Shown here: one piece after another, positions 1 through 64,000 of the stretch
Layout of the letters: every line of letters starts with the position of its first letter
How positions within the stretch are numbered: position 1 is the first letter of the stretch
From: Amycolatopsis australiensis
GTDB taxonomy: Bacteria; Actinomycetota; Actinomycetes; Mycobacteriales; Pseudonocardiaceae
Length of the DNA stretch: 64,000 bases
NCBI RefSeq assembly: GCF_900119165.1
Contig: NZ_FPJG01000006.1
Location: 4,402,001 to 4,466,000 of the forward strand
Reading direction: 5' to 3'
Notes under the pieces: generated by a model
Told to the model about the DNA's origin: nothing
What the model saw: only the letters and a program-made list of their open reading frames with translations
Database searches by the model: none
Program-made: the position numbers and the translations under genes

Positions 1-59
1 GCCATCACCGCCGGGACATCCGAACGGCCGGCGCTCACCGCGTGACCCGAGCCGACTGC

Positions 60-88
60 TTGACATAATCTGCAGTGCGCGCTATAGG
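60..88 (+). promoter_or_regulatory. Sigma-70-type promoter of the hsp20 gene
   Basis: A -35 hexamer TTGACA (60-65) and a -10 hexamer TATAGG (83-88) are separated by 17 bp, which is close to the ideal housekeeping promoter. The start codon lies about 80 bp downstream. I looked for the inverted repeats typical of HrcA (CIRCE) or HspR (HAIR) control between this promoter and the gene and saw none, so the regulator is unknown. Confidence 0.6.
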
Positions 89-167
89 AATGACGAGGTG
101 ATCGGGCCGCGCCCGGTTCGCCGGCCGGGCGCGGATCAGCGTGAAAGGAGATTGGAGGCGCGAGGCC

Positions 168-599
168 ATGTTGATGCGGACCGACCCGTTCCGTGAACTG
201 GACCGGCTCGCCGGTCAGCTGTTCGGCGCCGACGGCACCGCCACCCGCCCGGCGGTGATGCCGATGGACGCCTACCGGTCCGGTGACGAGTACGTCGTGC
301 AGTTCGACCTGCCCGGGGTGAGCCCGGACTCGATCGACCTCGACGTGGAGCGCAACGTGCTCACCGTCCGGGCCGAACGCGGCGCGGACTACGCCGAAGG
401 CGCCGAAGTGCAGGTGTCCGAACGTCCCCGCGGCGTGTTCTCCCGGCAGCTGTTCCTGGGCGACACGCTGGACGCGGAGAACATCAAGGCCCACTACGAC
501 GCCGGCGTGCTGACGCTCCGGGTGCCGATCGTCGAGCACGCGAAGCCCCGCAAGATCGCCATCGCCGGTGGTGGCGGCGCCCAGCAGATCAAGGGCTGA
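168..599 (+). CDS. Small heat-shock protein, Hsp20/alpha-crystallin family
   Basis: An ATP-independent holdase chaperone that binds unfolding cytoplasmic proteins. The 143-residue product has an alpha-crystallin domain at about residues 33-133 with the conserved GVLTL motif followed by RVPI, and a short C-terminal tail with an IAI (I-x-I type) assembly motif. I prefer the ATG at 168 over the GTG at 141, because GGAGG (154-158) sits 9 nt upstream of it and the protein then begins with [11 protein letters not shown], the usual start of actinobacterial Hsp20. A perfect hairpin follows the stop codon. Family assignment is firm; the start is well supported. Confidence 0.93.
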
Positions 600-603
600 C
601 CTT

Positions 604-629
604 CCGGACCCCGGTCGCCCGGGGTCCGG
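604..629 (+). terminator. Hairpin terminator after hsp20
   Basis: An 11-bp perfect inverted repeat (CCGGACCCCGG / CCGGGGTCCGG) with a TCGC loop begins 5 nt after the hsp20 stop. There is no T tract, which is common for actinomycete terminators. It separates the heat-shock gene from the next gene pair. Confidence 0.6.
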
Positions 630-652
630 CCATCACGCATCCCGGTGAGCCG

Positions 653-1033
653 ATGAGTACTTCCCGACACCGTGCGCCCGCGGCGATCGACGCGACGCTG
701 GCCGCCGCGGCCCGTGACATCCACGCCGCCGTCCGCCGCGCCGGTCCCGACGACCCGCCCGGCCTGGCGCGGCTGCGGGAGACCGGCTGGCAGCTGATCC
801 AGCTGACCGGCGGGCTGAGCGACCTGACGGCGCTGGTCGCCGAGCACACGTCCCGCCACGCCGAACACCCCGGGCGGCTGCGGCAGGTCGAAGCCGGGCC
901 GGCGGGCCCGCAGCTGGCACGTGCCGTCCGGGAGCTGGCCAGGCTGCGCCAGGCACTGGACGCGGCCAACGCGGCCGCCCGCGACTTCTACACGGCAACC
1001 AGCCACCTGGCCCCGGCCGGACCGACGCCATGA
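653..1033 (+). CDS. Small helical hypothetical protein
   Basis: A 126-residue protein of unknown function. It is Ala/Arg/Leu-rich and looks all-helical, with no signal peptide, membrane segment or recognisable motif. Its stop codon overlaps the start of the following J-domain gene by 4 bp (ATGA), so the two are almost certainly translated together. Together with the hsp20 gene upstream, this suggests a link to protein quality control, but that is inference from position only. No strong ribosome binding site is visible before the ATG at 653. Confidence 0.6.
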   Translation: MSTSRHRAPAAIDATLAAAARDIHAAVRRAGPDDPPGLARLRETGWQLIQLTGGLSDLTALVAEHTSRHAEHPGRLRQVEAGPAGPQLARAVRELARLRQALDAANAAARDFYTATSHLAPAGPTP

Positions 1034-1317
1034 CGCCCGACCCCCACGCGGTGCTGGGCATCGACCGCGACGCGACGCCCGCCGAGATCACGGCGGCCTA
1101 CCGCCGAGCGGTCCGGGCCTGCCACCCGGACACGGCCCACCCGGACCGCGACCGCCTGGCCGCGGTCATCGCCGCGTACCGCAGGCTCCGCGAGAGCGCG
1201 CCGCCTCCACCGGCGGACGCCGGCGAGAGCCACCGGGTTCCGGTGCGGTTCCACACTTCCCCGCGGCCGCCGGATGTGCGGGTGGGCCCGGTGCGCCGGG
1301 AACCGCCCCGGCGATGA
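1030..1317 (+). CDS. Short J-domain protein
   Basis: A 95-residue protein whose first 60 residues form a J-domain: PHAVLGIDRDATPAEI helix I/II start, AAYRRAVR helix II, the diagnostic HPD tripeptide within ACHPDTAHP, and a helix III ending in AYRRLRE. J-domains stimulate Hsp70 (DnaK) ATPase through HPD. It lacks the Gly/Phe region, zinc fingers and C-terminal substrate domain of DnaJ, so it is a minimal co-chaperone or specialised adaptor. The tail (residues 61-95) is Pro/Arg-rich. It is translationally coupled to the upstream hypothetical gene. Confidence 0.85.
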   Translation: MTPDPHAVLGIDRDATPAEITAAYRRAVRACHPDTAHPDRDRLAAVIAAYRRLRESAPPPPADAGESHRVPVRFHTSPRPPDVRVGPVRREPPRR

Positions 1318-1500
1318 GGCCGCGAGCCGGGACCCATACCGGCGCGCCTGCCTCGAGCCGCGGGTGGCTTCTGGCGCCGGGCATTGCCGTGGGGGTGAGG
1401 CCGCCGAGCCACGGGTCCACTCGCGGCGGCCCGCTGTCCGAGCCGCGGGTGGGCTCGGGTGCCGCGCTTGGCCGCGGGGTGAGGCGCCGAGCCAGGAGTC
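1314..1500. repeat. Imperfect ~84-bp tandem repeat, about 2.2 copies
   Basis: The phrase TGAGGC(c)GC(c)GAGCC recurs at about 1315, 1396 and 1480, and GAGCCGCGGGTGG recurs at 1355 and 1440, giving a period of 81-85 bp. The array fills the gap between the end of the J-domain gene and the convergent lysyl-oxidase-like gene. No gene-like reading frame is visible in it. Confidence 0.6.
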
Positions 1501-1539
1501 CGCGCGGAAGCCAGGCCGTCGCGAAGCCGCGGCAGCCCG

Positions 1540-2508
1540 TCACGGGCAGCGGGCCTGCCCAGGACACGCGCGCATGAACCGCACCACCGGCGCCGCCGTC
1601 AGCGTTTCGCCCCTTCCGCCCGGCCACTGGATCGACACCGACACCGACGAGGAATTGTTGCGGTAGTCCTTCTCCACCAGCGTCCGGTCGTCGTTCACCG
1701 TGTTCACCAGCGTGTACGTGCCCGATGGCACTCCCGTGATGTCGAGCCACTGGAAGTCGACGTCGTACTTGTAGTCGTCGCCCGAGCCCACCGAAATGCC
1801 CTCCAGCACGTCCAGCGCGTCCGGTTCGTGGTGGCGGCACCGGTTGGCCGCCAGGCGTTCCGCGAGTTCCGCGTCCGCGCCCGACTCTCCGGGCACGTGG
1901 GACAGCCGGTCGACGTCCGACACCGGGTAGCGGTCGCCGAGGCAGAAGCCGTTCTTGCGGTCGGTCACCACCGTCTTGCCCTGTGCCGAAACCAGGCTGA
2001 AGTGCTCGAAGTTCATCAGGTGCCAATGCTGGTGCGCCATCGCCGGCTCGTAGTACGTGAACGCCCGCGTGGCCCGCTGCGCCGACGCGTAGTCCTGCGG
2101 GATCGAGCCGTTTGCGCCGTCGCTCAGCGCCTGGCGGACCGTCATCGTGTTCTGCCGGGTGCTGTCCCGGCGGCCGTACAGCAGCAGGGGCCCGTCGCCG
2201 ACGTTTTCCTCCGAACTGGTGAACCGCAGCCGGACGGCTTTCGCCGTCGCGGCCGGCACGCAGCGGCCGTTGGGGGCGCCCGGGTCCACCACCGGGCACA
2301 CGTCCCAGTCGTGGCAGGCGGTCACGTCGTCCGAAGCCCCGTCCGTGCACCCCGGCGGGACCTGGCGCAGATCCGGGAGCAGCAGCCCGGGTGCCGCGTC
2401 GGAGCGCAGGGCCGGTGCCGACCCGGTCGCGAAAACCGCCGCCGCCAAGAGTGCCACGTATTTCCTGAGCAAGAGCCACCGTCCTGTCCGATGTTCCGAG
2501 TGAGCCAT
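1540..2508 (-). CDS. Secreted lysyl-oxidase-like copper protein
   Basis: A 322-residue exported protein. An N-terminal hydrophobic stretch (LLLRKYVALLAAAVFATG) reads as a signal peptide. The copper-binding motif of the lysyl oxidase family is seen at about residues 159-163 as HQHWH followed by LMNFEHF. The C-terminal part has the conserved DITGVPSGTYTLVNTVN and DYRNNSS segments. Animal lysyl oxidases deaminate peptidyl lysine to crosslink extracellular proteins; activity of bacterial members is mostly uncharacterised. A start at TTG 2472 with GGACGG upstream is an alternative to the ATG at 2508, which has no clear RBS. It is divergent from the epimerase gene at 2593 and may modify cell-envelope or secreted proteins. 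Confidence 0.85.
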   Translation of the reverse strand: MAHSEHRTGRWLLLRKYVALLAAAVFATGSAPALRSDAAPGLLLPDLRQVPPGCTDGASDDVTACHDWDVCPVVDPGAPNGRCVPAATAKAVRLRFTSSEENVGDGPLLLYGRRDSTRQNTMTVRQALSDGANGSIPQDYASAQRATRAFTYYEPAMAHQHWHLMNFEHFSLVSAQGKTVVTDRKNGFCLGDRYPVSDVDRLSHVPGESGADAELAERLAANRCRHHEPDALDVLEGISVGSGDDYKYDVDFQWLDITGVPSGTYTLVNTVNDDRTLVEKDYRNNSSSVSVSIQWPGGRGETLTAAPVVRFMRACPGQARCP

Positions 2509-2592
2509 TCACACAATCGACTGAGTCGCGCCGGGAACCGGGCGCGCGGTGAGTACCGTGCGGGGCCAACCGTCACCGTCGAAAAGGATCCC

Positions 2593-3759
2593 ATGCCGAT
2601 CACCGCCGATTTCCGGCCCGCCGTCGTCAGTTCTCCCGAGGTCGCGGTGGCCCCGGGGGCGACGCTGGTGTGCGGGACCCGCCCGGAGCTCATCAAGCTG
2701 GCCCCGCTGATGCGGCTGCTGGGCGAACGCTGCACCGTCGTCTACACAGGACAGCACTACGACGATTCCCTCTACACCCGCATCCGCGCGGACCTGGTGC
2801 CCGGCGGCCGGTTCCACGAGCTCGGCGTGGGCGGCGGACGGCGCGGCGGCCAGCTCGGCCGGGCGATCAGCGCCGTCGACGAAGTCCTCGCCTGCCACCC
2901 CGGCCGGGTGGTGCTCGTGCAGGGCGACACGACGTCCGCGCTCGCCGGCGCGCTCGCCGCCAACGCCCACGGCCTGCCGCTGGTGCACGTGGAAGCCGGG
3001 CTCCGCAGCCACGACCGGGCGATGCCGGAAGAGCACAACCGGGTGCTGATCGACCACCTCGCCGACCTCTGCTGCGCGCCCACCGAGCTGAACCGCCGGA
3101 ACCTGCTGGCCGAAAACGTGCCGTCCGGACGCATCGCCGTCACCGGCAACACCGTCGTGGAAGCACTGGAAAGCGCGTTGCCGCCCGCAGACGAACGGCA
3201 GGCCCTCCTCACCACGCGGGGCCTGACGCGGGACGGCTACGTCCTGGCCACCCTCCACCGCCCGGAGAACGCCGACGACCCGGGCCGGCTGGCGCTCGCC
3301 CTCCGCGAGCTGGGCGCGCTGCCGGTGCCGGTCGTGTTCCCGCTGCACCCGCGCACCGCCCAGCGCGTCGAAGCCTTCGGCCTGAGCCGGCTGCTCGCCC
3401 CGCTCGTCGTGCTGGAACCGCTCGCCTACCCGGAATTCCTCGCGCTGGCCGCCGAAGCCGCGGTGCTCGTGTCGGACTCCGGTGGCATCCAAGAGGAAGC
3501 GAGTGTCCTCAAGCGACCGGTGGTCGTGGTGCGGCGCAGCACCGAACGGCCCGAGATCGCGGGGACGTTCGGCGTGCGGGTGCCGCCGGGGCCGCGGATC
3601 GGCGAGGAAACCGCGCGCTGGCTCGACGACGTCACCGGGCACCGCGAGCGCCTCCGGCACCTGCCCTCGCCGTACGGCGACGGGTCCGCCTCCGCCCGGA
3701 TCGTCGCCGCGCTCGGTTCCGTGGCCGGTCACCTCGCGGGCTCCGCGGCGACCGGGTGA
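2593..3759 (+). CDS. wecB: UDP-N-acetylglucosamine 2-epimerase (non-hydrolysing)
   Basis: Interconverts UDP-GlcNAc and UDP-ManNAc in the cytoplasm, supplying a precursor for surface polysaccharide. The 388-residue product has the family signatures GTRPELIKLAP near the N-terminus, QGDTTSALAGALAA, EAGLRSHDRAMPEEHNR, HRPENADD and DSGGIQEEA. The ATG at 2593 is preceded by AAAAGGA; the reading frame is open far upstream but that part has no family similarity. The 3' end overlaps the convergent flavoenzyme gene by 31 bp. It stands at the left edge of the polysaccharide locus. The symbol follows the enterobacterial gene. Confidence 0.93.
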   Translation: MPITADFRPAVVSSPEVAVAPGATLVCGTRPELIKLAPLMRLLGERCTVVYTGQHYDDSLYTRIRADLVPGGRFHELGVGGGRRGGQLGRAISAVDEVLACHPGRVVLVQGDTTSALAGALAANAHGLPLVHVEAGLRSHDRAMPEEHNRVLIDHLADLCCAPTELNRRNLLAENVPSGRIAVTGNTVVEALESALPPADERQALLTTRGLTRDGYVLATLHRPENADDPGRLALALRELGALPVPVVFPLHPRTAQRVEAFGLSRLLAPLVVLEPLAYPEFLALAAEAAVLVSDSGGIQEEASVLKRPVVVVRRSTERPEIAGTFGVRVPPGPRIGEETARWLDDVTGHRERLRHLPSPYGDGSASARIVAALGSVAGHLAGSAATG

Positions 3760-5057
3760 GCCGGCCCGGTCGCGATCCGGCTCGTCACTTCCTCCGCCAG
3801 CGCGACACTCGAATTCCAGCTCGTGACCTCCGGGTAGACGTGCGCGGTCGTGGCGAGCATCAGGTTCGTGCCGTCCACCGTGACGGCGGGCCGGCGCGCC
3901 AGGTACCCCAGCGGGTACACCGGCTCGACGAACGGCGCCTTGAACACCCGCACCTCGGCGACGTCGGCGGGGCTCAGCTCCGGGAACAGGCCCCGGAGCT
4001 GAGCCGTCCAGCGCGCGGCGATCGCGGCGTCGTCGTCGAGGTACAGCTGTGAGTCGCGGTCGGTGTAGCGCATGACGTAGACGAGGTCGTGGCCGCCGTA
4101 GGCCTCGGTGCCGGCCAGCGCCGACATCTCGACGACGCCGTCGAACTCGGTGCCCGAGTGCAGCACCGGCGTCCAGTAGTGCCCGGTCAGCGGACGGCGC
4201 AGGAAGAACGCGGCCGTGACGACGCCCTGGTAGGGCAGGTCGGTGCGGGGGAGGTGGTGGGCGAGCGCGTCGTCGGCGATGCGGCGCAGCAACGGCAGCG
4301 GAAGCGTGGAGATCACGTGGTCCGCGCCGACGACCTCGCCGCCGGTGAGGGTCAGGATCGCGCTGCCGTCCGCGCTGTGCAGCCGGCGGACCGGCGCCGA
4401 GGTGCGCACGGTCCCGCCCGCCTCTTCGATGGACGCCCGCAGCGCGTCGACGATCGTCTTGTACCCACCCTCCGGGTAGCCGCGGGTGGCGACGTTGCGC
4501 TCCCGGCCCAGCCGCTGCCACAGGTACAGCGCGGGGACGTCCCCGAAGGCGGGGCCGAACTTCGACCCGAACATCGGCGCGAACAGCCGGTGCCAGACGA
4601 CGTCGCCGTAGAGCCCGCGCAGCCAGTCCTCGGTGCGGAGCGTGTCGAGGTCCCGGCCGCGGCCCAGCCGCCGCAGCAGCAGGGAAACGACGCCGAAGCG
4701 CACCCGGTCGGGCAGCCGCAGCGGCGAGAACCGCAGCAGGTCGGCCGCGGAGTTGAACGGGTACCGGCGGCCGTCCACGATCATGCCCATCGTGGTGTCC
4801 CGCCAGCGGACCGAATCCCGCAGGCCGAGCTCGCCGAGCAGGGCCAGCAGGCTCGCGTCGGTGGGCATGATGCAGTGGTAGAACCGCTCGACCCACCGAT
4901 CGCCGTGCGGGAAGAACGTGCCGAGGCCGCCGAGCCGGTCGCTCGCCTCGAGGAGGGTGACCCGGGTGCCGCGGCGGGCGAGCCGGTGCGCGGCGCTGAG
5001 GCCGCAGATGCCGCCGCCGATCACCACGACGTGCGGGGGAGTGGTCGAACCGGGCAC
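3729..5057 (-). CDS. FAD-dependent oxidoreductase, UDP-galactopyranose mutase/PPOX-like
   Basis: A 442-residue flavoprotein. Residues 9-30 hold the Rossmann dinucleotide motif VVVIGGGICGLSAAHRLARR, followed by the LLEASDRLGG FAD-ribose acid, and a C-terminal flavin segment near LMLATTAHVYPEVTSWN. Members found beside polysaccharide genes are relatives of UDP-galactopyranose mutase and amine oxidases, and probably act on a sugar nucleotide or lipid-linked sugar. The exact reaction cannot be told from sequence. It follows the GT2 gene by only 4 bp on the same strand, so the two form an operon, and it converges with and overlaps the epimerase. Confidence 0.85.
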   Translation of the reverse strand: MPGSTTPPHVVVIGGGICGLSAAHRLARRGTRVTLLEASDRLGGLGTFFPHGDRWVERFYHCIMPTDASLLALLGELGLRDSVRWRDTTMGMIVDGRRYPFNSAADLLRFSPLRLPDRVRFGVVSLLLRRLGRGRDLDTLRTEDWLRGLYGDVVWHRLFAPMFGSKFGPAFGDVPALYLWQRLGRERNVATRGYPEGGYKTIVDALRASIEEAGGTVRTSAPVRRLHSADGSAILTLTGGEVVGADHVISTLPLPLLRRIADDALAHHLPRTDLPYQGVVTAAFFLRRPLTGHYWTPVLHSGTEFDGVVEMSALAGTEAYGGHDLVYVMRYTDRDSQLYLDDDAAIAARWTAQLRGLFPELSPADVAEVRVFKAPFVEPVYPLGYLARRPAVTVDGTNLMLATTAHVYPEVTSWNSSVALAEEVTSRIATGPAHPVAAEPAR

Positions 5058-5061
5058 GGCG

Positions 5062-5877
5062 TCACAGCTTCCGGAACGGCGCCGGGCTGAGCCGGTCGCG
5101 GACGAGCAGTTTCAGGTACTGCGCGACGGTCCGCCGCAGCTTCAGCTTGCTCGGCCCGCGCTTGCGGTCGTAGCGCAGGGCCAGCGGGACCTCGGTGATC
5201 ACCGGGCCGCAGTGGCGCAGCTTGAGCAGCAGCTCCACCATGCAGGCGAAACCCTGTTCCTCGATGAGCCGTTCACCCCAGTGCGCGGACGCGCGGGCGA
5301 GCAGGGAAGCCCGGTAGGCGCGGTAGCCGCTGGTGAAGTCGCGGACGCCGTCGACGTCGAGGGCGTGGTGGAACAGCTTCGCCGCGCCGCGCGAGAGCAG
5401 CCGCCGCCCCAGCGGCGCGGTCCGGTCGTCGCCGCCGGGCACGAACCGGGAGCAGATGGCGACGTCCGCCCCCGCGTCGATCTCCGCCTGCAGCGCCCGC
5501 AGCAGCGCGGGATCGTGCGTGTCGTCGGCGTCCATGACCACGACGGTGTCGTCGGGTCCCGCCTCCTCCAGTGCCGCTCGCAGCCCGGACAGCACCGCCC
5601 GGCCCAGTCCGAGGTTCACCGCGTGCCGGACCACCCGCACGTCCAGGTCGCCGGATCCGGCGCCGGCCACCGCGACGGTGCCGTCGGTGGAGCCGTCGTC
5701 GACGACCCAGACGGTGAGCCGTTCGGTGCGCGCGACGTCGGCGAGGCGCCGCAGCAGCGGCGGCAGCGACGCTTCCTCGTTGAACGCGGGCAACACGACG
5801 TGCGCCCGTCCGGCGGTCCGGCTCGCGGCGGGATCCGGTTCCGTCAGGGTGGCCAGGGTGGATTCTTCGTGCGCCAC
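5062..5877 (-). CDS. Glycosyltransferase family 2 (dolichyl-phosphate-mannose-synthase-like)
   Basis: Transfers a sugar from a nucleotide donor, in this subfamily usually to polyprenyl phosphate, at the inner face of the membrane. The GT2 fold is evident from VVLPAFNEEASLPPLLRRL, VVDDGSTDGT and the metal-binding MDADDTHDP. The 271-residue form lacks C-terminal transmembrane helices. I start at GTG 5877 because AAGGGG lies upstream; the longer ATG form at 5943 adds a low-complexity Ser/Arg leader. It is the first gene of a two-gene operon with the flavoenzyme and is divergent from the sugar-phosphate transferase at 6192. Confidence 0.9.
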   Translation of the reverse strand: MAHEESTLATLTEPDPAASRTAGRAHVVLPAFNEEASLPPLLRRLADVARTERLTVWVVDDGSTDGTVAVAGAGSGDLDVRVVRHAVNLGLGRAVLSGLRAALEEAGPDDTVVVMDADDTHDPALLRALQAEIDAGADVAICSRFVPGGDDRTAPLGRRLLSRGAAKLFHHALDVDGVRDFTSGYRAYRASLLARASAHWGERLIEEQGFACMVELLLKLRHCGPVITEVPLALRYDRKRGPSKLKLRRTVAQYLKLLVRDRLSPAPFRKL

Positions 5878-6191
5878 GGTACCCCTTGTCTCGGTTGTGC
5901 TGTCACCCGAACGGCGTCGGGATTCGTGCGATCGACAGCTCATATTCGGCTATGTTGTGGATTTTCTTTAGTGCCCGTGGAAGTCCCCCGAAAGGATGGA
6001 CGTCATCAGAACTACAAGGTGTTTCCGGCGATCACCTGAATGGGTATCCGTCGCTGCCCGAACGGGTGGATTCCGCGGCTTCGAGGCCGAGATTCACCCG
6101 GGAGAACCGATTTTGCCCCGAATGGCTGAGTCCTGAAGAAAATGGAGAGAAAATTTCTCATGTCAGCGCGTTCCCGGAGAGGCCGAGACCG
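5878..6191. promoter_or_regulatory. Divergent promoter region with an AT-rich palindrome
   Basis: This 314-bp gap between two divergent polysaccharide genes is locally AT-rich (5940-6000 and 6110-6160). A 13-bp palindrome GAGAAAATTTCTC (6147-6159) lies 33 bp before the GTG start at 6192 and could be a repressor site or an mRNA hairpin. No convincing -35/-10 pair was picked. GGAGAGG at 6176-6182 is the ribosome binding site of the downstream gene. Confidence 0.4.
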
Positions 6192-7622
6192 GTGACCGAA
6201 CTGAGAGACGCGATCGTCGGCGCGACGCTGCCGCTGCCGCGTCGCGGCCGTCCCGCCGCCCGGCGCCGGAACCCGGCCCGTCCCCGGCCGCTGCTGGCCA
6301 GGGTGAACGCCGTGGCCGTGCTGCTCGCCGCCGTCGACGGCGGCGCGTGGCTGACCGCGGTGCTGCGGACCGGTCCCGGGCCGGTGTGCGCGGCGGTGAC
6401 CGCCGTGGCGCTGGCGGGGGTCCGGGTGGGCGGCCGCGTGCACCGCCGCCGGCTGTGGCTGTCCTGGCTGCAGGACCTCCCGCGGTCGGTCACCACCGCG
6501 GCGCTGGCCTTCGCGCTCGTCACCGGCGCCGGTCTGGTGTCCGGAATGGACAGCGCGAGCACGGCCGCGATGCAGGAGGTGATCCTGCTGGCCGCGGTGC
6601 TGAGCGAAGGCGTCCGGCCGCTGGTCTTCGCCTTCGGCCGGTGGGCACGGCGGCGCCTGCGGCGCTGCGACCGCGCCGTCGTGGTCGGGTCCGGCCTGCT
6701 CGGCGGCGACCTCGTCCGCACGATGCTGGAACACCCCGAGTTCGGCCTGCTGCCGGTCGGGTTCGCGCCGTCCGGCGACGCCGCCGCGCCCGCCGGCCTG
6801 CCGGTCGAGCGGATCGACGGCGACCTCACCGAGGCCATCGCCCGGCTGGGCGCGGGCACCGTGGTCCTCGCCCCCGCCGGCGACCGCGACGCCGCGATCG
6901 TCGACGCCGCCATCGGCGCCCATCGCCTGGGCTGCGTCACGCTGGTGCTGCCGCACCTGTTCGAGCTCTGCCCGGACGGGCCCGGGGTCGACCGGCTCCG
7001 CAGCTACCCGCTGGTGTGGCTGGGCGGCGCGCCGACCCGCCGTCCCGCCTGGTGGGTCAAGCGCGCGGTCGAAACCACGCTCGCCGCGGCCGCGCTCCTG
7101 CTCCTGGCCCCGCTGATCGCCTGCTGCGCGGTGGCGGTGGCGCTGGAGAGCGGCTTCCCGGTGGTGTTCCGGCAGGTGCGGGTCGGGATGGACGGGCGCA
7201 CGTTCCTGCTCTACAAGCTGCGCAGCGTCCGCCCGTCGGCCGTCGACGATTCGCAGACCCGCTGGTCGGTGGCCGGCGACAGCCGGGTCGGCCCGGTCGG
7301 CCGGTTCCTGCGGCGGTCTTCTTTGGACGAGCTGCCGCAGCTGTGGAACGTCGTGCGCGGCGACATGTGCCTGGTCGGTCCCCGCCCGGAACGGCCGGTG
7401 TTCGTCGAGGAGTTCTCCGCCGTCCACGACCTGTACTGGGCGCGGCACCGGGTGCCGACCGGGCTGACCGGCCTGGCGCAGGTGCACGGCCTGCGCGGCG
7501 ACACGTCCATCGCGGACCGGGCGCGCTACGACAACTACTACATCGCGAACTGGTCGCTGTGGCTGGACGCGAAGATCATCATCCTCACGGTGGGAGAACT
7601 GCTGTGCCGAAGGCAACGCTGA
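6192..7622 (+). CDS. Polyprenyl-phosphate sugar-1-phosphate transferase (exopolysaccharide initiating enzyme)
   Basis: Starts repeat-unit synthesis by moving a sugar phosphate onto undecaprenyl phosphate. The 476-residue protein has several N-terminal membrane helices, a central Rossmann-like domain (VVVGSGLLGGDLVRTM), one more helix at about residues 295-315 and the C-terminal bacterial sugar transferase domain with LYKLRS, RFLRRSSLDELPQLWNV, GDMCLVGPRPERP and GLTGLAQVHGLRG. GTG 6192 is chosen since GGAGAGG precedes it by 9 nt; the open frame upstream shows no family similarity. Its stop overlaps the next start (TGATG), indicating translational coupling with the lipoprotein glycosidase. Confidence 0.93.
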   Translation: MTELRDAIVGATLPLPRRGRPAARRRNPARPRPLLARVNAVAVLLAAVDGGAWLTAVLRTGPGPVCAAVTAVALAGVRVGGRVHRRRLWLSWLQDLPRSVTTAALAFALVTGAGLVSGMDSASTAAMQEVILLAAVLSEGVRPLVFAFGRWARRRLRRCDRAVVVGSGLLGGDLVRTMLEHPEFGLLPVGFAPSGDAAAPAGLPVERIDGDLTEAIARLGAGTVVLAPAGDRDAAIVDAAIGAHRLGCVTLVLPHLFELCPDGPGVDRLRSYPLVWLGGAPTRRPAWWVKRAVETTLAAAALLLLAPLIACCAVAVALESGFPVVFRQVRVGMDGRTFLLYKLRSVRPSAVDDSQTRWSVAGDSRVGPVGRFLRRSSLDELPQLWNVVRGDMCLVGPRPERPVFVEEFSAVHDLYWARHRVPTGLTGLAQVHGLRGDTSIADRARYDNYYIANWSLWLDAKIIILTVGELLCRRQR

Positions 7623-8890
7623 TGCGCGAACACCCGGTGGCCGCCCGCCTCCGGGCCGCGGCGGCCGTGCTCGTCGTCGTGGCCGGCTGCCTTTCGGGCT
7701 GCGTGACGAGCTCGGCGCAGGAGGTGGCGGCGCCGCCGCCGAAGCCGCTGGCGCCGTGCGCGTGGTGGTACGGGATCGGCCGGGCGCCGACGCCGGCGGA
7801 GATCGAGCAGGCGGCCCGGCGGTACCGGGTCGTCGTGCTCAACGCCGACCAGGGCGCGGCCATGCGCCGCCTGCACCAGCTCAACCCGCAGGTCAAGGTC
7901 CTGGTGTACAAGGACCTGTCGAGCACCCGCAACTACCCGGGCGCGGTCGACGGCGGCCAGGACGCCGCCTACCTGCCGAGCGGGATCGGGTACGTCGCCG
8001 CGCAGCGGGATCACCCGGAGTGGTTCGCCCTCGACGACCGCGGGCGGCGCATCGAGTGGCAGGGGTACCCGAAACACTGGCAGATGACGGTCTGGGACCC
8101 GGCCTACCAGCAGGCGTGGACGGACGCGGTCGTCGCGGAGGTGAACCGGGAAGGCTGGGACGGCGTCCTCGCCGACAACGACTTCAACTCGCTGAGCCAC
8201 TACTCGTCCGCGGTGCTGGCGGGCACGGCGAACGTCGAGGAGACCGACCGCAAGCTGCGCGACGGGCTCGACGCGTTCCTGTCCCGCGCCGGCGACGCAT
8301 TCACGGCGGCCGGGAAGCTGCTGGTGCCCAACGTGTCCGAGACGCACCTGGTGCCGGGCCGGTGGACCGCGCACTCGCGCTTCGGCGGCGCGATGGAGGA
8401 GAACTTCGGGTTCCGTGAAGACGGCGGCACCGGCGGCCTGCTGACCTTCCGCGGCAACGAGTTCCAGGAGCTGCGTGCCCAGGCCGCGCTCGGCGAGTCG
8501 CTGCTGCTGCTGGTCACGCGGACGAGGAACGCGCAGCAGGAGCGGGCGGGCTACGCGAGCGCGGCGCTGCTGGCCGGCCCCCGCACGTGCTGGACGCGGG
8601 CGACCACCGACGACTACCGCGGCCCGGAGTGGTCGGCGCTGCAGGACAGCGGGCTGGGCGAGGCGGTGGACGCGGCGGGCCGGCTGCCGAACGGCGTCTG
8701 GACCCGCACGTTCACTCACGGCTGGGTGGCGGTGAACACGACATCCGCCACCCAGACGGTGACACCGCCGGCGGGGCTCGTCGCACCCGGGTCCCGGCCG
8801 CCTGCCACGCAGACGTCTCCGGCGCCGGCGTCACCGGAGCCGGTCAGCCTCGAGGCCGCGGATGGCCTGGTGCTGGTGAAACCGTCGTAG
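7622..8890 (+). CDS. Lipoprotein putative glycoside hydrolase (GHL15-like)
   Basis: A 422-residue exported protein. Its N-terminal hydrophobic segment ends in overlapping lipoboxes (VAGC at Cys23, LSGC at Cys27), so it is likely a lipoprotein on the outer face of the membrane. The body resembles the hypothetical TIM-barrel glycosidase family GHL15: YGIGRAPTPAEIEQAARRY, KVLVYKDLSSTRNYPG, and the conserved acidic strand GVLADNDFNSLSHY. The tail from about residue 345 is a small beta domain plus a Pro/Ser/Ala-rich linker. It may trim or edit the polymer made by the locus. Coupled to the sugar transferase upstream; its 3' end overlaps the convergent GT4 gene by 47 bp. Confidence 0.75.
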   Translation: MREHPVAARLRAAAAVLVVVAGCLSGCVTSSAQEVAAPPPKPLAPCAWWYGIGRAPTPAEIEQAARRYRVVVLNADQGAAMRRLHQLNPQVKVLVYKDLSSTRNYPGAVDGGQDAAYLPSGIGYVAAQRDHPEWFALDDRGRRIEWQGYPKHWQMTVWDPAYQQAWTDAVVAEVNREGWDGVLADNDFNSLSHYSSAVLAGTANVEETDRKLRDGLDAFLSRAGDAFTAAGKLLVPNVSETHLVPGRWTAHSRFGGAMEENFGFREDGGTGGLLTFRGNEFQELRAQAALGESLLLLVTRTRNAQQERAGYASAALLAGPRTCWTRATTDDYRGPEWSALQDSGLGEAVDAAGRLPNGVWTRTFTHGWVAVNTTSATQTVTPPAGLVAPGSRPPATQTSPAPASPEPVSLEAADGLVLVKPS

Positions 8891-9998
8891 CGAGGCCGGC
8901 CACCCGCGCGTACAACGCCAGGTGCCGCCGGGCGCAGGGCTCCGGGCGGTACCGGGCGTGGGCGCGCTCGGCGAGCCGCCGCCCGATCCGGCCGGGGTCG
9001 GGTTCGGCGAACAACGCCCGCAGCCGCCCGGCGAGCGCCGGGACGTCTCCGGGCGGCGCGAGCAGCGACGGGCCTCCGGGCAGTTCCACCATGTCGGGCA
9101 CGCCGCCGGTGGCGGTCGCGACGACGGGCTTGCCCGCCGTCATGGCTTCGGCGACCACCAGCGGCTGTTGCTCCATAGTGGACGGCAGGACGAGCGCGTC
9201 CGCCGCCGCGACCAGGGCGGGTACGTCCGGCCGGAAGCCGAGGAACGTGACGCGGCCGGCCAGCGGGGGCGCCTGCGCGGCCCGCTCCGCCGCGGCGCGC
9301 TGCGGCCCGTCGCCTGCCACGGTCAGCCGCGCGTCCGGCGGCAGGACACCGGGCATCGCGAGCGCGGCCAGCAGGTCGAGGATTCCCTTGCGTTCCACCA
9401 GGAGTCCCGCGAAGAGCAGGTGGCGCACCGGGCCCCGCGGCGGGACGGGCACGGCCGGTCCGACGCAGTTGTCGATGTGCGCCAGCCGGGCCGGCGGCAC
9501 CTTGAGGCGCCGGCGCAGGAAGCGCTCCATCGCCTCGGCGGGCACGATCGTGCGGTCGAGGACCCGGGCGACGACGGCGTCCGCGGCGAGCACCGTCCGC
9601 GTGTAGGCGGACGGCCCCCCGGCGCCCCGCGCCCCGCGGAACCACGGCTCGGCGACGTCGTCCGGCACGCCGTGGTAGGTCTGAACCAGTGCGGGACGGG
9701 GCCCGCGGCCGGCCCGCAGCCCCGCGACGACCAGCCCGGCCCGCCGGTCCTGCGCGTGCACCACGTCCGGCCGCCACGCGCGGATCGCGGCCCTGGCCCG
9801 CTTCGCCGCCGCGACGTCGTCCTTGCCGTCCACCCGCAGCTCGGTGTGCCTGCCGTCGAGCAGCTCGGCGCCGCGGGCCGGCGGGGGACCGAAGACCCGC
9901 ACCTCGGCGCCTTCGCCCGCCAGGGTGGCGGCCAGCCGGACGGTGACGTCGACCGGGCCGCCCCGGTCCTGGGTGAGCAGGTACGCGATCCGGATCAC
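8844..9998 (-). CDS. Glycosyltransferase family 4
   Basis: A GT-B fold glycosyltransferase of 384 residues. The N-terminal acceptor domain begins MIRIAYLLTQDRGGPVDVTV; the C-terminal donor domain contains LLFAGLLVERKGILDLL, LTVAGDGPQ, VTFLGFRPDVPALVAAADA and the donor-sugar-binding segment EQQPLVVAEAMTAGKPVVAT. It is the last gene of the minus-strand polysaccharide operon, starting inside the stop codon of the preceding GT4 gene (4-bp ATGA overlap). The sugar and linkage cannot be told. The convergent overlap with the lipoprotein glycosidase (47 bp) leaves no room for a separate terminator. Confidence 0.9.
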   Translation of the reverse strand: MIRIAYLLTQDRGGPVDVTVRLAATLAGEGAEVRVFGPPPARGAELLDGRHTELRVDGKDDVAAAKRARAAIRAWRPDVVHAQDRRAGLVVAGLRAGRGPRPALVQTYHGVPDDVAEPWFRGARGAGGPSAYTRTVLAADAVVARVLDRTIVPAEAMERFLRRRLKVPPARLAHIDNCVGPAVPVPPRGPVRHLLFAGLLVERKGILDLLAALAMPGVLPPDARLTVAGDGPQRAAAERAAQAPPLAGRVTFLGFRPDVPALVAAADALVLPSTMEQQPLVVAEAMTAGKPVVATATGGVPDMVELPGGPSLLAPPGDVPALAGRLRALFAEPDPGRIGRRLAERAHARYRPEPCARRHLALYARVAGLATTVSPAPGHPRPRG

Positions 9999-11101
9999 GA
10001 GGTGGCCTCCGCGGGGGTGAGCTTGTCGACGAGCGCGGCGATCTGGTCGGTCATGCGGCCGCGGTCGAAGGAGAGTTCGGCGCGGCGGCGGCCGCGTTCG
10101 CCTTCCCGCGCGGCGAGTGCGGGGTCGGCGAGCCGGGTGGCGACGGCGGCGGCGAGGCGCGTGAGGTCACCCGGCGGCAGCACCGCGCCGGCGTCGGCGA
10201 TGCTCTGGCGCATGCCGCCGACGTCGAACGCGACGACGGGACGGGCGCACGCCATCGCCTCCAGCGGAACGAGGGCCATGCCCTCGGCGCGGGAGGGCAG
10301 GACGACGACGTCCGCGGCGGTGTACCAGGCGGCCGGGTCGGCGGTGTGCCCCGCCCACACGACGGACGCGTGGCCCGCCACCGGGTGGCGCCGCCAGACA
10401 GGCCCCATCGGCCCGTCGCCGGCGAAGGCGAGCCGCGCGTCCGGCACGCGGCGCAGGACGTCCGGCCACGCCGACAGCAGCTGGTCCTGGCCCTTGAGCT
10501 CGGCGAGCCGGCCGACGCAGACGGCGAGCGGGGCGCCGGCGGGCAGCCCGAGCCGCCGTCGCGCCGCGGCCCGGTCGCCGGGGGTGAACCGGGAGGTGTC
10601 GACGCCGTTGCAGACGACGTGCGCCTCGGCGGTCACCCCGGCGGCGCGGCCCGCGGCGAGTTCGTCGTCGCTCACGCAGACGAGCAGGTCGGTCCAGCGG
10701 GAGGCGAAGCGTTCCCAGCGGGCGGAGGCGTGGCGCAGCGGGCCGCGGGCGGTGGCGAAGGACCACAGGTGCGGCTGGAAGACGGTGGGCAGGCCGCGGC
10801 GGACGGCCAGCCGCCCGGCCAGCCCGGCTTTCGAGCTGTGCAGGTGCACGACATCGGGGTCCACATCGGACAGAAGGCGGCGCAGCCGGAGCGTCTCACC
10901 GGCCGAGCGGAGGCCGGGCGAGCGGCGCGCGGCCCAGGCACGGACGTCGATGCGGGCCTCGCGGAGCCGGTCGGCGAGCCAGCCGGAGGGCGGGCAGGCG
11001 ACGGTGACGTCCCAGCCCCAGTCCCGCTGGGCGAGAGCCAGCTCGAGCACGACGACGGCAACCCCGGCGGTCACGGGCTGGGAGACATGGACGATTTTCA
11101 C
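9995..11101 (-). CDS. Glycosyltransferase family 4
   Basis: A 368-residue GT-B glycosyltransferase. It opens with KIVHVSQPVTAGVAVVVLEL, has the acceptor-domain segment VVHLHSSKAGLAGRLAVRR and the donor-domain features CVGRLAELKGQDQLL, LAFAGDGPMG and PSRAEGMALVPLEAMACARPVVAFDVGG. The GTG start at 11101 has GAGGCGGG upstream and puts the protein start at the usual position. It overlaps the next GT4 gene by 4 bp and follows the flippase gene by 37 bp. Probably adds one sugar of the repeat unit on the cytoplasmic face. Confidence 0.9.
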   Translation of the reverse strand: MKIVHVSQPVTAGVAVVVLELALAQRDWGWDVTVACPPSGWLADRLREARIDVRAWAARRSPGLRSAGETLRLRRLLSDVDPDVVHLHSSKAGLAGRLAVRRGLPTVFQPHLWSFATARGPLRHASARWERFASRWTDLLVCVSDDELAAGRAAGVTAEAHVVCNGVDTSRFTPGDRAAARRRLGLPAGAPLAVCVGRLAELKGQDQLLSAWPDVLRRVPDARLAFAGDGPMGPVWRRHPVAGHASVVWAGHTADPAAWYTAADVVVLPSRAEGMALVPLEAMACARPVVAFDVGGMRQSIADAGAVLPPGDLTRLAAAVATRLADPALAAREGERGRRRAELSFDRGRMTDQIAALVDKLTPAEATS

Positions 11102-11138
11102 TCGAGCCCGCCTCGGCAACGGGCGGCGAGGATGGCGC

Positions 11139-12575
11139 TCACCTGAGCCCACCCCGCCGCAGTTCGGCGATCGCGGCTCGCTGCAGCAGCAACGTCGCGC
11201 CGGCATATCCCGCGAGCAGAACCGCTGCCTCGGCGACCGCGCCCGGCAACGATTCCGCGGCCCCGAACCACCCGGCGCGCGCCAGCACCACCACCGGCAC
11301 CCCCGCGGCGGCGCACGCGAGCAGCACCCGGGCGAACACCCCGGCCAGCTCCGCGACCGGCGGTGCGGCACCGGCGCGGGCCACTGCCGCCGCCGCGAGG
11401 GGGACCACCAGCCACGCCGCGCCCAGCTGGGCCGCCGCCACCGCCGTGATTCCCGCGCGCGTCAGCGTCGCCAGGCCGGCCGCCAGCAGCGCCAGGTGCG
11501 TGACCTCCAGCGCCAGGTACCGCCGGACGTGCCCCGCCGCCTTCACCGCCTGGTACCAGACCTGCAGCAGGCAGATCCCCACGCCGTAGCCCGACAGCAG
11601 CACCAGCGGGCCCGCCGCGTCCGCCCACCGGTCGCCCAGCAGCACCACCCGGTCGGCCAGCACCGCCAGCGCCAGGTACAGCCCGCCGGTCACCACGAGC
11701 ACCGCGCGGGTGAACCGGACCACCGCCCCGGCCGACGGGCGTCCTTCGCGGCGCAGCCGCGTGAACACCGGGAACGCCACCGCGCCGAGCACGACCGCCA
11801 CCATGATGTACGGCACCCACGCCAGCCGGTACGCCAGCGAGTACACGCCGACCGCGTCCGCGCCCAGCCCGTGTCCCACCGCGAAGTAGTCGAGGTTCAC
11901 CAGCAGCGCGCCGACGACCGCCGCCGGGCCCACCACCGCCACCCAGCGCACCGCTTCCCGGGCCGCCGCGGTGTCCCAGCACGGCCGCACCCCGCCGCGC
12001 ACCAGCATGCCCAGCAGCGGCTGCGCCACCGCCGTGACCAGCAGGCCCACCACCAGCGACGCCGGGCCGGCGCCGCACGCGGCCAGCGCGACCGTCAGCG
12101 CCGCGCCCAGCACCGCGCTGCCGCCGTCGGGCAGCAGACGGCGCCGGAAGTCCAGCTCCCGGTGCATCAGCCCCATCTGCACGCCGCCCGCCGCCGAGAA
12201 CGGCAGGCCCAGCGCGGCCAGCCGCAGCAGCCCCGCCGCGCCTGGCGTGCCGAGCAGCGCCGTGAGCGGCCCGGCGGCGGCCACCAGCACGACGGCCAGC
12301 ACCACGCCGGCACCGACGCTCAACGTCAGCACGGTCCCCGCCATCCGGCGCGGGTCCCGCTCGGTGCGCCCGATCACGTCGTAGACCCCGATCGACTGCA
12401 CCACCTGGCCGAGGTTGACCAGCGCCACCGCCAGCGCCACGGCCCCCAGCTGCGCCTCGGTCAGCAGCGCCGCCAGCACCAGCGTGACGAGCATCTGGCT
12501 GCTCTTGCTGACCAGGTTGACCACGCCCAGCCACAGCGACCCCCGGACCGCGCGGGTCCCCAGCGCGGCCGTCAT
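11139..12575 (-). CDS. Wzx-like polysaccharide flippase
   Basis: A 478-residue polytopic membrane protein with about 12-14 hydrophobic segments. It begins RAVRGSLWLGVVNLVSKSSQM, typical of the MOP-superfamily lipopolysaccharide exporters, and retains the PYIMVAVVLGAVAFPVFTRL segment of this family. It would flip undecaprenyl-linked repeat units across the membrane. The ATG at 12575 overlaps the end of the GT87 gene by 4 bp. Together with the Wzz-like and ligase-like genes upstream it indicates a Wzx/Wzy-type pathway. Confidence 0.88.
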   Translation of the reverse strand: MTAALGTRAVRGSLWLGVVNLVSKSSQMLVTLVLAALLTEAQLGAVALAVALVNLGQVVQSIGVYDVIGRTERDPRRMAGTVLTLSVGAGVVLAVVLVAAAGPLTALLGTPGAAGLLRLAALGLPFSAAGGVQMGLMHRELDFRRRLLPDGGSAVLGAALTVALAACGAGPASLVVGLLVTAVAQPLLGMLVRGGVRPCWDTAAAREAVRWVAVVGPAAVVGALLVNLDYFAVGHGLGADAVGVYSLAYRLAWVPYIMVAVVLGAVAFPVFTRLRREGRPSAGAVVRFTRAVLVVTGGLYLALAVLADRVVLLGDRWADAAGPLVLLSGYGVGICLLQVWYQAVKAAGHVRRYLALEVTHLALLAAGLATLTRAGITAVAAAQLGAAWLVVPLAAAAVARAGAAPPVAELAGVFARVLLACAAAGVPVVVLARAGWFGAAESLPGAVAEAAVLLAGYAGATLLLQRAAIAELRRGGLR

Positions 12576-13831
12576 CCGGCCACCACGGGTTCGGCGGTCC
12601 GCGCGCGCGTCAGCCGGACCGCGGCGCACACCGCCAGGCACCACGCGACGACCACCGCGGCACCGTCCACAGTGACCGCCGCCCGCGACCCGAACGCCGA
12701 AACCAGCGCTTTGTCCACTGTGTACAGGTGTGCGAAGGGGACGGCCAAGGCGAGGACCGCCGTCCCGGCCGGGCCCCACCCCGGTTCGGCCAGGTGCCGC
12801 CACCACAGCGCCGCGACCGCCGCCATCGCCGGCACGGCGATCAGCACGTCCCCGGGCTGGTGCACCACGCACGCGACGACGGCCAGGCACGTGAGCAGGT
12901 CGGCGACCGGCGCCACGGCGGCCCGGTCGAGCCGCCGGACCAGCAGTACGCTCGTCGCCAGCACCCCGGCGAGCACCACCAGTTCGATGCCGCCGGGCAC
13001 CCACCCGGTGGCGCGGAAGAGCACCGCGGCGACGTCGATCCGTTGCGCCGTCACCGAATCCACCGCGCCGTAGTCGGTGGCACGCGCGTGCGTGACGTTG
13101 GCGGCGACGACGTCGAGGAACGGCCCGATCCCGCCGGAACGCGCCGCCAGGACCGCCACCACCGGCAGGCTCGCGCAGGCCGCGATGGCGGTGCCCACCA
13201 GCGCCACCCGGCGCGAACCGCGGGCGAAGAGCAGCACCGCCAGCGGAAAGCCGTACTGCGGCTTGAGCCACGCCAGCGCGAGCGCCACCGCCGCCCAGCC
13301 CGGCCGGTCACGCCGGGCCAGCAGGGCGCCGGCCGCGCCGACCGCGACCAGCGGGTTCACCTGGCCGACGTAGAGCTGCGCCTTGCCGACCTGGCTGGTG
13401 ACCAGCAGCGCCGCGACCACCGCCGTGGTGACCGCGGGCGGCGCCGGGACGTACCGGCGGACCGCGTGGGCGGTCAGCGCCGCGAGAAACACCAGCAGCA
13501 ACAGCGAAACCACGGCGAACGCCACCGCGCCCGCCCGGTAGCCCGGCAGCGCGAACGGCGCGTGCAGCAGCAGGTGGTAGGGCTGGTAGAGGTTGAAGTC
13601 CTGGCGGACCGGCCAGTGCGCGAACATCGCGGCGGGGTCGTACGGGTTGCCGCCGCCGAGGAATTCGCGGACCGGGAAGTACAGGGCGTCGCGGAAGTCC
13701 TGCATCCGTTCCTCGGCCGCGTCGGCCGCGGTCGGCAACGGCACCTGCCACGACGGCTTGAGCGCGTGCCAGGCGCTCACGCCGCCCGCGAGGGCCGCGA
13801 CGGCGAAAACGGCGCGCTGTCTCGGGGTCAC
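12572..13831 (-). CDS. GT87-like polyprenyl-sugar-dependent mannosyltransferase, integral membrane
   Basis: A 419-residue multi-spanning protein with about 10-11 helices. The first extracytoplasmic loop holds the acidic RDALYFPVREFLGGGNPYDP segment, and LYVGQVNPLVAVGAAGALL and LAWLKPQYGFPLAVLLF follow; these are typical of GT87 (DUF2029) enzymes, which use polyprenyl-phosphate mannose. The donor could be made by the GT2 at 5062. The GTG start at 13831 overlaps the Wzz-like gene by 4 bp and its end overlaps the flippase start by 4 bp. Confidence 0.85.
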   Translation of the reverse strand: MTPRQRAVFAVAALAGGVSAWHALKPSWQVPLPTAADAAEERMQDFRDALYFPVREFLGGGNPYDPAAMFAHWPVRQDFNLYQPYHLLLHAPFALPGYRAGAVAFAVVSLLLLVFLAALTAHAVRRYVPAPPAVTTAVVAALLVTSQVGKAQLYVGQVNPLVAVGAAGALLARRDRPGWAAVALALAWLKPQYGFPLAVLLFARGSRRVALVGTAIAACASLPVVAVLAARSGGIGPFLDVVAANVTHARATDYGAVDSVTAQRIDVAAVLFRATGWVPGGIELVVLAGVLATSVLLVRRLDRAAVAPVADLLTCLAVVACVVHQPGDVLIAVPAMAAVAALWWRHLAEPGWGPAGTAVLALAVPFAHLYTVDKALVSAFGSRAAVTVDGAAVVVAWCLAVCAAVRLTRARTAEPVVAG

Positions 13832-14703
13832 GCCAGCACCACCGCCACGAGCACGGCGTCGGACGGCAGCACCGCGACGGCGGCCGTCAGCTCGCCGTGG
13901 TGCCGTCCGGCGGCCGCGACGGCCACGACCGAGGCGCCGTCGCCGCGCTCGTCGGGAAGGCCCGCGGCCAGCTTCGCCGCGGTCTCGGCGAGGTCGGGGC
14001 GCACCGGGACCACCCGGACGGGCCGCCCGGCCGCCCGGCACAGCACGGCCAGCCGGTCGGCGGCCGCGGGGTCGTCCTCGCGCAGGAGCGCCACCGGACG
14101 GCGGATGCCCGCCGCGGCCAGTGCCCGGCGCACCGGTCCCGTCCCGCCACGCGGGTTCAGCCGCCGCAGCGTCGCCGTCGCCAGCCCGGCCGCGACCGCG
14201 CCGACCACCGCGAGCCCGGTGACCAGCGCGGCGTCCGGAGCCACCGCGACGACGTCGGGCCGGGGGTCGAGCAGGCGCAGCTTGGCGGCCGGGGCGAGCA
14301 GATCGGTGCTGATCATCGCCTTGCCCAGCGCCGTCGCCGCCGCGCCGGCCCGCTCCGCCGACGGAGCTCGCACCGACAGCCGGGCCAGGCCGGACGCCGG
14401 GACCAGGTCGACGGCCACGTGCGCGGCGAGCTCGTCGGGGGTGTAGCCGGACGCCGGGGCCGCCGCCCGCAGCACCGACGGGCTGCGGGCCAGCTCGACC
14501 AGCGCGGGCAGCGTCAGCGAAACGACTTCGCCGTACTGCGGCCCGGCGCTGTCCCCGGGGACGGGACCGGCGAGAAGGCTGACCCGGCCCTGGTACTCGG
14601 TGCCGCGGCTGAGGCCGATGACGAGCACGAGCGCGCCGGCCAGCAGCGCCACCACGACGCTCAGCGCGGCCGTGCGCGGGATCTTCGCGACCAGGTCGTT
14701 CAC
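13828..14703 (-). CDS. Wzz-like polysaccharide co-polymerase with degenerate kinase-like tail
   Basis: A 291-residue protein with two membrane segments (about residues 12-32 and 155-178) enclosing an extracytoplasmic domain of about 120 residues, the topology of chain-length regulators. The cytoplasmic tail (about residues 185-291, containing RRPVALLREDDPAAADRLAV) looks like the shell of a bacterial tyrosine-kinase domain, but I see no Walker A or B motif, so it is unlikely to bind ATP. It probably sets polymer length. It overlaps genes on both sides by 4 bp within the polysaccharide operon. Confidence 0.7.
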   Translation of the reverse strand: MNDLVAKIPRTAALSVVVALLAGALVLVIGLSRGTEYQGRVSLLAGPVPGDSAGPQYGEVVSLTLPALVELARSPSVLRAAAPASGYTPDELAAHVAVDLVPASGLARLSVRAPSAERAGAAATALGKAMISTDLLAPAAKLRLLDPRPDVVAVAPDAALVTGLAVVGAVAAGLATATLRRLNPRGGTGPVRRALAAAGIRRPVALLREDDPAAADRLAVLCRAAGRPVRVVPVRPDLAETAAKLAAGLPDERGDGASVVAVAAAGRHHGELTAAVAVLPSDAVLVAVVLA

Positions 14704-15767
14704 CGGGCACCTCCGAGCGCGGTCCGCAGCAGCTCGTCGTAGGACTTCATCACCGTGTGCGGGTCGTACTCGCGCTCGACGGTGCGGAGGGCGTCGGCGG
14801 CCGCGGCCGCCCGCGCGGCCGGGTCGAACAGCAGCGTGTTCAGCGCGCCGGCCGTCGCCGCCGGATCACCCGGCGGCACCACGAGCCCGCCGCCGCCGGC
14901 CAGGACTTCACCGACCCCGCCGACGTCGGTGGCGACCACCGGCCGTCCCGCCGCCATCGACTCCAGCACCGCCAGCGGCAGGCCCTCCCAGTCGCTGGTG
15001 AGGACCGTGACGTCGGCGGCCGCGAGCAGGTCGGGCACGTCCGTGCGGGTGCCGAGGAACTCGATCCGCCGTCCCAGCTCCGCCGCGCGGCGCTCGAGGT
15101 CCGCGCGCAGGCTGCCGTCGCCGGCCAGCCACAGCACGGCGTCCCCGCCGACGGCGGCCCAGGCGTCCAGCAGCACGTCGTGGCGCTTCTGCGGTTCCAG
15201 CCGGGCGAGGCAGAGCGCGACCGGCGTCCGCTCCGGCACGCCGAGGGAGGCCCGCACCTCGGCCCGGCCGAACACCGGCGGCCGCGCGAACACGGCGTTG
15301 CGGACGACGACCAGCCGGTCCAGGCCCGCCGCGGCCAGCCGGTCGGCGGTGGCCGGGGAGACGGCGACGACCCGGTCGGAGACGCGGCGGAGGATCCGGG
15401 CGGCGGCCGGGACGTCGGCCGCCGCGACGCCGTGGAAGACGGTCAGCAGCGGCCGCCGCCTGCCGGCGAGGGCGAGCCGGGCGACCAGGCTCGCGCCGAC
15501 GTTGTGGGCGAGGACGACGTCGGGCCGGAACCGCTTGATCGCGTGACGCACCGCCCATGCCGCTTTGAGCACGCCCGTCTTGCTGCGGCGGGCGAGCGGG
15601 ACGGGGAACACGGGCGTGCCCGCGGCGGCCAGCGCGTCGGCGCGGAACCCGCCGGCGCTGGCGACCGCGGACACCCAGCCGTACTCCTCGCCGCGACCGG
15701 CCATGCCGGCGACGAGCGTTTCGGCCCCGCCCGCCCCCATTTCACTGATGACGTGCAGCACCCGCAT
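14700..15767 (-). CDS. Glycosyltransferase family 4
   Basis: A 355-residue GT-B glycosyltransferase. The N-terminus MRVLHVISEMGAGGAETLVA is the standard GT4 opening; the acceptor domain has DVVLAHNVGASLVARLAL and the donor domain CLARLEPQKRHDVLLDAW, WLAGDGSLRADL, EFLGTRTDVPDLLAAADV and DWEGLPLAVLESMAAGRPVV. Its start lies inside the end of the ligase-like gene (26-bp overlap) and its end overlaps the Wzz-like gene by 4 bp. Probably acts in repeat-unit assembly; the sugar is unknown. Confidence 0.9.
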   Translation of the reverse strand: MRVLHVISEMGAGGAETLVAGMAGRGEEYGWVSAVASAGGFRADALAAAGTPVFPVPLARRSKTGVLKAAWAVRHAIKRFRPDVVLAHNVGASLVARLALAGRRRPLLTVFHGVAAADVPAAARILRRVSDRVVAVSPATADRLAAAGLDRLVVVRNAVFARPPVFGRAEVRASLGVPERTPVALCLARLEPQKRHDVLLDAWAAVGGDAVLWLAGDGSLRADLERRAAELGRRIEFLGTRTDVPDLLAAADVTVLTSDWEGLPLAVLESMAAGRPVVATDVGGVGEVLAGGGGLVVPPGDPAATAGALNTLLFDPAARAAAAADALRTVEREYDPHTVMKSYDELLRTALGGAR

Positions 15768-17379
15768 GGGCGCTCCCCTCTCCCGGACCTTCTCGGCGAA
15801 CTCGGATCTCGCCCGCGACGGCGAGTGCGGCCAGCGACCACAGCGGCAGGTAGTACTGCTCGGACAGGAAAGTGGAGGTCACGAGCACCGACAGCAGCGA
15901 CGCCTGGATCGCGACGGCCTCGGTGCGCTGGGAGCCCCGCCCGAGCCGGACGGTCCGTTCACTGGCGACCGCGGCGACGGCGATCACGCCGGCGAAGAGC
16001 GCGAAGCCGGGCAGGCCCAGCTCGGCGGCGACCTCGAGGTACATGTCGTGCGCGACCGGGGTCTGCTCGTCGACCTCGGCGTTGTGCGACTCGGCGGCGT
16101 AGTGCTCCCGGAACCCACCGGGGCCGACACCGAGCACGGGATGGGCGGCGAGCATCCGCGCGGCGGCCTGCCAGCGCAGCTCCCGGGTGTCCACATTGGA
16201 AGCGGCGATGTAGCTCTTTTCCCCGAGAGCGCGTTCGAACTGCGGGCGGGCCACGAGAAAGGCCAGTGCCCCGAGCGCGACGACGGCGAGCCCGGCGGCG
16301 GCGAGAACCCGCCACGACAGCACCCGGCGGAGAAGCAGCCAGCCACCCGCGGCGGCCAGGCCGAGGGCACCACCACGGGAGAAGGTCGCGGCGGCCCCGG
16401 CGACCAGGACGATCCCGGCGGCGACGGCGGCGATGCCGGCGGCTTTCCGGCTGGGGAAGGGGTGAATTGCGGTGAGTGGGGGTGCCGGTGCGGTGCGGGT
16501 TGCGGGGCTGGCGTTCGGCTGCGGAGGTGTCGCGTCGCGCAGTGGTGCCGGGGCGGTGAGGGTTGCGGGATTTGGGCTCGGCTGGGAATCGTTGGCGCTG
16601 CGCAGCGGTGCCGGTGCGGGGCTCGCGTTCGGCTGCGGAGGTGTCGCGCCGCGCAGTGGTGCCGGGGCGGTGAGGGTTGCGGGATTTGGGCTCGGCTGGG
16701 AATCGTTGGCGCTGCGCAGCGGTGCCGGTGCGGGGCTCGCGTTCGGCTGCGGAGGTGTCGCGCCGCGCAGCGGCGCCGCCGCGGCCAGGGCGGTGGGGTT
16801 CGGGCTTGGCCGGTGATGTTCCGCGGCGCGCAGTGGTCCCGCTGCGACGAGAACCGTGGATTTCCGAGGCGAGTCCGCATTCCGCCGCGGCCGGAGCGCG
16901 GCGAGCAACGGCACCGCCGCCACCAGGAAGTACGCCAGGTCGTTCGGATCGCTCTGGGGCCCGCTGGCCCGCGCCGCCCCCTCGGCTATCAAGCTGTACA
17001 GCGCGCCGCCCGCTGCCGTCGTCGCTCCGGCTGCCGCCGCCAGCATCAGCCGGCGGATCGGGACCTCGCGGCTCGCCACGTCCGCGAGCACCGCCGTCAC
17101 CACCAGGAACGGCAGCCAGCGAGCCGTGTACTCCGTCGTGAACGGGCCGCTCGAGTGCGCCGCCGCCGTCGCCGTCAGCACCACCGCCAGTCCCGCCAGC
17201 ACCGCGTGCAGCGGGACCGGCCGGGGGAGACGGCGCTGCCGGAGCCGCGTCACCAGCCACGTCAGCGTCAGCAGCGCCGGCGCCACCTTGCCGAGCTGGC
17301 CGTGCACCGCCGTCAGGTAGCCCTCCACCGGCGCGAGCGCCACCGTCGCGCACGCGGAGATCCGCAGCACCGCGCTCAT
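15742..17379 (-). CDS. O-antigen ligase/polymerase-like membrane protein with tandem-repeat loop
   Basis: A 545-residue polytopic protein. The C-terminal half has the O-antigen ligase (Wzy_C) signatures: ATFSRGGALGLAAAG, ARMLAAHPVLGVGPGGFREH with the large periplasmic loop, VAHDMYLEVAAELGLPGFALF. It is expected to polymerise or ligate undecaprenyl-linked glycans outside the membrane. Between the sixth or so helix and the next (about residues 180-300) lies a Pro/Ala/Ser/Asn-rich insertion built from 38-residue tandem repeats, beginning near PLRAAEHHRPSPNP and ending near ATRTAPAPP. The insertion is unusual for the family and is encoded by a minisatellite. Start 17379 overlaps the deacetylase stop by 4 bp. 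Confidence 0.85.
   Translation of the reverse strand: MSAVLRISACATVALAPVEGYLTAVHGQLGKVAPALLTLTWLVTRLRQRRLPRPVPLHAVLAGLAVVLTATAAAHSSGPFTTEYTARWLPFLVVTAVLADVASREVPIRRLMLAAAAGATTAAGGALYSLIAEGAARASGPQSDPNDLAYFLVAAVPLLAALRPRRNADSPRKSTVLVAAGPLRAAEHHRPSPNPTALAAAAPLRGATPPQPNASPAPAPLRSANDSQPSPNPATLTAPAPLRGATPPQPNASPAPAPLRSANDSQPSPNPATLTAPAPLRDATPPQPNASPATRTAPAPPLTAIHPFPSRKAAGIAAVAAGIVLVAGAAATFSRGGALGLAAAGGWLLLRRVLSWRVLAAAGLAVVALGALAFLVARPQFERALGEKSYIAASNVDTRELRWQAAARMLAAHPVLGVGPGGFREHYAAESHNAEVDEQTPVAHDMYLEVAAELGLPGFALFAGVIAVAAVASERTVRLGRGSQRTEAVAIQASLLSVLVTSTFLSEQYYLPLWSLAALAVAGEIRVRREGPGEGSAHAGAARHQ
16480..16815. repeat. 114-bp coding minisatellite inside the ligase-like gene
   Basis: GGGGCT(g/c)GCGTTCGGC recurs at 16504, 16618 and 16732, an exact 114-bp (38-codon) period. 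The two full units differ by only a few bases and each consists of two diverged 57-bp half-units. The period is a multiple of three, so copy-number changes keep the frame. Flanking, more diverged half-units extend to about 16830. Confidence 0.85.
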
Positions 17380-18344
17380 CGCCCGGATTCCAGCCGCGTC
17401 ACCGCGCGGGTCCGCCGAACGCTCGACCGGCGGACGAACTCGCCCGTGCCCACGACGTCGAAGTGCTCGCGCAGCGCCGCGAGCACCCAGCCCAGCCACG
17501 CCACCTTCCGGGCGCCCGGTGCCGCCATGCCGGGGAAGAACTCCATCCCGGGCGCCTCCGCGCCGCCGAGGACATCCGTGGGGTGCAGCAGCAGGGACGG
17601 CGAGACGCCGCGGACCAGGCACAGCCGCAGCGCCGTCCGGAAGTACGCGCGGGCCAGCCGCGGCGACACCGCGTGCAGCTGCAGCAGGTACGAACCGTGG
17701 ATCGGCGTGCGCAGCAACGGCATCGTCGTCACCGGCAGCTCGACGAGCCCGTCGCCTTCGTACGTCTGCCAGCGGTAGGCGTGCACCGGCGCCAGCACTC
17801 GCGAAAAGCCGCCGAACAGCTCGTCGCGGCCTTCGCCGTCCGTCGCCGGGGCCGTCCGGTTGTGGTAGGCGCGGGCGAGCGGGCCGACCCACGTCGGCAG
17901 CGTGCTGGCGTCGTAGGCGTACCCGCGTTCGGCGAGCAGCTCGACGAGATCACGCGTGACGCTGTAGCCGGGCCCGCGGAACCCGGACGGCCGCGGCGCT
18001 CCGGCGGCGGTGATCGCCTCTTCGGTCCGGCGCAGCTCGTCCGCCAGCCGGTCGCGGCAGTACCGGTGCAGCCAGGGTTCGTGGCCGAACGAGTGGTTGG
18101 CGACCTCGTGCCCCGCCGCGGTGATCCCGGCGACCGCCGCGGCGCCGTCTTCGCGCACGACGTCGGCGCCCACGACGAACACCGTGGTCGTGAGCCCGTG
18201 CTCGCCGAGGATCTCCAGCAGCCGCGGCACGGCGGACGGGAGGAAGCTGGGGAAGTCGCGCCAGGCCGGGTCGCCATGGGTTTTCAGGTAGGCCCACAGG
18301 TTGTCGAGGTCGACCGAGACGCTCGCGAGCGGCCGTGGCGTCAT
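17376..18344 (-). CDS. Polysaccharide deacetylase family protein
   Basis: A 322-residue NodB-fold enzyme of carbohydrate esterase family 4 type. Motif 1 is seen as SVDLDNLW (Asp pair), motif 2 as the zinc-binding ANHSFGHEPW (H-S-x-x-H) and motif 3 as FRGPGYS. Such enzymes remove N-acetyl groups from glycans. It has no signal peptide, so if active it works in the cytoplasm on a lipid-linked or nucleotide intermediate, perhaps a HexNAc derived from the epimerase product. The ATG at 18344 overlaps the DMT gene stop and its end overlaps the ligase-like gene, both by 4 bp. Confidence 0.87.
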   Translation of the reverse strand: MTPRPLASVSVDLDNLWAYLKTHGDPAWRDFPSFLPSAVPRLLEILGEHGLTTTVFVVGADVVREDGAAAVAGITAAGHEVANHSFGHEPWLHRYCRDRLADELRRTEEAITAAGAPRPSGFRGPGYSVTRDLVELLAERGYAYDASTLPTWVGPLARAYHNRTAPATDGEGRDELFGGFSRVLAPVHAYRWQTYEGDGLVELPVTTMPLLRTPIHGSYLLQLHAVSPRLARAYFRTALRLCLVRGVSPSLLLHPTDVLGGAEAPGMEFFPGMAAPGARKVAWLGWVLAALREHFDVVGTGEFVRRSSVRRTRAVTRLESGR

Positions 18345-19159
18345 GCCGCCGCCGTCGCGCGGGACTGCGCGCCCAGCACCAGGACGCCGGACACGACGAT
18401 CGCCAGGCCGAGCGCGACCCACTCGACGTGGCCGCCGAGGACCCGGTCGCCGAGCAGCGTGATGCCGGTGACCGAGGCCAGCACGATGGTCGTGGCGTCG
18501 GCCGAGGCGACGACCGCCGCCGCCGGGCCGCGCTGCAGGGCCACCGCCATCGCCGCCTGCCCGAGGACGGCGGCGGCGAGCATCAGCCACGTCAGCGGCT
18601 GTCCCGGCAGGGTGAGCAGGTCCAGGTGCGCCAGCGTCCGGCCGGCGACCGCCACGACGGCGAACGCCACCCCGGACAGGATCGCGGCGGGCAGGTACGA
18701 GCCGGCCCGGCCGGCGGGGATCATCGCCAGCCCGGTCCCGAGCACCACGACCGCCAGTGCCGCGACGCCGGCCGGGGGCAGCGCGGTGGCGACCGAGGTC
18801 GCCGACGACCCGGCCAGCACGACGAGCCCGGCGGCCAGCAGCACGAGCGTCACCGCCTCGGCGGCCCGGACGCGCCAGCCGAGAACCAGCACCCCGAACA
18901 CCGTCGCCAGGCCGATCGCCGAGGACGACGCCGTCTGGACCAGGTACAGCGGCAGCGACGCGCGCGCGAAGAACGCGAACGCGAACCCGCCCGCCTGGCC
19001 GGCGAAACCGGCGAGGTAGAGGGGGTCGCCGGCCAGCCGCGCCAGCAGGCCCAGCCCGGCACCCGGCCGGGTCCGGGCGCGCCGGGCGGCGACGCTCTGC
19101 GCGACGATTCCCACCGCGTACAGCACCGCGGACGCGACGAGCGCCCCGTAATCCACCAC
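18341..19159 (-). CDS. DMT-superfamily (EamA-like) membrane transporter
   Basis: A 272-residue integral membrane protein with about nine hydrophobic helices and short loops, typical of the drug/metabolite transporter superfamily. The start GTG 19159 is preceded at 6 nt by AGAGGAG. It heads the long minus-strand polysaccharide operon and overlaps the deacetylase gene by 4 bp. Substrate unknown; related permeases move sugars, nucleotide sugars or lipid-linked precursors, so a role in export or supply of precursors is possible but not shown. Confidence 0.8.
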   Translation of the reverse strand: MVDYGALVASAVLYAVGIVAQSVAARRARTRPGAGLGLLARLAGDPLYLAGFAGQAGGFAFAFFARASLPLYLVQTASSSAIGLATVFGVLVLGWRVRAAEAVTLVLLAAGLVVLAGSSATSVATALPPAGVAALAVVVLGTGLAMIPAGRAGSYLPAAILSGVAFAVVAVAGRTLAHLDLLTLPGQPLTWLMLAAAVLGQAAMAVALQRGPAAAVVASADATTIVLASVTGITLLGDRVLGGHVEWVALGLAIVVSGVLVLGAQSRATAAA

Positions 19160-19540
19160 GAACGACTCCTCTTGCCGTGCCCCGCGTACCGGTCAGTGGC
19201 CCAGGACGCAGCGTAGGAACAAGGAATCCGTGTCACTTTCGAAGGATGGAATCCACGGTTTTGTCACGCATCGGAACGGATCACGGCTCGAAGAACAACT
19301 CGAAAGCGTGATGTGTCGCAGTCGGGCTCCGTGGTGGCAACGATCCGTGATCACGAGGGGCCGCCGGGCCGGCGAAAACGGCGCCGAATGCCGCCGCGCC
19401 CTCGCCGGGAGGCGGAACGAGGCCCCGGAATCCACCCGGTCGGGTTAGGGGATCCCCGGTCAGAGCGTCGTGGATGCCACACGATCGGTGATTCGGGTGG
19501 AGCGGTTTCGCTGATATCAGTAGTTTTTGCGCATCGCGGC
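19160..19540. other. Intergenic region upstream of divergent operons
   Basis: This stretch carries promoters for the polysaccharide operon (minus) and the first small secreted-protein gene (plus). Short open frames exist on both strands but none has a ribosome binding site or recognisable product. An inverted pair GGATCACGG / CCGTGATC is present around 19278 and 19345. I could not identify a specific regulator or riboswitch. Confidence 0.4.
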
Positions 19541-19541
19541 G

Positions 19542-19551
19542 GAACACACCT
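19542..19551 (+). promoter_or_regulatory. Shared upstream element GAACACACCT, copy 1
   Basis: GAACACACCT ends 38 nt before the first small secreted-protein start and recurs at 20145-20154, 41 nt before its paralogue. The preceding stretches (GTTTTTGCGCAT here, GTTTGCCGCAC there) also align. The conserved position suggests a promoter or 5'-UTR element, though shared descent by duplication is an alternative. Confidence 0.4.
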
Positions 19552-19589
19552 TTCTCCGCTGCCGCGGTAAACGATCGAAGGAGACTTGC

Positions 19590-19961
19590 ATGCTGAAGAG
19601 GATCGGCCTCGTCGCCGCCGCCATGGCGGCCGGCGCGTTCGTCACCGGCGGGGTTGCCGCCGCCGGGACGCCGGGTGACGAGCACGGCCACCACCACCAC
19701 GGCTACCACGGCTACGACTTCACCGGTCAGGTCGGCCTGGTCAACCTGAACAACACCGACGTGCTGCACAACGTCAACGGCACGCTCGGCGTGTGCGGCA
19801 ACGACGTCAACGTGCTCGGCGTCCAGGTGCCGATCCACGACTCGGCCAACGGTATCGGCGTGCCGATCCTGTCGCCGGGCGAGCACGAGGCCAGCGGCGA
19901 GAACCCGTACAACTGCGCTTCGGGTGGCGTCTCCGACGGCGGAACGACCCAGGACAACTGA
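19590..19961 (+). CDS. Small secreted chaplin-like protein, His-rich, copy 1
   Basis: A 123-residue exported protein. Residues 1-26 form a signal peptide (MLKRIGLVAAAMAAGAFVTG, cleavage after VAAA). A short His-rich stretch (EHGHHHHGYHGY) follows, then a core starting LVNLNNTDVLHNVNG with GVCGNDVNVLGVQVPIHD and a later Cys in NPYNCASGG. The C-G-N-x-V-N-V-x-G pattern with a second cysteine resembles the chaplin domain of surface-active aerial-hyphae proteins, but the match is partial. The ATG has GAAGGAGA 6 nt upstream. It is the first of two tandem paralogues and is followed by a strong terminator. A cell-surface role and metal binding by the His stretch are inference. Confidence 0.75.
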   Translation: MLKRIGLVAAAMAAGAFVTGGVAAAGTPGDEHGHHHHGYHGYDFTGQVGLVNLNNTDVLHNVNGTLGVCGNDVNVLGVQVPIHDSANGIGVPILSPGEHEASGENPYNCASGGVSDGGTTQDN

Positions 19962-19972
19962 TTTCCGCTTTC

Positions 19973-20011
19973 ACGCCGCCACGCGAATTGCTCGCGTGGC
20001 GGCGTTTTTTT
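19973..20011 (+). terminator. Intrinsic terminator of the first chaplin-like gene
   Basis: A 14-bp perfect stem (ACGCCGCCACGCGA / TCGCGTGGCGGCGT) with a 5-nt loop is followed by a run of seven T residues (20005-20011). This is a classical rho-independent terminator, so the two paralogues are separately transcribed. Confidence 0.92.
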
Positions 20012-20144
20012 GTCTGCCTGCCGGTAGTTCGGATTGACTCGATCGGGCCACCGGCGGCGTGGTCAGCGGCATTCGGTGCGCACCCGATGGTGGCACACGA
20101 GGTGAACAAAGCCCGTTTTGTCGGTACGTTTGCCGCACACGGGA

Positions 20145-20154
20145 GAACACACCT
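20145..20154 (+). promoter_or_regulatory. Shared upstream element GAACACACCT, copy 2
   Basis: The same decamer as at 19542-19551, placed 41 nt before the second paralogue's start codon. Confidence 0.4.
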
Positions 20155-20195
20155 CGCCGCCGTTTTACATCGCGATGTCGATTCAAGGAGTTTTT

Positions 20196-20555
20196 ATGCT
20201 GAAGAAAGTCGGATTCGTCGTGGCGGCCACCGCCGCGGGCGCGTTCCTGGCGGGCGGCGTCGCCTCCGCCGGCACCCCCGGCGGTTACGAGCACCACCAC
20301 GGTGGTCACCACTCGACGAGCCAGTTCGGTCTGCTCAACCTGAACAACACCGACGTGCTGCACAACGTCAACGGCACGCTCGGCGTGTGCGGCAACGACG
20401 TCAACGTGCTCGGCGTCCAGGTGCCGATCCACGACTCGCTCAACGGTATCGGCGTGCCGATCCTGTCGCCGGGCGGGCACGAGGCCAGCGGTGAGAACCC
20501 GTACAACTGCGCTTCGGGTGGCATCGCCGACGGCGGAACGAGCCAGGGCAACTGA
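20196..20555 (+). CDS. Small secreted chaplin-like protein, His-rich, copy 2
   Basis: A 119-residue paralogue of the preceding gene. It has a signal peptide (MLKKVGFVVAATAAGAFLAG), a His-rich stretch (YEHHHGGHHS), the same core as copy 1 except for a Ser-Leu for Ser-Ala change near PIHDSLNGIG, and a C-terminal NPYNCASGG cysteine. AAGGAG lies 6 nt before ATG 20196. Its own leader contains the GAACACACCT element. Only two cysteines per chain are present, as expected for a chaplin-type disulfide. Function is inferred only from the weak family resemblance and export. Confidence 0.75.
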   Translation: MLKKVGFVVAATAAGAFLAGGVASAGTPGGYEHHHGGHHSTSQFGLLNLNNTDVLHNVNGTLGVCGNDVNVLGVQVPIHDSLNGIGVPILSPGGHEASGENPYNCASGGIADGGTSQGN

Positions 20556-20636
20556 ATCTCCGCGCCGCGGCCGCCCGTTGTGTGTGCGGATGCCGGCACC
20601 GGCGCGGAAATCCGGCGCGACGCGTGACGTCGTAAT

Positions 20637-20691
20637 GCGTGCCCGGAACAGGGAGCGAGCTGCACACTCCGGTTCCCTGTCCCGGGCACGC
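20637..20691. terminator. Long hairpin after the second chaplin-like gene
   Basis: GCGTGCCCGGAACAGGGA (20637-20654) pairs with TCCCTGTCCCGGGCACGC (20674-20691), an 18-bp stem with one mismatch and a 19-nt loop. There is no T tract; it probably ends transcription or stabilises the 3' end. Confidence 0.6.
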
Positions 20692-20716
20692 CGCGACGCC
20701 GTGGGATGCCGGCACG

Positions 20717-20749
20717 GGTGGGACCGGTCACGCGAGTGCCGGTCCCACC
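20717..20749. terminator. Bidirectional hairpin between convergent genes
   Basis: GGTGGGACCGG (20717-20727) and CCGGTCCCACC (20739-20749) form a perfect 11-bp stem with an 11-nt loop. It lies 6 bp from the stop codon of the minus-strand aldo/keto reductase gene. Confidence 0.6.
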
Positions 20750-20755
20750 TTCGCG

Positions 20756-21814
20756 TCACGGACCGGGGCGTCGCGGAAGATCGGCGGCCCGGTCGCCCGG
20801 CGGGCGGCGGCGGAGAGCCGGAACCCGCAGCCCGGGCGGGACATAGGCCACGTCGACGGGTCCGACGTCGGTACCCGGCGGAACGATCTCGTCGACGCGG
20901 TCGAGCAGGTCGTCGTCGAGAACCGTGCCCGCGCCGGTGAGCAGGTCGGCCAGCTGCCGCTCGGTGCGCGGGCCGATGATCGCCGACGTCACCGCCGGAT
21001 GCGCGGTGACGAACGCCAGCGCGAGGTGGGCCAGCGGCACCCCCGCCTCCGCGGCCAGCGGGACGAGCGCCTCCACGACGTCGAGCTTGCGTTCGTCGGT
21101 CATGTGCCGCCGGGCCCAGTGCAGGCGCCCGGCCGACGCCTGTTCACCGCCGCCCTTGCGCAGACGGCCCGCAAGCAGCCCCATCGCCAGCGGGCTCCAC
21201 ACCAGCACGCCCAGCCCGTAGCGTTCACAGACCGGCAGGACCTCCCGTTCCACGCCCCGGTTGAGGATCGAGTAGTGCGGCTGCTCGGTCCGGAACCGGG
21301 CCAGCCCACGGCGTTCCGCCACCCATTGGGCCTCGGCGATCTCCGACGGCGGCAAGTTGGAGTGGCCGATGGCCCGGACCTTGCCCGAGCGCAGCAGGTC
21401 GGTCAGCGCGCCGAGGGTTTCCTCGATGTCCGTGCCCGGTTCGGGGTGGTGGACCTGGTAGAGGTCGATGTGGTCGACGCCGAGGCGGCGCAGCGAGTCT
21501 TCGACGGCCCGCACGAGCCAGCGGCGGGAGTTGCCGCACCGGTTGGGGTCGGCGCCCATCGGGCCGTTGCCCTTGGTGGCCAGCACGACGTCGTCGCGGC
21601 GGCCGCGCAGGGCCTTGCCGACGATCCGCTCGGATTCGCCGTCGCCGCCGTAGACGTCGGCGGTGTCGACGAAGTTGATGCCGCCGTCGAGCGCCTGGTG
21701 GACGATGCGTACGCACTCGTCGTGGTCGGGGTTGCCGTGCGGCCCGAACATCATGGTGCCCAGCGCGTAGGCGCTGACCCGGATGCCGGTGCGGCCGAGG
21801 GGGCGGGTGTGCAC
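20756..21814 (-). CDS. Aldo/keto reductase
   Basis: A 352-residue NADPH-dependent oxidoreductase of the AKR superfamily (TIM barrel, cytoplasm), reducing aldehydes or ketones. It begins VHTRPLGRTGIRVSAYALGT; catalytic residues are visible as Asp and Tyr in FVDTADVYGGDGESE, Lys in VLATKGNGPMG and His in DLYQVHHPEPGTD, and the coenzyme-binding segment AIIGPRTERQLADLL lies near the C-terminus. GTG 21814 is chosen because GGAG is 9 nt upstream and the family N-terminus starts there. It ends in an Arg/Pro-rich extension of about 30 residues. Substrate unknown. Confidence 0.92.
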   Translation of the reverse strand: MHTRPLGRTGIRVSAYALGTMMFGPHGNPDHDECVRIVHQALDGGINFVDTADVYGGDGESERIVGKALRGRRDDVVLATKGNGPMGADPNRCGNSRRWLVRAVEDSLRRLGVDHIDLYQVHHPEPGTDIEETLGALTDLLRSGKVRAIGHSNLPPSEIAEAQWVAERRGLARFRTEQPHYSILNRGVEREVLPVCERYGLGVLVWSPLAMGLLAGRLRKGGGEQASAGRLHWARRHMTDERKLDVVEALVPLAAEAGVPLAHLALAFVTAHPAVTSAIIGPRTERQLADLLTGAGTVLDDDLLDRVDEIVPPGTDVGPVDVAYVPPGLRVPALRRRPPGDRAADLPRRPGP

Positions 21815-21876
21815 GGGATGGCTCCAGCGGGGTGGGACGGGGGCGCGGCCGGGCCGCGCCCCCACGGCGGACGGGT

Positions 21877-22344
21877 TCAGGCCTGCGCGTACTCGGCCGC
21901 GACGTCGAGGATCCAGGTGACGCCGAAGCGGTCGGTGAGCATCCCGAACGCCGGTGCCCACTGGGCCGGGCCGAACGCCTCGATGACGGTCGCGCCGTCG
22001 GCGAGGCGGTCCCACACCGCGGCGACCTCGTCGACGGTTTCCCCGCGCACGGAAAGGAAGAACGGCTCCCGGGTGATGGTGGTGCCGTTCTCGCGGCGGG
22101 TGGTGGGCGTGTCCTGGGCGACGGGACGTTCTTCGCCCGGCACGTCGTAGGCCATGACCCGGAAGCCGTTGTCGGCGGCGACCTGGCCGAAGACGACCTT
22201 GGCGGCGTCGGGCGCTTCGGCGGGCATCCCGAAGTCACCGTAGGTGACGACGGTGGCCTGCCCGCCGAACACCGAGCGGTAGAAGTCCAGTGCCGCGCGG
22301 GCCTGGCCGTGGAAGTTCAGGTGGGCGACTGCGTTGAGCGACAT
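21877..22344 (-). CDS. VOC-superfamily PhnB-like protein
   Basis: A 155-residue protein of the glyoxalase/bleomycin-resistance (VOC) fold, similar to PhnB/3-demethylubiquinone methyltransferase-like members. It shows HLNFHGQARAALDFYRSVFGG at the N-terminus, a GFRVMAYDVPG middle strand, FFLSVRGETVDEVAAVWDRL and the closing DRFGVTWILDV. Most members of this subgroup lack a known reaction. It lies 62 bp upstream of the aldo/keto reductase on the same strand and may be co-transcribed with it. Confidence 0.87.
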   Translation of the reverse strand: MSLNAVAHLNFHGQARAALDFYRSVFGGQATVVTYGDFGMPAEAPDAAKVVFGQVAADNGFRVMAYDVPGEERPVAQDTPTTRRENGTTITREPFFLSVRGETVDEVAAVWDRLADGATVIEAFGPAQWAPAFGMLTDRFGVTWILDVAAEYAQA

Positions 22345-22771
22345 GTGTGGCGGTTCCTTCACGATTGGTCCGCGCCGGGGACTTCCGGCGCCGGGGCCGA
22401 CTTTCGCAGCGGTACCGGTCAGGGAGTGTCCGCTTCTCGCACCGAGGCCGGATTTCGCTGCCCACCGAGGGCGATCGCCGTCGGCCGCTCGCGCCAGTCG
22501 GCCCAGCCCTGCTCCGCGAGCTCCAGGAACAGTTCTTCGCATGACTCGAAGTACCGGCGCAGAGCTGGGCGTCGATGACGGTGCCGCCGATCAGCGAGCC
22601 GGGCCACCGATCACGGCGAAGCACGGCGCGACCAGCGCGGCAAGACCGCCCGGCGTGCGGGGCCTGACCGACTCCAACGGGTGGTCGGAGGTTCCGGGCG
22701 GGCCCGGAGTGGGTAGCCCACCGGTGTGAGGCTGAGCAGGCCCTGCCTGCGGACTAGTGAGAGGTGATCAG
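22345..22771. other. Gap with a possible gene remnant
   Basis: No complete gene is supported here. On the minus strand, reading from about 22624 to 22419 with one frameshift gives a plausible fragment (RWPGSLIGGTVIDAQL joined to RRYFESCEELFLELAEQGW) that ends at a stop. This could be a decayed gene tail, but I do not recognise the family. The remaining sequence holds promoters for the flanking divergent genes. Confidence 0.3.
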
Positions 22772-23464
22772 ATGAGCCAGGGCGATGCTCCGGTCGGACG
22801 ATCGGTGAAGACGGCGGCGGCCGGGGTCCGGGACCTCGCCGCGGAGGCGGCGCGGGTGGGAGCGGCCGCGGCCGCGCGGGCGGTCGAGATCACCGATCGG
22901 AAGCTGTCGGAAGGCGCGGAGGAACTCGCGAAGGTCGGCCGTTCGGCGACCAAGGACTTCGACAAGAGCACCCGGTCCTCCCGCCGGGACGTGCTGAAGC
23001 ACTCGGTGGCCGCCCGCGACGAGGTGCTGGCCCGTGCGGTGAAGATGCGCGACCCGGGCCGCAAGGCGGCACAGGCGATCGCGACGGTGGCGGGTTCGGC
23101 GGGCGAGTCGAACCGCAAGCGCCGCAAGGCGGTCGCGGCGGCGAAGCGCGACCTGGCGGTGGCGCTGGAGGAAGCGAAGAACGTGGCCCGCGGGGAGCGC
23201 ACGCGCCGGTCCCGCTGGCCATGGCTGCTGGCGTTCGCGGCAGCGGCCGCGGCGATCGCGGCCGTGGTGCAGGTCAAGCGGTCGAACCCCCTGGCGGAGG
23301 AGAAGCCGGCCGACAAGCCGGGCCCGGTCCCGGCACCGGAACCGCCGGTGGCCCCGGCCGAGCCGGTGGCGGGAACGGCCGAGCAGCCTGCGGCGCCCAA
23401 ACCGGTCAACGGCACCAACGGGCACGTCGCGAACAAGGACAAGGCCGAGAACAAGTCGCGGTAG
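22772..23464 (+). CDS. Single-pass membrane protein with long charged helical region
   Basis: A 230-residue protein of unknown function. Residues 1-145 are Ala/Arg/Lys/Glu-rich and strongly helical, with features of an amphipathic or coiled-coil surface. A single transmembrane helix (RSRWPWLLAFAAAAAAIAAV) sits at about residues 148-170 and the tail is rich in Pro, Ala, Glu and Lys. There is no signal peptide, so the helical domain is probably cytoplasmic. The ATG at 22772 has GAGAGG upstream. A pair of tandem hairpin terminators follows. It could be an envelope-associated scaffold, which is a guess from composition. Confidence 0.65.
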   Translation: MSQGDAPVGRSVKTAAAGVRDLAAEAARVGAAAAARAVEITDRKLSEGAEELAKVGRSATKDFDKSTRSSRRDVLKHSVAARDEVLARAVKMRDPGRKAAQAIATVAGSAGESNRKRRKAVAAAKRDLAVALEEAKNVARGERTRRSRWPWLLAFAAAAAAIAAVVQVKRSNPLAEEKPADKPGPVPAPEPPVAPAEPVAGTAEQPAAPKPVNGTNGHVANKDKAENKSR

Positions 23465-23480
23465 ATCACGCGGACTGAGC

Positions 23481-23577
23481 CGGGGCGCCGCCCGAGCGGG
23501 CGGGCCCCGGTTTTGCGCGCGTTGCGGCTGGTGGTGGGCGTGGGCGGGGCGCCGCCCGAGCGGGCGGGCCCCGGTTT
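23481..23577 (+). terminator. Duplicated hairpin terminator (64-bp tandem repeat)
   Basis: The same 33-bp block, starting CGGGGCGCCGCCCGAGCGGG and ending CCCCGGTTT, occurs at 23481-23513 and 23545-23577, a 64-bp period. Each copy folds into a near-perfect stem and ends in a T run (TTTT after copy 1, TTT after copy 2), so both look like intrinsic terminators. A third, diverged copy follows at about 23605-23645. Confidence 0.75.
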
Positions 23578-23794
23578 AGCGTGCGCCGCTGGTGGTGGTG
23601 GGCATGGGCGCCGAGCCCGGGCGTCGTCCAGACGGGCGGCCCCGCGGCTTTGTGCTCGACGCGGCCACGCCCAGGCTCATGGTGGCGGCCGAGCTGCCTG
23701 CACCGGGCCGGGGCAGCACCCGGCTCTGCCGTCTCCGTGAACCGGTGTGACGTGGGTCGGCTTGAGAGGATCGGCTCATCGCGCATAATGAGCA
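23578..23794. other. Intergenic sequence with a decayed terminator copy
   Basis: The first part holds a diverged third copy of the 64-bp terminator repeat (GGGCGTCGTCCAGACGGGCG). The rest has no convincing gene on either strand and leads into the promoter region of the SDR operon. Confidence 0.4.
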
Positions 23795-23815
23795 CCTGAC
23801 CGACCGCTTAGCATG
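23795..23815 (-). promoter_or_regulatory. Candidate TetR-type operator before the SDR-SDR-carboxyltransferase operon
   Basis: Read on the minus strand the site is CATGCTAAGCGGTCGGTCAG. It aligns with four other sites in this window to CATACYRASCRGTYGST. It sits 35 bp before GTG 23851, next to an AT-rich stretch (CGCATAATG) that may be the -10 region. Confidence 0.6.
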
Positions 23816-23850
23816 TGCCCGGTACCGCATCGCGAAGGAGACACACTGCC

Positions 23851-24603
23851 GTGAACTCGTTCAAGGATCGCGTCGCGATCGTCACCGGGGCCAGCCGGGG
23901 CATCGGCCTCGGCATCGCCAAGACGCTCGTCGAGCGCGGGGCCAAGGTCTGCATCACCGCACGCAAGCCCGAGGCCCTCGAGGCGGCCGTCAACGAGCTC
24001 GGCGGGCCCGACGTCGCCCTGTTCGTCCCCGGCAAGGCCGACGACACCGACCACCAGGACGAGGCCGTCGCCAAGACGATCGAGACCTTCGGGCGGCTCG
24101 ACTACCTCGTCAACAACACCGGCATCAACCCCGTCTACGGCCCCACCCTCGACATCGACCCCGCCGCCGCGGCCAAGATCCTCGGCGTGAACGTGCTCGC
24201 GCCGCTCGGCTGGACCAAGCGCGCCCGCGACGCGTGGATGGGGGAGCACGGTGGTGCCGTCGTCAACGTCGCTTCCGTCGCCGGCCTCGGCGCGTCGCCC
24301 GGCATCGGCATGTACGGCGTCAGCAAGGCCGCGCTCATCCGGCTGACCGTCGAACTCGGGGCCGAGCTGGGCCCGAAGATCCGGGTGAACGCCGTCGCCC
24401 CGGCCGTCGTGAAGACGAAGTTCGCCACCGCGCTCTACGAGGGCCGCGAGGAGGAGGTCGCTTCCGCCTACCCGATGAAACGCCTGGGCCTGCCGTCCGA
24501 CATCGCCGGCGCCGTCGCCTTCCTGCTTTCCGACGACGCCGGCTGGATCACCGGCCAGACCGTGGTCCTCGACGGCGGCGTCACCCTCGGCGGTGGCCTG
24601 TGA
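23851..24603 (+). CDS. Short-chain dehydrogenase/reductase (FabG-like)
   Basis: A 250-residue NAD(P)-dependent oxidoreductase. It has the cofactor motif TGASRGIGLGIA at about residues 13-24, the NNTG structural motif (NNAG in most SDRs), and the catalytic Ser...Tyr-x-x-x-Lys as VASVAG and YGVSKAAL. The C-terminus closes with WITGQTVVLDGGVTLGGG, typical of 3-oxoacyl reductases. GTG 23851 is preceded by AAGGAGA. It overlaps the second SDR gene by 4 bp and heads an operon with it and a carboxyltransferase, downstream of a putative TetR site; probably an oxidation step in acyl-CoA breakdown. Confidence 0.92.
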   Translation: MNSFKDRVAIVTGASRGIGLGIAKTLVERGAKVCITARKPEALEAAVNELGGPDVALFVPGKADDTDHQDEAVAKTIETFGRLDYLVNNTGINPVYGPTLDIDPAAAAKILGVNVLAPLGWTKRARDAWMGEHGGAVVNVASVAGLGASPGIGMYGVSKAALIRLTVELGAELGPKIRVNAVAPAVVKTKFATALYEGREEEVASAYPMKRLGLPSDIAGAVAFLLSDDAGWITGQTVVLDGGVTLGGGL

Positions 24604-25370
24604 CCGGCGTTGTCGTCACCGGCGGTGGCGGCGGGATCGGCGCCGCGCTCGCCCGCCGCTTCGCCGCCGAGGGCGCCCAGGTCCTCGTCGCCGACCTCGA
24701 CCGCGACAAGGCCGCCGAAGTCGCGAAGGAAGTGGGTGGCACGGCGTTCGCGGGTGACGTCGCCAGCCCCGAAGGCGTCGCGAAGCTGATCGAGAGCGCG
24801 CGAAGCACCCTCGGCGAGATAGACGTCTTCTGTGCCAACGCGGGTATCGCGCCCTTCGGTGGCGCGGAAAGCCCCGAAGACGTCTGGGCGCGTACCTGGG
24901 ACGTGAACGTCATGGCGCACGTCCGCGCGGCCAACCTCCTGCTGCCGGCCTGGCTGGAGCGCGGGAAGGGCCACTTCATCGCGACGGTCTCGGCCGCCGG
25001 CCTGCTGACCAGCCTCGGCTCGGCGCCGTACTCGGTGACCAAGCACGCCGCGCTCGCGTTCGCCGAATGGCTCTCGGCGACCTACCGCCACCGCGGCATC
25101 ACCGTGCAGGCGATCTGCCCGCAGGGCGTGCGCACCGCGATGCTGGAAAGCACCGGCACCGCCGGTCAGCTGCTGATGGGCGCATCGGCGATCGAGCCCG
25201 AGCAGGTGGCCGACGCGCTCTTCGCGGCCATCGAGGCGAAGCAGTTCCTCGTGCTGCCGCACCCCGAGGTCGCGGACTACTACGCGGCCCGCGCCACCCA
25301 GACCGACCGGTGGCTCGGCGGGATGAACAAGCTGCAGCGCAAGGTCGAAGCAGCCCTCGAGGCGGAATGA
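24600..25370 (+). CDS. Short-chain dehydrogenase/reductase
   Basis: A 256-residue classical SDR: cofactor motif TGGGGGIGAALA near the N-terminus, acidic LVADLDRD for NAD selectivity, CANAGI, and catalytic Ser (TVSAAG) and YSVTKHA. The C-terminal region (VLPHPEVADYYAARATQTDRW) is typical of mycobacterial-type SDRs of lipid metabolism. It begins with GTG inside the preceding stop codon (GTGA overlap) and overlaps the carboxyltransferase start by 4 bp, so the three proteins are likely made together. Confidence 0.92.
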   Translation: MTGVVVTGGGGGIGAALARRFAAEGAQVLVADLDRDKAAEVAKEVGGTAFAGDVASPEGVAKLIESARSTLGEIDVFCANAGIAPFGGAESPEDVWARTWDVNVMAHVRAANLLLPAWLERGKGHFIATVSAAGLLTSLGSAPYSVTKHAALAFAEWLSATYRHRGITVQAICPQGVRTAMLESTGTAGQLLMGASAIEPEQVADALFAAIEAKQFLVLPHPEVADYYAARATQTDRWLGGMNKLQRKVEAALEAE

Positions 25371-26914
25371 CCTGGCAGCCGGAGATCGACGAGCTCGCCC
25401 GGCGGCGCGAGCTGGCCGAGCGCATGGGCGGACCGGAGAAGGTGGCCCGCCAGCACGCCGCCGGCCGCTCGACCATCCGCGAGCGGATCGCCGCCCTCGC
25501 CGATCCCGGCAGCTTCGACGAGATCGGCGCGCTCGCCGGCACCGCGTCCTATGTGGACGGCGAGCTGACCGAGTTCACCCCGGCCAACTTCGTCATCGGC
25601 ACCGCGCGGCTCGACGGCCGGCGCGTGGCGCTCGGCGGAGACGACTTCACCGTCCGCGGTGGCGCCGCCGACGCCGCGATCATGGAGAAGCAGGTCTACG
25701 CCGAGCGGCTCGCCAACGAGCTGCGGCTGCCGCTGGTGCGCCTGATCGAGGGCACCGGCGGTGGTGGCAGCGTGAAGATGCTGGAGCAGCACGGCTTCAC
25801 CTACGTCCCGGTCAACCCGGGCTGGGACCTCGTGGTGGACAACCTCTCGACGGTGCCGGTGGTCGCCCTCTGCCTCGGCCCGGTCGCCGGGCTCGGCGCC
25901 GCGCGGGCGGTCATGTCGCACCTGAACGTCCTCGTCGAAGGGGCCGGGCAGCTGTTCGTCGCCGGCCCGCCCGTGGTCAGGCACGCGACCGGAGAAGACC
26001 TGTCCAAAGAGGAGCTGGGCGGCGCGGCCGTCCACCGGCGCAGCGGTGCCGTGGACCGGATCGTGGCCTCCGAGGCCGAAGCCTTCGCCGTCACCAAGCA
26101 GTTCCTGTCCTACCTGCCGTCCTCGGTGGATTCACTGCCGCCGGTGACGTCCAGTGCAGACCCGGTGGACCGGGCCGACGAAGCGCTGCTGTCGCTGGTG
26201 CCGCGCAACCGCCGGCACCCGTACCGGCTGCGGCCGCTGCTCGACGGCGTCTTCGACGCGGGCTCGGTTTTCGACTACGCCGTGTCGGGCGGCTCGGCCT
26301 ACGCCGGGCTGGCCCGCCTGAACGGCCACCCGGTCGGCGTCCTGGCCACCGACCCGTACCGCGGCGCGACGCTGACCCCCGAAGGCGCCGACGTGCTGAC
26401 GCGGTTCGTCGACCTCTGCGAGACGTTCCACCTGCCGCTGGTGTCGCTGACCGACCAGGCCGGCATGGTGATCGGCGCGGCCGCCGAGCGTGCGGGCGCG
26501 ATCCGGCACGGCGCCCGCGCGGTGACCGCGGTCTACCAGGCGCGGGTGCCGATGGCCGAGGTGATCGTCCGGCGCGTGTTCGGTGTCGGCGGCGCGGGCC
26601 AGGTGAACCGGCACCGGCTGGTCCGGCGCTGGGCATGGCCGTCGGGGGACTGGGGTTCCCTGCCGGTCGAGGGCGGCATCGAGGCGGCCTACCGAGCCGA
26701 GCTGGACGCCGCCGACGACCGGGCGGCCCGGATCGAGGAGATCCGCGCGCGCCTGGACGCGGTGCGCTCGCCGTTCCGGACGGCGGAGCGGTTTTCGGTC
26801 GAGGACGTCATCGATCCGCGCGAGACGCGGGCGCGGCTGTGCGATTGGGTGCCGGACGCCTACGCCGTGCTTCCGCGGCTGCTCGGCCGCCCGTCCTTCG
26901 GCATGCGGCCTTAG
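25367..26914 (+). CDS. Acyl-CoA carboxylase beta (carboxyltransferase) subunit
   Basis: Transfers CO2 from biotin to an acyl-CoA. The 515-residue protein has the two crotonase-like carboxyltransferase halves: N-terminal with RERIAALADPGSFDEIG, LVRLIEGTGGGGSVKML and GLGAARAVMSHLNVLV; C-terminal with VGVLATDPYRGATLTPEGAD, FVDLCETFHLPLVSLTDQAG and a glycine-rich VFGVGGAGQ. Members with this pattern act on propionyl-, methylcrotonyl- or geranyl-CoA-like substrates. No biotin carboxylase or biotin carrier gene is nearby, so the alpha subunit must be encoded elsewhere. Last gene of the operon; its stop overlaps the convergent gene by 4 bp. Confidence 0.88.
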   Translation: MTWQPEIDELARRRELAERMGGPEKVARQHAAGRSTIRERIAALADPGSFDEIGALAGTASYVDGELTEFTPANFVIGTARLDGRRVALGGDDFTVRGGAADAAIMEKQVYAERLANELRLPLVRLIEGTGGGGSVKMLEQHGFTYVPVNPGWDLVVDNLSTVPVVALCLGPVAGLGAARAVMSHLNVLVEGAGQLFVAGPPVVRHATGEDLSKEELGGAAVHRRSGAVDRIVASEAEAFAVTKQFLSYLPSSVDSLPPVTSSADPVDRADEALLSLVPRNRRHPYRLRPLLDGVFDAGSVFDYAVSGGSAYAGLARLNGHPVGVLATDPYRGATLTPEGADVLTRFVDLCETFHLPLVSLTDQAGMVIGAAAERAGAIRHGARAVTAVYQARVPMAEVIVRRVFGVGGAGQVNRHRLVRRWAWPSGDWGSLPVEGGIEAAYRAELDAADDRAARIEEIRARLDAVRSPFRTAERFSVEDVIDPRETRARLCDWVPDAYAVLPRLLGRPSFGMRP

Positions 26915-27426
26915 CGGAGGACGCGGTACCAGTTCGGCTGCACGCGTTCCAGCCCGACGGTCCGGCCGCCCGGGTGGTCGAACATCCGCACGCCGTCGCC
27001 GAGCAGCACCGGGACGGGCAGGGCCAGGATCTCGTCGAGCACGCCGGCTTCGAGGCACTGCCGGGCGACGTCCGCGCCGAGGACGTTGACGTACTTGCCG
27101 CCCGCGGCCGCCTTCGCCGCGTCGACCGCGCCGACAAGGTTGTCGACGAACGTGACACCGGGAACCGGCGCGGCCGGGCGGTGGGTGAGCACGAACTGCG
27201 GGCCCTCCCAGCCACCGCCGAACGCTTTCCCTTCGCCTTCGGTGCCGCGGTGCGGGTCGTCGCCGCCGAACGTCCGGCGCCCGACCAGCAGCGCGCCGAT
27301 CTCCGGGACCAGCGCGTCGACCAGCGGGTCCGGACCGAGGTAGGGCGTCAGCCACGACATGTCCCCGCCGGGCCCGGCGATGAAGCCGTCGACCGAGCAG
27401 CTGAACGCGTAGAGCAGTTTCGCCAT
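26911..27426 (-). CDS. Dihydrofolate reductase family protein (RibD C-terminal-like)
   Basis: A 171-residue protein of the DHFR/RibD-C fold: AKLLYAFSCSVDGFIAGPGGDMSW at the N-terminus, LLVGRRTFGGDD with NADPH-binding features, and YVNVLGADVARQCLEAGVLDEI with the helix after the nucleotide-binding strand. This large actinobacterial subgroup is annotated as reductases but is functionally undefined; it is not the essential folate enzyme. The ATG at 27426 has AAGGAGA upstream. It is divergent from the GH92 gene. Confidence 0.88.
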   Translation of the reverse strand: MAKLLYAFSCSVDGFIAGPGGDMSWLTPYLGPDPLVDALVPEIGALLVGRRTFGGDDPHRGTEGEGKAFGGGWEGPQFVLTHRPAAPVPGVTFVDNLVGAVDAAKAAAGGKYVNVLGADVARQCLEAGVLDEILALPVPVLLGDGVRMFDHPGGRTVGLERVQPNWYRVLR

Positions 27427-27620
27427 GATGTCTCCTTTGCGCCGGTTGGCGGACTTCCGTACTGACGGCGGCGGCCGGGAAAAGTCATCGGGTTCACCCG
27501 GCCGTGTCCGGAACGCGACAGGATCAGCACAGACCGTTGACAACGGTGTCAGCTCGCGAGGACCGTTCCGGAACGCATCGCATCGGCTGAACTTGTGCTC
27601 AATGGCGAAGGACAAGTGCA

Positions 27621-30275
27621 ATGGTCTTGCGTATTCTCACGCGGCTGTCGGCCGCCACGGTCCTGGCCTCGGCCGGACTGATCCCCGTCCCCGCATCGGC
27701 GGCGTCCCTGGTCACCGACCCGGCGTCGCTGGTCAACCCGTTCATCGGCACCTCCAACGCCGCGGACGACTTCCCCGGCGCCGACGTCCCGTTCGGCATG
27801 CTCCAGTGGAGCCCGGACACGCCCAGCCGTCCCGACGGCGGCGGCTACGAGTACAAGGACTCCTCGATCACCGGCTTCAGCCTCACGCACCTGTCGGGAC
27901 CGGGCTGCGGCGCCGACGGCGACGTCCCGATCCTCCCGACGGTCGGTGCCGTCGACACCGGCGCGAGCATTTCCTTCAGCCACAGCAACGAAAGCGCGAG
28001 CCCCGGCGCCTACTCGGTGGGCCTCGGCAACGGCGTCACGACGGAGCTGACCACCGCGCTGCGGTCCGGCATCGGCCGGTTCACCTTCCCGGCGACGTCG
28101 CAGGCGAACCTGCAGTTCAAGCTCAACGGCAGCCAGAACGGCACGACCGGCCAGACGTGGACGGTGGTCAGCCCGACCGAAGTGTCCGGTTCGGTCACCT
28201 CCGGGCACTTCTGCGGCGCCGGGTTCACCTACACGCTCTACTTCGACGTCGTCTTCGACCGGCCGTTCAGCACCAGCGGCACCGCCGCCGCGCCCGCGGT
28301 GACGCCGAAGGCGTCGCCCGGCAAGCTGCACGGCACCGCGACCACCGAAGCCGCCCCGGCCGCCGGGCCCGGCAGCGCGTACGTCCGGTTCGACACGACC
28401 ACCGACCGCACGGTCCAGGCCAAGGTCGGCATCTCCTACGTCTCGGTGGCCAACGCGGTCGCGAACCGCGCGGCCGACATCCCGGCGTTCGACTTCGCCG
28501 CGACCAAGCAGGCCGCGCACGACAGCTGGAACGCGCTGCTCGGCCGCATCCAGGTCGCCGGCGGCACGGCCGCGCAGCAGCGCGTCTTCTACACCGCGCT
28601 GTACCACTCCCTGTTGCACCCCAACGTGTTCTCCGACCGCAACGGCCAGTACATCGGCTTCGACAACCAGGTGCACACCGTCGCGAGTGGACACTCGGCG
28701 CACTACGCCAACTTCTCCGGCTGGGACATCTACCGCACGCAGGCGCAGCTGTCCGCGCTGGTCGCGCCCGCGCAGACGAGCGACATCGCGCAGTCGATGA
28801 TCGCCGACTACGCGCAGGGCGGCACGCTGCCGAAGTGGGCGCAGAACAACGGCGAGACGTACGTGATGGTCGGTGACCCCGGCACGGCGATCCTCGCGAG
28901 CTACTACGCCTTCGGAGCCCGCAACTTCGACACGGCGGCGGCGTTGCAGGCGATGCTGCGCGAAGCGAGCGCGCCCAACAACGTCCGGCCGGGACTCAAC
29001 GCGACGAACGCGCCGGGCTACCTGCCCGCGAACGGCACCTACCAGTGCTGCAACTTCTACGGCCCGGTCTCGACGCAGCTGGAGTACGACACGGCGGACT
29101 TCGCGCTCTCGGCGTTCGCCGGCGCGCTGGGCGACACCGCGGACCAGGCGTTCTACGCCGGCCGCGCGCAGAACTGGAAGAACACGTTCAACGCGGCGAG
29201 CGGGTTCATGCAGCCGCGGCAGGCCGACGGGTCGTGGACCGGCGGCTTCGACCCGGCGAGCGGGTCGAACTTCGTCGAGGGCACGTCGTGGCAGTACACC
29301 GGCATGGTGCCGTTCAACGTCGCGGGCCTCGCCGCGGCGCGCGGCGGCAACGCGTCGCTGGCCGGCTACCTCGACAGCGTGCTGTCCGGGTTCCACGGCA
29401 GCGGCGGCACGCAGGCCGACCTCGGCAACGAGCCGAGCCTCGAGCTTCCGTGGGAGTACGACTACGCCGGGCAGCCGTACAAAACGCAAAAGGTCGTGCG
29501 GCAGGTGCAGGACCAGATCTGGACGGACGCGCCGGGCGGGCTGGCCGGCAACGACGACCTCGGCGCGATGAGCGCGTGGTATGTGTTCTCCGCGCTGGGC
29601 TTCTACCCGATGACGCCGGGGACGGCGGACCTGGCCCTGGGCAGCCCGCTGTTCACGCAGGCGGTGGTGACGCTGCCGAGTGGCAACACACTGACGGTCA
29701 ACGCGCCGGCGGCGGCGGACAACGCCCCGTACGTCCAGAGCGCGACGTGGAACGGCTCTTCGTGGAACAACGCGTACGCGCCGGCGCCGGCGCTGACCGC
29801 GGGCGGGACGCTGGCGTTCGCGCTGGGCACGTCGGCGAACACGGCGTGGGCCGCGTCGAACCCGCCGCCGTCCTACGACGGGACGCTGCCGCACCTGGGC
29901 CCGCTGACCTCGGGGATCGCGGGCAAGTGCGCGGACGTGGCCCAGAGCGGCACGGCCAACGGGACGCACGTGCAGCTGTACACGTGCAACAACACCGGGG
30001 CCCAGAAGTGGTTCTCCGGGGCCGACGGTTCGCTGCAGGCCCAAGGCGGCTGCCTGGACGTGAGCAACAGCGGGACGGCGAACGGCACGAAGGTCCAGCT
30101 GTGGCAGTGCAACGGCTCCGGCGCCCAGAAGTGGCAGGCGGGCACGGCAGGCTCACTGGTCAACCCGCAGTCGGGCAAGTGCCTGGACGACCCGGGCAGC
30201 ACGACGGCGGACGGCACCCAGCTGCAGATCTACGACTGCAACCAGAGCGCGGCCCAGCGCTGGACCCGCGGCTGA
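27621..30275 (+). CDS. Secreted GH92 alpha-mannosidase with ricin-type lectin domain
   Basis: An 884-residue exported glycosidase. Residues 1-27 form a signal peptide. The GH92 N-terminal beta domain (starting VNPFIGTSNAADDFPGADVP, then GFSLTHLSGPGC) and catalytic helical domain follow; conserved motifs include SGWDIYRTQAQLSAL and the acid residue in LGNEPSLELPWEYDYAGQPY. GH92 enzymes are calcium-dependent exo-acting mannosidases. A ricin B trefoil (about residues 760-884, repeated QLYTCNNTGAQKW / QLWQCNGSGAQKW / QIYDCNQSAAQRW) should bind galactose or related sugars. It probably scavenges fungal or plant mannans. A strong palindromic terminator follows. Confidence 0.93.
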   Translation: MVLRILTRLSAATVLASAGLIPVPASAASLVTDPASLVNPFIGTSNAADDFPGADVPFGMLQWSPDTPSRPDGGGYEYKDSSITGFSLTHLSGPGCGADGDVPILPTVGAVDTGASISFSHSNESASPGAYSVGLGNGVTTELTTALRSGIGRFTFPATSQANLQFKLNGSQNGTTGQTWTVVSPTEVSGSVTSGHFCGAGFTYTLYFDVVFDRPFSTSGTAAAPAVTPKASPGKLHGTATTEAAPAAGPGSAYVRFDTTTDRTVQAKVGISYVSVANAVANRAADIPAFDFAATKQAAHDSWNALLGRIQVAGGTAAQQRVFYTALYHSLLHPNVFSDRNGQYIGFDNQVHTVASGHSAHYANFSGWDIYRTQAQLSALVAPAQTSDIAQSMIADYAQGGTLPKWAQNNGETYVMVGDPGTAILASYYAFGARNFDTAAALQAMLREASAPNNVRPGLNATNAPGYLPANGTYQCCNFYGPVSTQLEYDTADFALSAFAGALGDTADQAFYAGRAQNWKNTFNAASGFMQPRQADGSWTGGFDPASGSNFVEGTSWQYTGMVPFNVAGLAAARGGNASLAGYLDSVLSGFHGSGGTQADLGNEPSLELPWEYDYAGQPYKTQKVVRQVQDQIWTDAPGGLAGNDDLGAMSAWYVFSALGFYPMTPGTADLALGSPLFTQAVVTLPSGNTLTVNAPAAADNAPYVQSATWNGSSWNNAYAPAPALTAGGTLAFALGTSANTAWAASNPPPSYDGTLPHLGPLTSGIAGKCADVAQSGTANGTHVQLYTCNNTGAQKWFSGADGSLQAQGGCLDVSNSGTANGTKVQLWQCNGSGAQKWQAGTAGSLVNPQSGKCLDDPGSTTADGTQLQIYDCNQSAAQRWTRG

Positions 30276-30278
30276 CCG

Positions 30279-30325
30279 GGTCGTGAGTGAGAAACCGGGT
30301 CAGAACCGGTTTCTCACTCACGACC
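30279..30325. terminator. 20-bp perfect palindrome, bidirectional terminator
   Basis: GGTCGTGAGTGAGAAACCGG (30279-30298) and its exact complement (30306-30325) flank a 7-nt loop GTCAGAA. It lies just after the GH92 stop and contains, on the opposite strand, the stop codon (30314-30316) and last codons of the enoyl-CoA hydratase gene. It would act on transcripts from both sides. Confidence 0.8.
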
Positions 30326-31165
30326 GGTGTGGGGCGGGAACTGTGGCGCACGGCGTTCGTTCCAGCTGGCCAAGCCCTCGGCCAGCTCGGGACGGCCGAA
30401 CGACTCGATCATCAGCGCCGTCGCCTCGCGGGCCGCTTCCTCCAGCGGCAGCGAGGCTTCGCGCGTGAACTGCGCTTTCATCACCGCCATCGAACGCGGC
30501 GCGCTGTAGGTCGCCAGCTCCGTCGCGTATGCGCGGGCGCGCAGCAGCAGCTCCTCCGCGGGGACGACCTCCTGCACCAGCCCGTACTCGTGCGCCTGCT
30601 CCGCGGTGAACGTCCGGCCCGAAAGCAGCAGGTCACGGGCCCGGCCCTGGCCGACCAGCGCGGGCAGCAGCTGCGCGATCCCGTACTCCGCGATCAGCCC
30701 GCGCCGGGCGAACGCCGTCGTGAACTTCGCGCCCGCCGCGGCGAAGCGGACGTCCGCCGAGCACGCGATCACGAACCCCAGGCCCGCGCAGCCGCCGTTG
30801 ACCGCCGCGACGACCGGGACGCCCACCGAGACCGCCGCCAGCACGTCGCGGAAGTTCTCGTGCCCGCCTCCCGGCGCCGGGGGCGCGGCCGCGATGGTTC
30901 CGCCCGTGCCCCCGCCGCCCTCGACGGAGGCGCGGAGCGCCGCTGTGTTTTCCAGCAAGCCGAGGTCGGCGCCCGGGCAGAACGCCTTGCCCGCGCCGGT
31001 GACGACGACCGCCCGGACGGCCGGATCGGCGTCGGCCTGGCGCAGCAGGGTGCCGTAGCGCGCCTGCATCGGCACGTCCATCGCGTTGCTGCGGTCCGGC
31101 TTGTCGAACGTCAGCGTCGCGACCGGGCCGTCCGCCGCGTACCGCACTCCGTCCACAGTGGACAT
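30314..31165 (-). CDS. Enoyl-CoA hydratase/isomerase family protein
   Basis: A 283-residue crotonase-fold enzyme. The oxyanion-hole segments are GKAFCPGADLGLLEN and AAVNGGCAGLGFVIACSAD. The region normally carrying the first catalytic Glu (the QPEI segment of crotonase) reads FARRGL here, and a Glu occurs a little later in GLIAEYGIAQLLPALVG, a pattern seen in many actinobacterial paralogues; the reaction may thus be isomerisation or another crotonase chemistry. Preceded 23 bp upstream by a putative TetR operator. RBS GAGGAGG precedes the ATG. A monocistronic unit flanked by two secreted glycosidases; its last codons lie in a palindrome. Confidence 0.9.
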   Translation of the reverse strand: MSTVDGVRYAADGPVATLTFDKPDRSNAMDVPMQARYGTLLRQADADPAVRAVVVTGAGKAFCPGADLGLLENTAALRASVEGGGGTGGTIAAAPPAPGGGHENFRDVLAAVSVGVPVVAAVNGGCAGLGFVIACSADVRFAAAGAKFTTAFARRGLIAEYGIAQLLPALVGQGRARDLLLSGRTFTAEQAHEYGLVQEVVPAEELLLRARAYATELATYSAPRSMAVMKAQFTREASLPLEEAAREATALMIESFGRPELAEGLASWNERRAPQFPPHTGRE

Positions 31166-31188
31166 GACTGCCTCCTCGGGTCAGTGAC

Positions 31189-31208
31189 CATACTAAGCGG
31201 TCGCTTGG
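31189..31208 (+). promoter_or_regulatory. Candidate TetR-type operator before the enoyl-CoA hydratase gene
   Basis: CATACTAAGCGGTCGCTTGG with arms AAGCG and CGCTT about a GT centre. It lies 23 bp upstream of the start codon at 31165. On the coding (minus) strand the adjoining TAGTAT could be the -10 hexamer, so binding would block RNA polymerase. Confidence 0.65.
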
Positions 31209-31306
31209 CGTTCGGCCAGTTCGAAATTGTCGAACCCATTGGAGACCCGGAAACCCTTGTGCCATAGTGCTTTTCGCCCGCGTCGCCGCCGGAAGGGACT
31301 CCTCCG

Positions 31307-34300
31307 ATGCCGCACACTCCCAGCCGACGTCAGGTCCTCGGCGGACTCGGCGCCGCCGTCGCCACGTCCGCCCTCGCGCCGGTCGCCCGTGCCGCCGGGA
31401 CGCTCGCCCGGCCGGACCTGGCCGTCACCGGCCGCGCCACCGACCTGGCCGCGGGCTGGCGGTTCGCTCTCGTGAACCCCGACGGCGTCACCGACCCGGA
31501 CGGCCGTTTCGCCCGCGCCGCCGATCCGGCCTTCGACGACTCGGCGTGGCAGGTCGTCGACGTCCCGCACGACTGGAGCATCGAGCTGCCGCCGGTCGCC
31601 GACGGGCGCACGGCCGGTGCGTCCGGCTTCTTCCGCGGCGGCCTCGGCTGGTACCGCAAGTCCGTCACGCTGCCGCCTTCGCTCGCCGGAAAGCGCGTGT
31701 CGGTCGAGTTCGACGGCGTCTACTCCGACGCGCACGTGCACCTCAACGGCGAGCTGCTCGGCAACCACCCGTGCGCCTACACCGGGTTCGCGTTCGACCT
31801 CACCGGCCGCCTGCACACCGACGGCCGGACACCGAACGTCCTGGCGGTGCGCGCGGTGAACCCGATGCCCAGCAGCCGCTGGTACGCCGGCAGCGGCATC
31901 TACCGGCGCGTCCGGCTGGTCGTGACCGAGCCGGTGCACGTCGCCCGGCACGGCACCTTCGTCACCACCCCCGGCATCGCCGCGGGCCGCGGCACCGTCC
32001 GGGTGGCGACCGACGTCGTGAACGACTCCGCCGCGCCGGTGACGGCCGAGGTGCGCACCACGGTCACCGGCCCGGAGGGCCGCGTCGTCGCGGCGGGCTC
32101 GGCCACCGTGGCGGTGCCCGCCGGCGGGACGGCGACGGCGGTCACCACGCCGGACGTCGCCGGCCCGCGGCTGTGGTCGGTGGGCTCTCCGGTGCTCTAC
32201 GGCCTCCGCACGGACGTCGCCGTGGCCGGGCGCGTGCTCGACACGACGTCCACCGCCTTCGGCTTCCGGTACCCCGAATTCCACCCGGACCACGGGTTCT
32301 CGCTCAACGGCGAGCCGATGAAGCTGCGCGGGGTCAACCTGCACTCGACGCAGGGCCCGCTGGGCGCGGTGGTCGACGCCGCCGCGCTGGAACGCCAGAT
32401 GCGGCTGATGCTCGCGATGGGTGCCAACGCGCTGCGGACCGCGCACAACCCGCCGGACCCGCAGCTGGTGACGATCTGCGAGCAGCTCGGGATCCTCATG
32501 ATGGTGGAGGCGTTCGACTGCTGGCGGACCGGGAAGGTCGAGTACGACTACCACCGCGACTTCGACGCGTGGAGCGCGCGCGACATCGGCGAAATGGTCC
32601 ACGCGGCGAAGAACTCCCCGGCGGTGGTGCTGTGGTCGATCGGCAACGAGGTGCCCGACGCGTCGATGGCGGGCGGCCCCGGGATCGCGGCCGGCCTGAT
32701 CGCCGCCGTCCGCGCGATCGACCCGACCCGGCCGGTCGTGATGGGCTCGGACCGCTACCGGAGCGTGCCGGCGCCGGGCTCGCCGCAGGACCTGATCCTG
32801 CGGCAGCTCGACGGCCTCGGCGTCAACTACAACACCGCGCAGTCGATCGACGGGCTGCACGCGAAGTACCCGGACAAGTTCTTCTTCGAGTCGGAGTCGT
32901 CGTCGGCGACCTCCACGCGCGGCGTCTACCAGGACCCGGACCTGCTCAACACGGGCGAGAACCACACGCCGGGCAAGCGGGCGACCTCCTCCTACGACAA
33001 CAACCTGGCGTCGTGGACGTTCAGTGGCGAGTACTCGCTGAAGAAGGACCGCGACCGGAAGTTCTGCCAGGGCCAGTTCCTCTGGGCCGGGCAGGACTAC
33101 CTGGGCGAGCCGACGCCCTACGACGTCTTCCCGGTCAAGACGTCGTTCTTCGGCGCGATCGACAGCGCCGGCCTGCCCAAGGACGCCTTCCACCTGTTCC
33201 GCAGCCAGTGGACCACCGCGCCGATGGTGCACCTGACGCCGATGGACTGGACCCGGCACCGGCCCGGCGAACCCGTCGCGGTGTGGGTGTATTCCACAGT
33301 GGACACAGTCGAGCTGGTCCTCAACGGACGGTCGCTCGGGGTGCAGCGGTTCGACCGCAAGACCACAGTGGACGGACGGCCGTACCTGGAGACCACCGAG
33401 GCCACCGGCGACGACAAGAACGATCCGTCGGGCAGCTACACGAGCCCGAACGGCAGCCGCGGCAAGCTGCACCTGACGTGGACCGTGCCGTTCGAGCCGG
33501 GCACGCTGACTGCGATCGCCACCTCCGGAGGTCGCGAGGTGGCGCGTGACCGGCTCGTCACGGCGGGGCCACCCCGGGCGCTGACGCTGACGGCGGAGCC
33601 GCGCGGGCAGGGCGCGATGACGTTCGTGACGGCGTCCGTCGTCGACGAGCACGGTGTCGTGGTGCCGGGCGCCGAGCCGGTGCTGCGGTTCACCGTCCGG
33701 GGGCCGGGACGCGTGGCGGGCGTCGACAACGGGCGGCAGGAGAACGCGCAGAGCTACCAGCAGCCGGCGATCCCGGCGTTCGGCGGGCAGGCGGTCGCGG
33801 TGATCGCGGCGACCGGCGGCCGCGGCCCGATCACGGTGACGGTGAGTTCGCCGGGCCTGGCACCGGGGAACGTCACCGTGCCGGGCACGAGCCTCGGGCA
33901 GCGCAACGGCCCGGGCGCGCGAGCGGTGGAGCGACCGGCGAGCCCGGGATTGGCGGCGGCCGACGCGAGCTACTCGGGCGCCCCGGACACCGTCCCGGCG
34001 GCCATGCTGGACGGCGACCCGGCGACAGGCTGGTCGAACTTCTACGTCAAACAGGCGACGGCGACGCTGAACGCGGTGAGCCGCCCGCGCGAGCAGGACC
34101 ACGGCGTTCACCGGCGGCAGGGCGCGAGTGCGTCGAGCCCCTGCGGTTTGGCGGCGTTGCGCCCGACGGCCGTCGCGATGCGGTTGATCGCCGCGACGCG
34201 CTTGTCCTTCAACGGGCCCAGGATCGCGTTCGGCACGAAGTTCGGGCCGCCTTGGCCGGCGCTTGTCGCCAGGCGGTCGTTCGCCTCCGCGATCTGCGTG

Positions 34301-34867
34301 TCCAGCAGTTGCAGGTTGCGCCGCACCTCCGCCTGGGCCTGGGCCGGGATCGCGGGCAGCCGGCTCGCCACGTCCGGGCAGCTGATCTGCCCGCCCGCGT
34401 TGGTCCCGCCCGTCTGCACCGGTGCGGAGGCGGCCGGCGCCGGGGCGGCCTGGCCGCCCAGGGCGCATGTGGCCAGCCGGCCGAGACCCTGCGGTTTCAC
34501 TCCCTGGCGGCCGATCGCGATGGCGATCCGGTCGATCGTCGACGTGCGCTTGTCCGCCAGCGGACCGAGGATCGCGTTCGGCACGAAGTTCGAGCCGCCC
34601 TGGCCGGCGCTTGTCGCCAGGCGGTCGTTCGCCTCCGCGATCTGCGTGTCCAGCAGTTGCAGGTTGCGCCGCACCTCCGCCTGGGCCGGGATCGCGGGCA
34701 GCCGGCTCGCGACGTCCGGGCACGTGATCCGGCTGCCGGACGCGGCGCTCGCCTGGCCGGGGTCGCCGACGGTCGTGGCGATCACCAGCGCGCCGCCCGC
34801 CATCGCCAGGCCCAGGGCCGCCGTCGCGAGCTTCGTCCGGCGGGAGAGGCGATGCCGTCCACCTTGA
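31307..34867 (+). CDS. Exported GH2 beta-galactosidase, C-terminal discoidin domain truncated
   Basis: The genuine part is residues 1-925 (to about 34080). A twin-arginine signal peptide (SRRQVLGGLGAAVATSALAP) precedes the GH2 sugar-binding domain, an Ig-like domain, the TIM barrel with acid/base Glu in WSIGNEVPDAS and nucleophile Glu in FFFESESSS, a DUF4982-like domain (EPVAVWVYSTVDTVELVLNG) and a second beta domain. A discoidin (F5/8C) domain starts with AAMLDGDPATGWSNF but stops abruptly after TLNAVS. From there the frame runs on for about 260 codons antisense to the next gene before meeting a stop at 34867. This tail has no meaning as protein, so the gene was probably truncated by a rearrangement. 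The catalytic part may still work. Confidence 0.75.
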   Translation: MPHTPSRRQVLGGLGAAVATSALAPVARAAGTLARPDLAVTGRATDLAAGWRFALVNPDGVTDPDGRFARAADPAFDDSAWQVVDVPHDWSIELPPVADGRTAGASGFFRGGLGWYRKSVTLPPSLAGKRVSVEFDGVYSDAHVHLNGELLGNHPCAYTGFAFDLTGRLHTDGRTPNVLAVRAVNPMPSSRWYAGSGIYRRVRLVVTEPVHVARHGTFVTTPGIAAGRGTVRVATDVVNDSAAPVTAEVRTTVTGPEGRVVAAGSATVAVPAGGTATAVTTPDVAGPRLWSVGSPVLYGLRTDVAVAGRVLDTTSTAFGFRYPEFHPDHGFSLNGEPMKLRGVNLHSTQGPLGAVVDAAALERQMRLMLAMGANALRTAHNPPDPQLVTICEQLGILMMVEAFDCWRTGKVEYDYHRDFDAWSARDIGEMVHAAKNSPAVVLWSIGNEVPDASMAGGPGIAAGLIAAVRAIDPTRPVVMGSDRYRSVPAPGSPQDLILRQLDGLGVNYNTAQSIDGLHAKYPDKFFFESESSSATSTRGVYQDPDLLNTGENHTPGKRATSSYDNNLASWTFSGEYSLKKDRDRKFCQGQFLWAGQDYLGEPTPYDVFPVKTSFFGAIDSAGLPKDAFHLFRSQWTTAPMVHLTPMDWTRHRPGEPVAVWVYSTVDTVELVLNGRSLGVQRFDRKTTVDGRPYLETTEATGDDKNDPSGSYTSPNGSRGKLHLTWTVPFEPGTLTAIATSGGREVARDRLVTAGPPRALTLTAEPRGQGAMTFVTASVVDEHGVVVPGAEPVLRFTVRGPGRVAGVDNGRQENAQSYQQPAIPAFGGQAVAVIAATGGRGPITVTVSSPGLAPGNVTVPGTSLGQRNGPGARAVERPASPGLAAADASYSGAPDTVPAAMLDGDPATGWSNFYVKQATATLNAVSRPREQDHGVHRRQGASASSPCGLAALRPTAVAMRLIAATRLSFNGPRIAFGTKFGPPWPALVARRSFASAICVSSSCRLRRTSAWAWAGIAGSRLATSGQLICPPALVPPVCTGAEAAGAGAAWPPRAHVASRPRPCGFTPWRPIAMAIRSIVDVRLSASGPRIAFGTKFEPPWPALVARRSFASAICVSSSCRLRRTSAWAGIAGSRLATSGHVIRLPDAALAWPGSPTVVAITSAPPAIARPRAAVASFVRRERRCRPP

Positions 34868-34875
34868 GCAGGCAT
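34108..34875 (-). CDS. Secreted hypothetical protein with internal duplication
   Basis: A 255-residue exported protein of unknown function. The signal peptide spans residues 1-44 (RRTKLATAALGLAMAGGALV). The mature protein consists of two nearly identical units of about 70 residues, each starting with ITCPDVASRLPAIPAQ or its ISC variant, continuing EVRRNLQLLDTQIAEANDRL and NFVPNAILGPL, and ending in a Cys (TCALGG, PCRR). Each unit thus has one Cys near each end, suggesting a disulfide. An Ala/Pro/Gly linker joins them. The ATG at 34875 is chosen because GGAG lies 7 nt upstream; ATGs at 34887 and 34902 are alternatives. The gene lies antisense to the open tail of the galactosidase frame. Confidence 0.75.
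   Translation of the reverse strand: MPAQGGRHRLSRRTKLATAALGLAMAGGALVIATTVGDPGQASAASGSRITCPDVASRLPAIPAQAEVRRNLQLLDTQIAEANDRLATSAGQGGSNFVPNAILGPLADKRTSTIDRIAIAIGRQGVKPQGLGRLATCALGGQAAPAPAASAPVQTGGTNAGGQISCPDVASRLPAIPAQAQAEVRRNLQLLDTQIAEANDRLATSAGQGGPNFVPNAILGPLKDKRVAAINRIATAVGRNAAKPQGLDALAPCRR
34221..34722. repeat. 348-bp-period direct repeat inside the secreted protein gene
   Basis: Bases 34221-34380 and 34569-34722 are nearly identical (a few substitutions and one 6-bp insertion CTGGGC in the left copy). They encode the two repeat units of the overlapping minus-strand gene. The very low divergence indicates a recent tandem duplication. Confidence 0.85.
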
Positions 34876-35149
34876 GAATGACTCCATAGTTAGCGTGAAC
34901 ATATGGGTGCTCCGCCGCGTTCGGGGGATACGGCGGGGTTTTCCGGATGGGCGGCCGGAGGCGGCCGCGGACGCCCATGGTGGCCTCTCTACCTGCGGCT
35001 TGTCCAGCCTCCGTGTCACGGAAAACAAAATCCGAACCATTTCGAACCGGGGCACGTACTTCTCGGTGAAAGCCATTGTTCCGCGCCGGGGAAAGCCGTT
35101 CCGGCGCGCCGGGGTCTTGACGCGGCACCCCTCGGCCTCCTAGCGTCGG
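34876..35149. promoter_or_regulatory. Divergent promoter region, with promoter for the acyl-CoA synthetase
   Basis: TTGACG (35117-35122) and TAGCGT (35141-35146), spaced 18 bp, form a plausible promoter reading toward the acyl-CoA synthetase gene; the TetR-type palindrome starts 4 bp after it. The left part serves the secreted protein gene on the minus strand. No gene is visible. Confidence 0.5.
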
Positions 35150-35168
35150 CATACCGACCGGTCGGTGT
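35150..35168 (+). promoter_or_regulatory. Candidate TetR-type operator before the acyl-CoA synthetase gene
   Basis: CATACCGACCGGTCGGTGT contains a perfect 14-bp palindrome ACCGACC/GGTCGGT (35153-35166). It lies just downstream of the predicted -10 and 18 bp before GTG 35187, a position suited to repression. It shares the CATAC lead-in with the other four sites in the window. Confidence 0.7.
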
Positions 35169-35186
35169 CCAAGGGAGGTCACTGGA

Positions 35187-36839
35187 GTGAGCTGGTACGA
35201 CGAGAAGCCCTGGCTCGCGAGCTACGACGAACGAGTGCGGGCCGCGGGACCGGCGAAGCCGGCCACGCTGCCCGAGACGTTCCGCCGCGCCGCGGACCAC
35301 GTGCCCGACCGGACGGCGATCGCGTACTTCGACGCGCGGCTGAGCTACCGCGAGGTCGACGAGCTTTCCGACGGCTTCGCGCGCTACCTCGCCCAGCACG
35401 GCTTCGCCCGCGGCGACCGGCTCGCCCTGGTGCTGCAGAACATCCCGCAGTTCGTCATCGCCCTGCTGGGCGCTTGGAAGGCCGGGGGGATCGTGGTGCC
35501 GGTCAACCCGATGTACCGCGAGCGCGAGCTCACCCACGTCCTCACCGACGCCGGCGTCAAGGCGATCGTCTGCTCGCAACGCGGCTGGAACGCCTACATC
35601 GCGCGAACCGTGAAAGACAGCCCGGTCGAGATCGCGCTCACCACCAGCGAACTAGAGTTCCAGACCCGCGACGACGAACGCGTCCTCGGCAAGGTCACCC
35701 GGGAAGAAACCCCGGGCGCGGTGGAGCTTCTCGAAGCCGCGGCCACCCCGGGTCCCAAGCCGCCGGAACCCGCTTTCGCGCTCGGCGACACCGCGCTGAT
35801 CAGCTACACCTCCGGCACCAGCGGCACCCCGAAGGGCGCCACCAACACCCACGGCAACCTCGGCACCAACGCCGCCGGGCTCGGCGCCTTCAGCGGCCTG
35901 CCCGCGGGTTCGACGCTGTTCGGGCTCGCGCCGCTGTTCCACATCACCGGGATGGTCTGCGAAGTCGGCTCCGCGATCGACATCGAGGGCACGCTCGCCC
36001 TGGCCTACCGCTTCGAGCCCGGTGTCGTGCTCGACGCCTTCCTCGAGCACAAGCCGTCGTACACGGTCGGGCCGTCGACGGCCTACATGGCGCTGATGGC
36101 CCACCCGTCCTTCAGCCGCGAGCACTTCGCGTCGTTCCACCTGCTCTACTCCGGTGGCGCCGCGCTGCCGCCCGCGGTCGTCGAAGCCTTCCGCGCGAAG
36201 ACCGGGCACTACATCCACAACGGCTACGGCCTCACCGAGACCACGGCCGGCTGCGTCGTCGTCCCCGGTCACCTCGAAGCGCCGATCGACCCGGAGTCCG
36301 GCACCATCTCGATCGGCCTGCCGGTACCGGACACGATCGTGCGGATCCTCGGCGAGAACGGCGAAGAGCTGCCGTTCGGGCAGGCGGGCGAGATCGCCGT
36401 CGAAGGCCCGATGGTCGTCTCCGGCTACTGGAACCGCCCCGACGCGACGGCCGAGGCGCTGCCCGGCGGGCGGCTGCTCACCGGCGACATCGGCTTCATG
36501 GACGAACGCGGCTGGGTCTACGTCGTCGACCGCAAGAAGGACATGATCAACGCCTCCGGGTTCAAGGTCTGGCCGCGCGAGGTCGAGGACGTCCTCTACA
36601 CCCATCCGGCGGTCCGCGAGGCCGCCGTCGTCGGGATCCCCGACGAATACCGCGGCGAGACGGTCAAGGCCTACGTCAGCCCGGCGCCGGGTACCTCCGC
36701 GGACCCGCAGGAGCTGGTGGCCTGGTGCAAGGAACGGCTCGCCGCCTACAAGTACCCGCGCACCATCGAGATCCTCGACGAGCTGCCGAAGACCACCAGC
36801 GGCAAGATCCTGCGCCGCGAGCTGCGGGCGAGGGGGTAG
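35187..36839 (+). CDS. Acyl-CoA synthetase (long-chain fatty acid/aryl CoA ligase type)
   Basis: Activates a carboxylic acid to its CoA thioester via an acyl-AMP. The 550-residue ANL-superfamily enzyme shows the AMP-binding loop YTSGTSGTPKGA, the GYGLTETTAGC motif, LLTGDIGFMDERGWVYVVDR, the KDMINASGFKVWP hinge and the catalytic Lys in PKTTSGKILRREL at the C-terminus. GTG 35187 follows AAGGGAGG. It is 4 bp from the phosphotriesterase-like gene and controlled by an upstream TetR-type site. The precise substrate (fatty, branched or cyclic acid) cannot be told. Confidence 0.93.
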   Translation: MSWYDEKPWLASYDERVRAAGPAKPATLPETFRRAADHVPDRTAIAYFDARLSYREVDELSDGFARYLAQHGFARGDRLALVLQNIPQFVIALLGAWKAGGIVVPVNPMYRERELTHVLTDAGVKAIVCSQRGWNAYIARTVKDSPVEIALTTSELEFQTRDDERVLGKVTREETPGAVELLEAAATPGPKPPEPAFALGDTALISYTSGTSGTPKGATNTHGNLGTNAAGLGAFSGLPAGSTLFGLAPLFHITGMVCEVGSAIDIEGTLALAYRFEPGVVLDAFLEHKPSYTVGPSTAYMALMAHPSFSREHFASFHLLYSGGAALPPAVVEAFRAKTGHYIHNGYGLTETTAGCVVVPGHLEAPIDPESGTISIGLPVPDTIVRILGENGEELPFGQAGEIAVEGPMVVSGYWNRPDATAEALPGGRLLTGDIGFMDERGWVYVVDRKKDMINASGFKVWPREVEDVLYTHPAVREAAVVGIPDEYRGETVKAYVSPAPGTSADPQELVAWCKERLAAYKYPRTIEILDELPKTTSGKILRRELRARG

Positions 36840-36843
36840 CGCG

Positions 36844-37812
36844 GTGGTCGAGACCGTCCGCGGCGCGATCGCGCCGGAAGCGCTGGGCCGGGTGCTCATG
36901 CACGAGCACCTCTTCGTGCTCAGCCCCGAATTCGCCGAGAACTACCCGGAGCACGAGGGATTCCGGGAGGACGAGCACGTGCCCGAAGCGATCCGGCGGC
37001 TCAAGGAGCTCAAGGACGCCGGCATCGACACGATCGTCGACCCGACGGTGATCGGGCTCGGCCGCTACATCCCGCGCGTGCAGCGGGTGGCCGCCGAGGT
37101 CGACGTCAACATCGTCGTCGCCACCGGGCTCTACACCTACAACGACGTGCCGCACTACCTGCACTTCCGCGGGCCGGGCACGCTGCTGCAGGGCGAGGAC
37201 CCGCTCGTCGCGATGTTCGTCGGCGACCTGCGCGAGGGCATCGCCGGCACCGGCGTCAAGGCCGGCCTGCTCAAGTGCGCCACCGACGAACCCGGTGTGA
37301 CCCCCGGCGTCGAGCGCGTGCTGCGCGCGGTGGCCAAGGCCCACGTGGAGACCGGCGCGCCGATCATGACCCACACGCACGCCGGCACTCGCCGGGGGCT
37401 GGAGCAGCAGAACGTCTTCGAGTCCGAAGGCGTCGACCTCGGCAAGGTGCTGATCGGGCACTCCGGCGACTCCACCGACCTGGGCTACCTCATCGAGCTG
37501 GCCGACCGCGGGTCGCTGCTCGGCATGGACCGGTTCGGCCTGGACCTGCTGCTGCCGTTCGAGGAGCGGGTGAACACCGTCGCGGCGATGTGCGAGCGCG
37601 GCTACGCGGGCAGCATGGTGCTCTCGCACGACGCGTCCTGCTACATCGACTGGCTGCCCGCCGAGCAGCTGCCGGTGCTGACGCCCAACTGGCACTACCT
37701 GCACATCACCCGGGACGTGCTGCCGGCGCTGCGCGAGCGCGGGGTGTCCGAAACGGACATCACGACGATGCTGGTCGACAATCCCCGGCGGTTCCTGTCC
37801 TGGCGGGACTGA
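36844..37812 (+). CDS. Phosphotriesterase-like metal-dependent lactonase
   Basis: A 322-residue amidohydrolase-superfamily TIM barrel. All binuclear-centre ligands are seen: HEH in LMHEHLFVL, the carboxylated Lys in KAGLLKCATDEPG, His in MTHTHAGTRRG, His in LIGHSGDSTD and Asp in LSHDASCYIDW. The phosphotriesterase-like lactonases hydrolyse lactones, with weak activity on organophosphates. Mycobacterium tuberculosis PPH (Rv0230c) lies beside fadE4 and a tetR gene, so a link to acyl-CoA metabolism is recurrent. Here it follows the CoA ligase by 4 bp, suggesting that a lactone is opened before CoA activation (inference). Confidence 0.9.
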   Translation: MVETVRGAIAPEALGRVLMHEHLFVLSPEFAENYPEHEGFREDEHVPEAIRRLKELKDAGIDTIVDPTVIGLGRYIPRVQRVAAEVDVNIVVATGLYTYNDVPHYLHFRGPGTLLQGEDPLVAMFVGDLREGIAGTGVKAGLLKCATDEPGVTPGVERVLRAVAKAHVETGAPIMTHTHAGTRRGLEQQNVFESEGVDLGKVLIGHSGDSTDLGYLIELADRGSLLGMDRFGLDLLLPFEERVNTVAAMCERGYAGSMVLSHDASCYIDWLPAEQLPVLTPNWHYLHITRDVLPALRERGVSETDITTMLVDNPRRFLSWRD

Positions 37813-37912
37813 GCCGTTATCCTGTGCGTTCGCGGATTCGAACCAGTGGCGCGCAGCGTCTCCGCTGAGGGCGGTGGCGGGGGCATGGATGGAGAGAGAG
37901 GGGGTACTTGCG

Positions 37913-38539
37913 GTGACCCGAGCAAGCACCCGCAAGCCGGGCGAAGCCACCGGCGACGACCAGGCCGCCGTGCCCCGGCGGCTGCTGGAGCACGCCACGA
38001 AGCTGTTCGCCAAGAAGGGCTTCGACCGCACGTCGGTCCAGGAGATCGTCGAGGCGGCGGGCGTCACCAAGGGCGCGATGTACCACTACTTCGGCTCGAA
38101 GGACGACCTGCTCTACGAGATCTACGCCCGCGTCCTGCGCGAGCAGACCCGGCAGCTGGAAAGCGTGGCCTCCTCGGCCGCGCCGCTGCGCGAACGGCTC
38201 GCCGCGGCCGCGTCCGACGTCGTGGTGTCCAGCATCGACAACCTGGACGACAACACGATCTTCCTGCAGTCGATGCACCAGCTGTCCCCGGACAAGCAGA
38301 AGGCGGTGCGCGCCGAGCGCCGCAAGTACCACGAGCGCTTCCGCGGCCTGATCGAGGAAGGCCAGGCGAGCGGCGAGTTCCGCACGGACAAGCCGGCGGA
38401 CGTGGTCGTCGACTTCTTCTTCGGCTCGGTCCACCACCTCGGCTCGTGGTACCGCCGCGGCGGCTCGCTGTCGGCCCGCCAGGTCGGCGACCACTACGCG
38501 GACCTGCTGCTCGACGCCCTGCGGCCGCCGGGCCGCTAG
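37913..38539 (+). CDS. TetR-family repressor of acyl-CoA metabolism (FadR/KstR2-like)
   Basis: A 208-residue TetR regulator. The helix-turn-helix lies at about residues 18-65: RRLLEHATKLFAKKGFDRTS, VQEIVEAAGVTKGAMYHYFGSKDDLL. The ligand domain (PDKQKAVRAERRKYHERFRG, FFFGSVHHLGSWYRR) resembles the KstR2/FadR-like group that senses acyl-CoA. GTG 37913 with GAGGGGG upstream is preferred over GTG 37874. It lies 100 bp downstream of the phosphotriesterase-like gene on the same strand and is the only TetR gene in the window, so it is the best candidate for the five palindromic sites. Its TAG stop codon is also the first triplet of a decayed IS end, so the C-terminus may have been altered by insertion. 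Confidence 0.88.
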   Translation: MTRASTRKPGEATGDDQAAVPRRLLEHATKLFAKKGFDRTSVQEIVEAAGVTKGAMYHYFGSKDDLLYEIYARVLREQTRQLESVASSAAPLRERLAAAASDVVVSSIDNLDDNTIFLQSMHQLSPDKQKAVRAERRKYHERFRGLIEEGQASGEFRTDKPADVVVDFFFGSVHHLGSWYRRGGSLSARQVGDHYADLLLDALRPPGR

Positions 38540-39275
38540 ACGAGTAATGCCCGAGTCGAGGTGCTGCCCGGGGTGCGGTGAAGGGTGTCCAAGATCAGGT
38601 CGTGCCGACCGACCCGCCCACCCTTCTCGCCGCACTCTAGGTCAAGATCGACGATCATCTGGCGCGCAGGCACCGGGGCAGACCCGCCGAAGCTGACCGA
38701 CGCCGAGCTGGTCACCCCGGCCGTGGCCCGGGCACTGCTGGGGGATTCACCTCCGAGGCCCGCCGGCTGCGGTTCCTGCCGCGGCGGATGCCCCGCGCGT
38801 TCCGGTACCCGCCCGGCCAGTCCGGCTGCAACCGCCGCCTACGCACCGCATCGCCACTGGTCAAGCAGGTGATCCGGGTACGCCGCGATGGGCACCGGCC
38901 TTTGGACCGACACCACTTGGATCGTCGACTCCACCCCGGTCGGATGCGGCCGATCACGGCCCGCGGTGAAACGCCCGGAGCCGGCCGCTGGGCCAAGTAC
39001 GGCTACTGCCGCTCACACTCCCGCTTGTTCTGGGGACTGCGGCTGCACTTGACCTGCGCCCCAGCCGGGTCCCGATCGCCTGTGCCCTGGCCGATCTCAA
39101 GATCGACGAGCGGCGGCAGGCGCTCCTGGCCAGCTGCGACCACGAACCCCACCTGCTCACCGAACGCGGCGTCCGGCTGATCCGCCCCTCCTGCCGCAAC
39201 CGCCAGCCCACCCCGGCGAACACCCGATCACTGACCGCCTACGAACCACCAACCGGGTGACGCATTACTCGTCTA
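38537..39275 (+). mobile_element. Decayed IS982-like insertion sequence
   Basis: A 14-bp terminal inverted repeat TAGACGAGTAATGC bounds the element (38537-38550 and, inverted, 39262-39275). In between are scattered pieces of an IS982-type DDE transposase in several frames: KIDDHL (preceded by an in-frame TAG), PPKLTDAELVTPAVARALLG, SGCNRRLRTASPLVKQVIRV, TWIVDSTPVGCGRSRP, AKYGYCRSHSRLFWGLRLHL and a tail SLTAYEPP. At least four frameshifts or stops and an internal deletion before the tail show it is dead. No target-site duplication is visible. The family name is from memory of the protein pattern. Confidence 0.8.
38606..39260 (+). pseudogene. IS982-like transposase pseudogene
   Basis: Transposase remnant inside the element above. 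The conserved order LLAAL-KIDDHL, KLTDAELV, RRLRFLPRRMPRAFRYPPGQ, IVDSTPV, GYCRSHSRLFWGL, ASCDHEPHLL, RLIRPSCRNR and TRSLTAYEPP can be traced across frames. The catalytic core is broken by frameshifts and the region between the RLIRP and TRSLTAY segments is deleted. Confidence 0.75.
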
Positions 39276-39305
39276 AGGCGGGCCTGACTCGCGCGTCCGC
39301 CTGCT

Positions 39306-40184
39306 TCAGTGGCGGCGGAGGTGGTCGAGCAGAAGGGCGATCACCTCGTCCGGGGCTTCCATCGCCATCCACTGGCTCGCGCCCTCGACGATCTGGAAGC
39401 GGTAGTCCGCGTCGATGTGGTGGACCGTCAGCTCCGCCGCGCTCTGGCCGAGGTACGGGTCCTCGCTGCCCCACAGGTAGAGCGTCGGCACCGTGATGCG
39501 GCCCGCCGGAACGTCGAACGCGTCGTTCGTCGCGCCGCGGTACCAATTCAGCGTCGCCGTCAGCGCGCCCGGTTCGGAAAGGCGCTCGACGGTGCGCTCG
39601 ACGATCTCGGCCGGAATCCGGCGATTGTAGACAGCGCGTAATTGCGCGGCTTCGTCGCGTAAGAGGAATTTCTCGGCCTTGCCGACGCCGCGGCGGAAGA
39701 AGCGGATGTACCCGAGGTCGTGGAACTGGCCGTCGTCGGTGGCGGCCGCGCGCTGCAGGGCCGACGGGTGCGGGGTCGAGAGCACCGTCAGCGACCGCAG
39801 CCGGTCCGGCCGCGCCGTCGCCAGGACCCAGGCCACCATGCCGCCCCAGTCGCGGGCGACCAGGTGGAACCGGTCGGCGCCCTGGCTGTCGGCGAAGGCC
39901 AGCGCGTCGCCGACCAGGTGCTCGATCCCGTAGTGCTCGACGCCGGCCGGGCGCGCGCCGCGGGCGTATCCGCGCTGGTCGACCGCGAGCGCGCGGTAGC
40001 CGGCCTCGCCGAGGGCGTGCAGCTGCTCGGTCCAGGCGTCGGCGAACTCGGGCCAGCCGTGCAGCAGCAGCACGAGCTCGCCGGACTCGGGCCCGGCCGC
40101 GAGCGCGCTGTGCCGGTGGCCGCCGACCGTGAGGGTCAATTCCTCCAGCGCGGCGGCTTCCGTCGGCGCGACGGCGAATTCCAT
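39306..40184 (-). CDS. Alpha/beta hydrolase, epoxide-hydrolase-like, catalytic His replaced
   Basis: A 292-residue alpha/beta hydrolase. LLLHGWPEF is the oxyanion HGxP motif, and the nucleophile elbow is VARDWGGMVAW with Asp, as in epoxide hydrolases and haloalkane dehalogenases. The acidic residue is in LYLWGSEDPYLG. The usual Gly-His-Trp of the catalytic base reads ASQWMAMEAPDEV here, so Gln replaces the catalytic His and turnover may be crippled or changed. ATG 40184 gives the family's normal N-terminus. It ends 30 bp from the IS remnant; an AT-rich palindrome lies 92 bp upstream of its start. Confidence 0.85.
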   Translation of the reverse strand: MEFAVAPTEAAALEELTLTVGGHRHSALAAGPESGELVLLLHGWPEFADAWTEQLHALGEAGYRALAVDQRGYARGARPAGVEHYGIEHLVGDALAFADSQGADRFHLVARDWGGMVAWVLATARPDRLRSLTVLSTPHPSALQRAAATDDGQFHDLGYIRFFRRGVGKAEKFLLRDEAAQLRAVYNRRIPAEIVERTVERLSEPGALTATLNWYRGATNDAFDVPAGRITVPTLYLWGSEDPYLGQSAAELTVHHIDADYRFQIVEGASQWMAMEAPDEVIALLLDHLRRH

Positions 40185-40275
40185 GGCGCCAAGGCTAGAG
40201 CGGCCCGGTGGGGGAGAACCATGGGAACGGGGGCATTTTTCCCGGCCTTTTGCCCACCGGGTGGCGGCGCGCACA

Positions 40276-40303
40276 GAATTTTCGCTCAGACGAGCGAAAA
40301 TTC
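40276..40303. promoter_or_regulatory. AT-rich perfect palindrome upstream of the hydrolase gene
   Basis: GAATTTTCGCTC and GAGCGAAAATTC form a 12-bp perfect inverted repeat around AGAC. In a genome this GC-rich, such an A/T-rich symmetric site stands out. It lies 92 bp upstream of the alpha/beta hydrolase start and could bind a repressor. It has no T tract in the right place to be a terminator for a known gene. Confidence 0.5.
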
Positions 40304-40327
40304 CCAGGAAACCGAAAGGGATTCATG

Positions 40328-40367
40328 AAAAGCGGGCTTCCCGGCCGGCGCCGGCCGGGAAGCCCGC
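40328..40367 (-). terminator. Intrinsic terminator of the Ig-repeat protein gene
   Basis: GCGGGCTTCCCGGCCGGC (40332-40349) is followed directly by its complement (40350-40367), a 36-bp perfect palindrome. On the minus strand it is followed by TTTT (complement of 40328-40331). It begins 3 nt after the stop codon of the large secreted protein. Confidence 0.88.
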
Positions 40368-40370
40368 GGC

Positions 40371-43112
40371 TCAGTCGCCCGCCGGGGCGGCGGCCCGGTA
40401 GGCGACGGAGAAGGTGTAGTAGGCCGCCTCGGTGAGGCTGCCGTCGTCCTTACGGCCCTGCACCGTGACGGTGTAGCTGCCGCCCTGCTGCGGGGTCCAG
40501 CTCATCGACGCCTTTCCGCCCGCGTCCACCGGCACCGTCTGTTCGGGCTCGTCCGTGCCCCGGTAGTCGTCGTGCACGTGGTAGACGTACGCGGTGGTGC
40601 CGGGGGCGCCGGGAGCGAAGGTGAACGTCCCGGCGACGCCCGGTCCGCCCGCCTGTCCGCCCGGGTAGTCCGCCGACGACACGAGCGGCCGGTCGGTGAC
40701 GGTGAACGAGTAGTAGTTCCATCCGGACGTCTTCCCGTCCGCGGCGCGGGCGCGCACGTACACCGTGTGGTAACCGGACGTGGACGGCGTGTACCCGACG
40801 TCCGCGGTGCCGTCCGGCCGGGCCGGCACGTCCGTGGTGGTGTAGCTGTCCACCGCGAACTCGAACGCCACCGTGCCCGCCAGCCGCGTGGTCAGCCGGA
40901 ACGAGCCCGGCAGCATCGGCCCGTACGGCCAGCTGCGGAAGTCCGCCGACGTCACGACCGGGCTGTCGTAGACGACGAAGGACGTCGACCCTTCGGCCGA
41001 CGGCACGCCCGAGGTGTTGCGGGCCTGCGCGGTGAACCACACGTTGCCCGCTTCCGTGGGGGTCCACGTGACCTCCGCGGTGCCGTCCGGCCGGGCCGGC
41101 GCGGTGAGCTTGTGCGTGGGGTCCGTCGACGGCCAGTAGACGAACTCGGCGGTGTTCTTCAGCGTCGACCGGAACGTGAACGTGCCGGGTTCGCCCGGGG
41201 CGTCCGCGCCGCCGGTCCGGGTGACCGACGGTGCGGCGCCGTCGACGTACAGGCTCGTGTAGCGCACCTCGGACTGCGTGCCCGCCGCGTCGGTGCTGCG
41301 CACGCGCAGGGCCACCGAGTCGGCCTTCGGTGGCGTCCAGCCGAAGGCGGCGGTGCCGTCGGCCCGGGCGGGCACGGTGATCGGATCGCCGATCGGTGCG
41401 TCCTGGTAGCCGGTGAACCACGCGGTGTACGACGTGGTCCCGGCCAGCCGCGGGGTCAGCCGGAAGGTGGTGGCCGAGCCGATCTGGAGGGACCCGTCCC
41501 AGGTGACGTTCGGCGCGGTGTCGACGTCGAACTTGTACTCCCGGTACAGCGACACCGTGCCGTCCGCGCCGGTGTTGCGCACGTACAGCACGTTCTGGCC
41601 GCCGTGCGCGGGGGCGAGCGTCACGTGGGCCTTGCCCTCCGCGTCGGCCGCGACGGTCTGCTCGGGCCCGTGCTCCAGGTGGTAGCCGTAGCTCACCGTG
41701 TCCGGCAGGCCCGGGCTGAGGTCGAACACGCCCGGCACGCCGACGTTGCCGTCCGGGTCGGCCGAGTACGGCGGGTACAGCGTCGACCAGACGTACGGCC
41801 GGATGTCCCGGACGGTGAAGCTCCGGTACCGCTCGTAGGAGTAGTTGTTCGCGCGGTCCACGCTGCGGACCGCGACGGAGAAGGACCCGGAGTCCCGCGG
41901 CGTGAACGTCACCGTCGCGGGGCCGCCGAGCGGCTCCGCGGGCACCGAGGTCCAGCCGCTCTGGTCACCGAAGCGGTACTCGTAGCGCACGACGTCCGCG
42001 GACCCGTGCGCGGTGAAGGTGAACTGCCCCGGCACGCCGATGCCGCCGCGCGGGTCCCACGGGCTGTCGGTGAGGTAGACCTCGGAGGTGACGTCGGGGA
42101 CTTCGGGCGCGACGCTGTCGGGCGTCAGGTAGCACGTCGGCGACCAGGCCGAGGTGTCGAGGCCGTCGGTGACGCGCAGCCGCCACGCGTAGGTGCGGTC
42201 CGGCGGCAGACCCGGGTTGTCGAACTGGGCGTACGCCTTTCCGTCCGTCACCGGCCAGTCGAGGTCACGGCGCACCGACGGGTCGTCGACCGACCACATC
42301 TCCCAGTGCGCGACCAGCTCCTGGCCGGCGTCGGGATCGGCGACCTCGGCGTAGTGGCCGGTGACGGGGAAGTTCGAGACACGGGCGAAGACGCCGGGCG
42401 CGGTGGTCGCGCACGCCGCGTCGGGCGCCTCGGTGCGCAGGTTCGCGGGCACGCCCGGCGGCGTGTTGTAGGTGACCCGCAGGCTGACGTCGGCGGCGAA
42501 CCAGCGGCCGTAGCGCGGATCCAGCTCGTGGGCCGCCGGCACCCGCAGCTCGAGGGTGAGCGTCTTTTCCCCGGCCTGGACGGCCTTGGCGAGCGCGGCG
42601 GTCAGGTCGAGGGCGGCGAGGTCGGCGGGGCAGCCGCTCTCGGGGGTCCCGGCGGTGGCCAGCCGGGTCAGCTCGGCGGGCGGTTTCGCCCACGACGACT
42701 TCGCGGTGACCGGCGCGGTGGACCACAGCTCCAGCGCGCGGTGCGCGCAGTCGGCGGCGCGTTTCTCCGGAACGGTCAGCGCGGCGGCGACGACGTGCTT
42801 GCCCAGCAGCGAAGACAGGTCGAGCGTGTAGTAGGAGCGCGAGACGTGCGGTCCCGTGGCGTCCAGGCGCGCGCCGACGGGCGCGTCCCCGGGCGCGTCG
42901 ACCTTGACGTGGAAGGGATCGGCGGCGTCGGTGAAGGCCCACGACGACCGCGACAGCGTTTTCACGGGCAGGGGCGGCGGCTCGGCGCCCGACGCGGCTG
43001 GCGGCAGCACGGCCGCGGTTCCGGTGAGCAGGAGCGTGGTGGCGAGCAGCGCGACGGCGCGTGGCCGTCTTCGCCCGGGCAGCGTCGGCCGCCGGAAAAA
43101 GGCGCGGAACAT
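40371..43112 (-). CDS. Large secreted protein, DNRLRE-like domain plus Ig-like repeats
   Basis: A 913-residue exported protein. A signal peptide (RAVALLATTLLLTGTAAVLP) is followed at about residues 50-215 by a DNRLRE-like beta domain (YYTLDLSSLLGKHVVAAALT, LTLELRVPAAHELDPRYGRW), common at the N-terminus of actinobacterial extracellular proteins. The remainder is a fibronectin-like domain (residues 220-330) and six or so Ig-like/FN3 repeats with recurrent 'GVPGVFDLSPGLPDTVSYGY' and 'VPARPDGTAxVxWTP' type segments. No catalytic domain is visible. The gene stands alone with its own intrinsic terminator. Likely a cell-surface or matrix protein; role unknown. Confidence 0.82.
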   Translation of the reverse strand: MFRAFFRRPTLPGRRRPRAVALLATTLLLTGTAAVLPPAASGAEPPPLPVKTLSRSSWAFTDAADPFHVKVDAPGDAPVGARLDATGPHVSRSYYTLDLSSLLGKHVVAAALTVPEKRAADCAHRALELWSTAPVTAKSSWAKPPAELTRLATAGTPESGCPADLAALDLTAALAKAVQAGEKTLTLELRVPAAHELDPRYGRWFAADVSLRVTYNTPPGVPANLRTEAPDAACATTAPGVFARVSNFPVTGHYAEVADPDAGQELVAHWEMWSVDDPSVRRDLDWPVTDGKAYAQFDNPGLPPDRTYAWRLRVTDGLDTSAWSPTCYLTPDSVAPEVPDVTSEVYLTDSPWDPRGGIGVPGQFTFTAHGSADVVRYEYRFGDQSGWTSVPAEPLGGPATVTFTPRDSGSFSVAVRSVDRANNYSYERYRSFTVRDIRPYVWSTLYPPYSADPDGNVGVPGVFDLSPGLPDTVSYGYHLEHGPEQTVAADAEGKAHVTLAPAHGGQNVLYVRNTGADGTVSLYREYKFDVDTAPNVTWDGSLQIGSATTFRLTPRLAGTTSYTAWFTGYQDAPIGDPITVPARADGTAAFGWTPPKADSVALRVRSTDAAGTQSEVRYTSLYVDGAAPSVTRTGGADAPGEPGTFTFRSTLKNTAEFVYWPSTDPTHKLTAPARPDGTAEVTWTPTEAGNVWFTAQARNTSGVPSAEGSTSFVVYDSPVVTSADFRSWPYGPMLPGSFRLTTRLAGTVAFEFAVDSYTTTDVPARPDGTADVGYTPSTSGYHTVYVRARAADGKTSGWNYYSFTVTDRPLVSSADYPGGQAGGPGVAGTFTFAPGAPGTTAYVYHVHDDYRGTDEPEQTVPVDAGGKASMSWTPQQGGSYTVTVQGRKDDGSLTEAAYYTFSVAYRAAAPAGD

Positions 43113-43314
43113 CGGTGTCTCCCCCTTGCGAACACGGGGGCAACCCCTCGCCGCCCCCAGGCGTGTTCACCTCAGCACCCGGACAGCCGGGCCGTCAAGG
43201 GATCACCGGGACGGACGGGATCGCGCGGGACACAACCGGAATACCGGGTGTGTCACGGCGATGGCCCGTGCCGTCGTTCCGGCCCGCGCGGACCGCGGAC
43301 CGCGGCCCGGCGCG

Positions 43315-44409
43315 TCAGGCGGGCAGGTTCACCAGGTCCGCCAGGCGGGCCCGGTGCCTGCCCGGCGTGCCGAGTGCCAGCTCGTCGGCCTTGGCGCGCT
43401 TGAGGTACAGGTGCGCGGGGTGCTCCCAGGTCATCCCGATGCCGCCGTGCAGCTGGATCGCCTCCTCCGCCGCCTTCACCGCGATCGGCGCCACCCGGGC
43501 CTGCGCGACCGCCACCGCGATCGGCACGTCGGTGCCCGTGGCCAGTGCGTCCGCCGCGTTGCGGGCCGCCGCGCGGGCGATCACCAGGTCCGTGTACAGG
43601 TTCGCCAGCCGGTGCTTGAGGGCCTGGAACCCGCCCACCGGGCGGCCGAACTGGTAGCGGCCCTTGAGGTAGGCCACCGTCTCGGTGAGCGCCCACTCGG
43701 CGACGCCCGTCTGCTCCGACGCCAGGATGCCCGCGCCGGTCAGCAGCGCCTCCTCCAGCGCCGCCGCCGCTTGCGGTCCCGAGGCCACCAGGACCCCCGG
43801 CGCGTCCGACAGCTCGACGTCGGCCACGCGCCGGGTCAGGTCGAACGAGACCAGCTCCGACACCGTCGCGGCGGATGCCTCGACCACGTACAGCGCGGGG
43901 CCGTCCGGGCCGGCGGCCGGGACGACGAGCAGGTCCGCCGCCGAGGCGTCGGCGACCGTGCCCACCCGGCCGGACAGCGTTCCCGCCGGCGAGGCCGTCA
44001 CCGACGACGGGAAGCCCGCGCCGGGCGCCGTGGACAGCGTGACGGCCAGCGCGCCGGTCGCCTGGCCCGTCGCGAGGCGGCGGACGAAGTCGGCGGCGCC
44101 CGCGTGCACCAGCGCCGTCGTCGCCAGCACCACGCTGCCCAGGAACGGCACCGGCGCCACGCTGCGGCCCAGCTCCTCGGCCACGACGGCCACTTCGCGG
44201 GCCGAAGCGCCGTGCCCGCCCAGCTCCTCGGGCACCGCCAGCCCGGCGATGCCGACCTCCTCGGCCAGCGTGCGCCACAGCTTCAGGTCGTACCCCTCGG
44301 CCGTCTCGACGCGCGCCAGCAGCGCCTCCGCCGAAGCCTTGTCCTTCAACAGGTCCCGGACCGAGGCGCGCAGGTCTTCCTCGACGTCCGAATACAGCAG
44401 GTCGCTCAT
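43315..44409 (-). CDS. Acyl-CoA dehydrogenase family protein (short)
   Basis: A 364-residue flavoprotein-like subunit of the ACAD family. N-terminal helices (DLLYSDVEEDLRASVRDLLKD), AVPEELGGHGASAREVAVVAEELGRS, and C-terminal helical bundle with FGRPVGGFQALKHRLANLYTDL and IQLHGGIGMTWEHPAHLYLKR. Actinobacterial ACADs of steroid and branched lipid catabolism work as alpha2beta2 heteromers of two such genes. It overlaps the next ACAD by 4 bp (ATGA) and is last in the APH-ACAD-ACAD-ACAD operon. The catalytic Glu position cannot be fixed by eye. Confidence 0.9.
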   Translation of the reverse strand: MSDLLYSDVEEDLRASVRDLLKDKASAEALLARVETAEGYDLKLWRTLAEEVGIAGLAVPEELGGHGASAREVAVVAEELGRSVAPVPFLGSVVLATTALVHAGAADFVRRLATGQATGALAVTLSTAPGAGFPSSVTASPAGTLSGRVGTVADASAADLLVVPAAGPDGPALYVVEASAATVSELVSFDLTRRVADVELSDAPGVLVASGPQAAAALEEALLTGAGILASEQTGVAEWALTETVAYLKGRYQFGRPVGGFQALKHRLANLYTDLVIARAAARNAADALATGTDVPIAVAVAQARVAPIAVKAAEEAIQLHGGIGMTWEHPAHLYLKRAKADELALGTPGRHRARLADLVNLPA

Positions 44410-45590
44410 CGGGGCAGGTCCTTCCAGGCGACGTCCTTGTCGACACGCGGCTCCGAGGGCAGGCCCAGCACGCGCTCGGCGATGATGTTGCGCAGGATCT
44501 CCGAGGTGCCGCCCTCGATGGAGTTGCCCTTCGCGCGCAGGTAGCGGTAGCCGGCTTCGCGGCCGGTGAAGTCGACGATCGCCGGGCGCCGGAACGTCCA
44601 GTCGTCGTAGGCCAGACCTTCTTCGCCCAGCAGCTCGACCTCCAGGCCGGTGAGCGCCTGGTTCAGCTCGGAGAAGGCGACCTTCATGGCCGAGCCTTCC
44701 GGCCCGGGCGCCCCGGCCGCCAGCTGCTGGCGCAGCCGGGTGCCGGCCAGCCGCAGCGTCTCCGCCTCGACCCAGTGCTTCACCAGCCGGTCACGCAGCT
44801 CGGGCGTGCGCAGCTCGGGCCGCTCGCGCCAGGTCTTCGCGACGATCCCGATCAGCCCGCCCTCGCGGGGCAGGACGTGCCCGCCGATCGCGACGCGCTC
44901 GTTCATCAGCGTCGTCTGCGCGACCTTCCAGCCTTCACCGACCGCGCCGAGGCGCTGGGTGTCCGGAATCCGGACGTCGGTCAGGAACACCTCGTTGAAC
45001 TCGGCCTCGCCGGTGATCTGGCGCAGCGGCCGGACCTCGACGCCGGGCGCGGTCATGTCGCACAGGAAGTACGTCATGCCCTGGTGCTTCGGCACGTCCG
45101 GGTCGGTGCGGGTGACCAGGATCGCCCACTGCGACTCGTGCGCCCCGGACGTCCACACCTTCTGGCCGGTGACGATCCAGTCGTCGCCGTCGCGCACCGC
45201 CCGCGTGCCGAGCGCGGCGAGGTCGGAGCCGGCGCCGGGCTCGGAGAACAGCTGGCACCACACCTCCTCGCCGGTCCACAGTGGACGCAGGTAGCGCTCG
45301 CGCTGCTCCGGCGTGCCGAAGGCGAGGATGGTCGGCGCGGCCATGCCGAGGCCGATGCCGATCCGGCGCGGGTTGTTGTCCGGCGCACCCGCTTCCGCGA
45401 ACGCATTGTCCACAACGGACTGCAGGGCGCGCGGGGCGTTCTGGCCGCCGAGGCCGGCGGGGAAGTGGATCCACGCGAGACCGGCGTCGAACCGGGCCCG
45501 CAGGAACTCCAGCCGGTCGGTGGTCCCGGGGTCGTGCGCGGCCAGGAACTCGCGCACCTGGCGCGTCAGGTCTTCGGCGGTGACAGTCAC
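44406..45590 (-). CDS. Acyl-CoA dehydrogenase
   Basis: A 394-residue FAD-dependent ACAD that introduces an alpha,beta double bond in an acyl-CoA. It has WCQLFSEPGAGSDLAALGTRA (FAD/substrate segment), WIVTGQKVWTSGAHESQWAI, NEVFLTDVRIPD, and the C-terminal IEGGTSEILRNIIAERVLGLP. GTG 45590 overlaps the end of the upstream ACAD by 4 bp and its end overlaps the next ACAD start by 4 bp. This arrangement suggests a heteromeric enzyme with the neighbouring short ACAD. Confidence 0.93.
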   Translation of the reverse strand: MTVTAEDLTRQVREFLAAHDPGTTDRLEFLRARFDAGLAWIHFPAGLGGQNAPRALQSVVDNAFAEAGAPDNNPRRIGIGLGMAAPTILAFGTPEQRERYLRPLWTGEEVWCQLFSEPGAGSDLAALGTRAVRDGDDWIVTGQKVWTSGAHESQWAILVTRTDPDVPKHQGMTYFLCDMTAPGVEVRPLRQITGEAEFNEVFLTDVRIPDTQRLGAVGEGWKVAQTTLMNERVAIGGHVLPREGGLIGIVAKTWRERPELRTPELRDRLVKHWVEAETLRLAGTRLRQQLAAGAPGPEGSAMKVAFSELNQALTGLEVELLGEEGLAYDDWTFRRPAIVDFTGREAGYRYLRAKGNSIEGGTSEILRNIIAERVLGLPSEPRVDKDVAWKDLPR

Positions 45591-46810
45591 TTGGCGCCCT
45601 CCGAGAGGTACTTCTTGAGTTCCCGCCGGGCCAGCGAGCGCTTGTGCACCTCGTCGGGCCCGTCGGCCAGGCGCAGCGTCCGGTTCCCGGCCCACATCGC
45701 GGCGAGCGGGAAGTCCTGGCTGACGCCGCCCGCGCCGTGCACCTGCACGGCCTTGTCGAGGATCCATTCGACGGCGCTCGGGGTGGAGATCTTGATCGCC
45801 TGGATCTCGGTGTGCGCGCCCTGGTTGCCGACGGTGTCCATCAGCCACGCGGTCTTGAGCACCAGCAGCCGCTGCTGCTCGATCCGCACGCGGGACTCGG
45901 CGATCCAGTCCTGCACCACGCCCTGCTGGGCGATCGGCTTGCCGAACGCCTCGCGCGAGATCGCCCGGCGGCACATGAGCTCCAGCGCGCGTTCGGCCAT
46001 GCCGATGGCGCGCATGCAGTGGTGGATGCGGCCCGGCCCGAGCCGCGCCTGGGCGATGGCGAACCCGTCGCCCTCGCCGGCGATGAGGTTCTCGACCGGC
46101 ACGCGGACGTCCTCGAACAGCACCTCGGCGTGGCCGCCGTGGTCGCTGTCGTCGTAGCCGAACACGTGCATGCCGCGCTTGACCGTGACGCCCGGCGTGT
46201 CGCGGGGAACCAGGATCATGCTCTGCTGCTTGTGCGGCGCGGCTTCGGGATCGGTCTTGCCCATCACGATGAAGATCTTGCACGCGGGGTTCATCGCGCC
46301 GGAGATGTACCACTTGCGGCCGTTGACGACGTATTCGTCGCCGTCGCGGCGGATCGCGGTCTCGATGTTGCGGGCGTCGGAGGAGGCGACGTCGGGCTCG
46401 GTCATCGCGAACGCGGAGCGGATTTCCCCGTTCAGCAACGGTTCCAGCCACTGCTTCTGCTGGTCGTCGTTGCCGAACATGGCCAGCACTTCCATGTTCC
46501 CGGTGTCCGGCGCGGCGCAGTTGAGCGCGGTCGGCGCCAGCCGGATGCTGCGGCCGGTGATCTCCGCCAGCGGCGCGTACTGGAGGTTCGTCAGGCCCGC
46601 ACCGTGGTCGCCGGGGAGGAAGAAGTTCCACAGGCCGCGCTTGCGGGCCTCGGCCTTCAGCTCGTCCATGACCGGCGGGATGGCCCACGGGTCGTCGCGC
46701 TCGGCGAGCTGCTGTTCGAACACCGGCTCGGCGGGGTAGATGTGCGAGTCCATGAACTCGAGGAGCCGCCCGCGCAGCTCCTCGGTCTTCTCGTCGAACG
46801 CGAAGTCCAT
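45587..46810 (-). CDS. Acyl-CoA dehydrogenase (ACAD10/11-like)
   Basis: A 407-residue ACAD resembling the catalytic part of mammalian ACAD10/ACAD11. FAMTEPDVASSDARNIETAI, YVVNGRKWYISGAMNPACKI, VFGYDDSDHGGHAEVLFEDV, QVHGAGGVSQDFPLA and DGPDEVHKRSLARREL are all present. It directly follows the aminoglycoside-phosphotransferase-like gene (start 46810, previous stop 46811). In mammals the APH-like kinase and the ACAD domain are fused in one protein for 4-hydroxy-acid catabolism; here they are adjacent genes, which suggests a comparable two-step route. Confidence 0.93.
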   Translation of the reverse strand: MDFAFDEKTEELRGRLLEFMDSHIYPAEPVFEQQLAERDDPWAIPPVMDELKAEARKRGLWNFFLPGDHGAGLTNLQYAPLAEITGRSIRLAPTALNCAAPDTGNMEVLAMFGNDDQQKQWLEPLLNGEIRSAFAMTEPDVASSDARNIETAIRRDGDEYVVNGRKWYISGAMNPACKIFIVMGKTDPEAAPHKQQSMILVPRDTPGVTVKRGMHVFGYDDSDHGGHAEVLFEDVRVPVENLIAGEGDGFAIAQARLGPGRIHHCMRAIGMAERALELMCRRAISREAFGKPIAQQGVVQDWIAESRVRIEQQRLLVLKTAWLMDTVGNQGAHTEIQAIKISTPSAVEWILDKAVQVHGAGGVSQDFPLAAMWAGNRTLRLADGPDEVHKRSLARRELKKYLSEGAK

Positions 46811-47836
46811 TTACTTCTCCTCTTTGAGAATCTCGTTGCCGTGCGCGATGAGCGGCGCGACCCCGGCGCCGACGCCTTCGAAGCCCGCCCCGACCGTCTG
46901 GCCCTTGCTGAAGCGGTAGTGGATGCCTTCCAGGATCACCGCCAGCTTGAAGAAGGCGAAGCTGACATACCAGTTCAGCTGCGAGACGTCCCGGCCCGAG
47001 AGTTCGGCGTAGCGCCGCACGACTTCGTCGGTCGTCGGGTAGCCCGGCGCCGAGCTGGCGTTGGAGACGAACTGCAGGGACACCTTGTCGCGCTCGGCGT
47101 AGGCCACCAGCAGCGCGAGGTCGGTGAGCGGGTCGCCGAGCGTCGACATCTCCCAGTCGAGCACGGCCGAGATCCGGTCGGTCCGGTCGACCAGGACGTT
47201 GTCCAGCCGGTAGTCGCCGTGGACGATCGACGGCTTCCCGGAGACGGGCACCGCGGCCGCGAGCCGGTCGTGCAGCTCTTCGATGCCGGGCAGATCCCGG
47301 CTGCGCGAGGCGTCCAGCTGCTTCTTCCACCGCCGCAGCTGCCGCTCGAGGAAGCCTTCCGGGCGGCCGAAGCCCGCCAGGCCAGCGGCGGCCGGGTCGA
47401 CCGAGTGCAGGTCGACGAGCGTGTCGACCAGCGCTTCGGCGATCGCCCGGGTCCGCTGCTCGCCGAGTGCCGCCAGCTCGTCGGCGGTCCGGTACGGCGT
47501 GCCCTCCACGAAGCTCATGACGTAGAACTGCGCGCCGAGGACGCCGGGTTCCTCGCAGAGCAGGATCGCCTCGGGCACCGGCACGGCGGTGTCGCGCAGG
47601 CCGGAGATCACCCGGAACTCGCGGGTCATGTCGTGCGCCGTGGGCAGCACGTGCCCGAGCGGCGGGCGGCGTACGACCCAGCGCGAGCGGCCGTCGCCCA
47701 CCACGTAGGTGAGGTTGGACCGGCCGCCCTCGACGACGTCCGCGGTCAGCTCCCCGGCGACCATCCCGGGCCGCTGCGCGTCCAGGTGGGCGCGCAGCCG
47801 GTCCAGGTCGAGCCCCGGCGGGTCGGTGCGGGTCAT
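46811..47836 (-). CDS. Aminoglycoside-phosphotransferase-like kinase of acyl-CoA catabolism
   Basis: A 341-residue APH/ChoK-fold kinase. It shows VVEGGRSNLTYVVGD (nucleotide loop), WVVRRPPLGH (Lys-equivalent strand), the catalytic loop IVHGDYRLDNVLV and the metal-binding AVLDWEMSTLGDPLTDLALL. Homologues beside ACADs are equivalent to the kinase half of ACAD10/11, which phosphorylates 4-hydroxyacyl-CoA before elimination. This makes it unlikely to be an antibiotic-resistance gene. RBS GAGGAGG precedes ATG 47836. First gene of an operon with three ACADs, 29 bp downstream of a perfect 20-bp palindrome. Confidence 0.9.
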   Translation of the reverse strand: MTRTDPPGLDLDRLRAHLDAQRPGMVAGELTADVVEGGRSNLTYVVGDGRSRWVVRRPPLGHVLPTAHDMTREFRVISGLRDTAVPVPEAILLCEEPGVLGAQFYVMSFVEGTPYRTADELAALGEQRTRAIAEALVDTLVDLHSVDPAAAGLAGFGRPEGFLERQLRRWKKQLDASRSRDLPGIEELHDRLAAAVPVSGKPSIVHGDYRLDNVLVDRTDRISAVLDWEMSTLGDPLTDLALLVAYAERDKVSLQFVSNASSAPGYPTTDEVVRRYAELSGRDVSQLNWYVSFAFFKLAVILEGIHYRFSKGQTVGAGFEGVGAGVAPLIAHGNEILKEEK

Positions 47837-47865
47837 CCAGCCTCCTCGAAGTCCGTCCGGGCAAG

Positions 47866-47885
47866 CATACCGACTAGTCGGTATG
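47866..47885. promoter_or_regulatory. Perfect 20-bp palindromic operator before the APH-ACAD operon
   Basis: CATACCGACTAGTCGGTATG is fully symmetric. It lies 29 bp before the start codon of the APH-like gene and matches the window-wide consensus CATACYRASCRGTYGST. It is the strongest member of the five-site set. Confidence 0.75.
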
Positions 47886-47941
47886 ACGTACAGAGGCGGG
47901 GCGAGCGGCACTTTCCGCCGAAAGCACCGCTCGCCGCGGCG

Positions 47942-48394
47942 TCACGCGAGGAACCGCGTCACCCATTCGGCGACGCAGGCCGGCTTCGCCTCGCCGTCGA
48001 TCTCGACCGTCCACTTCGACACCGCCTGCTTGCCGCCCGGGATGTCGGTGACCTCCACCAGCTCGGCGCCGGCGCGCACCTTCGAGCCGACCTTCACCGG
48101 CTGCGGGAAGCGGACCTTGTTGAGTCCGTAGTTGATGCCCATCTTGATGCCGTTGACCTTGTAGATCTTCGGCCCGAACGCCGAGAGCAGCGACAGCGTC
48201 AGGAAGCCGTGCGCGATGGTGCCGCCGAACGGGCCCGCGGTCGCCATCGGCTCGTCGACGTGGATCCACTGGTGGTCGTCGGTGGCGTCGGCGAACTGGT
48301 TGACCCGGTCCTGGGTGACCTTCAGCCACTCGCTGTACCCGAGGTGCTCGCCGACGGCGGCGGCGAACGCGTCCAGGTTCTCGAACTCGCGCAT
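47942..48394 (-). CDS. MaoC-family hot-dog dehydratase
   Basis: A 150-residue (R)-specific enoyl-CoA hydratase-like protein. The hydratase 2 motif is seen as FADATDDHQWIHVD with the catalytic Asp and His, followed by GPFGGTIAHGFLTLSLLSAF. It ends in a standard hot-dog strand (GEAKPACVAEWVTRFLA). It is the second gene of a FabG-MaoC pair, 5 bp downstream of fabG. Together they would hydrate an enoyl-CoA and oxidise the 3-hydroxyacyl-CoA. Confidence 0.92.
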   Translation of the reverse strand: MREFENLDAFAAAVGEHLGYSEWLKVTQDRVNQFADATDDHQWIHVDEPMATAGPFGGTIAHGFLTLSLLSAFGPKIYKVNGIKMGINYGLNKVRFPQPVKVGSKVRAGAELVEVTDIPGGKQAVSKWTVEIDGEAKPACVAEWVTRFLA

Positions 48395-48399
48395 CGCCC

Positions 48400-49161
48400 T
48401 CAGTCCTTCGGTCCGCCGGCGGCGTAGACGACCTGGCCCGAGATGAACCCGGCGCCCTCGCTCACCAGGAAGGAGGCGAGGTGCGCGATGTCGTCGGGCG
48501 TGCCGACGCGCTGCACCGGGATCTGCGACGCGGCCGCCGCCTTGAAGTCCTCGAAGCTCATGCCGATGCGCTCGGCGGTCGCGGCGGTCATGTCGGTGGC
48601 GATGAAGCCCGGCGCGATCGCGTTGGCCGTGACGTTGAACTTGCCCAGCTCGATGGCCAGCGTCTTGGTGAAGCCCTGCATGCCGGCCTTCGCGGCGGAG
48701 TAGTTGACCTGGCCGCGGTTGCCCAGCGCCGAGGTGCTGGAGAGGTTGACGATCCGGCCGTACTTCTGCTCGGTCATGTACTTCTGCACCGCGCGGGTCA
48801 TCAGGAAGGAGCCCTTGAGGTGCACGTCGAGCACCGAGTCCCAGTCCTGCTCGGTCATCTTGAACAGCAGGTTGTCGCGCGTGATGCCGGCGTTGTTGAC
48901 GAGCACGACCGGCGGGCCCAGCTCTTCGGCGACGCGGGTGACGGCCGCCTCGACCTGCTCGGCGTCCCGCACGTCCAGCGCGACGCCGACGGCCTTGCCG
49001 CCCTTCGCGACGATCGCCTCGGCGCCCTGCTTGACACCGGCCTCGTCCAGGTCCAGCAGCCCGACGGCGAAGCCGTCATCGGCGAGCCGGGCGGCGATGG
49101 CGGCACCGATGCCGCGGCCGGCACCGGTGACCACGGCGACACGGGAAGGGGAATCGGTCAC
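48400..49161 (-). CDS. 3-oxoacyl-(ACP/CoA) reductase, FabG-type SDR
   Basis: A 253-residue SDR with TGAGRGIGAAIAARLADDG (cofactor), LVNNAGITRDNLL (NNAG), and catalytic Ser (NLSSTSALG) and YSAAKAG. The C-terminus ends with GFISGQVVYAAGGPKD. GTG 49161 is chosen for the AGGAGG that precedes it by 5 nt; a longer ATG form from 49206 would run through the operator at 49204-49223. It heads a two-gene unit with MaoC. Confidence 0.93.
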   Translation of the reverse strand: MTDSPSRVAVVTGAGRGIGAAIAARLADDGFAVGLLDLDEAGVKQGAEAIVAKGGKAVGVALDVRDAEQVEAAVTRVAEELGPPVVLVNNAGITRDNLLFKMTEQDWDSVLDVHLKGSFLMTRAVQKYMTEQKYGRIVNLSSTSALGNRGQVNYSAAKAGMQGFTKTLAIELGKFNVTANAIAPGFIATDMTAATAERIGMSFEDFKAAAASQIPVQRVGTPDDIAHLASFLVSEGAGFISGQVVYAAGGPKD

Positions 49162-49203
49162 GGGGACCTCCTCGTCGTTGAGAAGCGGGTTCGTGCCCGC
49201 GAG

Positions 49204-49223
49204 CATACTAAGCAGTTGCTTTC
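49204..49223 (+). promoter_or_regulatory. Candidate TetR-type operator before the fabG-maoC unit
   Basis: CATACTAAGCAGTTGCTTTC, with arms AAGC / GCTT, aligns with the other four sites. It lies 42 bp upstream of GTG 49161. It is the most degenerate in symmetry but keeps the invariant CATAC and GTyG positions. Confidence 0.6.
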
Positions 49224-49710
49224 CGTACAGTGCGCGCAGTCACACCCGGAGTGGTGTCGCCTCGCGCAGGATCATAGCCGCGGCCGGGGGCACGCAGCCG
49301 GTCGCTCCGCTCGGGGGCACCGTTTCGGGTGGTCCGTGGGACGAGCGCCGCGGGCCGCGCTGTCGGCGCGGCCCGGGGCAGCAGCTCCCGCGCTCGGGTG
49401 GCCGTTCCCGTCGCGGCGCCGAAGCCACGCTGCCGCGCACGCCGAGTCCGGCAGGCGGTTTGCGCGCGAGCTGCGTGGTGAGGAGTCGACGCGCTGCTCC
49501 GTTTCGGTGATGGGGTGGCAGAAAGCGGCCACGGGAACCACCGGCGGCCGTTACCGTGCTTGCCTTCCGCCGTGACCGAAAAGCTCGCCAGGTGCCGGAC
49601 GCCGGGCGCGATCGGCTCCGGTGCCCGACGTCCCGGTTCCGGAGCGGCCGGCGAACCTGAACCGGGCGTTCGTGCTGTGGCTGGTGATCGGCGGGCTGAC
49701 GGAGATTGAC
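49224..49710. other. Noncoding gap upstream of the lipoprotein gene
   Basis: No credible gene is seen in about 490 bp. A perfect 10-bp stem CGGGCCGCGC / GCGCGGCCCG with a 5-nt loop lies at 49351-49375. It may be a terminator or part of an RNA leader. The last 90 bp are open in the lipoprotein frame but have no ribosome binding site. Confidence 0.4.
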
Positions 49711-51117
49711 ATGGTGCGGACCGTGCGCGTGTGGTGGCCCTTCCTCGTCCCCGTCCTGCTGCTCGCGGGCTGCGCCGGTGATCCGCCGCCGTCGCCGCCA
49801 CCGGCGCCGCCCGCGTTGACCTTGGACCAGCAGGCCGCCTGGGCGTTCGCCTCGGCCGATCCGTGCGCGTTCGTGGCCGGGGAAGCCGAGCCGAAGACCA
49901 CCCGCTACTGCGTCGTCCGCCTGCCGGGCGGCTCGGCGGCGAAGGTCGCGCTGGGTGGCTTCGGGCACGCCGGCCGCAAGGCGGCCAAGGCGGTGACCAT
50001 CGGGGAGCTGCTCGCCTACCAACGGGCGGCGGACGGGGCTTGCGAGACCGCCTTTCCGCTGTCCTTCACGAAGGCGGTCATGGTGACGACGCCCGGCGCG
50101 TGCGCCCCGGGCGAGCCGAACCTGGTGGCGGCCGCGCGCAAGCTGCGCGGGGACCTCGACGCGCTGGCCCGTCCGGCGCCGGTGAACCCGGTGACCCGCT
50201 GGGACCTCTGCGAGCTGCTGACCACCGCGTTGCGGCTCGAGCCCGACCCGTCCGGCCCGCCGTCGCCGGACAGCGAACAGGGGTGCTCGAACCAGTTCGG
50301 CGTGGCCGGGCCGAGCCTGCGGGTGACCGTGCGGCCGGGCGCGAGCGTGGCCCCGGCGGGGCCGCCCGGCCCGGACGAGGTCTCCCTGGGCGACGTCAAC
50401 GCGCGCGTCAGCGAGGAGGTCTCGCCGCCGGGTGTGGACCTCCCGCCCACCTGCGGCCTGCGCTGGGACGAAGGCGCGGTCGGCGGGCCGGCCGCGGGCG
50501 TGTACGAACTGAGCCTCGCCACGGAAACGCGCTGCGCGGAAGCGGTGAACCAGGCCAAGGCGGTGCGCTCGACGCTGCGGAACGCCCCCGGACCGCCCCG
50601 GCCGAAGACGCTCGGGATCACCCCGGACCAGCCGGACGAGGCCTCGCCGGCGGCATGCCGCATCGTCGACGAGCCGGCGCCGGGCTGCCGCGCCGCCGTG
50701 CCGGCCGAAGTACCTCGCGGGGCCGACGCGATCATGACCGCCGGATCGGAGAACGCGGACATCCTGTGCACCATGCTGGCGGCCGGGATCCGGCAGGCGG
50801 CCGTCGGCGAACCACGAGTGGCGAACAACGTCACCGGCTGCGTCGGCACCTACGGGGACGCGTCGATGACCGTCGAGCTGAAACTCGCCGGCTATTCGCC
50901 GTCGGCCACGCCGGAACCGGTCACCCTCGGCGGCCTGCCGGGCTTCGCCGAGAACTACGGAACCGCGCGCTTCGTGGACCTCTCGCCGTACCGGGACCTC
51001 GCGCGACCCGCGAGCGTACGGCTGTCGGTCAACGCCTCGATCCCCGACCCGCCGGCGGAATCCTTGGCGGTGGCCGACCGGATCGCCACCGCGATCGGCG
51101 CGGCCTACTTCGGCTGA
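49711..51117 (+). CDS. Lipoprotein with DUF3558-like repeats
   Basis: A 468-residue predicted lipoprotein. The lipobox LLAG-Cys21 follows the stretch VWWPFLVPVL; a Pro-rich spacer (about residues 23-37) leads to a body with three similar DUF3558-type units, each with two Cys in patterns such as SADPCAFV...RYCVV, LCELL...GCSNQF and ILCTML...GCVGTY. DUF3558 proteins are abundant actinomycete envelope lipoproteins with no known activity. ATG 49711 has CGGAG upstream and gives the shortest signal peptide. It ends 14 bp before the convergent response regulator gene. Confidence 0.72.
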   Translation: MVRTVRVWWPFLVPVLLLAGCAGDPPPSPPPAPPALTLDQQAAWAFASADPCAFVAGEAEPKTTRYCVVRLPGGSAAKVALGGFGHAGRKAAKAVTIGELLAYQRAADGACETAFPLSFTKAVMVTTPGACAPGEPNLVAAARKLRGDLDALARPAPVNPVTRWDLCELLTTALRLEPDPSGPPSPDSEQGCSNQFGVAGPSLRVTVRPGASVAPAGPPGPDEVSLGDVNARVSEEVSPPGVDLPPTCGLRWDEGAVGGPAAGVYELSLATETRCAEAVNQAKAVRSTLRNAPGPPRPKTLGITPDQPDEASPAACRIVDEPAPGCRAAVPAEVPRGADAIMTAGSENADILCTMLAAGIRQAAVGEPRVANNVTGCVGTYGDASMTVELKLAGYSPSATPEPVTLGGLPGFAENYGTARFVDLSPYRDLARPASVRLSVNASIPDPPAESLAVADRIATAIGAAYFG

Positions 51118-51131
51118 GCCCGGGGCCGGCT

Positions 51132-51788
51132 TCAGGCGTCGATGACGTAGCCGACCTTCGGCACGGTCCGCACCGGCTGTGGTTCACCCAGCTTGCGGCG
51201 CAGGTTCCCGATCGCCACGTCCAGCGCGTTGGACGACGGCGGATCCGGCCAGGCGTGCGCGACGAGGTCCCGGCGGGTCACCGGACGGCCGGCGTCGGTC
51301 ATGAGCCGTTCCAGCAGGTCGAACTCGGTGCGGGTCAGGCTCAGCAGCACCCCGGCGCGGCGCACTTCGCGCCGTCCGGTGTCGAGCTCGACGCCGGCGC
51401 ACCGCAGGACGGCCGCCTGCGGCTGCCCGCTGCGGCGGCACAGGCTGCGCACCCGCGCGACCATTTCCTCGGCCAGGAACGGCTTTTCGAGGTAGTCGTC
51501 CCCGCCGCGGCGCAGCCCGGCCAGGCGCTGGGCCGGATCGCCCAGCGCGGTCAGGAAAAGCACGGGCACGGTCCAGCCGGTCCGGCGTTTCCGCTCGACG
51601 TAGTCCAGCGCGTCGCCGCCCGGCAGCAGCCGGTCGAACACCGCGCAGTCGTGGTCGTTGACCCACAGCAGCTCGTCGGCGGTCGGGAGGTCGCCCGCGG
51701 CGTCGACCGCGAACCCGGCGCCGCGCAGGGAGGTGGTGATCGCCAGGCGGAGATCCGCGTCGTCCTCGGTGACCAAGATCCGCACCAC
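51132..51788 (-). CDS. OmpR-family response regulator (orphan)
   Basis: A 218-residue two-component regulator. The receiver domain (RILVTEDDADLRLAITTSLR) has the acidic pair, phospho-acceptor Asp in CAVFDRLLPGGDALD and Lys in DDYLEKPF. The C-terminal winged helix is RRAGVLLSLTRTEFDLLERL with the effector end VRTVPKVGYVIDA. No histidine kinase follows. Its receiver closely resembles that of the regulator at 53402, so it may be phosphorylated by the kinase at 54061. It is third in the SARP-LuxR-regulator operon, 15 bp after the LuxR-type gene. Confidence 0.9.
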   Translation of the reverse strand: MVRILVTEDDADLRLAITTSLRGAGFAVDAAGDLPTADELLWVNDHDCAVFDRLLPGGDALDYVERKRRTGWTVPVLFLTALGDPAQRLAGLRRGGDDYLEKPFLAEEMVARVRSLCRRSGQPQAAVLRCAGVELDTGRREVRRAGVLLSLTRTEFDLLERLMTDAGRPVTRRDLVAHAWPDPPSSNALDVAIGNLRRKLGEPQPVRTVPKVGYVIDA

Positions 51789-51803
51789 CGCAACCTAGCG
51801 TCC

Positions 51804-52460
51804 TCAGCTCGCCCGCTCCAGCAGCCAGCCGCGGCCGGCGGCCTTCACGCCCGCCTGGAACCGGCTGCGCGCACCCAGCCGGTGCATCAGGTCGGACACC
51901 ATCCGGCGGACCGTCCGCACCGACAGGTCCAGCCGGGCGGCGGCCGAGTCGTCGGTGCAGCCCGCCGAAAGCAGGGTCAGCAGCTCCCGCTCCCGCGGGG
52001 TGAGCCCGGCCTCGCCGCATCCGCCGGCGGACACGAACGGCGTCGCCTCCGCCCAGACACGCTCGAACAGCTCCAGGACGGTGGTGACGACGGCGGGCAG
52101 GTGGACGGCCGTGACCGCTGATGGTCGGCCACGGCGCGCGGGCAGCACGGCCACGCCGTGGTCGACCACCAGCGCGCTGGCGGGCACCCGCGGGACGGTC
52201 CGCACGACGGCACCCGCCCGCGTCAGCGTGGTCAGCCGGGCGGCCACGGCCGGGTCGAGCCGGGCGCGGTCGGGCACGAGCACGCGGTACCGCACGCCGC
52301 GGCCGAGGTTGCGCAGGTCGATCCGGCGCAGCGGCGCGATCGGGTCCGGCTCGCCGCCGCCCGCGGACGTCATCACGACGACGTCCGCGACGGCCGAAGC
52401 GAGCAGTCCGTCGGCACCGCCGTTGTGGCGGTCCGCGGACAGGACGACGGGCGTGGTCAT
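51804..52460 (-). CDS. LuxR-type helix-turn-helix regulator
   Basis: A 218-residue regulator. The LuxR DNA-binding domain is at the C-terminus: GLTPRERELLTLLSAGCTDD, SAAARLDLSVRTVRRMVSDL and MHRLGARSRFQAGVKAA. The N-terminal 140 residues resemble the small effector domain found with TrmB/LuxR-type actinobacterial regulators (VRYRVLVPDRARLDPAVAAR). It starts inside the stop codon of the SARP gene (4-bp overlap). Ligand or partner unknown. Confidence 0.85.
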   Translation of the reverse strand: MTTPVVLSADRHNGGADGLLASAVADVVVMTSAGGGEPDPIAPLRRIDLRNLGRGVRYRVLVPDRARLDPAVAARLTTLTRAGAVVRTVPRVPASALVVDHGVAVLPARRGRPSAVTAVHLPAVVTTVLELFERVWAEATPFVSAGGCGEAGLTPRERELLTLLSAGCTDDSAAARLDLSVRTVRRMVSDLMHRLGARSRFQAGVKAAGRGWLLERAS

Positions 52461-53341
52461 GCGGGAACACCTCCCACGGCGACGGGGAGAGCCGGAAGTG
52501 CCGGCACGGTGACACCGATCCGGTCGGCGAGCCGCACCGCGGTTTCGATCGCGCGCACCGCACCCACCAGGAGGTCCTCGATCCGGGCGAGGTCGCCCGG
52601 GGCGCCGCCGGGCCGATCGCCGCGGAGCACCCGCCGGTGCGCGGCGGCGAGCGCGGGCCCGGGTTCGACGCCGAGTTCGGCCAGCAGCACCGCGCGGGCG
52701 CTTTCGAACGCTTCGAGGGCCTCGGCGCGACGGCCGCCGTGGTGCAGCGCCAAGACCAGCCGGGTCCAGGAGTCCTCCCGCAGCGGGTCCTCGGTGACCA
52801 GCGCCCGCGCGAGGACGGCGGCTTCGTCGTGCCGCCCGGTGCCGGCGTACAGATCGGCCAGCCGGTTCCGGATCCGCCGGTGCAGCTGCTCGGCGAAGCC
52901 GACGGCGGGAGCGGCCCAGCCGGTGCCGCCGTAGGGACGGCCACGCCACAGCCGGAGCGCTTCGGTGAGCAGGCCGGCCGCGGCTTCCGGGTCACCGGTG
53001 CGGCCCGCGGCCTCGAAGAGGCGCTGGGCCTCGTCGACGTCGAGTTCTCCGGGGTCGACGCGGATGCGGTACGCCCGGGCCGTGCTTTCGATCCGCGGCC
53101 CGGCGGCCGGCGCCGGCAGGGCCCGGCGCAAGCGCCACACGTAGGTCTTCAGGTTCCGCTCCGCCGAGGGCGGCACGTCCTGTTCCTGCCAGATCATGGC
53201 GATCAGCTCGTCTACGCTCACCCAGGCATTAGCGTGGACCAGCAACGCCGAAAGGAGGGCAGCGGGCTTGCCGGTGCCCACCCTCACCTCGGCCCCGCCC
53301 GGCTCGCGCACCTCGAGTGGCCCGAGCACCCCGAACGACAC
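52457..53341 (-). CDS. SARP-type (AfsR/BTAD) transcriptional regulator
   Basis: A 294-residue regulator with an OmpR-like winged helix (SFGVLGPLEVREPGGAEVRV, SAERNLKTYVWRLRRALP) and the bacterial transcriptional activation domain (DEAQRLFEAAGRTGDPEAAA, GRHDEAAVLARALVTEDPLR). There is no NB-ARC or TPR domain, so it is a short SARP. Such proteins often activate secondary-metabolite or developmental genes. AAGGAGG precedes GTG 53341. It is first in a three-regulator operon and diverges, across 60 bp, from the response-regulator/kinase pair. Confidence 0.9.
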   Translation of the reverse strand: MSFGVLGPLEVREPGGAEVRVGTGKPAALLSALLVHANAWVSVDELIAMIWQEQDVPPSAERNLKTYVWRLRRALPAPAAGPRIESTARAYRIRVDPGELDVDEAQRLFEAAGRTGDPEAAAGLLTEALRLWRGRPYGGTGWAAPAVGFAEQLHRRIRNRLADLYAGTGRHDEAAVLARALVTEDPLREDSWTRLVLALHHGGRRAEALEAFESARAVLLAELGVEPGPALAAAHRRVLRGDRPGGAPGDLARIEDLLVGAVRAIETAVRLADRIGVTVPALPALPVAVGGVPA

Positions 53342-53401
53342 TGGACACCTCCTTGATCGAGTGCATCCACCCTGCCCGGCCCGGCCTGAGGATTTGATGA
53401 C

Positions 53402-54064
53402 ATGAGCCGACCGAAGGGCCGGGTGCTGATCGTCGAAGACGAAGAGGACATCCGGATGGCCGTCACCGCCGAGCTGAGCGCCGCCGGATTCGTGGTCGAC
53501 GCGGTGGGCACGCTCGCCGACGCGGCCGGGACGATCGAGGCCGCCGGGCACGCCTGCGCGGTCTTCGACCGGATGCTGCCCGACGGCGACGCGCTCGGGT
53601 TCGTGGACGCCCTCCGCCGCCGGGGCTGGACGGTGCCCGTGCTGTTCCTGACCGCCCGCGACTCCGGCGCGGACCGGGTCGCGGGGTTCACCCACGGCGG
53701 CGACGACTACGTGACCAAGCCGTTCCTGATGGCCGAGCTGCTCGCCCGGGTGCTCAACCTGTGCCGGCGGGCCGGCAGGCGGCCGCCCGTGCTGCGGCAC
53801 GCCGACCTGGAGGTCGACTGCGCGCGCGGGGAAGTGCGGCGCGGCGGCGTGCTGCTGTCGCTGAGCGCACGGGAGTTCGCGATCCTCGAATACCTGGCGA
53901 CCCGGCGGGGGAACGCCGTGACCCGCGCCGAGCTCATCGAGCACTGCTGGGACGCCGAGCCGATGGCCAACGTCGTGGACGCGGTGGTCAAGCGGCTGCG
54001 GCGCAAACTCGGGCACCCGGACCCGGTCGACACGGTCCGCGGGGTCGGGTACCGGCTGTCATGA
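53402..54064 (+). CDS. OmpR-family response regulator
   Basis: A 220-residue regulator with a receiver domain (RVLIVEDEEDIRMAVTAEL, Asp in CAVFDRMLPDGDALG, Lys in DDYVTKPF) and a winged helix (RRGGVLLSLSAREFAILEYL, ANVVDAVVKRLRRKLGHPD). Its stop codon overlaps the kinase start by 4 bp, the usual two-component operon arrangement. It is a paralogue of the regulator at 51132 across the receiver domain. Confidence 0.93.
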   Translation: MSRPKGRVLIVEDEEDIRMAVTAELSAAGFVVDAVGTLADAAGTIEAAGHACAVFDRMLPDGDALGFVDALRRRGWTVPVLFLTARDSGADRVAGFTHGGDDYVTKPFLMAELLARVLNLCRRAGRRPPVLRHADLEVDCARGEVRRGGVLLSLSAREFAILEYLATRRGNAVTRAELIEHCWDAEPMANVVDAVVKRLRRKLGHPDPVDTVRGVGYRLS

Positions 54065-55332
54065 CCGAGTCGTCCACCGGCCGCCTCCGCCGGCTGCGCC
54101 GCCTGCTCACCCTGCTCTTCACGGTCATGAACGCGGCCGGGCTCGTCGTGCTGGCGCTGCTGGTGATCAAGGTCGACGCCGACCGTGGCCGTCAGCAGCT
54201 CGACAGTGAGGTGCGGCTGGTCGTCGCCGGCGTCAACCGGCTGCTCGCCGACTCCGGCGGTGCGCTCGTGACCGCGTACATCACCGGCGATCCGCTCAAC
54301 GAGCAGTGCCCGCAGTTCGCCGTGCTGCCGGGCGGCACGCCGCGGTTCGCCGGTTACCACAGCAGGCGGCGGTGCGTGCCGGTCGACGACGCGTACCTGG
54401 ACGGCCTCGCCGCCCAGGCGGTCCAGGCCGCGCACCCGCTGTCCGGCTACTCCCGCACCGCCGACGGGCACCTGCTCTACTTCGCCGCGGAGCCGATCCA
54501 GAACAGCGGGCGGCAGTACATCGGTGCCGTCGTCGCGGTGGCCGACACCGCGGGCGAGGAAGCCCGGCACGACCAGTGGGTGCTGCTCGTCCTCGGCGGG
54601 TGCGCGCTGCTGGTGGCCGCGGTGGGCGGCCTCGGCTACGTGCTCGCCGGGCGGGCGACGAAACCGGCGGAGGCCGCGCTGGACCAGCAGCGGTCATTGC
54701 TCAACGGCGTTTCGCAGCTGCTCGACGGAGTCGTCCACGACCTGAAGACACCCGTGGCCCGGCTGCGCGCGCTCGCCGACGCGGCCCAGCGGAACCCCGA
54801 GGCGCAGGCGGAGCTGCTGCCGCGCACCATCCGGCTCGCCGGGATGATGGGCGACATCATCGACCTGTGGCCCAGCCGGGCGCGGATCACCGCCGGCGTC
54901 GAAGAGCTGACGCTCGCGCCGCTGATGCTCGACCAGCTCGTGGAGACGCTGGCCGAAGACATCCCGGCCGACGGCGCGCGCGTGACCGTCACGTCCGTCC
55001 CGACGCGCGTCGACGGCGACGCCACGCTGCTGCGGCGGGCGATCGGGAACCTGATCGGCAACGCGCTCGACCACGGACGGCTCGGCGGCGAGGACGCCGA
55101 GGTCCAGGTGACGGTCCTCGACGGGCGCGTGATCGTCGCCGACCGCGGCCCCGGCATCGATCCCGGAGAAGCGGCCAAGCTGTTCGAACCGCACTACAGC
55201 GGCGGCGGGTCGACCGGGATCGGGCTGGCCGTCGTCAAGTGGGTGGCCGAGGTGCACGGCGGCACCGTGCGGGTCTACAACCGCGACGAGGGCGGGGCGA
55301 TCTTCGAGCTCAGCCTGCCCACGGGCCGGTGA
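54061..55332 (+). CDS. Two-component sensor histidine kinase
   Basis: A 423-residue membrane kinase. Two transmembrane helices (about residues 17-37 and 173-197) flank an extracytoplasmic sensor domain with three Cys-containing segments (NEQCPQFAVL, SRRRCVPVDD). The H-box is VVHDLKTPVARL, the N-box LIGNALDHGRLGG, and the G-boxes are ADRGPGIDPGEA and GGSTGIGLAVVKWVAEVHGG. It phosphorylates the upstream regulator and possibly the orphan at 51132. The ligand is unknown. Confidence 0.93.
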   Translation: MTESSTGRLRRLRRLLTLLFTVMNAAGLVVLALLVIKVDADRGRQQLDSEVRLVVAGVNRLLADSGGALVTAYITGDPLNEQCPQFAVLPGGTPRFAGYHSRRRCVPVDDAYLDGLAAQAVQAAHPLSGYSRTADGHLLYFAAEPIQNSGRQYIGAVVAVADTAGEEARHDQWVLLVLGGCALLVAAVGGLGYVLAGRATKPAEAALDQQRSLLNGVSQLLDGVVHDLKTPVARLRALADAAQRNPEAQAELLPRTIRLAGMMGDIIDLWPSRARITAGVEELTLAPLMLDQLVETLAEDIPADGARVTVTSVPTRVDGDATLLRRAIGNLIGNALDHGRLGGEDAEVQVTVLDGRVIVADRGPGIDPGEAAKLFEPHYSGGGSTGIGLAVVKWVAEVHGGTVRVYNRDEGGAIFELSLPTGR

Positions 55333-55402
55333 CTTCCCGGAGTTTCGCGGGGAATGGATCGATCGTGTACTCCCTGTGTATTCGTCGAAGTACCCTGGGT
55401 GC

Positions 55403-57232
55403 GTGATCCGAGGAGGGAAGGGGGCCGCCCGCGGGGGATGGCGGGCGAGGGCTCCGATCGCGCTGGCGGTGGCGGCATGTCTCGCCGTCGTGGGACTCGC
55501 TGTCGGCGGCGCGGCCGATCCGCCCGGCGGTTTCGCGCTCAGCCCGTCCGGGCACTGGGTCTACAGCCCGGAGTACGGCATGGCGTTCCACGTCAGCGGG
55601 GGCGGCGACCGTGCCGACGCGCAGGTGAGCCTGCCCGGTGCCGGGCCCGGCCCGGTCGTGCAGGGCGACACCAGCGGCTTTGTGGTCGGCCCCGCCAGGA
55701 TCGTGGAATTCGGGAAGTCGTCGCTGACGGTCGAGGGCAGCACGCCGGCGCCCGCCGACGAACGCCCGGTGACCTTGGAGGTCCGCGGCGGGCCGTACGC
55801 GGTCTACCGCCAGGCAGGCACCGTGATCCGGCTCGGCGAGCACCCCGCGACGATCCCGGCGGGCGGCCCGGTCGCCACCCCGGTGGCGACCGGCGACGGC
55901 CGGGTGTGGCTGCCCCGCACCGATGCCGGGCTGCTGTGCGCCCTGCCCGAGCAGGCCGACCGGGTGTCCTGCCCGGTCGCGCTGCCCCAGGGGCACCACG
56001 GCCTGCTGGCCGTCGTCGCCGACCGCCCGGTGTTCGTCGACACCACCGACGACACCGTGCGGCCGGTCGAATCCACGCAGCTCGGCGCGCCGGCGCCACT
56101 GCGGGTCGACGTGCCGGACAACGCGCAGATCGCGTCGACCGACGTGGCCGGGCGGCTGGCGATCCTCGATCCCGGGAGCCGGAAGCTGCACCTCGTGGAC
56201 CCCACCGGGGCCGCGGTGGGTCCGGTGACCGTCGGCCTCCCGCCGGGGGACTACGCGGGCATCGAATCGTCCGGCGGGGTCGTCGCGGTCGTCAACCGCA
56301 CCGACCACACGCTGAACACCTTCGACAGCGCCGGCGTCCCGCGTGACCGCCGGCCGATCCCGGGCGGCGACGGGCAGCCCCCGCTGGTCAAGGGCGGCGA
56401 CGCCCGCGTCTACGTCGACGGCGCGGACGGCGCCCACGTCATGGTGGTCGACCACGACGGCGGCGTCAGCGAAGTGCCGGTCGCCGGCGACCGCACGCCG
56501 GACCGCGACCAGCAGACCCAGCAGCAGCCGCCGCCCGTTCAGCCGCCGCCGGGCACGCACCCGGCGGGGCCGCCGGCACCGGCCGTCCCCGGCGGCGACC
56601 GGAAACCCGTTGTGCCGCCGAAGAAAACGCCGCCTCCGACGTCGAACGCGCCGCTGCCCGCCGCTCCGCCCGGCGCGCCGCGGGCGGTCTCCGCGACCGC
56701 GGGCGACGGCTCGGCCACCGTGTCCTGGGGCGCGGCCGCGCCGAACGGCGCGCCGGTCACGAGCTACCTGGTGAGCTGGGCCGGCGGCGAGACGACGGTC
56801 GGCGGCGGCGCGCGCTCGGCCGCGATCAGCGGCCTGAGCAACGGCACCGCGTACGTCTTCACCGTCGTGGCGGTGAACCGCGCGGGTGCGGGCCCCGGCG
56901 TCGGCTCGAAGGCGGTGACACCGCGCGCCGCGGTGCGGCCGCCGGGCCGCCCGGGGAGCCTCGCGATCGAGGCGACGACCAAGCACACCTGGGCGAAGGT
57001 GACCTGGACGGCCGCCGAGCCCAACGGCGCCCCGGTGATCGCCTACCACGTGCACTGGACTCGCGACGACGGCACGCGCGAAGGCTCGGTCACGCTCGCC
57101 GGCTCGGCGCGGACGTACACGATCGAAGACATCTGGGACGGCAAGGACATCCCGTTCACCGTCACCGTGACCGCGGAGAACAGTGCGGGCACCGGACCGG
57201 CCGCGTCGGCGCACAAGGCGCCGCCGTCGTGA
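55403..57232 (+). CDS. Secreted protein with beta-propeller-like and FN3 domains
   Basis: A protein of about 610 residues. The N-terminus has a hydrophobic segment (RAPIALAVAACLAVVGLAVG) that serves as a signal anchor. The region to about residue 385 looks like a repetitive all-beta propeller (VWLPRTDAGLLCAL, ARVYVDGADGAHVMVVDHDG). A Pro-rich linker leads to two fibronectin type III domains (GAPRAVSATAGDGSATVSWG and PGSLAIEATTKHTWAKVTWT). GTG 55376 or GTG 55403 may be the start; neither has a strong ribosome binding site. It precedes the MoxR gene by 11 bp, so it may be the first gene of that operon and an extracytoplasmic partner of the complex. Confidence 0.72.
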   Translation: MIRGGKGAARGGWRARAPIALAVAACLAVVGLAVGGAADPPGGFALSPSGHWVYSPEYGMAFHVSGGGDRADAQVSLPGAGPGPVVQGDTSGFVVGPARIVEFGKSSLTVEGSTPAPADERPVTLEVRGGPYAVYRQAGTVIRLGEHPATIPAGGPVATPVATGDGRVWLPRTDAGLLCALPEQADRVSCPVALPQGHHGLLAVVADRPVFVDTTDDTVRPVESTQLGAPAPLRVDVPDNAQIASTDVAGRLAILDPGSRKLHLVDPTGAAVGPVTVGLPPGDYAGIESSGGVVAVVNRTDHTLNTFDSAGVPRDRRPIPGGDGQPPLVKGGDARVYVDGADGAHVMVVDHDGGVSEVPVAGDRTPDRDQQTQQQPPPVQPPPGTHPAGPPAPAVPGGDRKPVVPPKKTPPPTSNAPLPAAPPGAPRAVSATAGDGSATVSWGAAAPNGAPVTSYLVSWAGGETTVGGGARSAAISGLSNGTAYVFTVVAVNRAGAGPGVGSKAVTPRAAVRPPGRPGSLAIEATTKHTWAKVTWTAAEPNGAPVIAYHVHWTRDDGTREGSVTLAGSARTYTIEDIWDGKDIPFTVTVTAENSAGTGPAASAHKAPPS

Positions 57233-57243
57233 CAGGAGGATCG

Positions 57244-58197
57244 ATGCAGCAGCCGCGGGCGACCGAGGTCTACGCCCGGATCGCCGAGAACGTGCAGGGG
57301 GTGCTGCGCGGCAAACCGGAGGTCGTCCGGCTGGCCGTGGCCGCCCTGCTCGCCGAAGGCCATCTCCTGATCGAGGACGTGCCCGGGCTCGGCAAGACGA
57401 CCCTCGCCCGCTGCCTGGCGCGCAGCATCGGCGGCAGCTGGAACCGGATCCAGTTCACCCCGGACCTGCTGCCCGGCGACATCACCGGCGTCATGGTCTA
57501 CCACCAGAACAACGAGCGGTTCGAGTTCCACCCGGGCGGGATCTTCGCCAACGTCGTGCTGGCCGACGAGATCAACCGTGGCACCCCGAAAACGCAGTCC
57601 GCGCTGCTGGAGGTGATGTCCGAACGGCGGGCCACCGTCGACTCGGTCCCGCACGACGTGCCGCGCCCCTTCCTGGTGATCGCCACGCAGAACCCGATCG
57701 AGATGGAAGGCACCTACCGGCTCCCGGAGGCTCAGCTCGACCGGTTCCTCATGCGCGTCGCCGTCGGCTATCCCGACCACAACGCCGAGGTGGAGGTGAT
57801 CATGCGGGCGTGCGCCGGGTACGGGCCCGACGAGCTGTCGCAGGTGGTGGACCTGGCGGCGCTGCGCGCGGCGATCGACGAGGTCCGCACGGCCCGGCTG
57901 GACCCGGCGATCCTGTCGTACGCCGTGCGGCTGGCCGAGCACACCCGCCACCACGCGGACGTCCGGTACGGCGCCAGCCCGCGGGGCAGCATCGCCCTCG
58001 TCCGCGCGGCCCAGGCGATCGCCGCCACCGACGGCCGCGCGTACGTGACCCCGGACGACGTCAAGACGGTCGCGAAACCCGTGCTGGCGCACCGGCTCGT
58101 GCTCACCGCGGACGCGGAGCTCAACCAGCGCGAGCCGGACGACATCGTGCAGGACGCCCTCGACAAGACGCCGGTGCCGGCCGTCAACGCGGTGTGA
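57244..58197 (+). CDS. MoxR-family AAA ATPase
   Basis: A 317-residue AAA+ ATPase. Walker A is seen as EDVPGLGKTTLARCLA, Walker B as VLADEINRGTPKTQSALLE and sensor 1 as LVIATQNPIEMEGTYRLPEA. The C-terminal lid has RYGASPRGSIALVRAAQ. MoxR proteins act as chaperone-like modulators together with DUF58/von Willebrand-type partners. ATG 57244 with AGGAGG 4 nt upstream is preferred over GTG 57229. It lies 4 bp before the DUF58 gene in a conserved MoxR-DUF58-transglutaminase-like cluster. Confidence 0.94.
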   Translation: MQQPRATEVYARIAENVQGVLRGKPEVVRLAVAALLAEGHLLIEDVPGLGKTTLARCLARSIGGSWNRIQFTPDLLPGDITGVMVYHQNNERFEFHPGGIFANVVLADEINRGTPKTQSALLEVMSERRATVDSVPHDVPRPFLVIATQNPIEMEGTYRLPEAQLDRFLMRVAVGYPDHNAEVEVIMRACAGYGPDELSQVVDLAALRAAIDEVRTARLDPAILSYAVRLAEHTRHHADVRYGASPRGSIALVRAAQAIAATDGRAYVTPDDVKTVAKPVLAHRLVLTADAELNQREPDDIVQDALDKTPVPAVNAV

Positions 58198-58201
58198 ACC
58201 C

Positions 58202-59362
58202 ATGCGGCTGACCCGGCGCGGGCTGAGTGTCCTCGGTGCCGCTGTTGTGCTGTACGCCCTCGGCGAGATCGCCGGCTACGTCCTGCTGCGGGCGCTCGCC
58301 GGCGCCGCCGCGGGCGCCCTGCTCGCGGGTGCCGCCGTCACGCTGCGGCGGCCGCGGGTTTCCGTGCGGCGGGAAATGCCGTCCAACCGGATCCAGCGGG
58401 GCGGGGCGACGACCGCGCTGCTCGTGGTGGCCAACCCGGGCGGGCGGCGGCAGCCCGGGTTCACCGCCCGGGAACAGAGCGGCCAGGGCGAAGTCGTCGA
58501 CGTTCACCCGCTCCCGCCGGGCGCGTCCCAGTCCTACGCCTACAAGCTGACCGGACGGCACCGCGGCCGGATCACGGTGGGTCCGCTCTCGATCGAGCGC
58601 GCCGATCCGCTGGGGCTCGTCCGCCGGCGGATCACCGCGGGCGACACGGCCACGCTGTGGGTCTACCCGCCGCTGCGGCCGGCGCGGGCACCGGGCGCGG
58701 GCCACCCGCGGCACCACCACGAGGGGCCGACCACGGACGACTCCCTGCACGGCTCGGCCGACCTGCGTGACGTCCGCGAGTACGTCGTCGGCGACGAAGT
58801 CCGGCACCTGCACTGGAAGGCGACCGCGCGGACCGGCACGCTCATGGTCCGGGACTACGTCGACCCCGACCACCCGCGGTTCACGCTGCTGCTCGACACC
58901 CGCCCGCGCGTGCTGTCCGCCGCCGAGTTCGAAGAGGCGGTCGAGCTGGCGGCCTCGCTGGTGAACGCGGCCGCCACCGCCGGGCACCGCTGCCGCCTCC
59001 TGACCTCCTCGGGAGCGGACGTGGCCACGAACGGCGGGACCGTCGCGGTGCGGCCGCTGCTCGACGTGCTCTGCGAGGTCGCGCAGGACGCGGACGGCGC
59101 GATGATCCCCGCGGCGCTCGCGGGCCCCGGCGGCCGCGGCGGGTGCCTGGTCGTGGTCACCGGGCGGGCGAGCAGGGACCTGCCGGGGCTGGCGGCGGTC
59201 CGGTCCCGCTTCTCCGCGTTGTACGTGCTGGGGGTGGGCACCCACGGGCTCGGCATGGACGGCCTCGGCGTCCACGGCATCGAAGGGGTCCGCGGGGCCC
59301 GCCGGATCAGCGCGCCGGACGCCGGAGAGGCGGTGAGCCGGTGGAACGAAATGGTGTCCTGA
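58202..59362 (+). CDS. DUF58 domain protein
   Basis: A 386-residue membrane protein. Two N-terminal helices (about residues 8-45) anchor a cytoplasmic domain. The DUF58 signature is LHGSADLRDVREYVVGDEVR followed by HLHWKATARTGTLMVRDYVD, and a vWA-like fold follows (RFTLLLDTRPR with a metal-site DxR). It pairs with MoxR ATPases. Its stop codon is overlapped by the transglutaminase-like gene (start 59341). Confidence 0.92.
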   Translation: MRLTRRGLSVLGAAVVLYALGEIAGYVLLRALAGAAAGALLAGAAVTLRRPRVSVRREMPSNRIQRGGATTALLVVANPGGRRQPGFTAREQSGQGEVVDVHPLPPGASQSYAYKLTGRHRGRITVGPLSIERADPLGLVRRRITAGDTATLWVYPPLRPARAPGAGHPRHHHEGPTTDDSLHGSADLRDVREYVVGDEVRHLHWKATARTGTLMVRDYVDPDHPRFTLLLDTRPRVLSAAEFEEAVELAASLVNAAATAGHRCRLLTSSGADVATNGGTVAVRPLLDVLCEVAQDADGAMIPAALAGPGGRGGCLVVVTGRASRDLPGLAAVRSRFSALYVLGVGTHGLGMDGLGVHGIEGVRGARRISAPDAGEAVSRWNEMVS

Positions 59363-61458
59363 CGGTGCCACGCGGAGCCGAGGTGGCGATGGTGGCCGCG
59401 GCCGCGCTCGCGGGCCTGTTGTTCGGCCCGGTGTTCGGCGTGCTGCCGCTGTTGCCCGGGCTCGTCGTCGTGGTGACGACGTTCGCGGTGGCCGAGCTGT
59501 GCCGTCGGTGGCCGGGTCTGGTGCCGTGGCGGCCGCTCCTCGTGCCGGCGGCCGGGGTCCTGGCCATCGTCGAGGCCGTTCTGCCGGGCACGACGCTGGG
59601 CGGCCTGCCCACCGCGGATTCTTTTTCGGTGCTCGCCGACGGGGCGCTGCACGGCTGGCGGCGCACGCTCCAGTCGACGTGGCCGGCCTCGCCGGACCCG
59701 CGGCTGCTGGTGTTCGTCCCGCTGCTGGTGCTGGTGGCCGCGTGGCTGGGACTGGAGCTGCTGCACCGCGTGCGGCGCCCGTTGCCCGCACTCGTGCCCG
59801 GGCTTCTGGTGGCCGTGCTGAGCCAGGCGTACGCGGCGGTGAGCGGCTTCACGGCGGTGTTCGCCGGGCTGGGCTACGCGTTGCTCGCCGGGGCGGTCGT
59901 CGTGCTGGCCGGCCGTCCCGCATCCCGGGCGGCCGTCCTCGTCGTCCCGGTGGTGCTGCTGAGCGTGGCCGGAGCGATCACGGCCGGGCGCGTGCCGCCG
60001 GAGCGGCCGGCGTTTTCCTTGCGTGACATCGAAGCCGCGCCGCTGCCCACCGGTTCGGTGGCCAGCCCGCTGGACGATCTCGCGGCGCGGTGGCGGAATC
60101 CCGGCGTCCCGGTGTTCCGGTACACCGCGTCCGGACCGGTGTCCCGCTGGCCGCTCGTGGTGTTCGACGGCTTCGACGGCGTGAACTGGCGGCCCGGGAC
60201 CGGCTACCGCCGGGTGGGCCGCGAGGTCGCGCCGGGGCGGGTGGTCGGCGTGCCGGTCGAGCGGAACACCGCGCGCGTCGAGCTCACCGGGCTGGGCGGG
60301 CCGTGGCTGCCGAGCCAGACGTGGCCCGCCACCGTCGAAGGCGTGCCCACGCTGGTGGACGAACAGCGGGGCACGCTCCTCGCGGAGCGGCCGAACCCGG
60401 GTGCGCGGTACACGATCGGGTGGTGGGAACCGGAGACGGACGCCGCGCGGCTCGCCGACGCGGCCGTGGACCCCGCGGCGGGGCTGGGCAGCCTGAGCGA
60501 AGTTCCGCCGGAGATCGACGCACTCGCCGAGCGTGCCCTGCCCGGCCTGCGGCCGTCGTTCCGGTCCGCGCTCGCCCTCGAGCGGTTCCTCCGTGACAAC
60601 TACCGGCTGGCCGTCGGCACCGATGTCCCGACCGGGCACGGCTGGCCGCAGCTGCGGAAGTTCCTCGTCGAGGACAAGCGGGGCACGAGCGAGCAGTTCG
60701 CGGCGGCCTACGTCGCGCTGGCGCGGCTGCGCGGCATCCCGGCCCGCCTGGCGACGGGTTTCCGCGCACCCGAGCGGCCGGAGCCCGACGGGTCGTACCT
60801 GGTGCGCAACCGGGACGCCGCCGCGTGGCCCGAAGTCGCCGTCGCCGGGGTCGGCTGGGTCGCGCTGGACCCGGCCGCGGGCGCGGCTCCCAGCGGGGCC
60901 GGAAGCACCGGGGTGGCGGCCGCCGTCGCCCGGGCCCGGGCGGAGCTGCCCCCGGAACCCCAGCTGGCGGACACGGGAACCGCGGACGTAGCGTCCACAA
61001 TGGACTCTCGATCGGGTGGTGGCGGCTGGACCGGACCGGCGCTGGCCGCGGCCGTGCTGGTGGCGGCGGCGGGCTTGGCGTGGGGCGGCGGAGTCCCGGC
61101 GGCGGTGGGCATCCGGGCCCGGCTCCGCCGGCGCCGGCCCGGCCGGGCGGCGGTGCTCGGGGCGTGGGCGGAGGCCCGCGACCGGTTGCGCGCCCACGGG
61201 GTCGCGGTCACCGCGGGCATGACCGTCCGCGACCTCGGCACGGCCGCGTCCGGAGTCGCGGACCGGACGACGGTGGAAGCACTCGGTTCGCTGGCGGCGG
61301 TCGTGGACGTCGCACTGTGGTCGGGTACGGCACCTCCCGACGCCGGAGCACGCGCGTGGGCGGCGGTCCGGGCGGTCCGCGACGGCCTGCGCCGGCGGCC
61401 ACTGCGGGAGCGGCTGCGTGCGGCGCTCAATCCGATGGTGCTGCGCTCGCCTCGTTGA
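59341..61458 (+). CDS. Transglutaminase-like membrane protein, catalytic Cys and His absent
   Basis: A 705-residue protein with about six N-terminal transmembrane helices, a central transglutaminase-fold domain (about residues 400-520), one more helix near residue 565 and a cytoplasmic DUF4129-like tail (RLRRRRPGRAAVLGAWAEAR). The triad positions read Ser in RGTSEQFAAAYVALARLRGI (Cys in active enzymes), Ala in RNRDAAAWPEVAVAGVGWV (His in active enzymes) and retained Asp in LDPAAG. It is therefore probably non-catalytic, possibly a peptide-binding scaffold. GTG 59341 with GGAGAGG upstream is assumed. Last gene of the MoxR-DUF58 operon. Confidence 0.88.
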   Translation: MERNGVLTVPRGAEVAMVAAAALAGLLFGPVFGVLPLLPGLVVVVTTFAVAELCRRWPGLVPWRPLLVPAAGVLAIVEAVLPGTTLGGLPTADSFSVLADGALHGWRRTLQSTWPASPDPRLLVFVPLLVLVAAWLGLELLHRVRRPLPALVPGLLVAVLSQAYAAVSGFTAVFAGLGYALLAGAVVVLAGRPASRAAVLVVPVVLLSVAGAITAGRVPPERPAFSLRDIEAAPLPTGSVASPLDDLAARWRNPGVPVFRYTASGPVSRWPLVVFDGFDGVNWRPGTGYRRVGREVAPGRVVGVPVERNTARVELTGLGGPWLPSQTWPATVEGVPTLVDEQRGTLLAERPNPGARYTIGWWEPETDAARLADAAVDPAAGLGSLSEVPPEIDALAERALPGLRPSFRSALALERFLRDNYRLAVGTDVPTGHGWPQLRKFLVEDKRGTSEQFAAAYVALARLRGIPARLATGFRAPERPEPDGSYLVRNRDAAAWPEVAVAGVGWVALDPAAGAAPSGAGSTGVAAAVARARAELPPEPQLADTGTADVASTMDSRSGGGGWTGPALAAAVLVAAAGLAWGGGVPAAVGIRARLRRRRPGRAAVLGAWAEARDRLRAHGVAVTAGMTVRDLGTAASGVADRTTVEALGSLAAVVDVALWSGTAPPDAGARAWAAVRAVRDGLRRRPLRERLRAALNPMVLRSPR

Positions 61459-61505
61459 GCCGGGTGCCGGCGGAATGCCTGGGGCGGGAGCGGCTGCGTG
61501 CGGCG
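61404..61505 (+). repeat. 22-bp direct repeat at the end of the transglutaminase-like gene
   Basis: GCGGGAGCGGCTGCGTGCGG plus CG occurs at 61404-61425 (coding RERLRAA near the C-terminus) and 61484-61505 (in the following noncoding gap), an 80-bp spacing. This suggests a partial duplication of the gene's 3' end. Confidence 0.6.
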
Positions 61506-61509
61506 TCGC

Positions 61510-62751
61510 TCAGCACACCGCGCCGCGGATCGGGCGCGCCTGGCTCTGCCAGGTGCCGCGCGGGCTCGCCGCCTGGATCCGGAAGCAGTAGCCGCGGCCG
61601 CGCTCCACCGGGATCTCTCGGCTCGTCGCGCGCTGGGCGATGATCACCCGCGGGCTCGGCTGTCCCGCTTCGGTCACCAGCACGGCGAAATCGAGGTTCG
61701 GCGGGGCGTGCCACGTCAGCGTCACGAAGTCCTCGTGGTCGGCGGGCTCGTCCAGGTCGATCCGGACGGCGTCGGCCGCGCCCGTCGTCGAGGGCGGGGG
61801 CGGGGGGAGCGGAGCCGGGGTGGGCGTCCCGGTCCCGGACGGCCACAGGGCGGCTGCCGCCGCCACGACCGCGGCCGCTGCGGCGCATGCGGTGACCGCC
61901 GCGAGGATGCGCCGCCGGTTCCCCGGCGGTGCAGGCGGTTCCCGCCGCGGTTCGAGCACCAGCAGCGGCTCGCCCGTGGCCTGGCGCAACGCCGTCAGCT
62001 CGGCGACGACCGTTTCGGCGTCCGGCCGTTCGTGCGGATCCTTGGCCAGCAACCGCTTCACCAGGCCGGCCAGGCCGGGCGGAACGTCCGCGAGATCGGG
62101 CGGTGGTGCGTCGAACACCCGCAGGACCAGCGTCTCCGCGCGCTCGCCCGCCGCCGCCCGGAAGGGCGCCTGACCGGTGCGGCAGAAGTACAGCACCGCA
62201 CCCAGCCCGTAGCGGTCCGACGCTTCGTCCAGCACCGCGCGGCTCAACGTTTCCGGCGCCAGGAACCCCGTCTCGGCCAAGGCTTCGCGGCCGAACCGGC
62301 GCCGGAGGACCACCCCGAAGTCGGCGACCACCGGCTGGTCACCGGCGAACAGGACGTTCCCCGGGTGCACGCCGCCGTGTGCCAGCCCGGCGCCGTGCGC
62401 GGCGGCGAGGGCCTCCGCGACCGCTGCGCCGACCGCCACCGTCGCCGGCACGTCCAGGGGGCCGCTGCGGGCCACGCGGTCGGCCAGCGACTCCGCGCAC
62501 CTCGGCGTCACCAGGGCCGGCCGTCCGCCGGGCAGCTCCCGGACCTGCTCGACGTGCCGGATCGGCGCGCCGCGCAGCTTGGCGAGCGCCGCCCGCTCCC
62601 GTTCGAAGGCCGCGCGCGTCCGCCGGTCCAGCGGCTCGGGCAGCACCTTGACGACCACCTCGCCGCGCCGCCCCAGGTACGACGACGCCAGGGGACCGTC
62701 CCGGAACGGGACCAGGTCGCCGGCGGGGAGATTCTCCATGACGCCGATCAT
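61510..62751 (-). CDS. Membrane-anchored Ser/Thr kinase-like protein, probable pseudokinase
   Basis: A 413-residue protein. A kinase fold is evident at about residues 10-260: the ATP-binding Lys in VVVKVL, a catalytic-loop segment LAHGGVHPGNVLF and ADFGV (DFG). The HRD motif is replaced by HGG, so the catalytic Asp is missing. A single transmembrane helix near residue 300 is followed by a Pro-rich linker and an extracytoplasmic FN3-like domain with two Cys (RGYCFRIQ, GAVC). ATG 62739 is an alternative start. It follows a paralogous kinase gene by 23 bp; both may be inactive binding or signalling proteins. Confidence 0.85.
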   Translation of the reverse strand: MIGVMENLPAGDLVPFRDGPLASSYLGRRGEVVVKVLPEPLDRRTRAAFERERAALAKLRGAPIRHVEQVRELPGGRPALVTPRCAESLADRVARSGPLDVPATVAVGAAVAEALAAAHGAGLAHGGVHPGNVLFAGDQPVVADFGVVLRRRFGREALAETGFLAPETLSRAVLDEASDRYGLGAVLYFCRTGQAPFRAAAGERAETLVLRVFDAPPPDLADVPPGLAGLVKRLLAKDPHERPDAETVVAELTALRQATGEPLLVLEPRREPPAPPGNRRRILAAVTACAAAAAVVAAAAALWPSGTGTPTPAPLPPPPPSTTGAADAVRIDLDEPADHEDFVTLTWHAPPNLDFAVLVTEAGQPSPRVIIAQRATSREIPVERGRGYCFRIQAASPRGTWQSQARPIRGAVC

Positions 62752-62774
62752 GGTAGCGCCGGGCGATCGGCGGT

Positions 62775-64000
62775 TCACTCCCTGCAGGTGGCGCCCCGGA
62801 AGGGTCTCGGCTCGCTGACCTGGACACGGACCCCGTCGGTCGCCTGCACCTGGAAGCAGTACTTCACCCGCGGGTCGACGGTGACCCGCGCGGTGCGGTT
62901 CCGCCGCACCAGGGTGGTCTCGGTCGGGCCGGCTTCGGCGGCGGCGACCACCGCGAACTCCCACCCGGCGGGGCCGGTCCAGGACAGGGTGGCCGCGGTC
63001 CCGAGATCGGCGGGCTCGGCCAGGTCCAGCGACACGGGTTCGACGGTGCCGGGCGGGGTGCTCGCCGTCCCGGACGCGGCGGACGGTGTGACCCCGAACG
63101 GTCCCTTGACCAGCATCCACGCCACGGCGACGAGGATCGCGGCGCACGCCGGGAGCGCGACGAGCAGCCACGCCCGGTCCTTGCGCGGCGCCGGCTCAGG
63201 CTCCCCGGCTCCGGGCGGCGGCCACGCGAACACCTCGGCGCCCAGGCGGGACCCGGCTGCCGGGCCGGGGCCCGGTTCCGGTTCCGGTTCCTGGGCCTCC
63301 CACAACCGGATCAGCTGCTTCGTCACCTCCTCGGCGGAGGCCGGCCGCTTCACCGGATCCTTTTCGAGCAGCCGGTCCACGAGCACGAGCAGGTCGATCG
63401 GCGCCTCCGGCCGGTCCACGGGCGGAGCCGGATCGTGGCGGACGGAGTCCCGCAGGGCCGCGACATCGGGCGCGGCGGCGGGAAACGGCGGCCGGCCCGC
63501 CAACGCCGTGTGGAGCACGACACCGAGCCCGTAGAGGTCGGAACGTTCGCCGGCGTCGCCGTCCAGCGTCTCCGGGGCCAGGTAGGCGATCCCGTGATCG
63601 CCGTCGCGGGTGAAGACGTCCCGGAGGGTGTGCCCGAAGTCGCTCAGCACCGGCTCGCCGGAGGCCCGGAACAGCACGTTGGCCGGCGTCACCCGGCCGT
63701 GGACGATCCCCGCCCGATGCGCGGCGACGAGCGTCGAGGCGAGGGTGAGGCCGAGGACGAGGACGTCGGAGACGGTCAGCGGACCGGACGCGGCGACGAC
63801 CCGGGCGAGCGACTGGGTGCACAGTTCCATGCGGAGCGCGACCCGCCCGTCCGGCATCGTCTCGACCGCTTGCGGCACCACGACCCCGGCCTGCTCGGCG
63901 AGCCCCGCCAGAGCGGCCAGTTCGCGGTCGAGGCGGGCGCGCGTGCGCCGGTAGAGGCGGCCGGGAAACACTTTCAGGGCAATCACTTCGCTGCCGCGCC
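62775..64000 (-). CDS. Ser/Thr kinase-like protein, probable pseudokinase, N-terminus beyond window
   Basis: Partial gene. The visible part has the ATP-binding Lys in EVIALKVFPG, the catalytic-loop segment IVHGRVTPANVLF (Asp of HRD absent) and SDFGHTLRD. The glycine-rich loop and true start lie past base 64000; the GTG at 63986 falls inside strand 3 of the kinase and is not the start. After a transmembrane helix near KDRAWLLVALPACAAILVAV comes an FN3-like domain with two Cys (VKYCFQVQAT, GATC). It is paralogous to the next gene and sits 23 bp upstream of it in one operon. Confidence 0.85.
   Translation of the reverse strand, partial: RGSEVIALKVFPGRLYRRTRARLDRELAALAGLAEQAGVVVPQAVETMPDGRVALRMELCTQSLARVVAASGPLTVSDVLVLGLTLASTLVAAHRAGIVHGRVTPANVLFRASGEPVLSDFGHTLRDVFTRDGDHGIAYLAPETLDGDAGERSDLYGLGVVLHTALAGRPPFPAAAPDVAALRDSVRHDPAPPVDRPEAPIDLLVLVDRLLEKDPVKRPASAEEVTKQLIRLWEAQEPEPEPGPGPAAGSRLGAEVFAWPPPGAGEPEPAPRKDRAWLLVALPACAAILVAVAWMLVKGPFGVTPSAASGTASTPPGTVEPVSLDLAEPADLGTAATLSWTGPAGWEFAVVAAAEAGPTETTLVRRNRTARVTVDPRVKYCFQVQATDGVRVQVSEPRPFRGATCRE

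Follow-up and report, generated by a model that had tools for sequence, protein, structure and literature searches.

Do the five palindromic sites that precede acyl-CoA gene units in a 64,000-nucleotide window of the Amycolatopsis australiensis genome (the window being the whole stretch of DNA analysed) form one regulon? An earlier note had aligned them to a single consensus, CATACYRASCRGTYGST, and assigned all five units to the only TetR gene in the window. A window scan located all five sequences at their coordinates, and inspection confirmed the perfect dyads of 14 bp (35153-35166) and 20 bp (47866-47885) and the spacing to the first gene (SDR1, 40 bp; ECH, 28 bp; FadD, 21 bp; APH, 33 bp; SDR3, 41 bp if GTG 49167 is its start). 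The consensus itself was exact at three sites and missed one base each at 23799 and 47866. The single motif was not confirmed and the single regulator not supported, as the sequences resolve into two operator types, probably for two different repressors, and three of the sites track a second gene, TetRA, that lies outside the window. Our main reading, to which we assign a probability of roughly 0.83, is that two TetR-family repressors split one catabolic pathway between them. The features concerned are as follows.

23796..23811, minus strand: predicted type A operator before SDR1-SDR2-AccD, imperfect and mixed, CTAAGCGGTCGGTCAG on the minus strand
23809..23814, plus strand: putative -10-like box TAGCAT, overlapping the operator (from sequence)
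23851..24603, plus strand: SDR1, short-chain dehydrogenase, first gene of its unit (Pfam adh_short_C2)
24600..25370, plus strand: SDR2, short-chain dehydrogenase (domain search)
25367..26914, plus strand: AccD-like acyl-CoA carboxyltransferase (Pfam Carboxyl_trans)
30314..31165, minus strand: ECH, enoyl-CoA hydratase/isomerase (Pfam ECH_1)
31190..31195, minus strand: putative -10-like box TAGTAT, overlapping the operator (TANNNT at its edge)
31193..31208, unstranded: predicted type A operator CTAAGCGGTCGCTTGG, 28 bp from the ECH start
35153..35166, unstranded: predicted type B operator ACCGACCGGTCGGT, perfect dyad (dyad and matrix)
35187..36839, plus strand: FadD-type acyl-CoA synthetase (Pfam AMP-binding)
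36844..37812, plus strand: phosphotriesterase-family protein, likely a lactonase (Pfam PTE)
37913..38539, plus strand: TetRB, proposed repressor of type B sites (Pfam TetR_N, TetR_C_24)
43315..44409, minus strand: ACAD3, lacking the HCMR motif
44406..45590, minus strand: ACAD2, lacking the HCMR motif
45587..46810, minus strand: ACAD1, ACAD11/LvaC type (HCMR motif; PDB 8v3u, E 4e-139)
46811..47836, minus strand: APH-fold kinase, LvaA/ACAD11-kinase type (HGDYRLDN; PDB 9o56, E 7.4e-68, and 8v3v, E 2.8e-49)
47864..47869, minus strand: putative -10-like box TATGCT, overlapping the operator (TANNNT count)
47866..47885, unstranded: predicted type B operator CATACCGACTAGTCGGTATG, perfect 20-bp dyad with core 47869-47882
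47942..48394, minus strand: MaoC-type dehydratase (domain search)
48400..49206, minus strand: SDR3, FabG-like (domain search); its true start is probably GTG 49167, the longer start abutting the operator
49208..49223, unstranded: predicted type A operator CTAAGCAGTTGCTTTC before SDR3-MaoC

Type A is the dyad CTAAGC-RNNY-GCTTAG (23796-23811, 31193-31208 and 49208-49223), and type B the dyad ACCGAC-YR-GTCGGT (35153-35166 and 47869-47882). The window's A sites are imperfect, with 11, 10 and 10 of 12 arm letters matching CTAAGC-N4-GCTTAG. A gapless alignment of all five sites is possible and would suit a reading in which TetRB alone controls all five units, type A being a relaxed type B; in that alignment, however, the dyad centres of A and B lie 2 bp apart. 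The 'CATAC' prefix of the sites complements the -10-like box in type A (TAGTATG towards ECH) and belongs to the operator flank in type B. With up to three mismatches, CATACYRASCRGTYGST had eight matches in the window against 3.18 expected, a number reached in 1 of 100 shuffles; the eight comprise the five sites, the reverse readings of two palindromes and 25299, within SDR2. Across the whole genome the combined pattern gave 17 rows compared with 10 for its reversed control, so the mixed motif discriminates poorly at genome scale.

Matrices for the two types were trained outside this genome, on promoters of TetRA and TetRB genes, the own-genome TetRA being excluded; they are not fully blind, as training sites were picked by half-site scores derived from the window. 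The A matrix placed 31189, 49204 and 23792 highest in the window (22.6, 22.4 and 15.1 bits; next 6.9), and the B matrix 47864 and 35148 (32.6 and 26.5 bits). The latter also ranked two A sites third and fifth (14.6 bits at 49202 and 11.7 at 31187), a point for control by TetRB alone. In 15 base-shuffled windows the best scores averaged 11.3 for A (maximum 17.1) and 10.7 for B (maximum 17.6), and the A maximum means that 23792 by itself is no better than chance. Exact type B occurs at three places in the genome, all intergenic and 21-33 bp ahead of a gene (reversed-pattern control, 0), the third lying outside the window before a beta-lactamase-fold serine hydrolase. With one mismatch there were 43 places compared with 23 in the control; among 15 B places inspected, the three exact ones all preceded genes and 8 of the 12 inexact ones lay within genes. 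The A pattern with two mismatches was not enriched in this genome (19 places, 15 of them inspected, versus 66 in the reversed control).

The second regulator gene, TetRA, lies about 40 kb to the left of the window (C6:4361365-4361988). TetRA loci were retrieved by protein alone (31 matches, loci obtained for 30), and type A lay upstream in 23 of 30, own genome included, and was lacking in seven; at 71% identity or more it was present in 13 of 13. The arrangement TetRA-A-SDR1/SDR2 recurs at 46-52% identity. A second set comprised 30 loci from 60 genomes. The A core was found in 25 of 29 genomes with TetRA versus 9 of 121 without it (within-family permutation, p 5e-5), and type A tracks TetRA across families while its central bases vary, which argues against a relaxed type B. 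Presence of TetRB also goes with the A core (16/22 versus 18/128), weakly so outside the family (p 0.058).

In keeping with the earlier note, the sites are kept upstream of orthologous acyl-CoA genes in relatives. We mapped genes by tblastn in 80 related loci, which are kin, so that counts are not independent, and required upstream matches of at least 10/12 for A and 11/12 for B; partial tblastn matches were excluded (SDR1, 1; ECH, 1; SDR3, 7; APH, 4; TetRB, 1). Type A stood upstream of SDR1 in 26/26, TetRA in 27/27, ECH in 17/18 and SDR3 in 21/36, where type B numbered 0, 0, 3 and 0; type B stood upstream of FadD in 18/20 and APH in 40/58, where type A numbered 4 and 0. This recount was made because a gene-caller count, with identity limits set after the labels had been seen, missed genes that the caller left unplaced; among first-of-unit genes alone it gave A at 17 of 29 SDR3 and B at 37 of 40 APH, setting apart weaker-identity first-of-unit genes (n = 36; A 5, B 22) and other genes (n = 383; A 16, B 32). 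Neither type preceded SDR3 in 15/36 or APH in 18/58, some of which lie inside operons. In one locus (L032) divergent ECH and FadD carry A and B, respectively; in two (L040 and L041) FadD has A and lacks B. In L060, L064, L067 and L085, neither SDR3 nor APH has a site to itself and the kinase operon lies behind an A site; in L064 and L067 both genes trail TetRB in a gene run behind an A site common to ECH, so the A/B split fails there.

For sole control by TetRB there are also a genus without a TetRA match, two genomes of which (G062 and G104) hold five exact B sites each, a B site before an SDR1 homologue in Nocardiopsis, Halopolyspora and one Saccharopolyspora locus, and the mixed A/B sequence of the SDR1 site in the A. 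australiensis species group. Against it, none of the 26 SDR1 and 36 SDR3 orthologues that passed the identity limit carried a B site, and we consider sole control very improbable. The mixed site bears more directly on a reading of overlapping control, in which TetRA owns the A sites and TetRB also binds the SDR1 site in the species group, after SDR1 left TetRA's side. In all 19 loci of that group (L187-L205, window included) a full B half, ACCGAC, adjoins GCTTRG at this site; 15 score A 9/B 10, one A 9/B 9 and three, including the window, A 10/B 8. None of these loci has TetRA within about 1.5 kb of SDR1; 8 of 11 others do (L206-L216, with cleaner type A at SDR1, 10-12). Against this, the window 16-mer CTAAGCGGTCGGTCAG also lies beside TetRA in a locus of another genus (L142), so the SDR1 site may be merely a weak type A. 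We regard overlapping control as possible though doubtful; together, the mixed site and the kinase operon behind A in four loci may reflect limited cross-control.

TetRB carries a TetR_N helix-turn-helix domain and an all-helical C-terminal domain, and its structure model (pLDDT 90.4) has as predicted fold neighbours PfmR, KstR2, BkaR, AibR with isovaleryl-CoA and FadR with stearoyl-CoA. It has a paralogue (55% identical); no other TetRB relative from the window appeared at E 1e-6, 150 of 204 candidates having been scored. Type B lies directly before TetRB in Prauserella, Microbispora, Sphaerisporangium, Planomonospora and others, 12 of 79 in the tblastn count. Within the family, 14 of 14 genomes with TetRB have B versus 1 of 5 without; outside it B is unspecific, being found in 92 of 150 genomes, 70 of which lack TetRB. 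A full B site near TetRB was seen in 2 of 24 loci with flanks of about 1.5 kb, a count that is mostly uninformative because the operator may precede the whole operon. The proposed regulator of all five units is thus tied to two sites, the other three going with TetRA, and probably binds those two; with type A tied to TetRA and type B to TetRB, one regulon becomes two.

From the two motifs, their partition and their link to the TetR genes, all of which are observed, we infer binding and repression. TetRB would recognise ACCGACYRGTCGGT and keep the entry steps repressed, its predicted targets being its own operon (lactonase and acyl-CoA synthetase), the APH-ACAD1-3 operon and the serine hydrolase outside the window. 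For TetRA the predicted operator is CTAAGCRNNYGCTTAG, and the genes it would repress are its own and those for beta-oxidation (SDR1-SDR2-AccD, ECH and SDR3-MaoC). The operators overlap or adjoin -10-like boxes, so a bound repressor would block RNA polymerase; by raw count, all 16 distinct ECH sites from relatives have TANNNT at the same edge, and 23 of the 36 distinct APH sites contain it. The releasing ligand would come from the pathway itself, with an acyl-CoA the likeliest candidate and the lactone the alternative.

The most likely substrates of the pathway in this soil actinomycete, judging from catalytic motifs, are hydroxy acids derived from lactones. ACAD1 has R-x7-HCMR and Asp at +127 in 64 of 64 relatives scored, and APH has HGDxxxxN in 58 of 58, plus the window in each case; these residues are named for ACAD11 in PMC12440821. 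A kinase and an ACAD1 with ACAD10/11 catalytic motifs point to 4-hydroxyacyl-CoA (gamma-lactone) breakdown; the motifs are observed, whereas the substrate, like the ligand above, is inferred. The lactone would be opened to a 4-hydroxy acid and converted to its CoA ester, APH would phosphorylate position 4, ACAD1 would eliminate the phosphate and beta-oxidation would follow. Ordinary beta-oxidation of branched or straight fatty acids, a reading compatible with two regulators, would account for FadD, ECH, SDR, MaoC and ACAD2/3, all generic; the special ACAD11 residues in ACAD1 and APH and the phosphotriesterase-family protein in the fadD operon (nearest PDB sequences 4if2, E 2.7e-137, and 2vc5, E 5.5e-77) make it unlikely.

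The analysis yields a predicted operator and target set for each of two actinobacterial TetR proteins, and places an ACAD10/11-type kinase-dehydrogenase pair in one testable pathway with a lactonase and a CoA ligase. It also illustrates that palindromes aligned without gaps can merge two regulons, and may provide a natural example of operator change accompanying a change of gene neighbours. No description of these operators or of the regulon pair was found in the open-licence literature searched, and the search returned nothing usable on Rv0230c-Rv0232.

Among known systems, KstR and KstR2 of mycobacteria and rhodococci are two TetR repressors with different palindromes serving one catabolic programme, the KstR operator overlapping a -10 (PMC1995591, PMC3068626). 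The design here is similar, and the TetRB fold is near KstR2; the operators differ, as the earlier note had suspected, and the genes are not an obvious steroid-degradation set. At the five sites the KstR consensus (TnnAACnnGTTnnA) differed at 3-4 positions, that of KstR2 (AnCAAGnnCTTGnT) at 2-4 and that of BkaR (GTTA(N)T(N4)A(N)TAAC) at 4-6; the closest fit, KstR2 at 49204 with two mismatches, was equalled by 27 of 4,000 random stretches. PaaR of Burkholderia cenocepacia, a TetR repressor that controls paa genes (PMC2770484, PMC9493321), has the operator ACCGACCGGTCGGT, with no mismatches at 35153 and two at 47869. PaaR was rejected as a name for TetRB: fadD-PTE-TetR, APH-ACAD and the serine hydrolase, not paa genes, directly follow the three exact B sites.

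In the QsdR-QsdA-QsdC system of Rhodococcus erythropolis, too, a TetR repressor goes together with a lactonase and a fatty acyl-CoA ligase; homoserine lactone or gamma-caprolactone releases that repressor (PMC6262395, PMC6476934). Unlike TetRB, qsdR is there divergent from qsdA and outside its operon; the QsdR structure 4ZA6 was absent from the best 60 of 186 PDB sequence matches and the best 50 fold rows for TetRB. Among the gamma-butyrolactone and butenolide receptors (ScbR, AvaR1), the ScbR type is the best NCBIfam match of TetRB, and the AvaR1 consensus fits 47866 with one mismatch, as do 2 of 4,000 random stretches; the ScbR-type match (NF041196, 67.9 bits) lies under the family cut-off of 150, and that assignment was rejected. 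We think it quite unlikely that TetRB is a repressor responsive to lactones, has an ARE-like, PaaR-like operator and induces the breakdown of gamma-lactones (possibly signalling lactones of actinomycetes), with the mixed SDR1 operator a handover in progress that both TetRA and TetRB would read in the species group. The enzymes resemble LvaA/LvaC of Pseudomonas putida and mammalian ACAD10/ACAD11, in which a kinase likewise accompanies an ACAD with HCMR and a catalytic aspartate: the window's proteins contain HCMR, the upstream Arg, the catalytic Asp and, in the kinase, HGDxxxxN. Kinase and ACAD are separate genes here, as in lva, whereas they are fused in mammals, and the pair here is apparently under a TetR protein; the regulator listed for lva is LvaR.

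All five CATAC-type sequences that an earlier note had assigned to one TetR regulon are found in the window (73.5% GC) of this 9.3-Mb genome, and the proposed consensus matches the window 8 times with up to three mismatches, versus 3.18 expected by chance. That consensus was exact at three of the sites and carried one mismatch at each of the other two. Sorting by symmetry instead of by letters splits the five into two classes of predicted operator.

Window 23796, 31193 and 49208: type A, dyad CTAAGC-N4-GCTTAG (2, 1 and 2 departures, respectively), before SDR1-SDR2-AccD, ECH and SDR3-MaoC
Window 35153 and 47869: type B, dyad ACCGAC-YR-GTCGGT, before fadD-PTE-TetRB (PTE, a phosphotriesterase-family putative lactonase) and APH-ACAD1-3
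Window 37913-38539 (+): TetRB, the window's TetR
C6:4361365-4361988, same genome: TetRA, a second TetR, ~40 kb to the left of the window, which begins at C6:4402001

In a gapless alignment of the five sites the A and B dyad centres are offset by 2 bp; a dimer in register with one type would therefore be out of register on the other. These two dyad classes, with their separate links to TetRA and TetRB, argue against one regulator for all five sites. Judged from sequence, the sites are real and conserved and their kind ordinary, with two TetR regulons predicted where one had been proposed.

We retrieved 80 loci with the TetRB protein as query, called genes and scored both motifs, then repeated the count on tblastn-mapped genes, misses included; these counts bear out the conservation of the sites before orthologous acyl-CoA genes. 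Type A preceded SDR1 (26/26) and TetRA (27/27), with no B at either, as well as SDR3 (21/36, no B) and ECH (17/18), where the three loci with B (L032, L035 and L043) all carry A too. Type B preceded APH (40/58, no A) and FadD (18/20); the four FadD loci with A (L032, L035, L040 and L041), two of them without B (L040 and L041), all have FadD divergent from ECH. In the window, a glycoside hydrolase family 2 gene (31307-34867), transcribed away from ECH on the far side of the 31193 operator, occupies the place that FadD has in those four loci. TetRB itself had B in 12 and A in 5 of 79 loci, and the remaining first-of-unit called genes had A in 16 and B in 32 of 383. Allotment of units to regulators varies across genera: in L060, L064, L067 and L085, from Actinosynnema, Rhodococcus and Kibdelosporangium, both SDR3 and APH lack their own site, and in L064 and L067, mapped gene by gene, a single run TetRB-SDR3-MaoC-APH-ACAD1 lies behind an A site common with ECH.

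With matrices built from other genomes (18 sites from TetRA promoters, 11 from TetRB promoters), the window's three A and two B sites were the top scorers of the 64 kb for their own type. Overlap was one-sided, as the A matrix scored the B sites below zero and the B matrix gave the A sites 9.6-14.6. The SDR1 site, at 15.1 bits, lies inside the range of shuffled-window best scores (mean 11.3, largest 17.1), so its case rests on conservation.

TetRA in the window's own genome has an imperfect A site (10/12) 55 bp upstream. Among loci chosen by TetRA only from 150 genomes of the order, A lay upstream in 23 of 30, and the arrangement TetRA-A-SDR1-SDR2 was frequent. The exact A core occurred in 25/29 genomes with TetRA versus 9/121 without (Fisher 4.8e-17; within-family permutation p 5e-5), and outside the family in 10/14 versus 6/117. 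Its overall association with TetRB (16/22 versus 18/128; p only 0.058 outside the family) arises because the two regulators tend to co-occur. TetRB, 97-98% identical to the TetR of Amycolatopsis rifamycinica, A. pretoriensis, A. bullii and relatives, accompanied a B site in 14/14 genomes of its own family versus 1/5 without TetRB; over the full set of 150, B is widespread and unspecific (92 genomes, 70 of these without TetRB). Two genomes of one genus (G062 and G104) with TetRB and no TetRA match have five exact B sites each (loci covering only 6 of the 10 places), as if TetRB took over additional units; family members with both regulators have 1-3, and a third TetRA-less genome (G083) has 3. 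A 55% identical TetRB paralogue (L186 1498-2064; own genome C6:8757757-8758344 (-)) has an altered recognition helix (VTKGGLYHYF), neighbours that by eye resemble genes for regulators and ABC substrate-binding proteins, and no B operator in the 1.5 kb around it.

Of 30 loci from the genus, the closest 19, the window included (L187-L205), have a full B half, ACCGAC, adjoining the A half GCTTRG before SDR1; the other 11 (L206-L216) have a cleaner A dyad (10-12/12). TetRA lies within ~1.5 kb of SDR1 in 0/19 of the former versus 8/11 of the latter. This mixed site may represent a handover between regulators, or it may merely be a weak A site, a reading suggested by the window's 16-mer adjoining TetRA in another genus (L142).

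TANNNT boxes at the gene-proximal site edge, counted with no background computed, accompany type A at ECH (16/16 distinct) and TetRA (20/22) and type B at TetRB (11/11) and APH (23/36). None was found at SDR3 (0/18), FadD (0/17 with B, 0/4 with A) or SDR1 with B (0/12), and the SDR1 A-site edge had only 5/19; at FadD, TAGCGT or TAGCTT immediately precedes the site in 12 of 14 listed sequences. Boxes at site edges suit repression by polymerase blocking, and a bound repressor is predicted to act in this way at operators overlapping or adjoining TANNNT.

ACAD1 matches the acyl-CoA dehydrogenase ACAD11 (PDB 8v3u, E 4e-139); APH matches the kinase domain of ACAD11 (8v3v, E 2.8e-49). The residues R626, HCMR and D753, reported for ACAD11 in PMC12440821, recur at the same spacing in 64/64 ACAD1 relatives scored, and the kinase motif in 58/58 APH relatives; the window proteins have HCMR (ACAD1) and HGDYRLDN (APH). 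The phosphotriesterase-family protein of the fadD operon has 4if2 and 2vc5 as nearest structures, which we take to be lactonases. B sites also precede a beta-lactamase-fold hydrolase gene in this genome and, among other species, a zinc-type dehydrogenase and an MFS transporter (two tested). The latter, with Pfam checked in L035 and L052, is probably a further regulon member there, judging by its upstream sequence; a near-B site (ACCGACYRGTTGGT) lies ~90-110 bp before it in L034, L035, L041, L047 and L052. In the proposed pathway, a lactone would be taken up or hydrolysed, and the hydrolysed product would then undergo CoA activation, 4-phosphorylation, elimination and beta-oxidation, with the window's B set serving entry and its A set the common beta-oxidation end.

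Further own-genome A-like sites precede one acyl-CoA dehydrogenase-like and one thiolase-like gene, both identified by eye. One type A site (C6:1950683 onward; L130 9683-14230) lies 26 bp upstream of a gene resembling acyl-CoA dehydrogenases; the cluster nearby, again as judged by eye, has another TetR with acyl-CoA synthetase-like and ECH-like genes. In L046 (4640) and L142-L145, an A-like site downstream of TetRA stands before or near a small gene, deaminase-like by eye in L046 and L143. Elsewhere in the window, two adjacent similar small proteins (19590-19961 and 20196-20555) have signal-like N-termini followed by histidine-rich stretches, as read from their first 40 residues.

The TetRB fold resembles PfmR, KstR2, BkaR, AibR and FadR, and the matched AibR and FadR entries hold acyl-CoA, which favours an acyl-CoA-type ligand. 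A lactone ligand is favoured by the parallel between the fadD-PTE-TetRB operon and qsd, whose repressor senses lactones (PMC6262395 and PMC6476934). PaaR, as described in PMC2770484 and PMC9493321, shares its operator core with type B but controls different genes.
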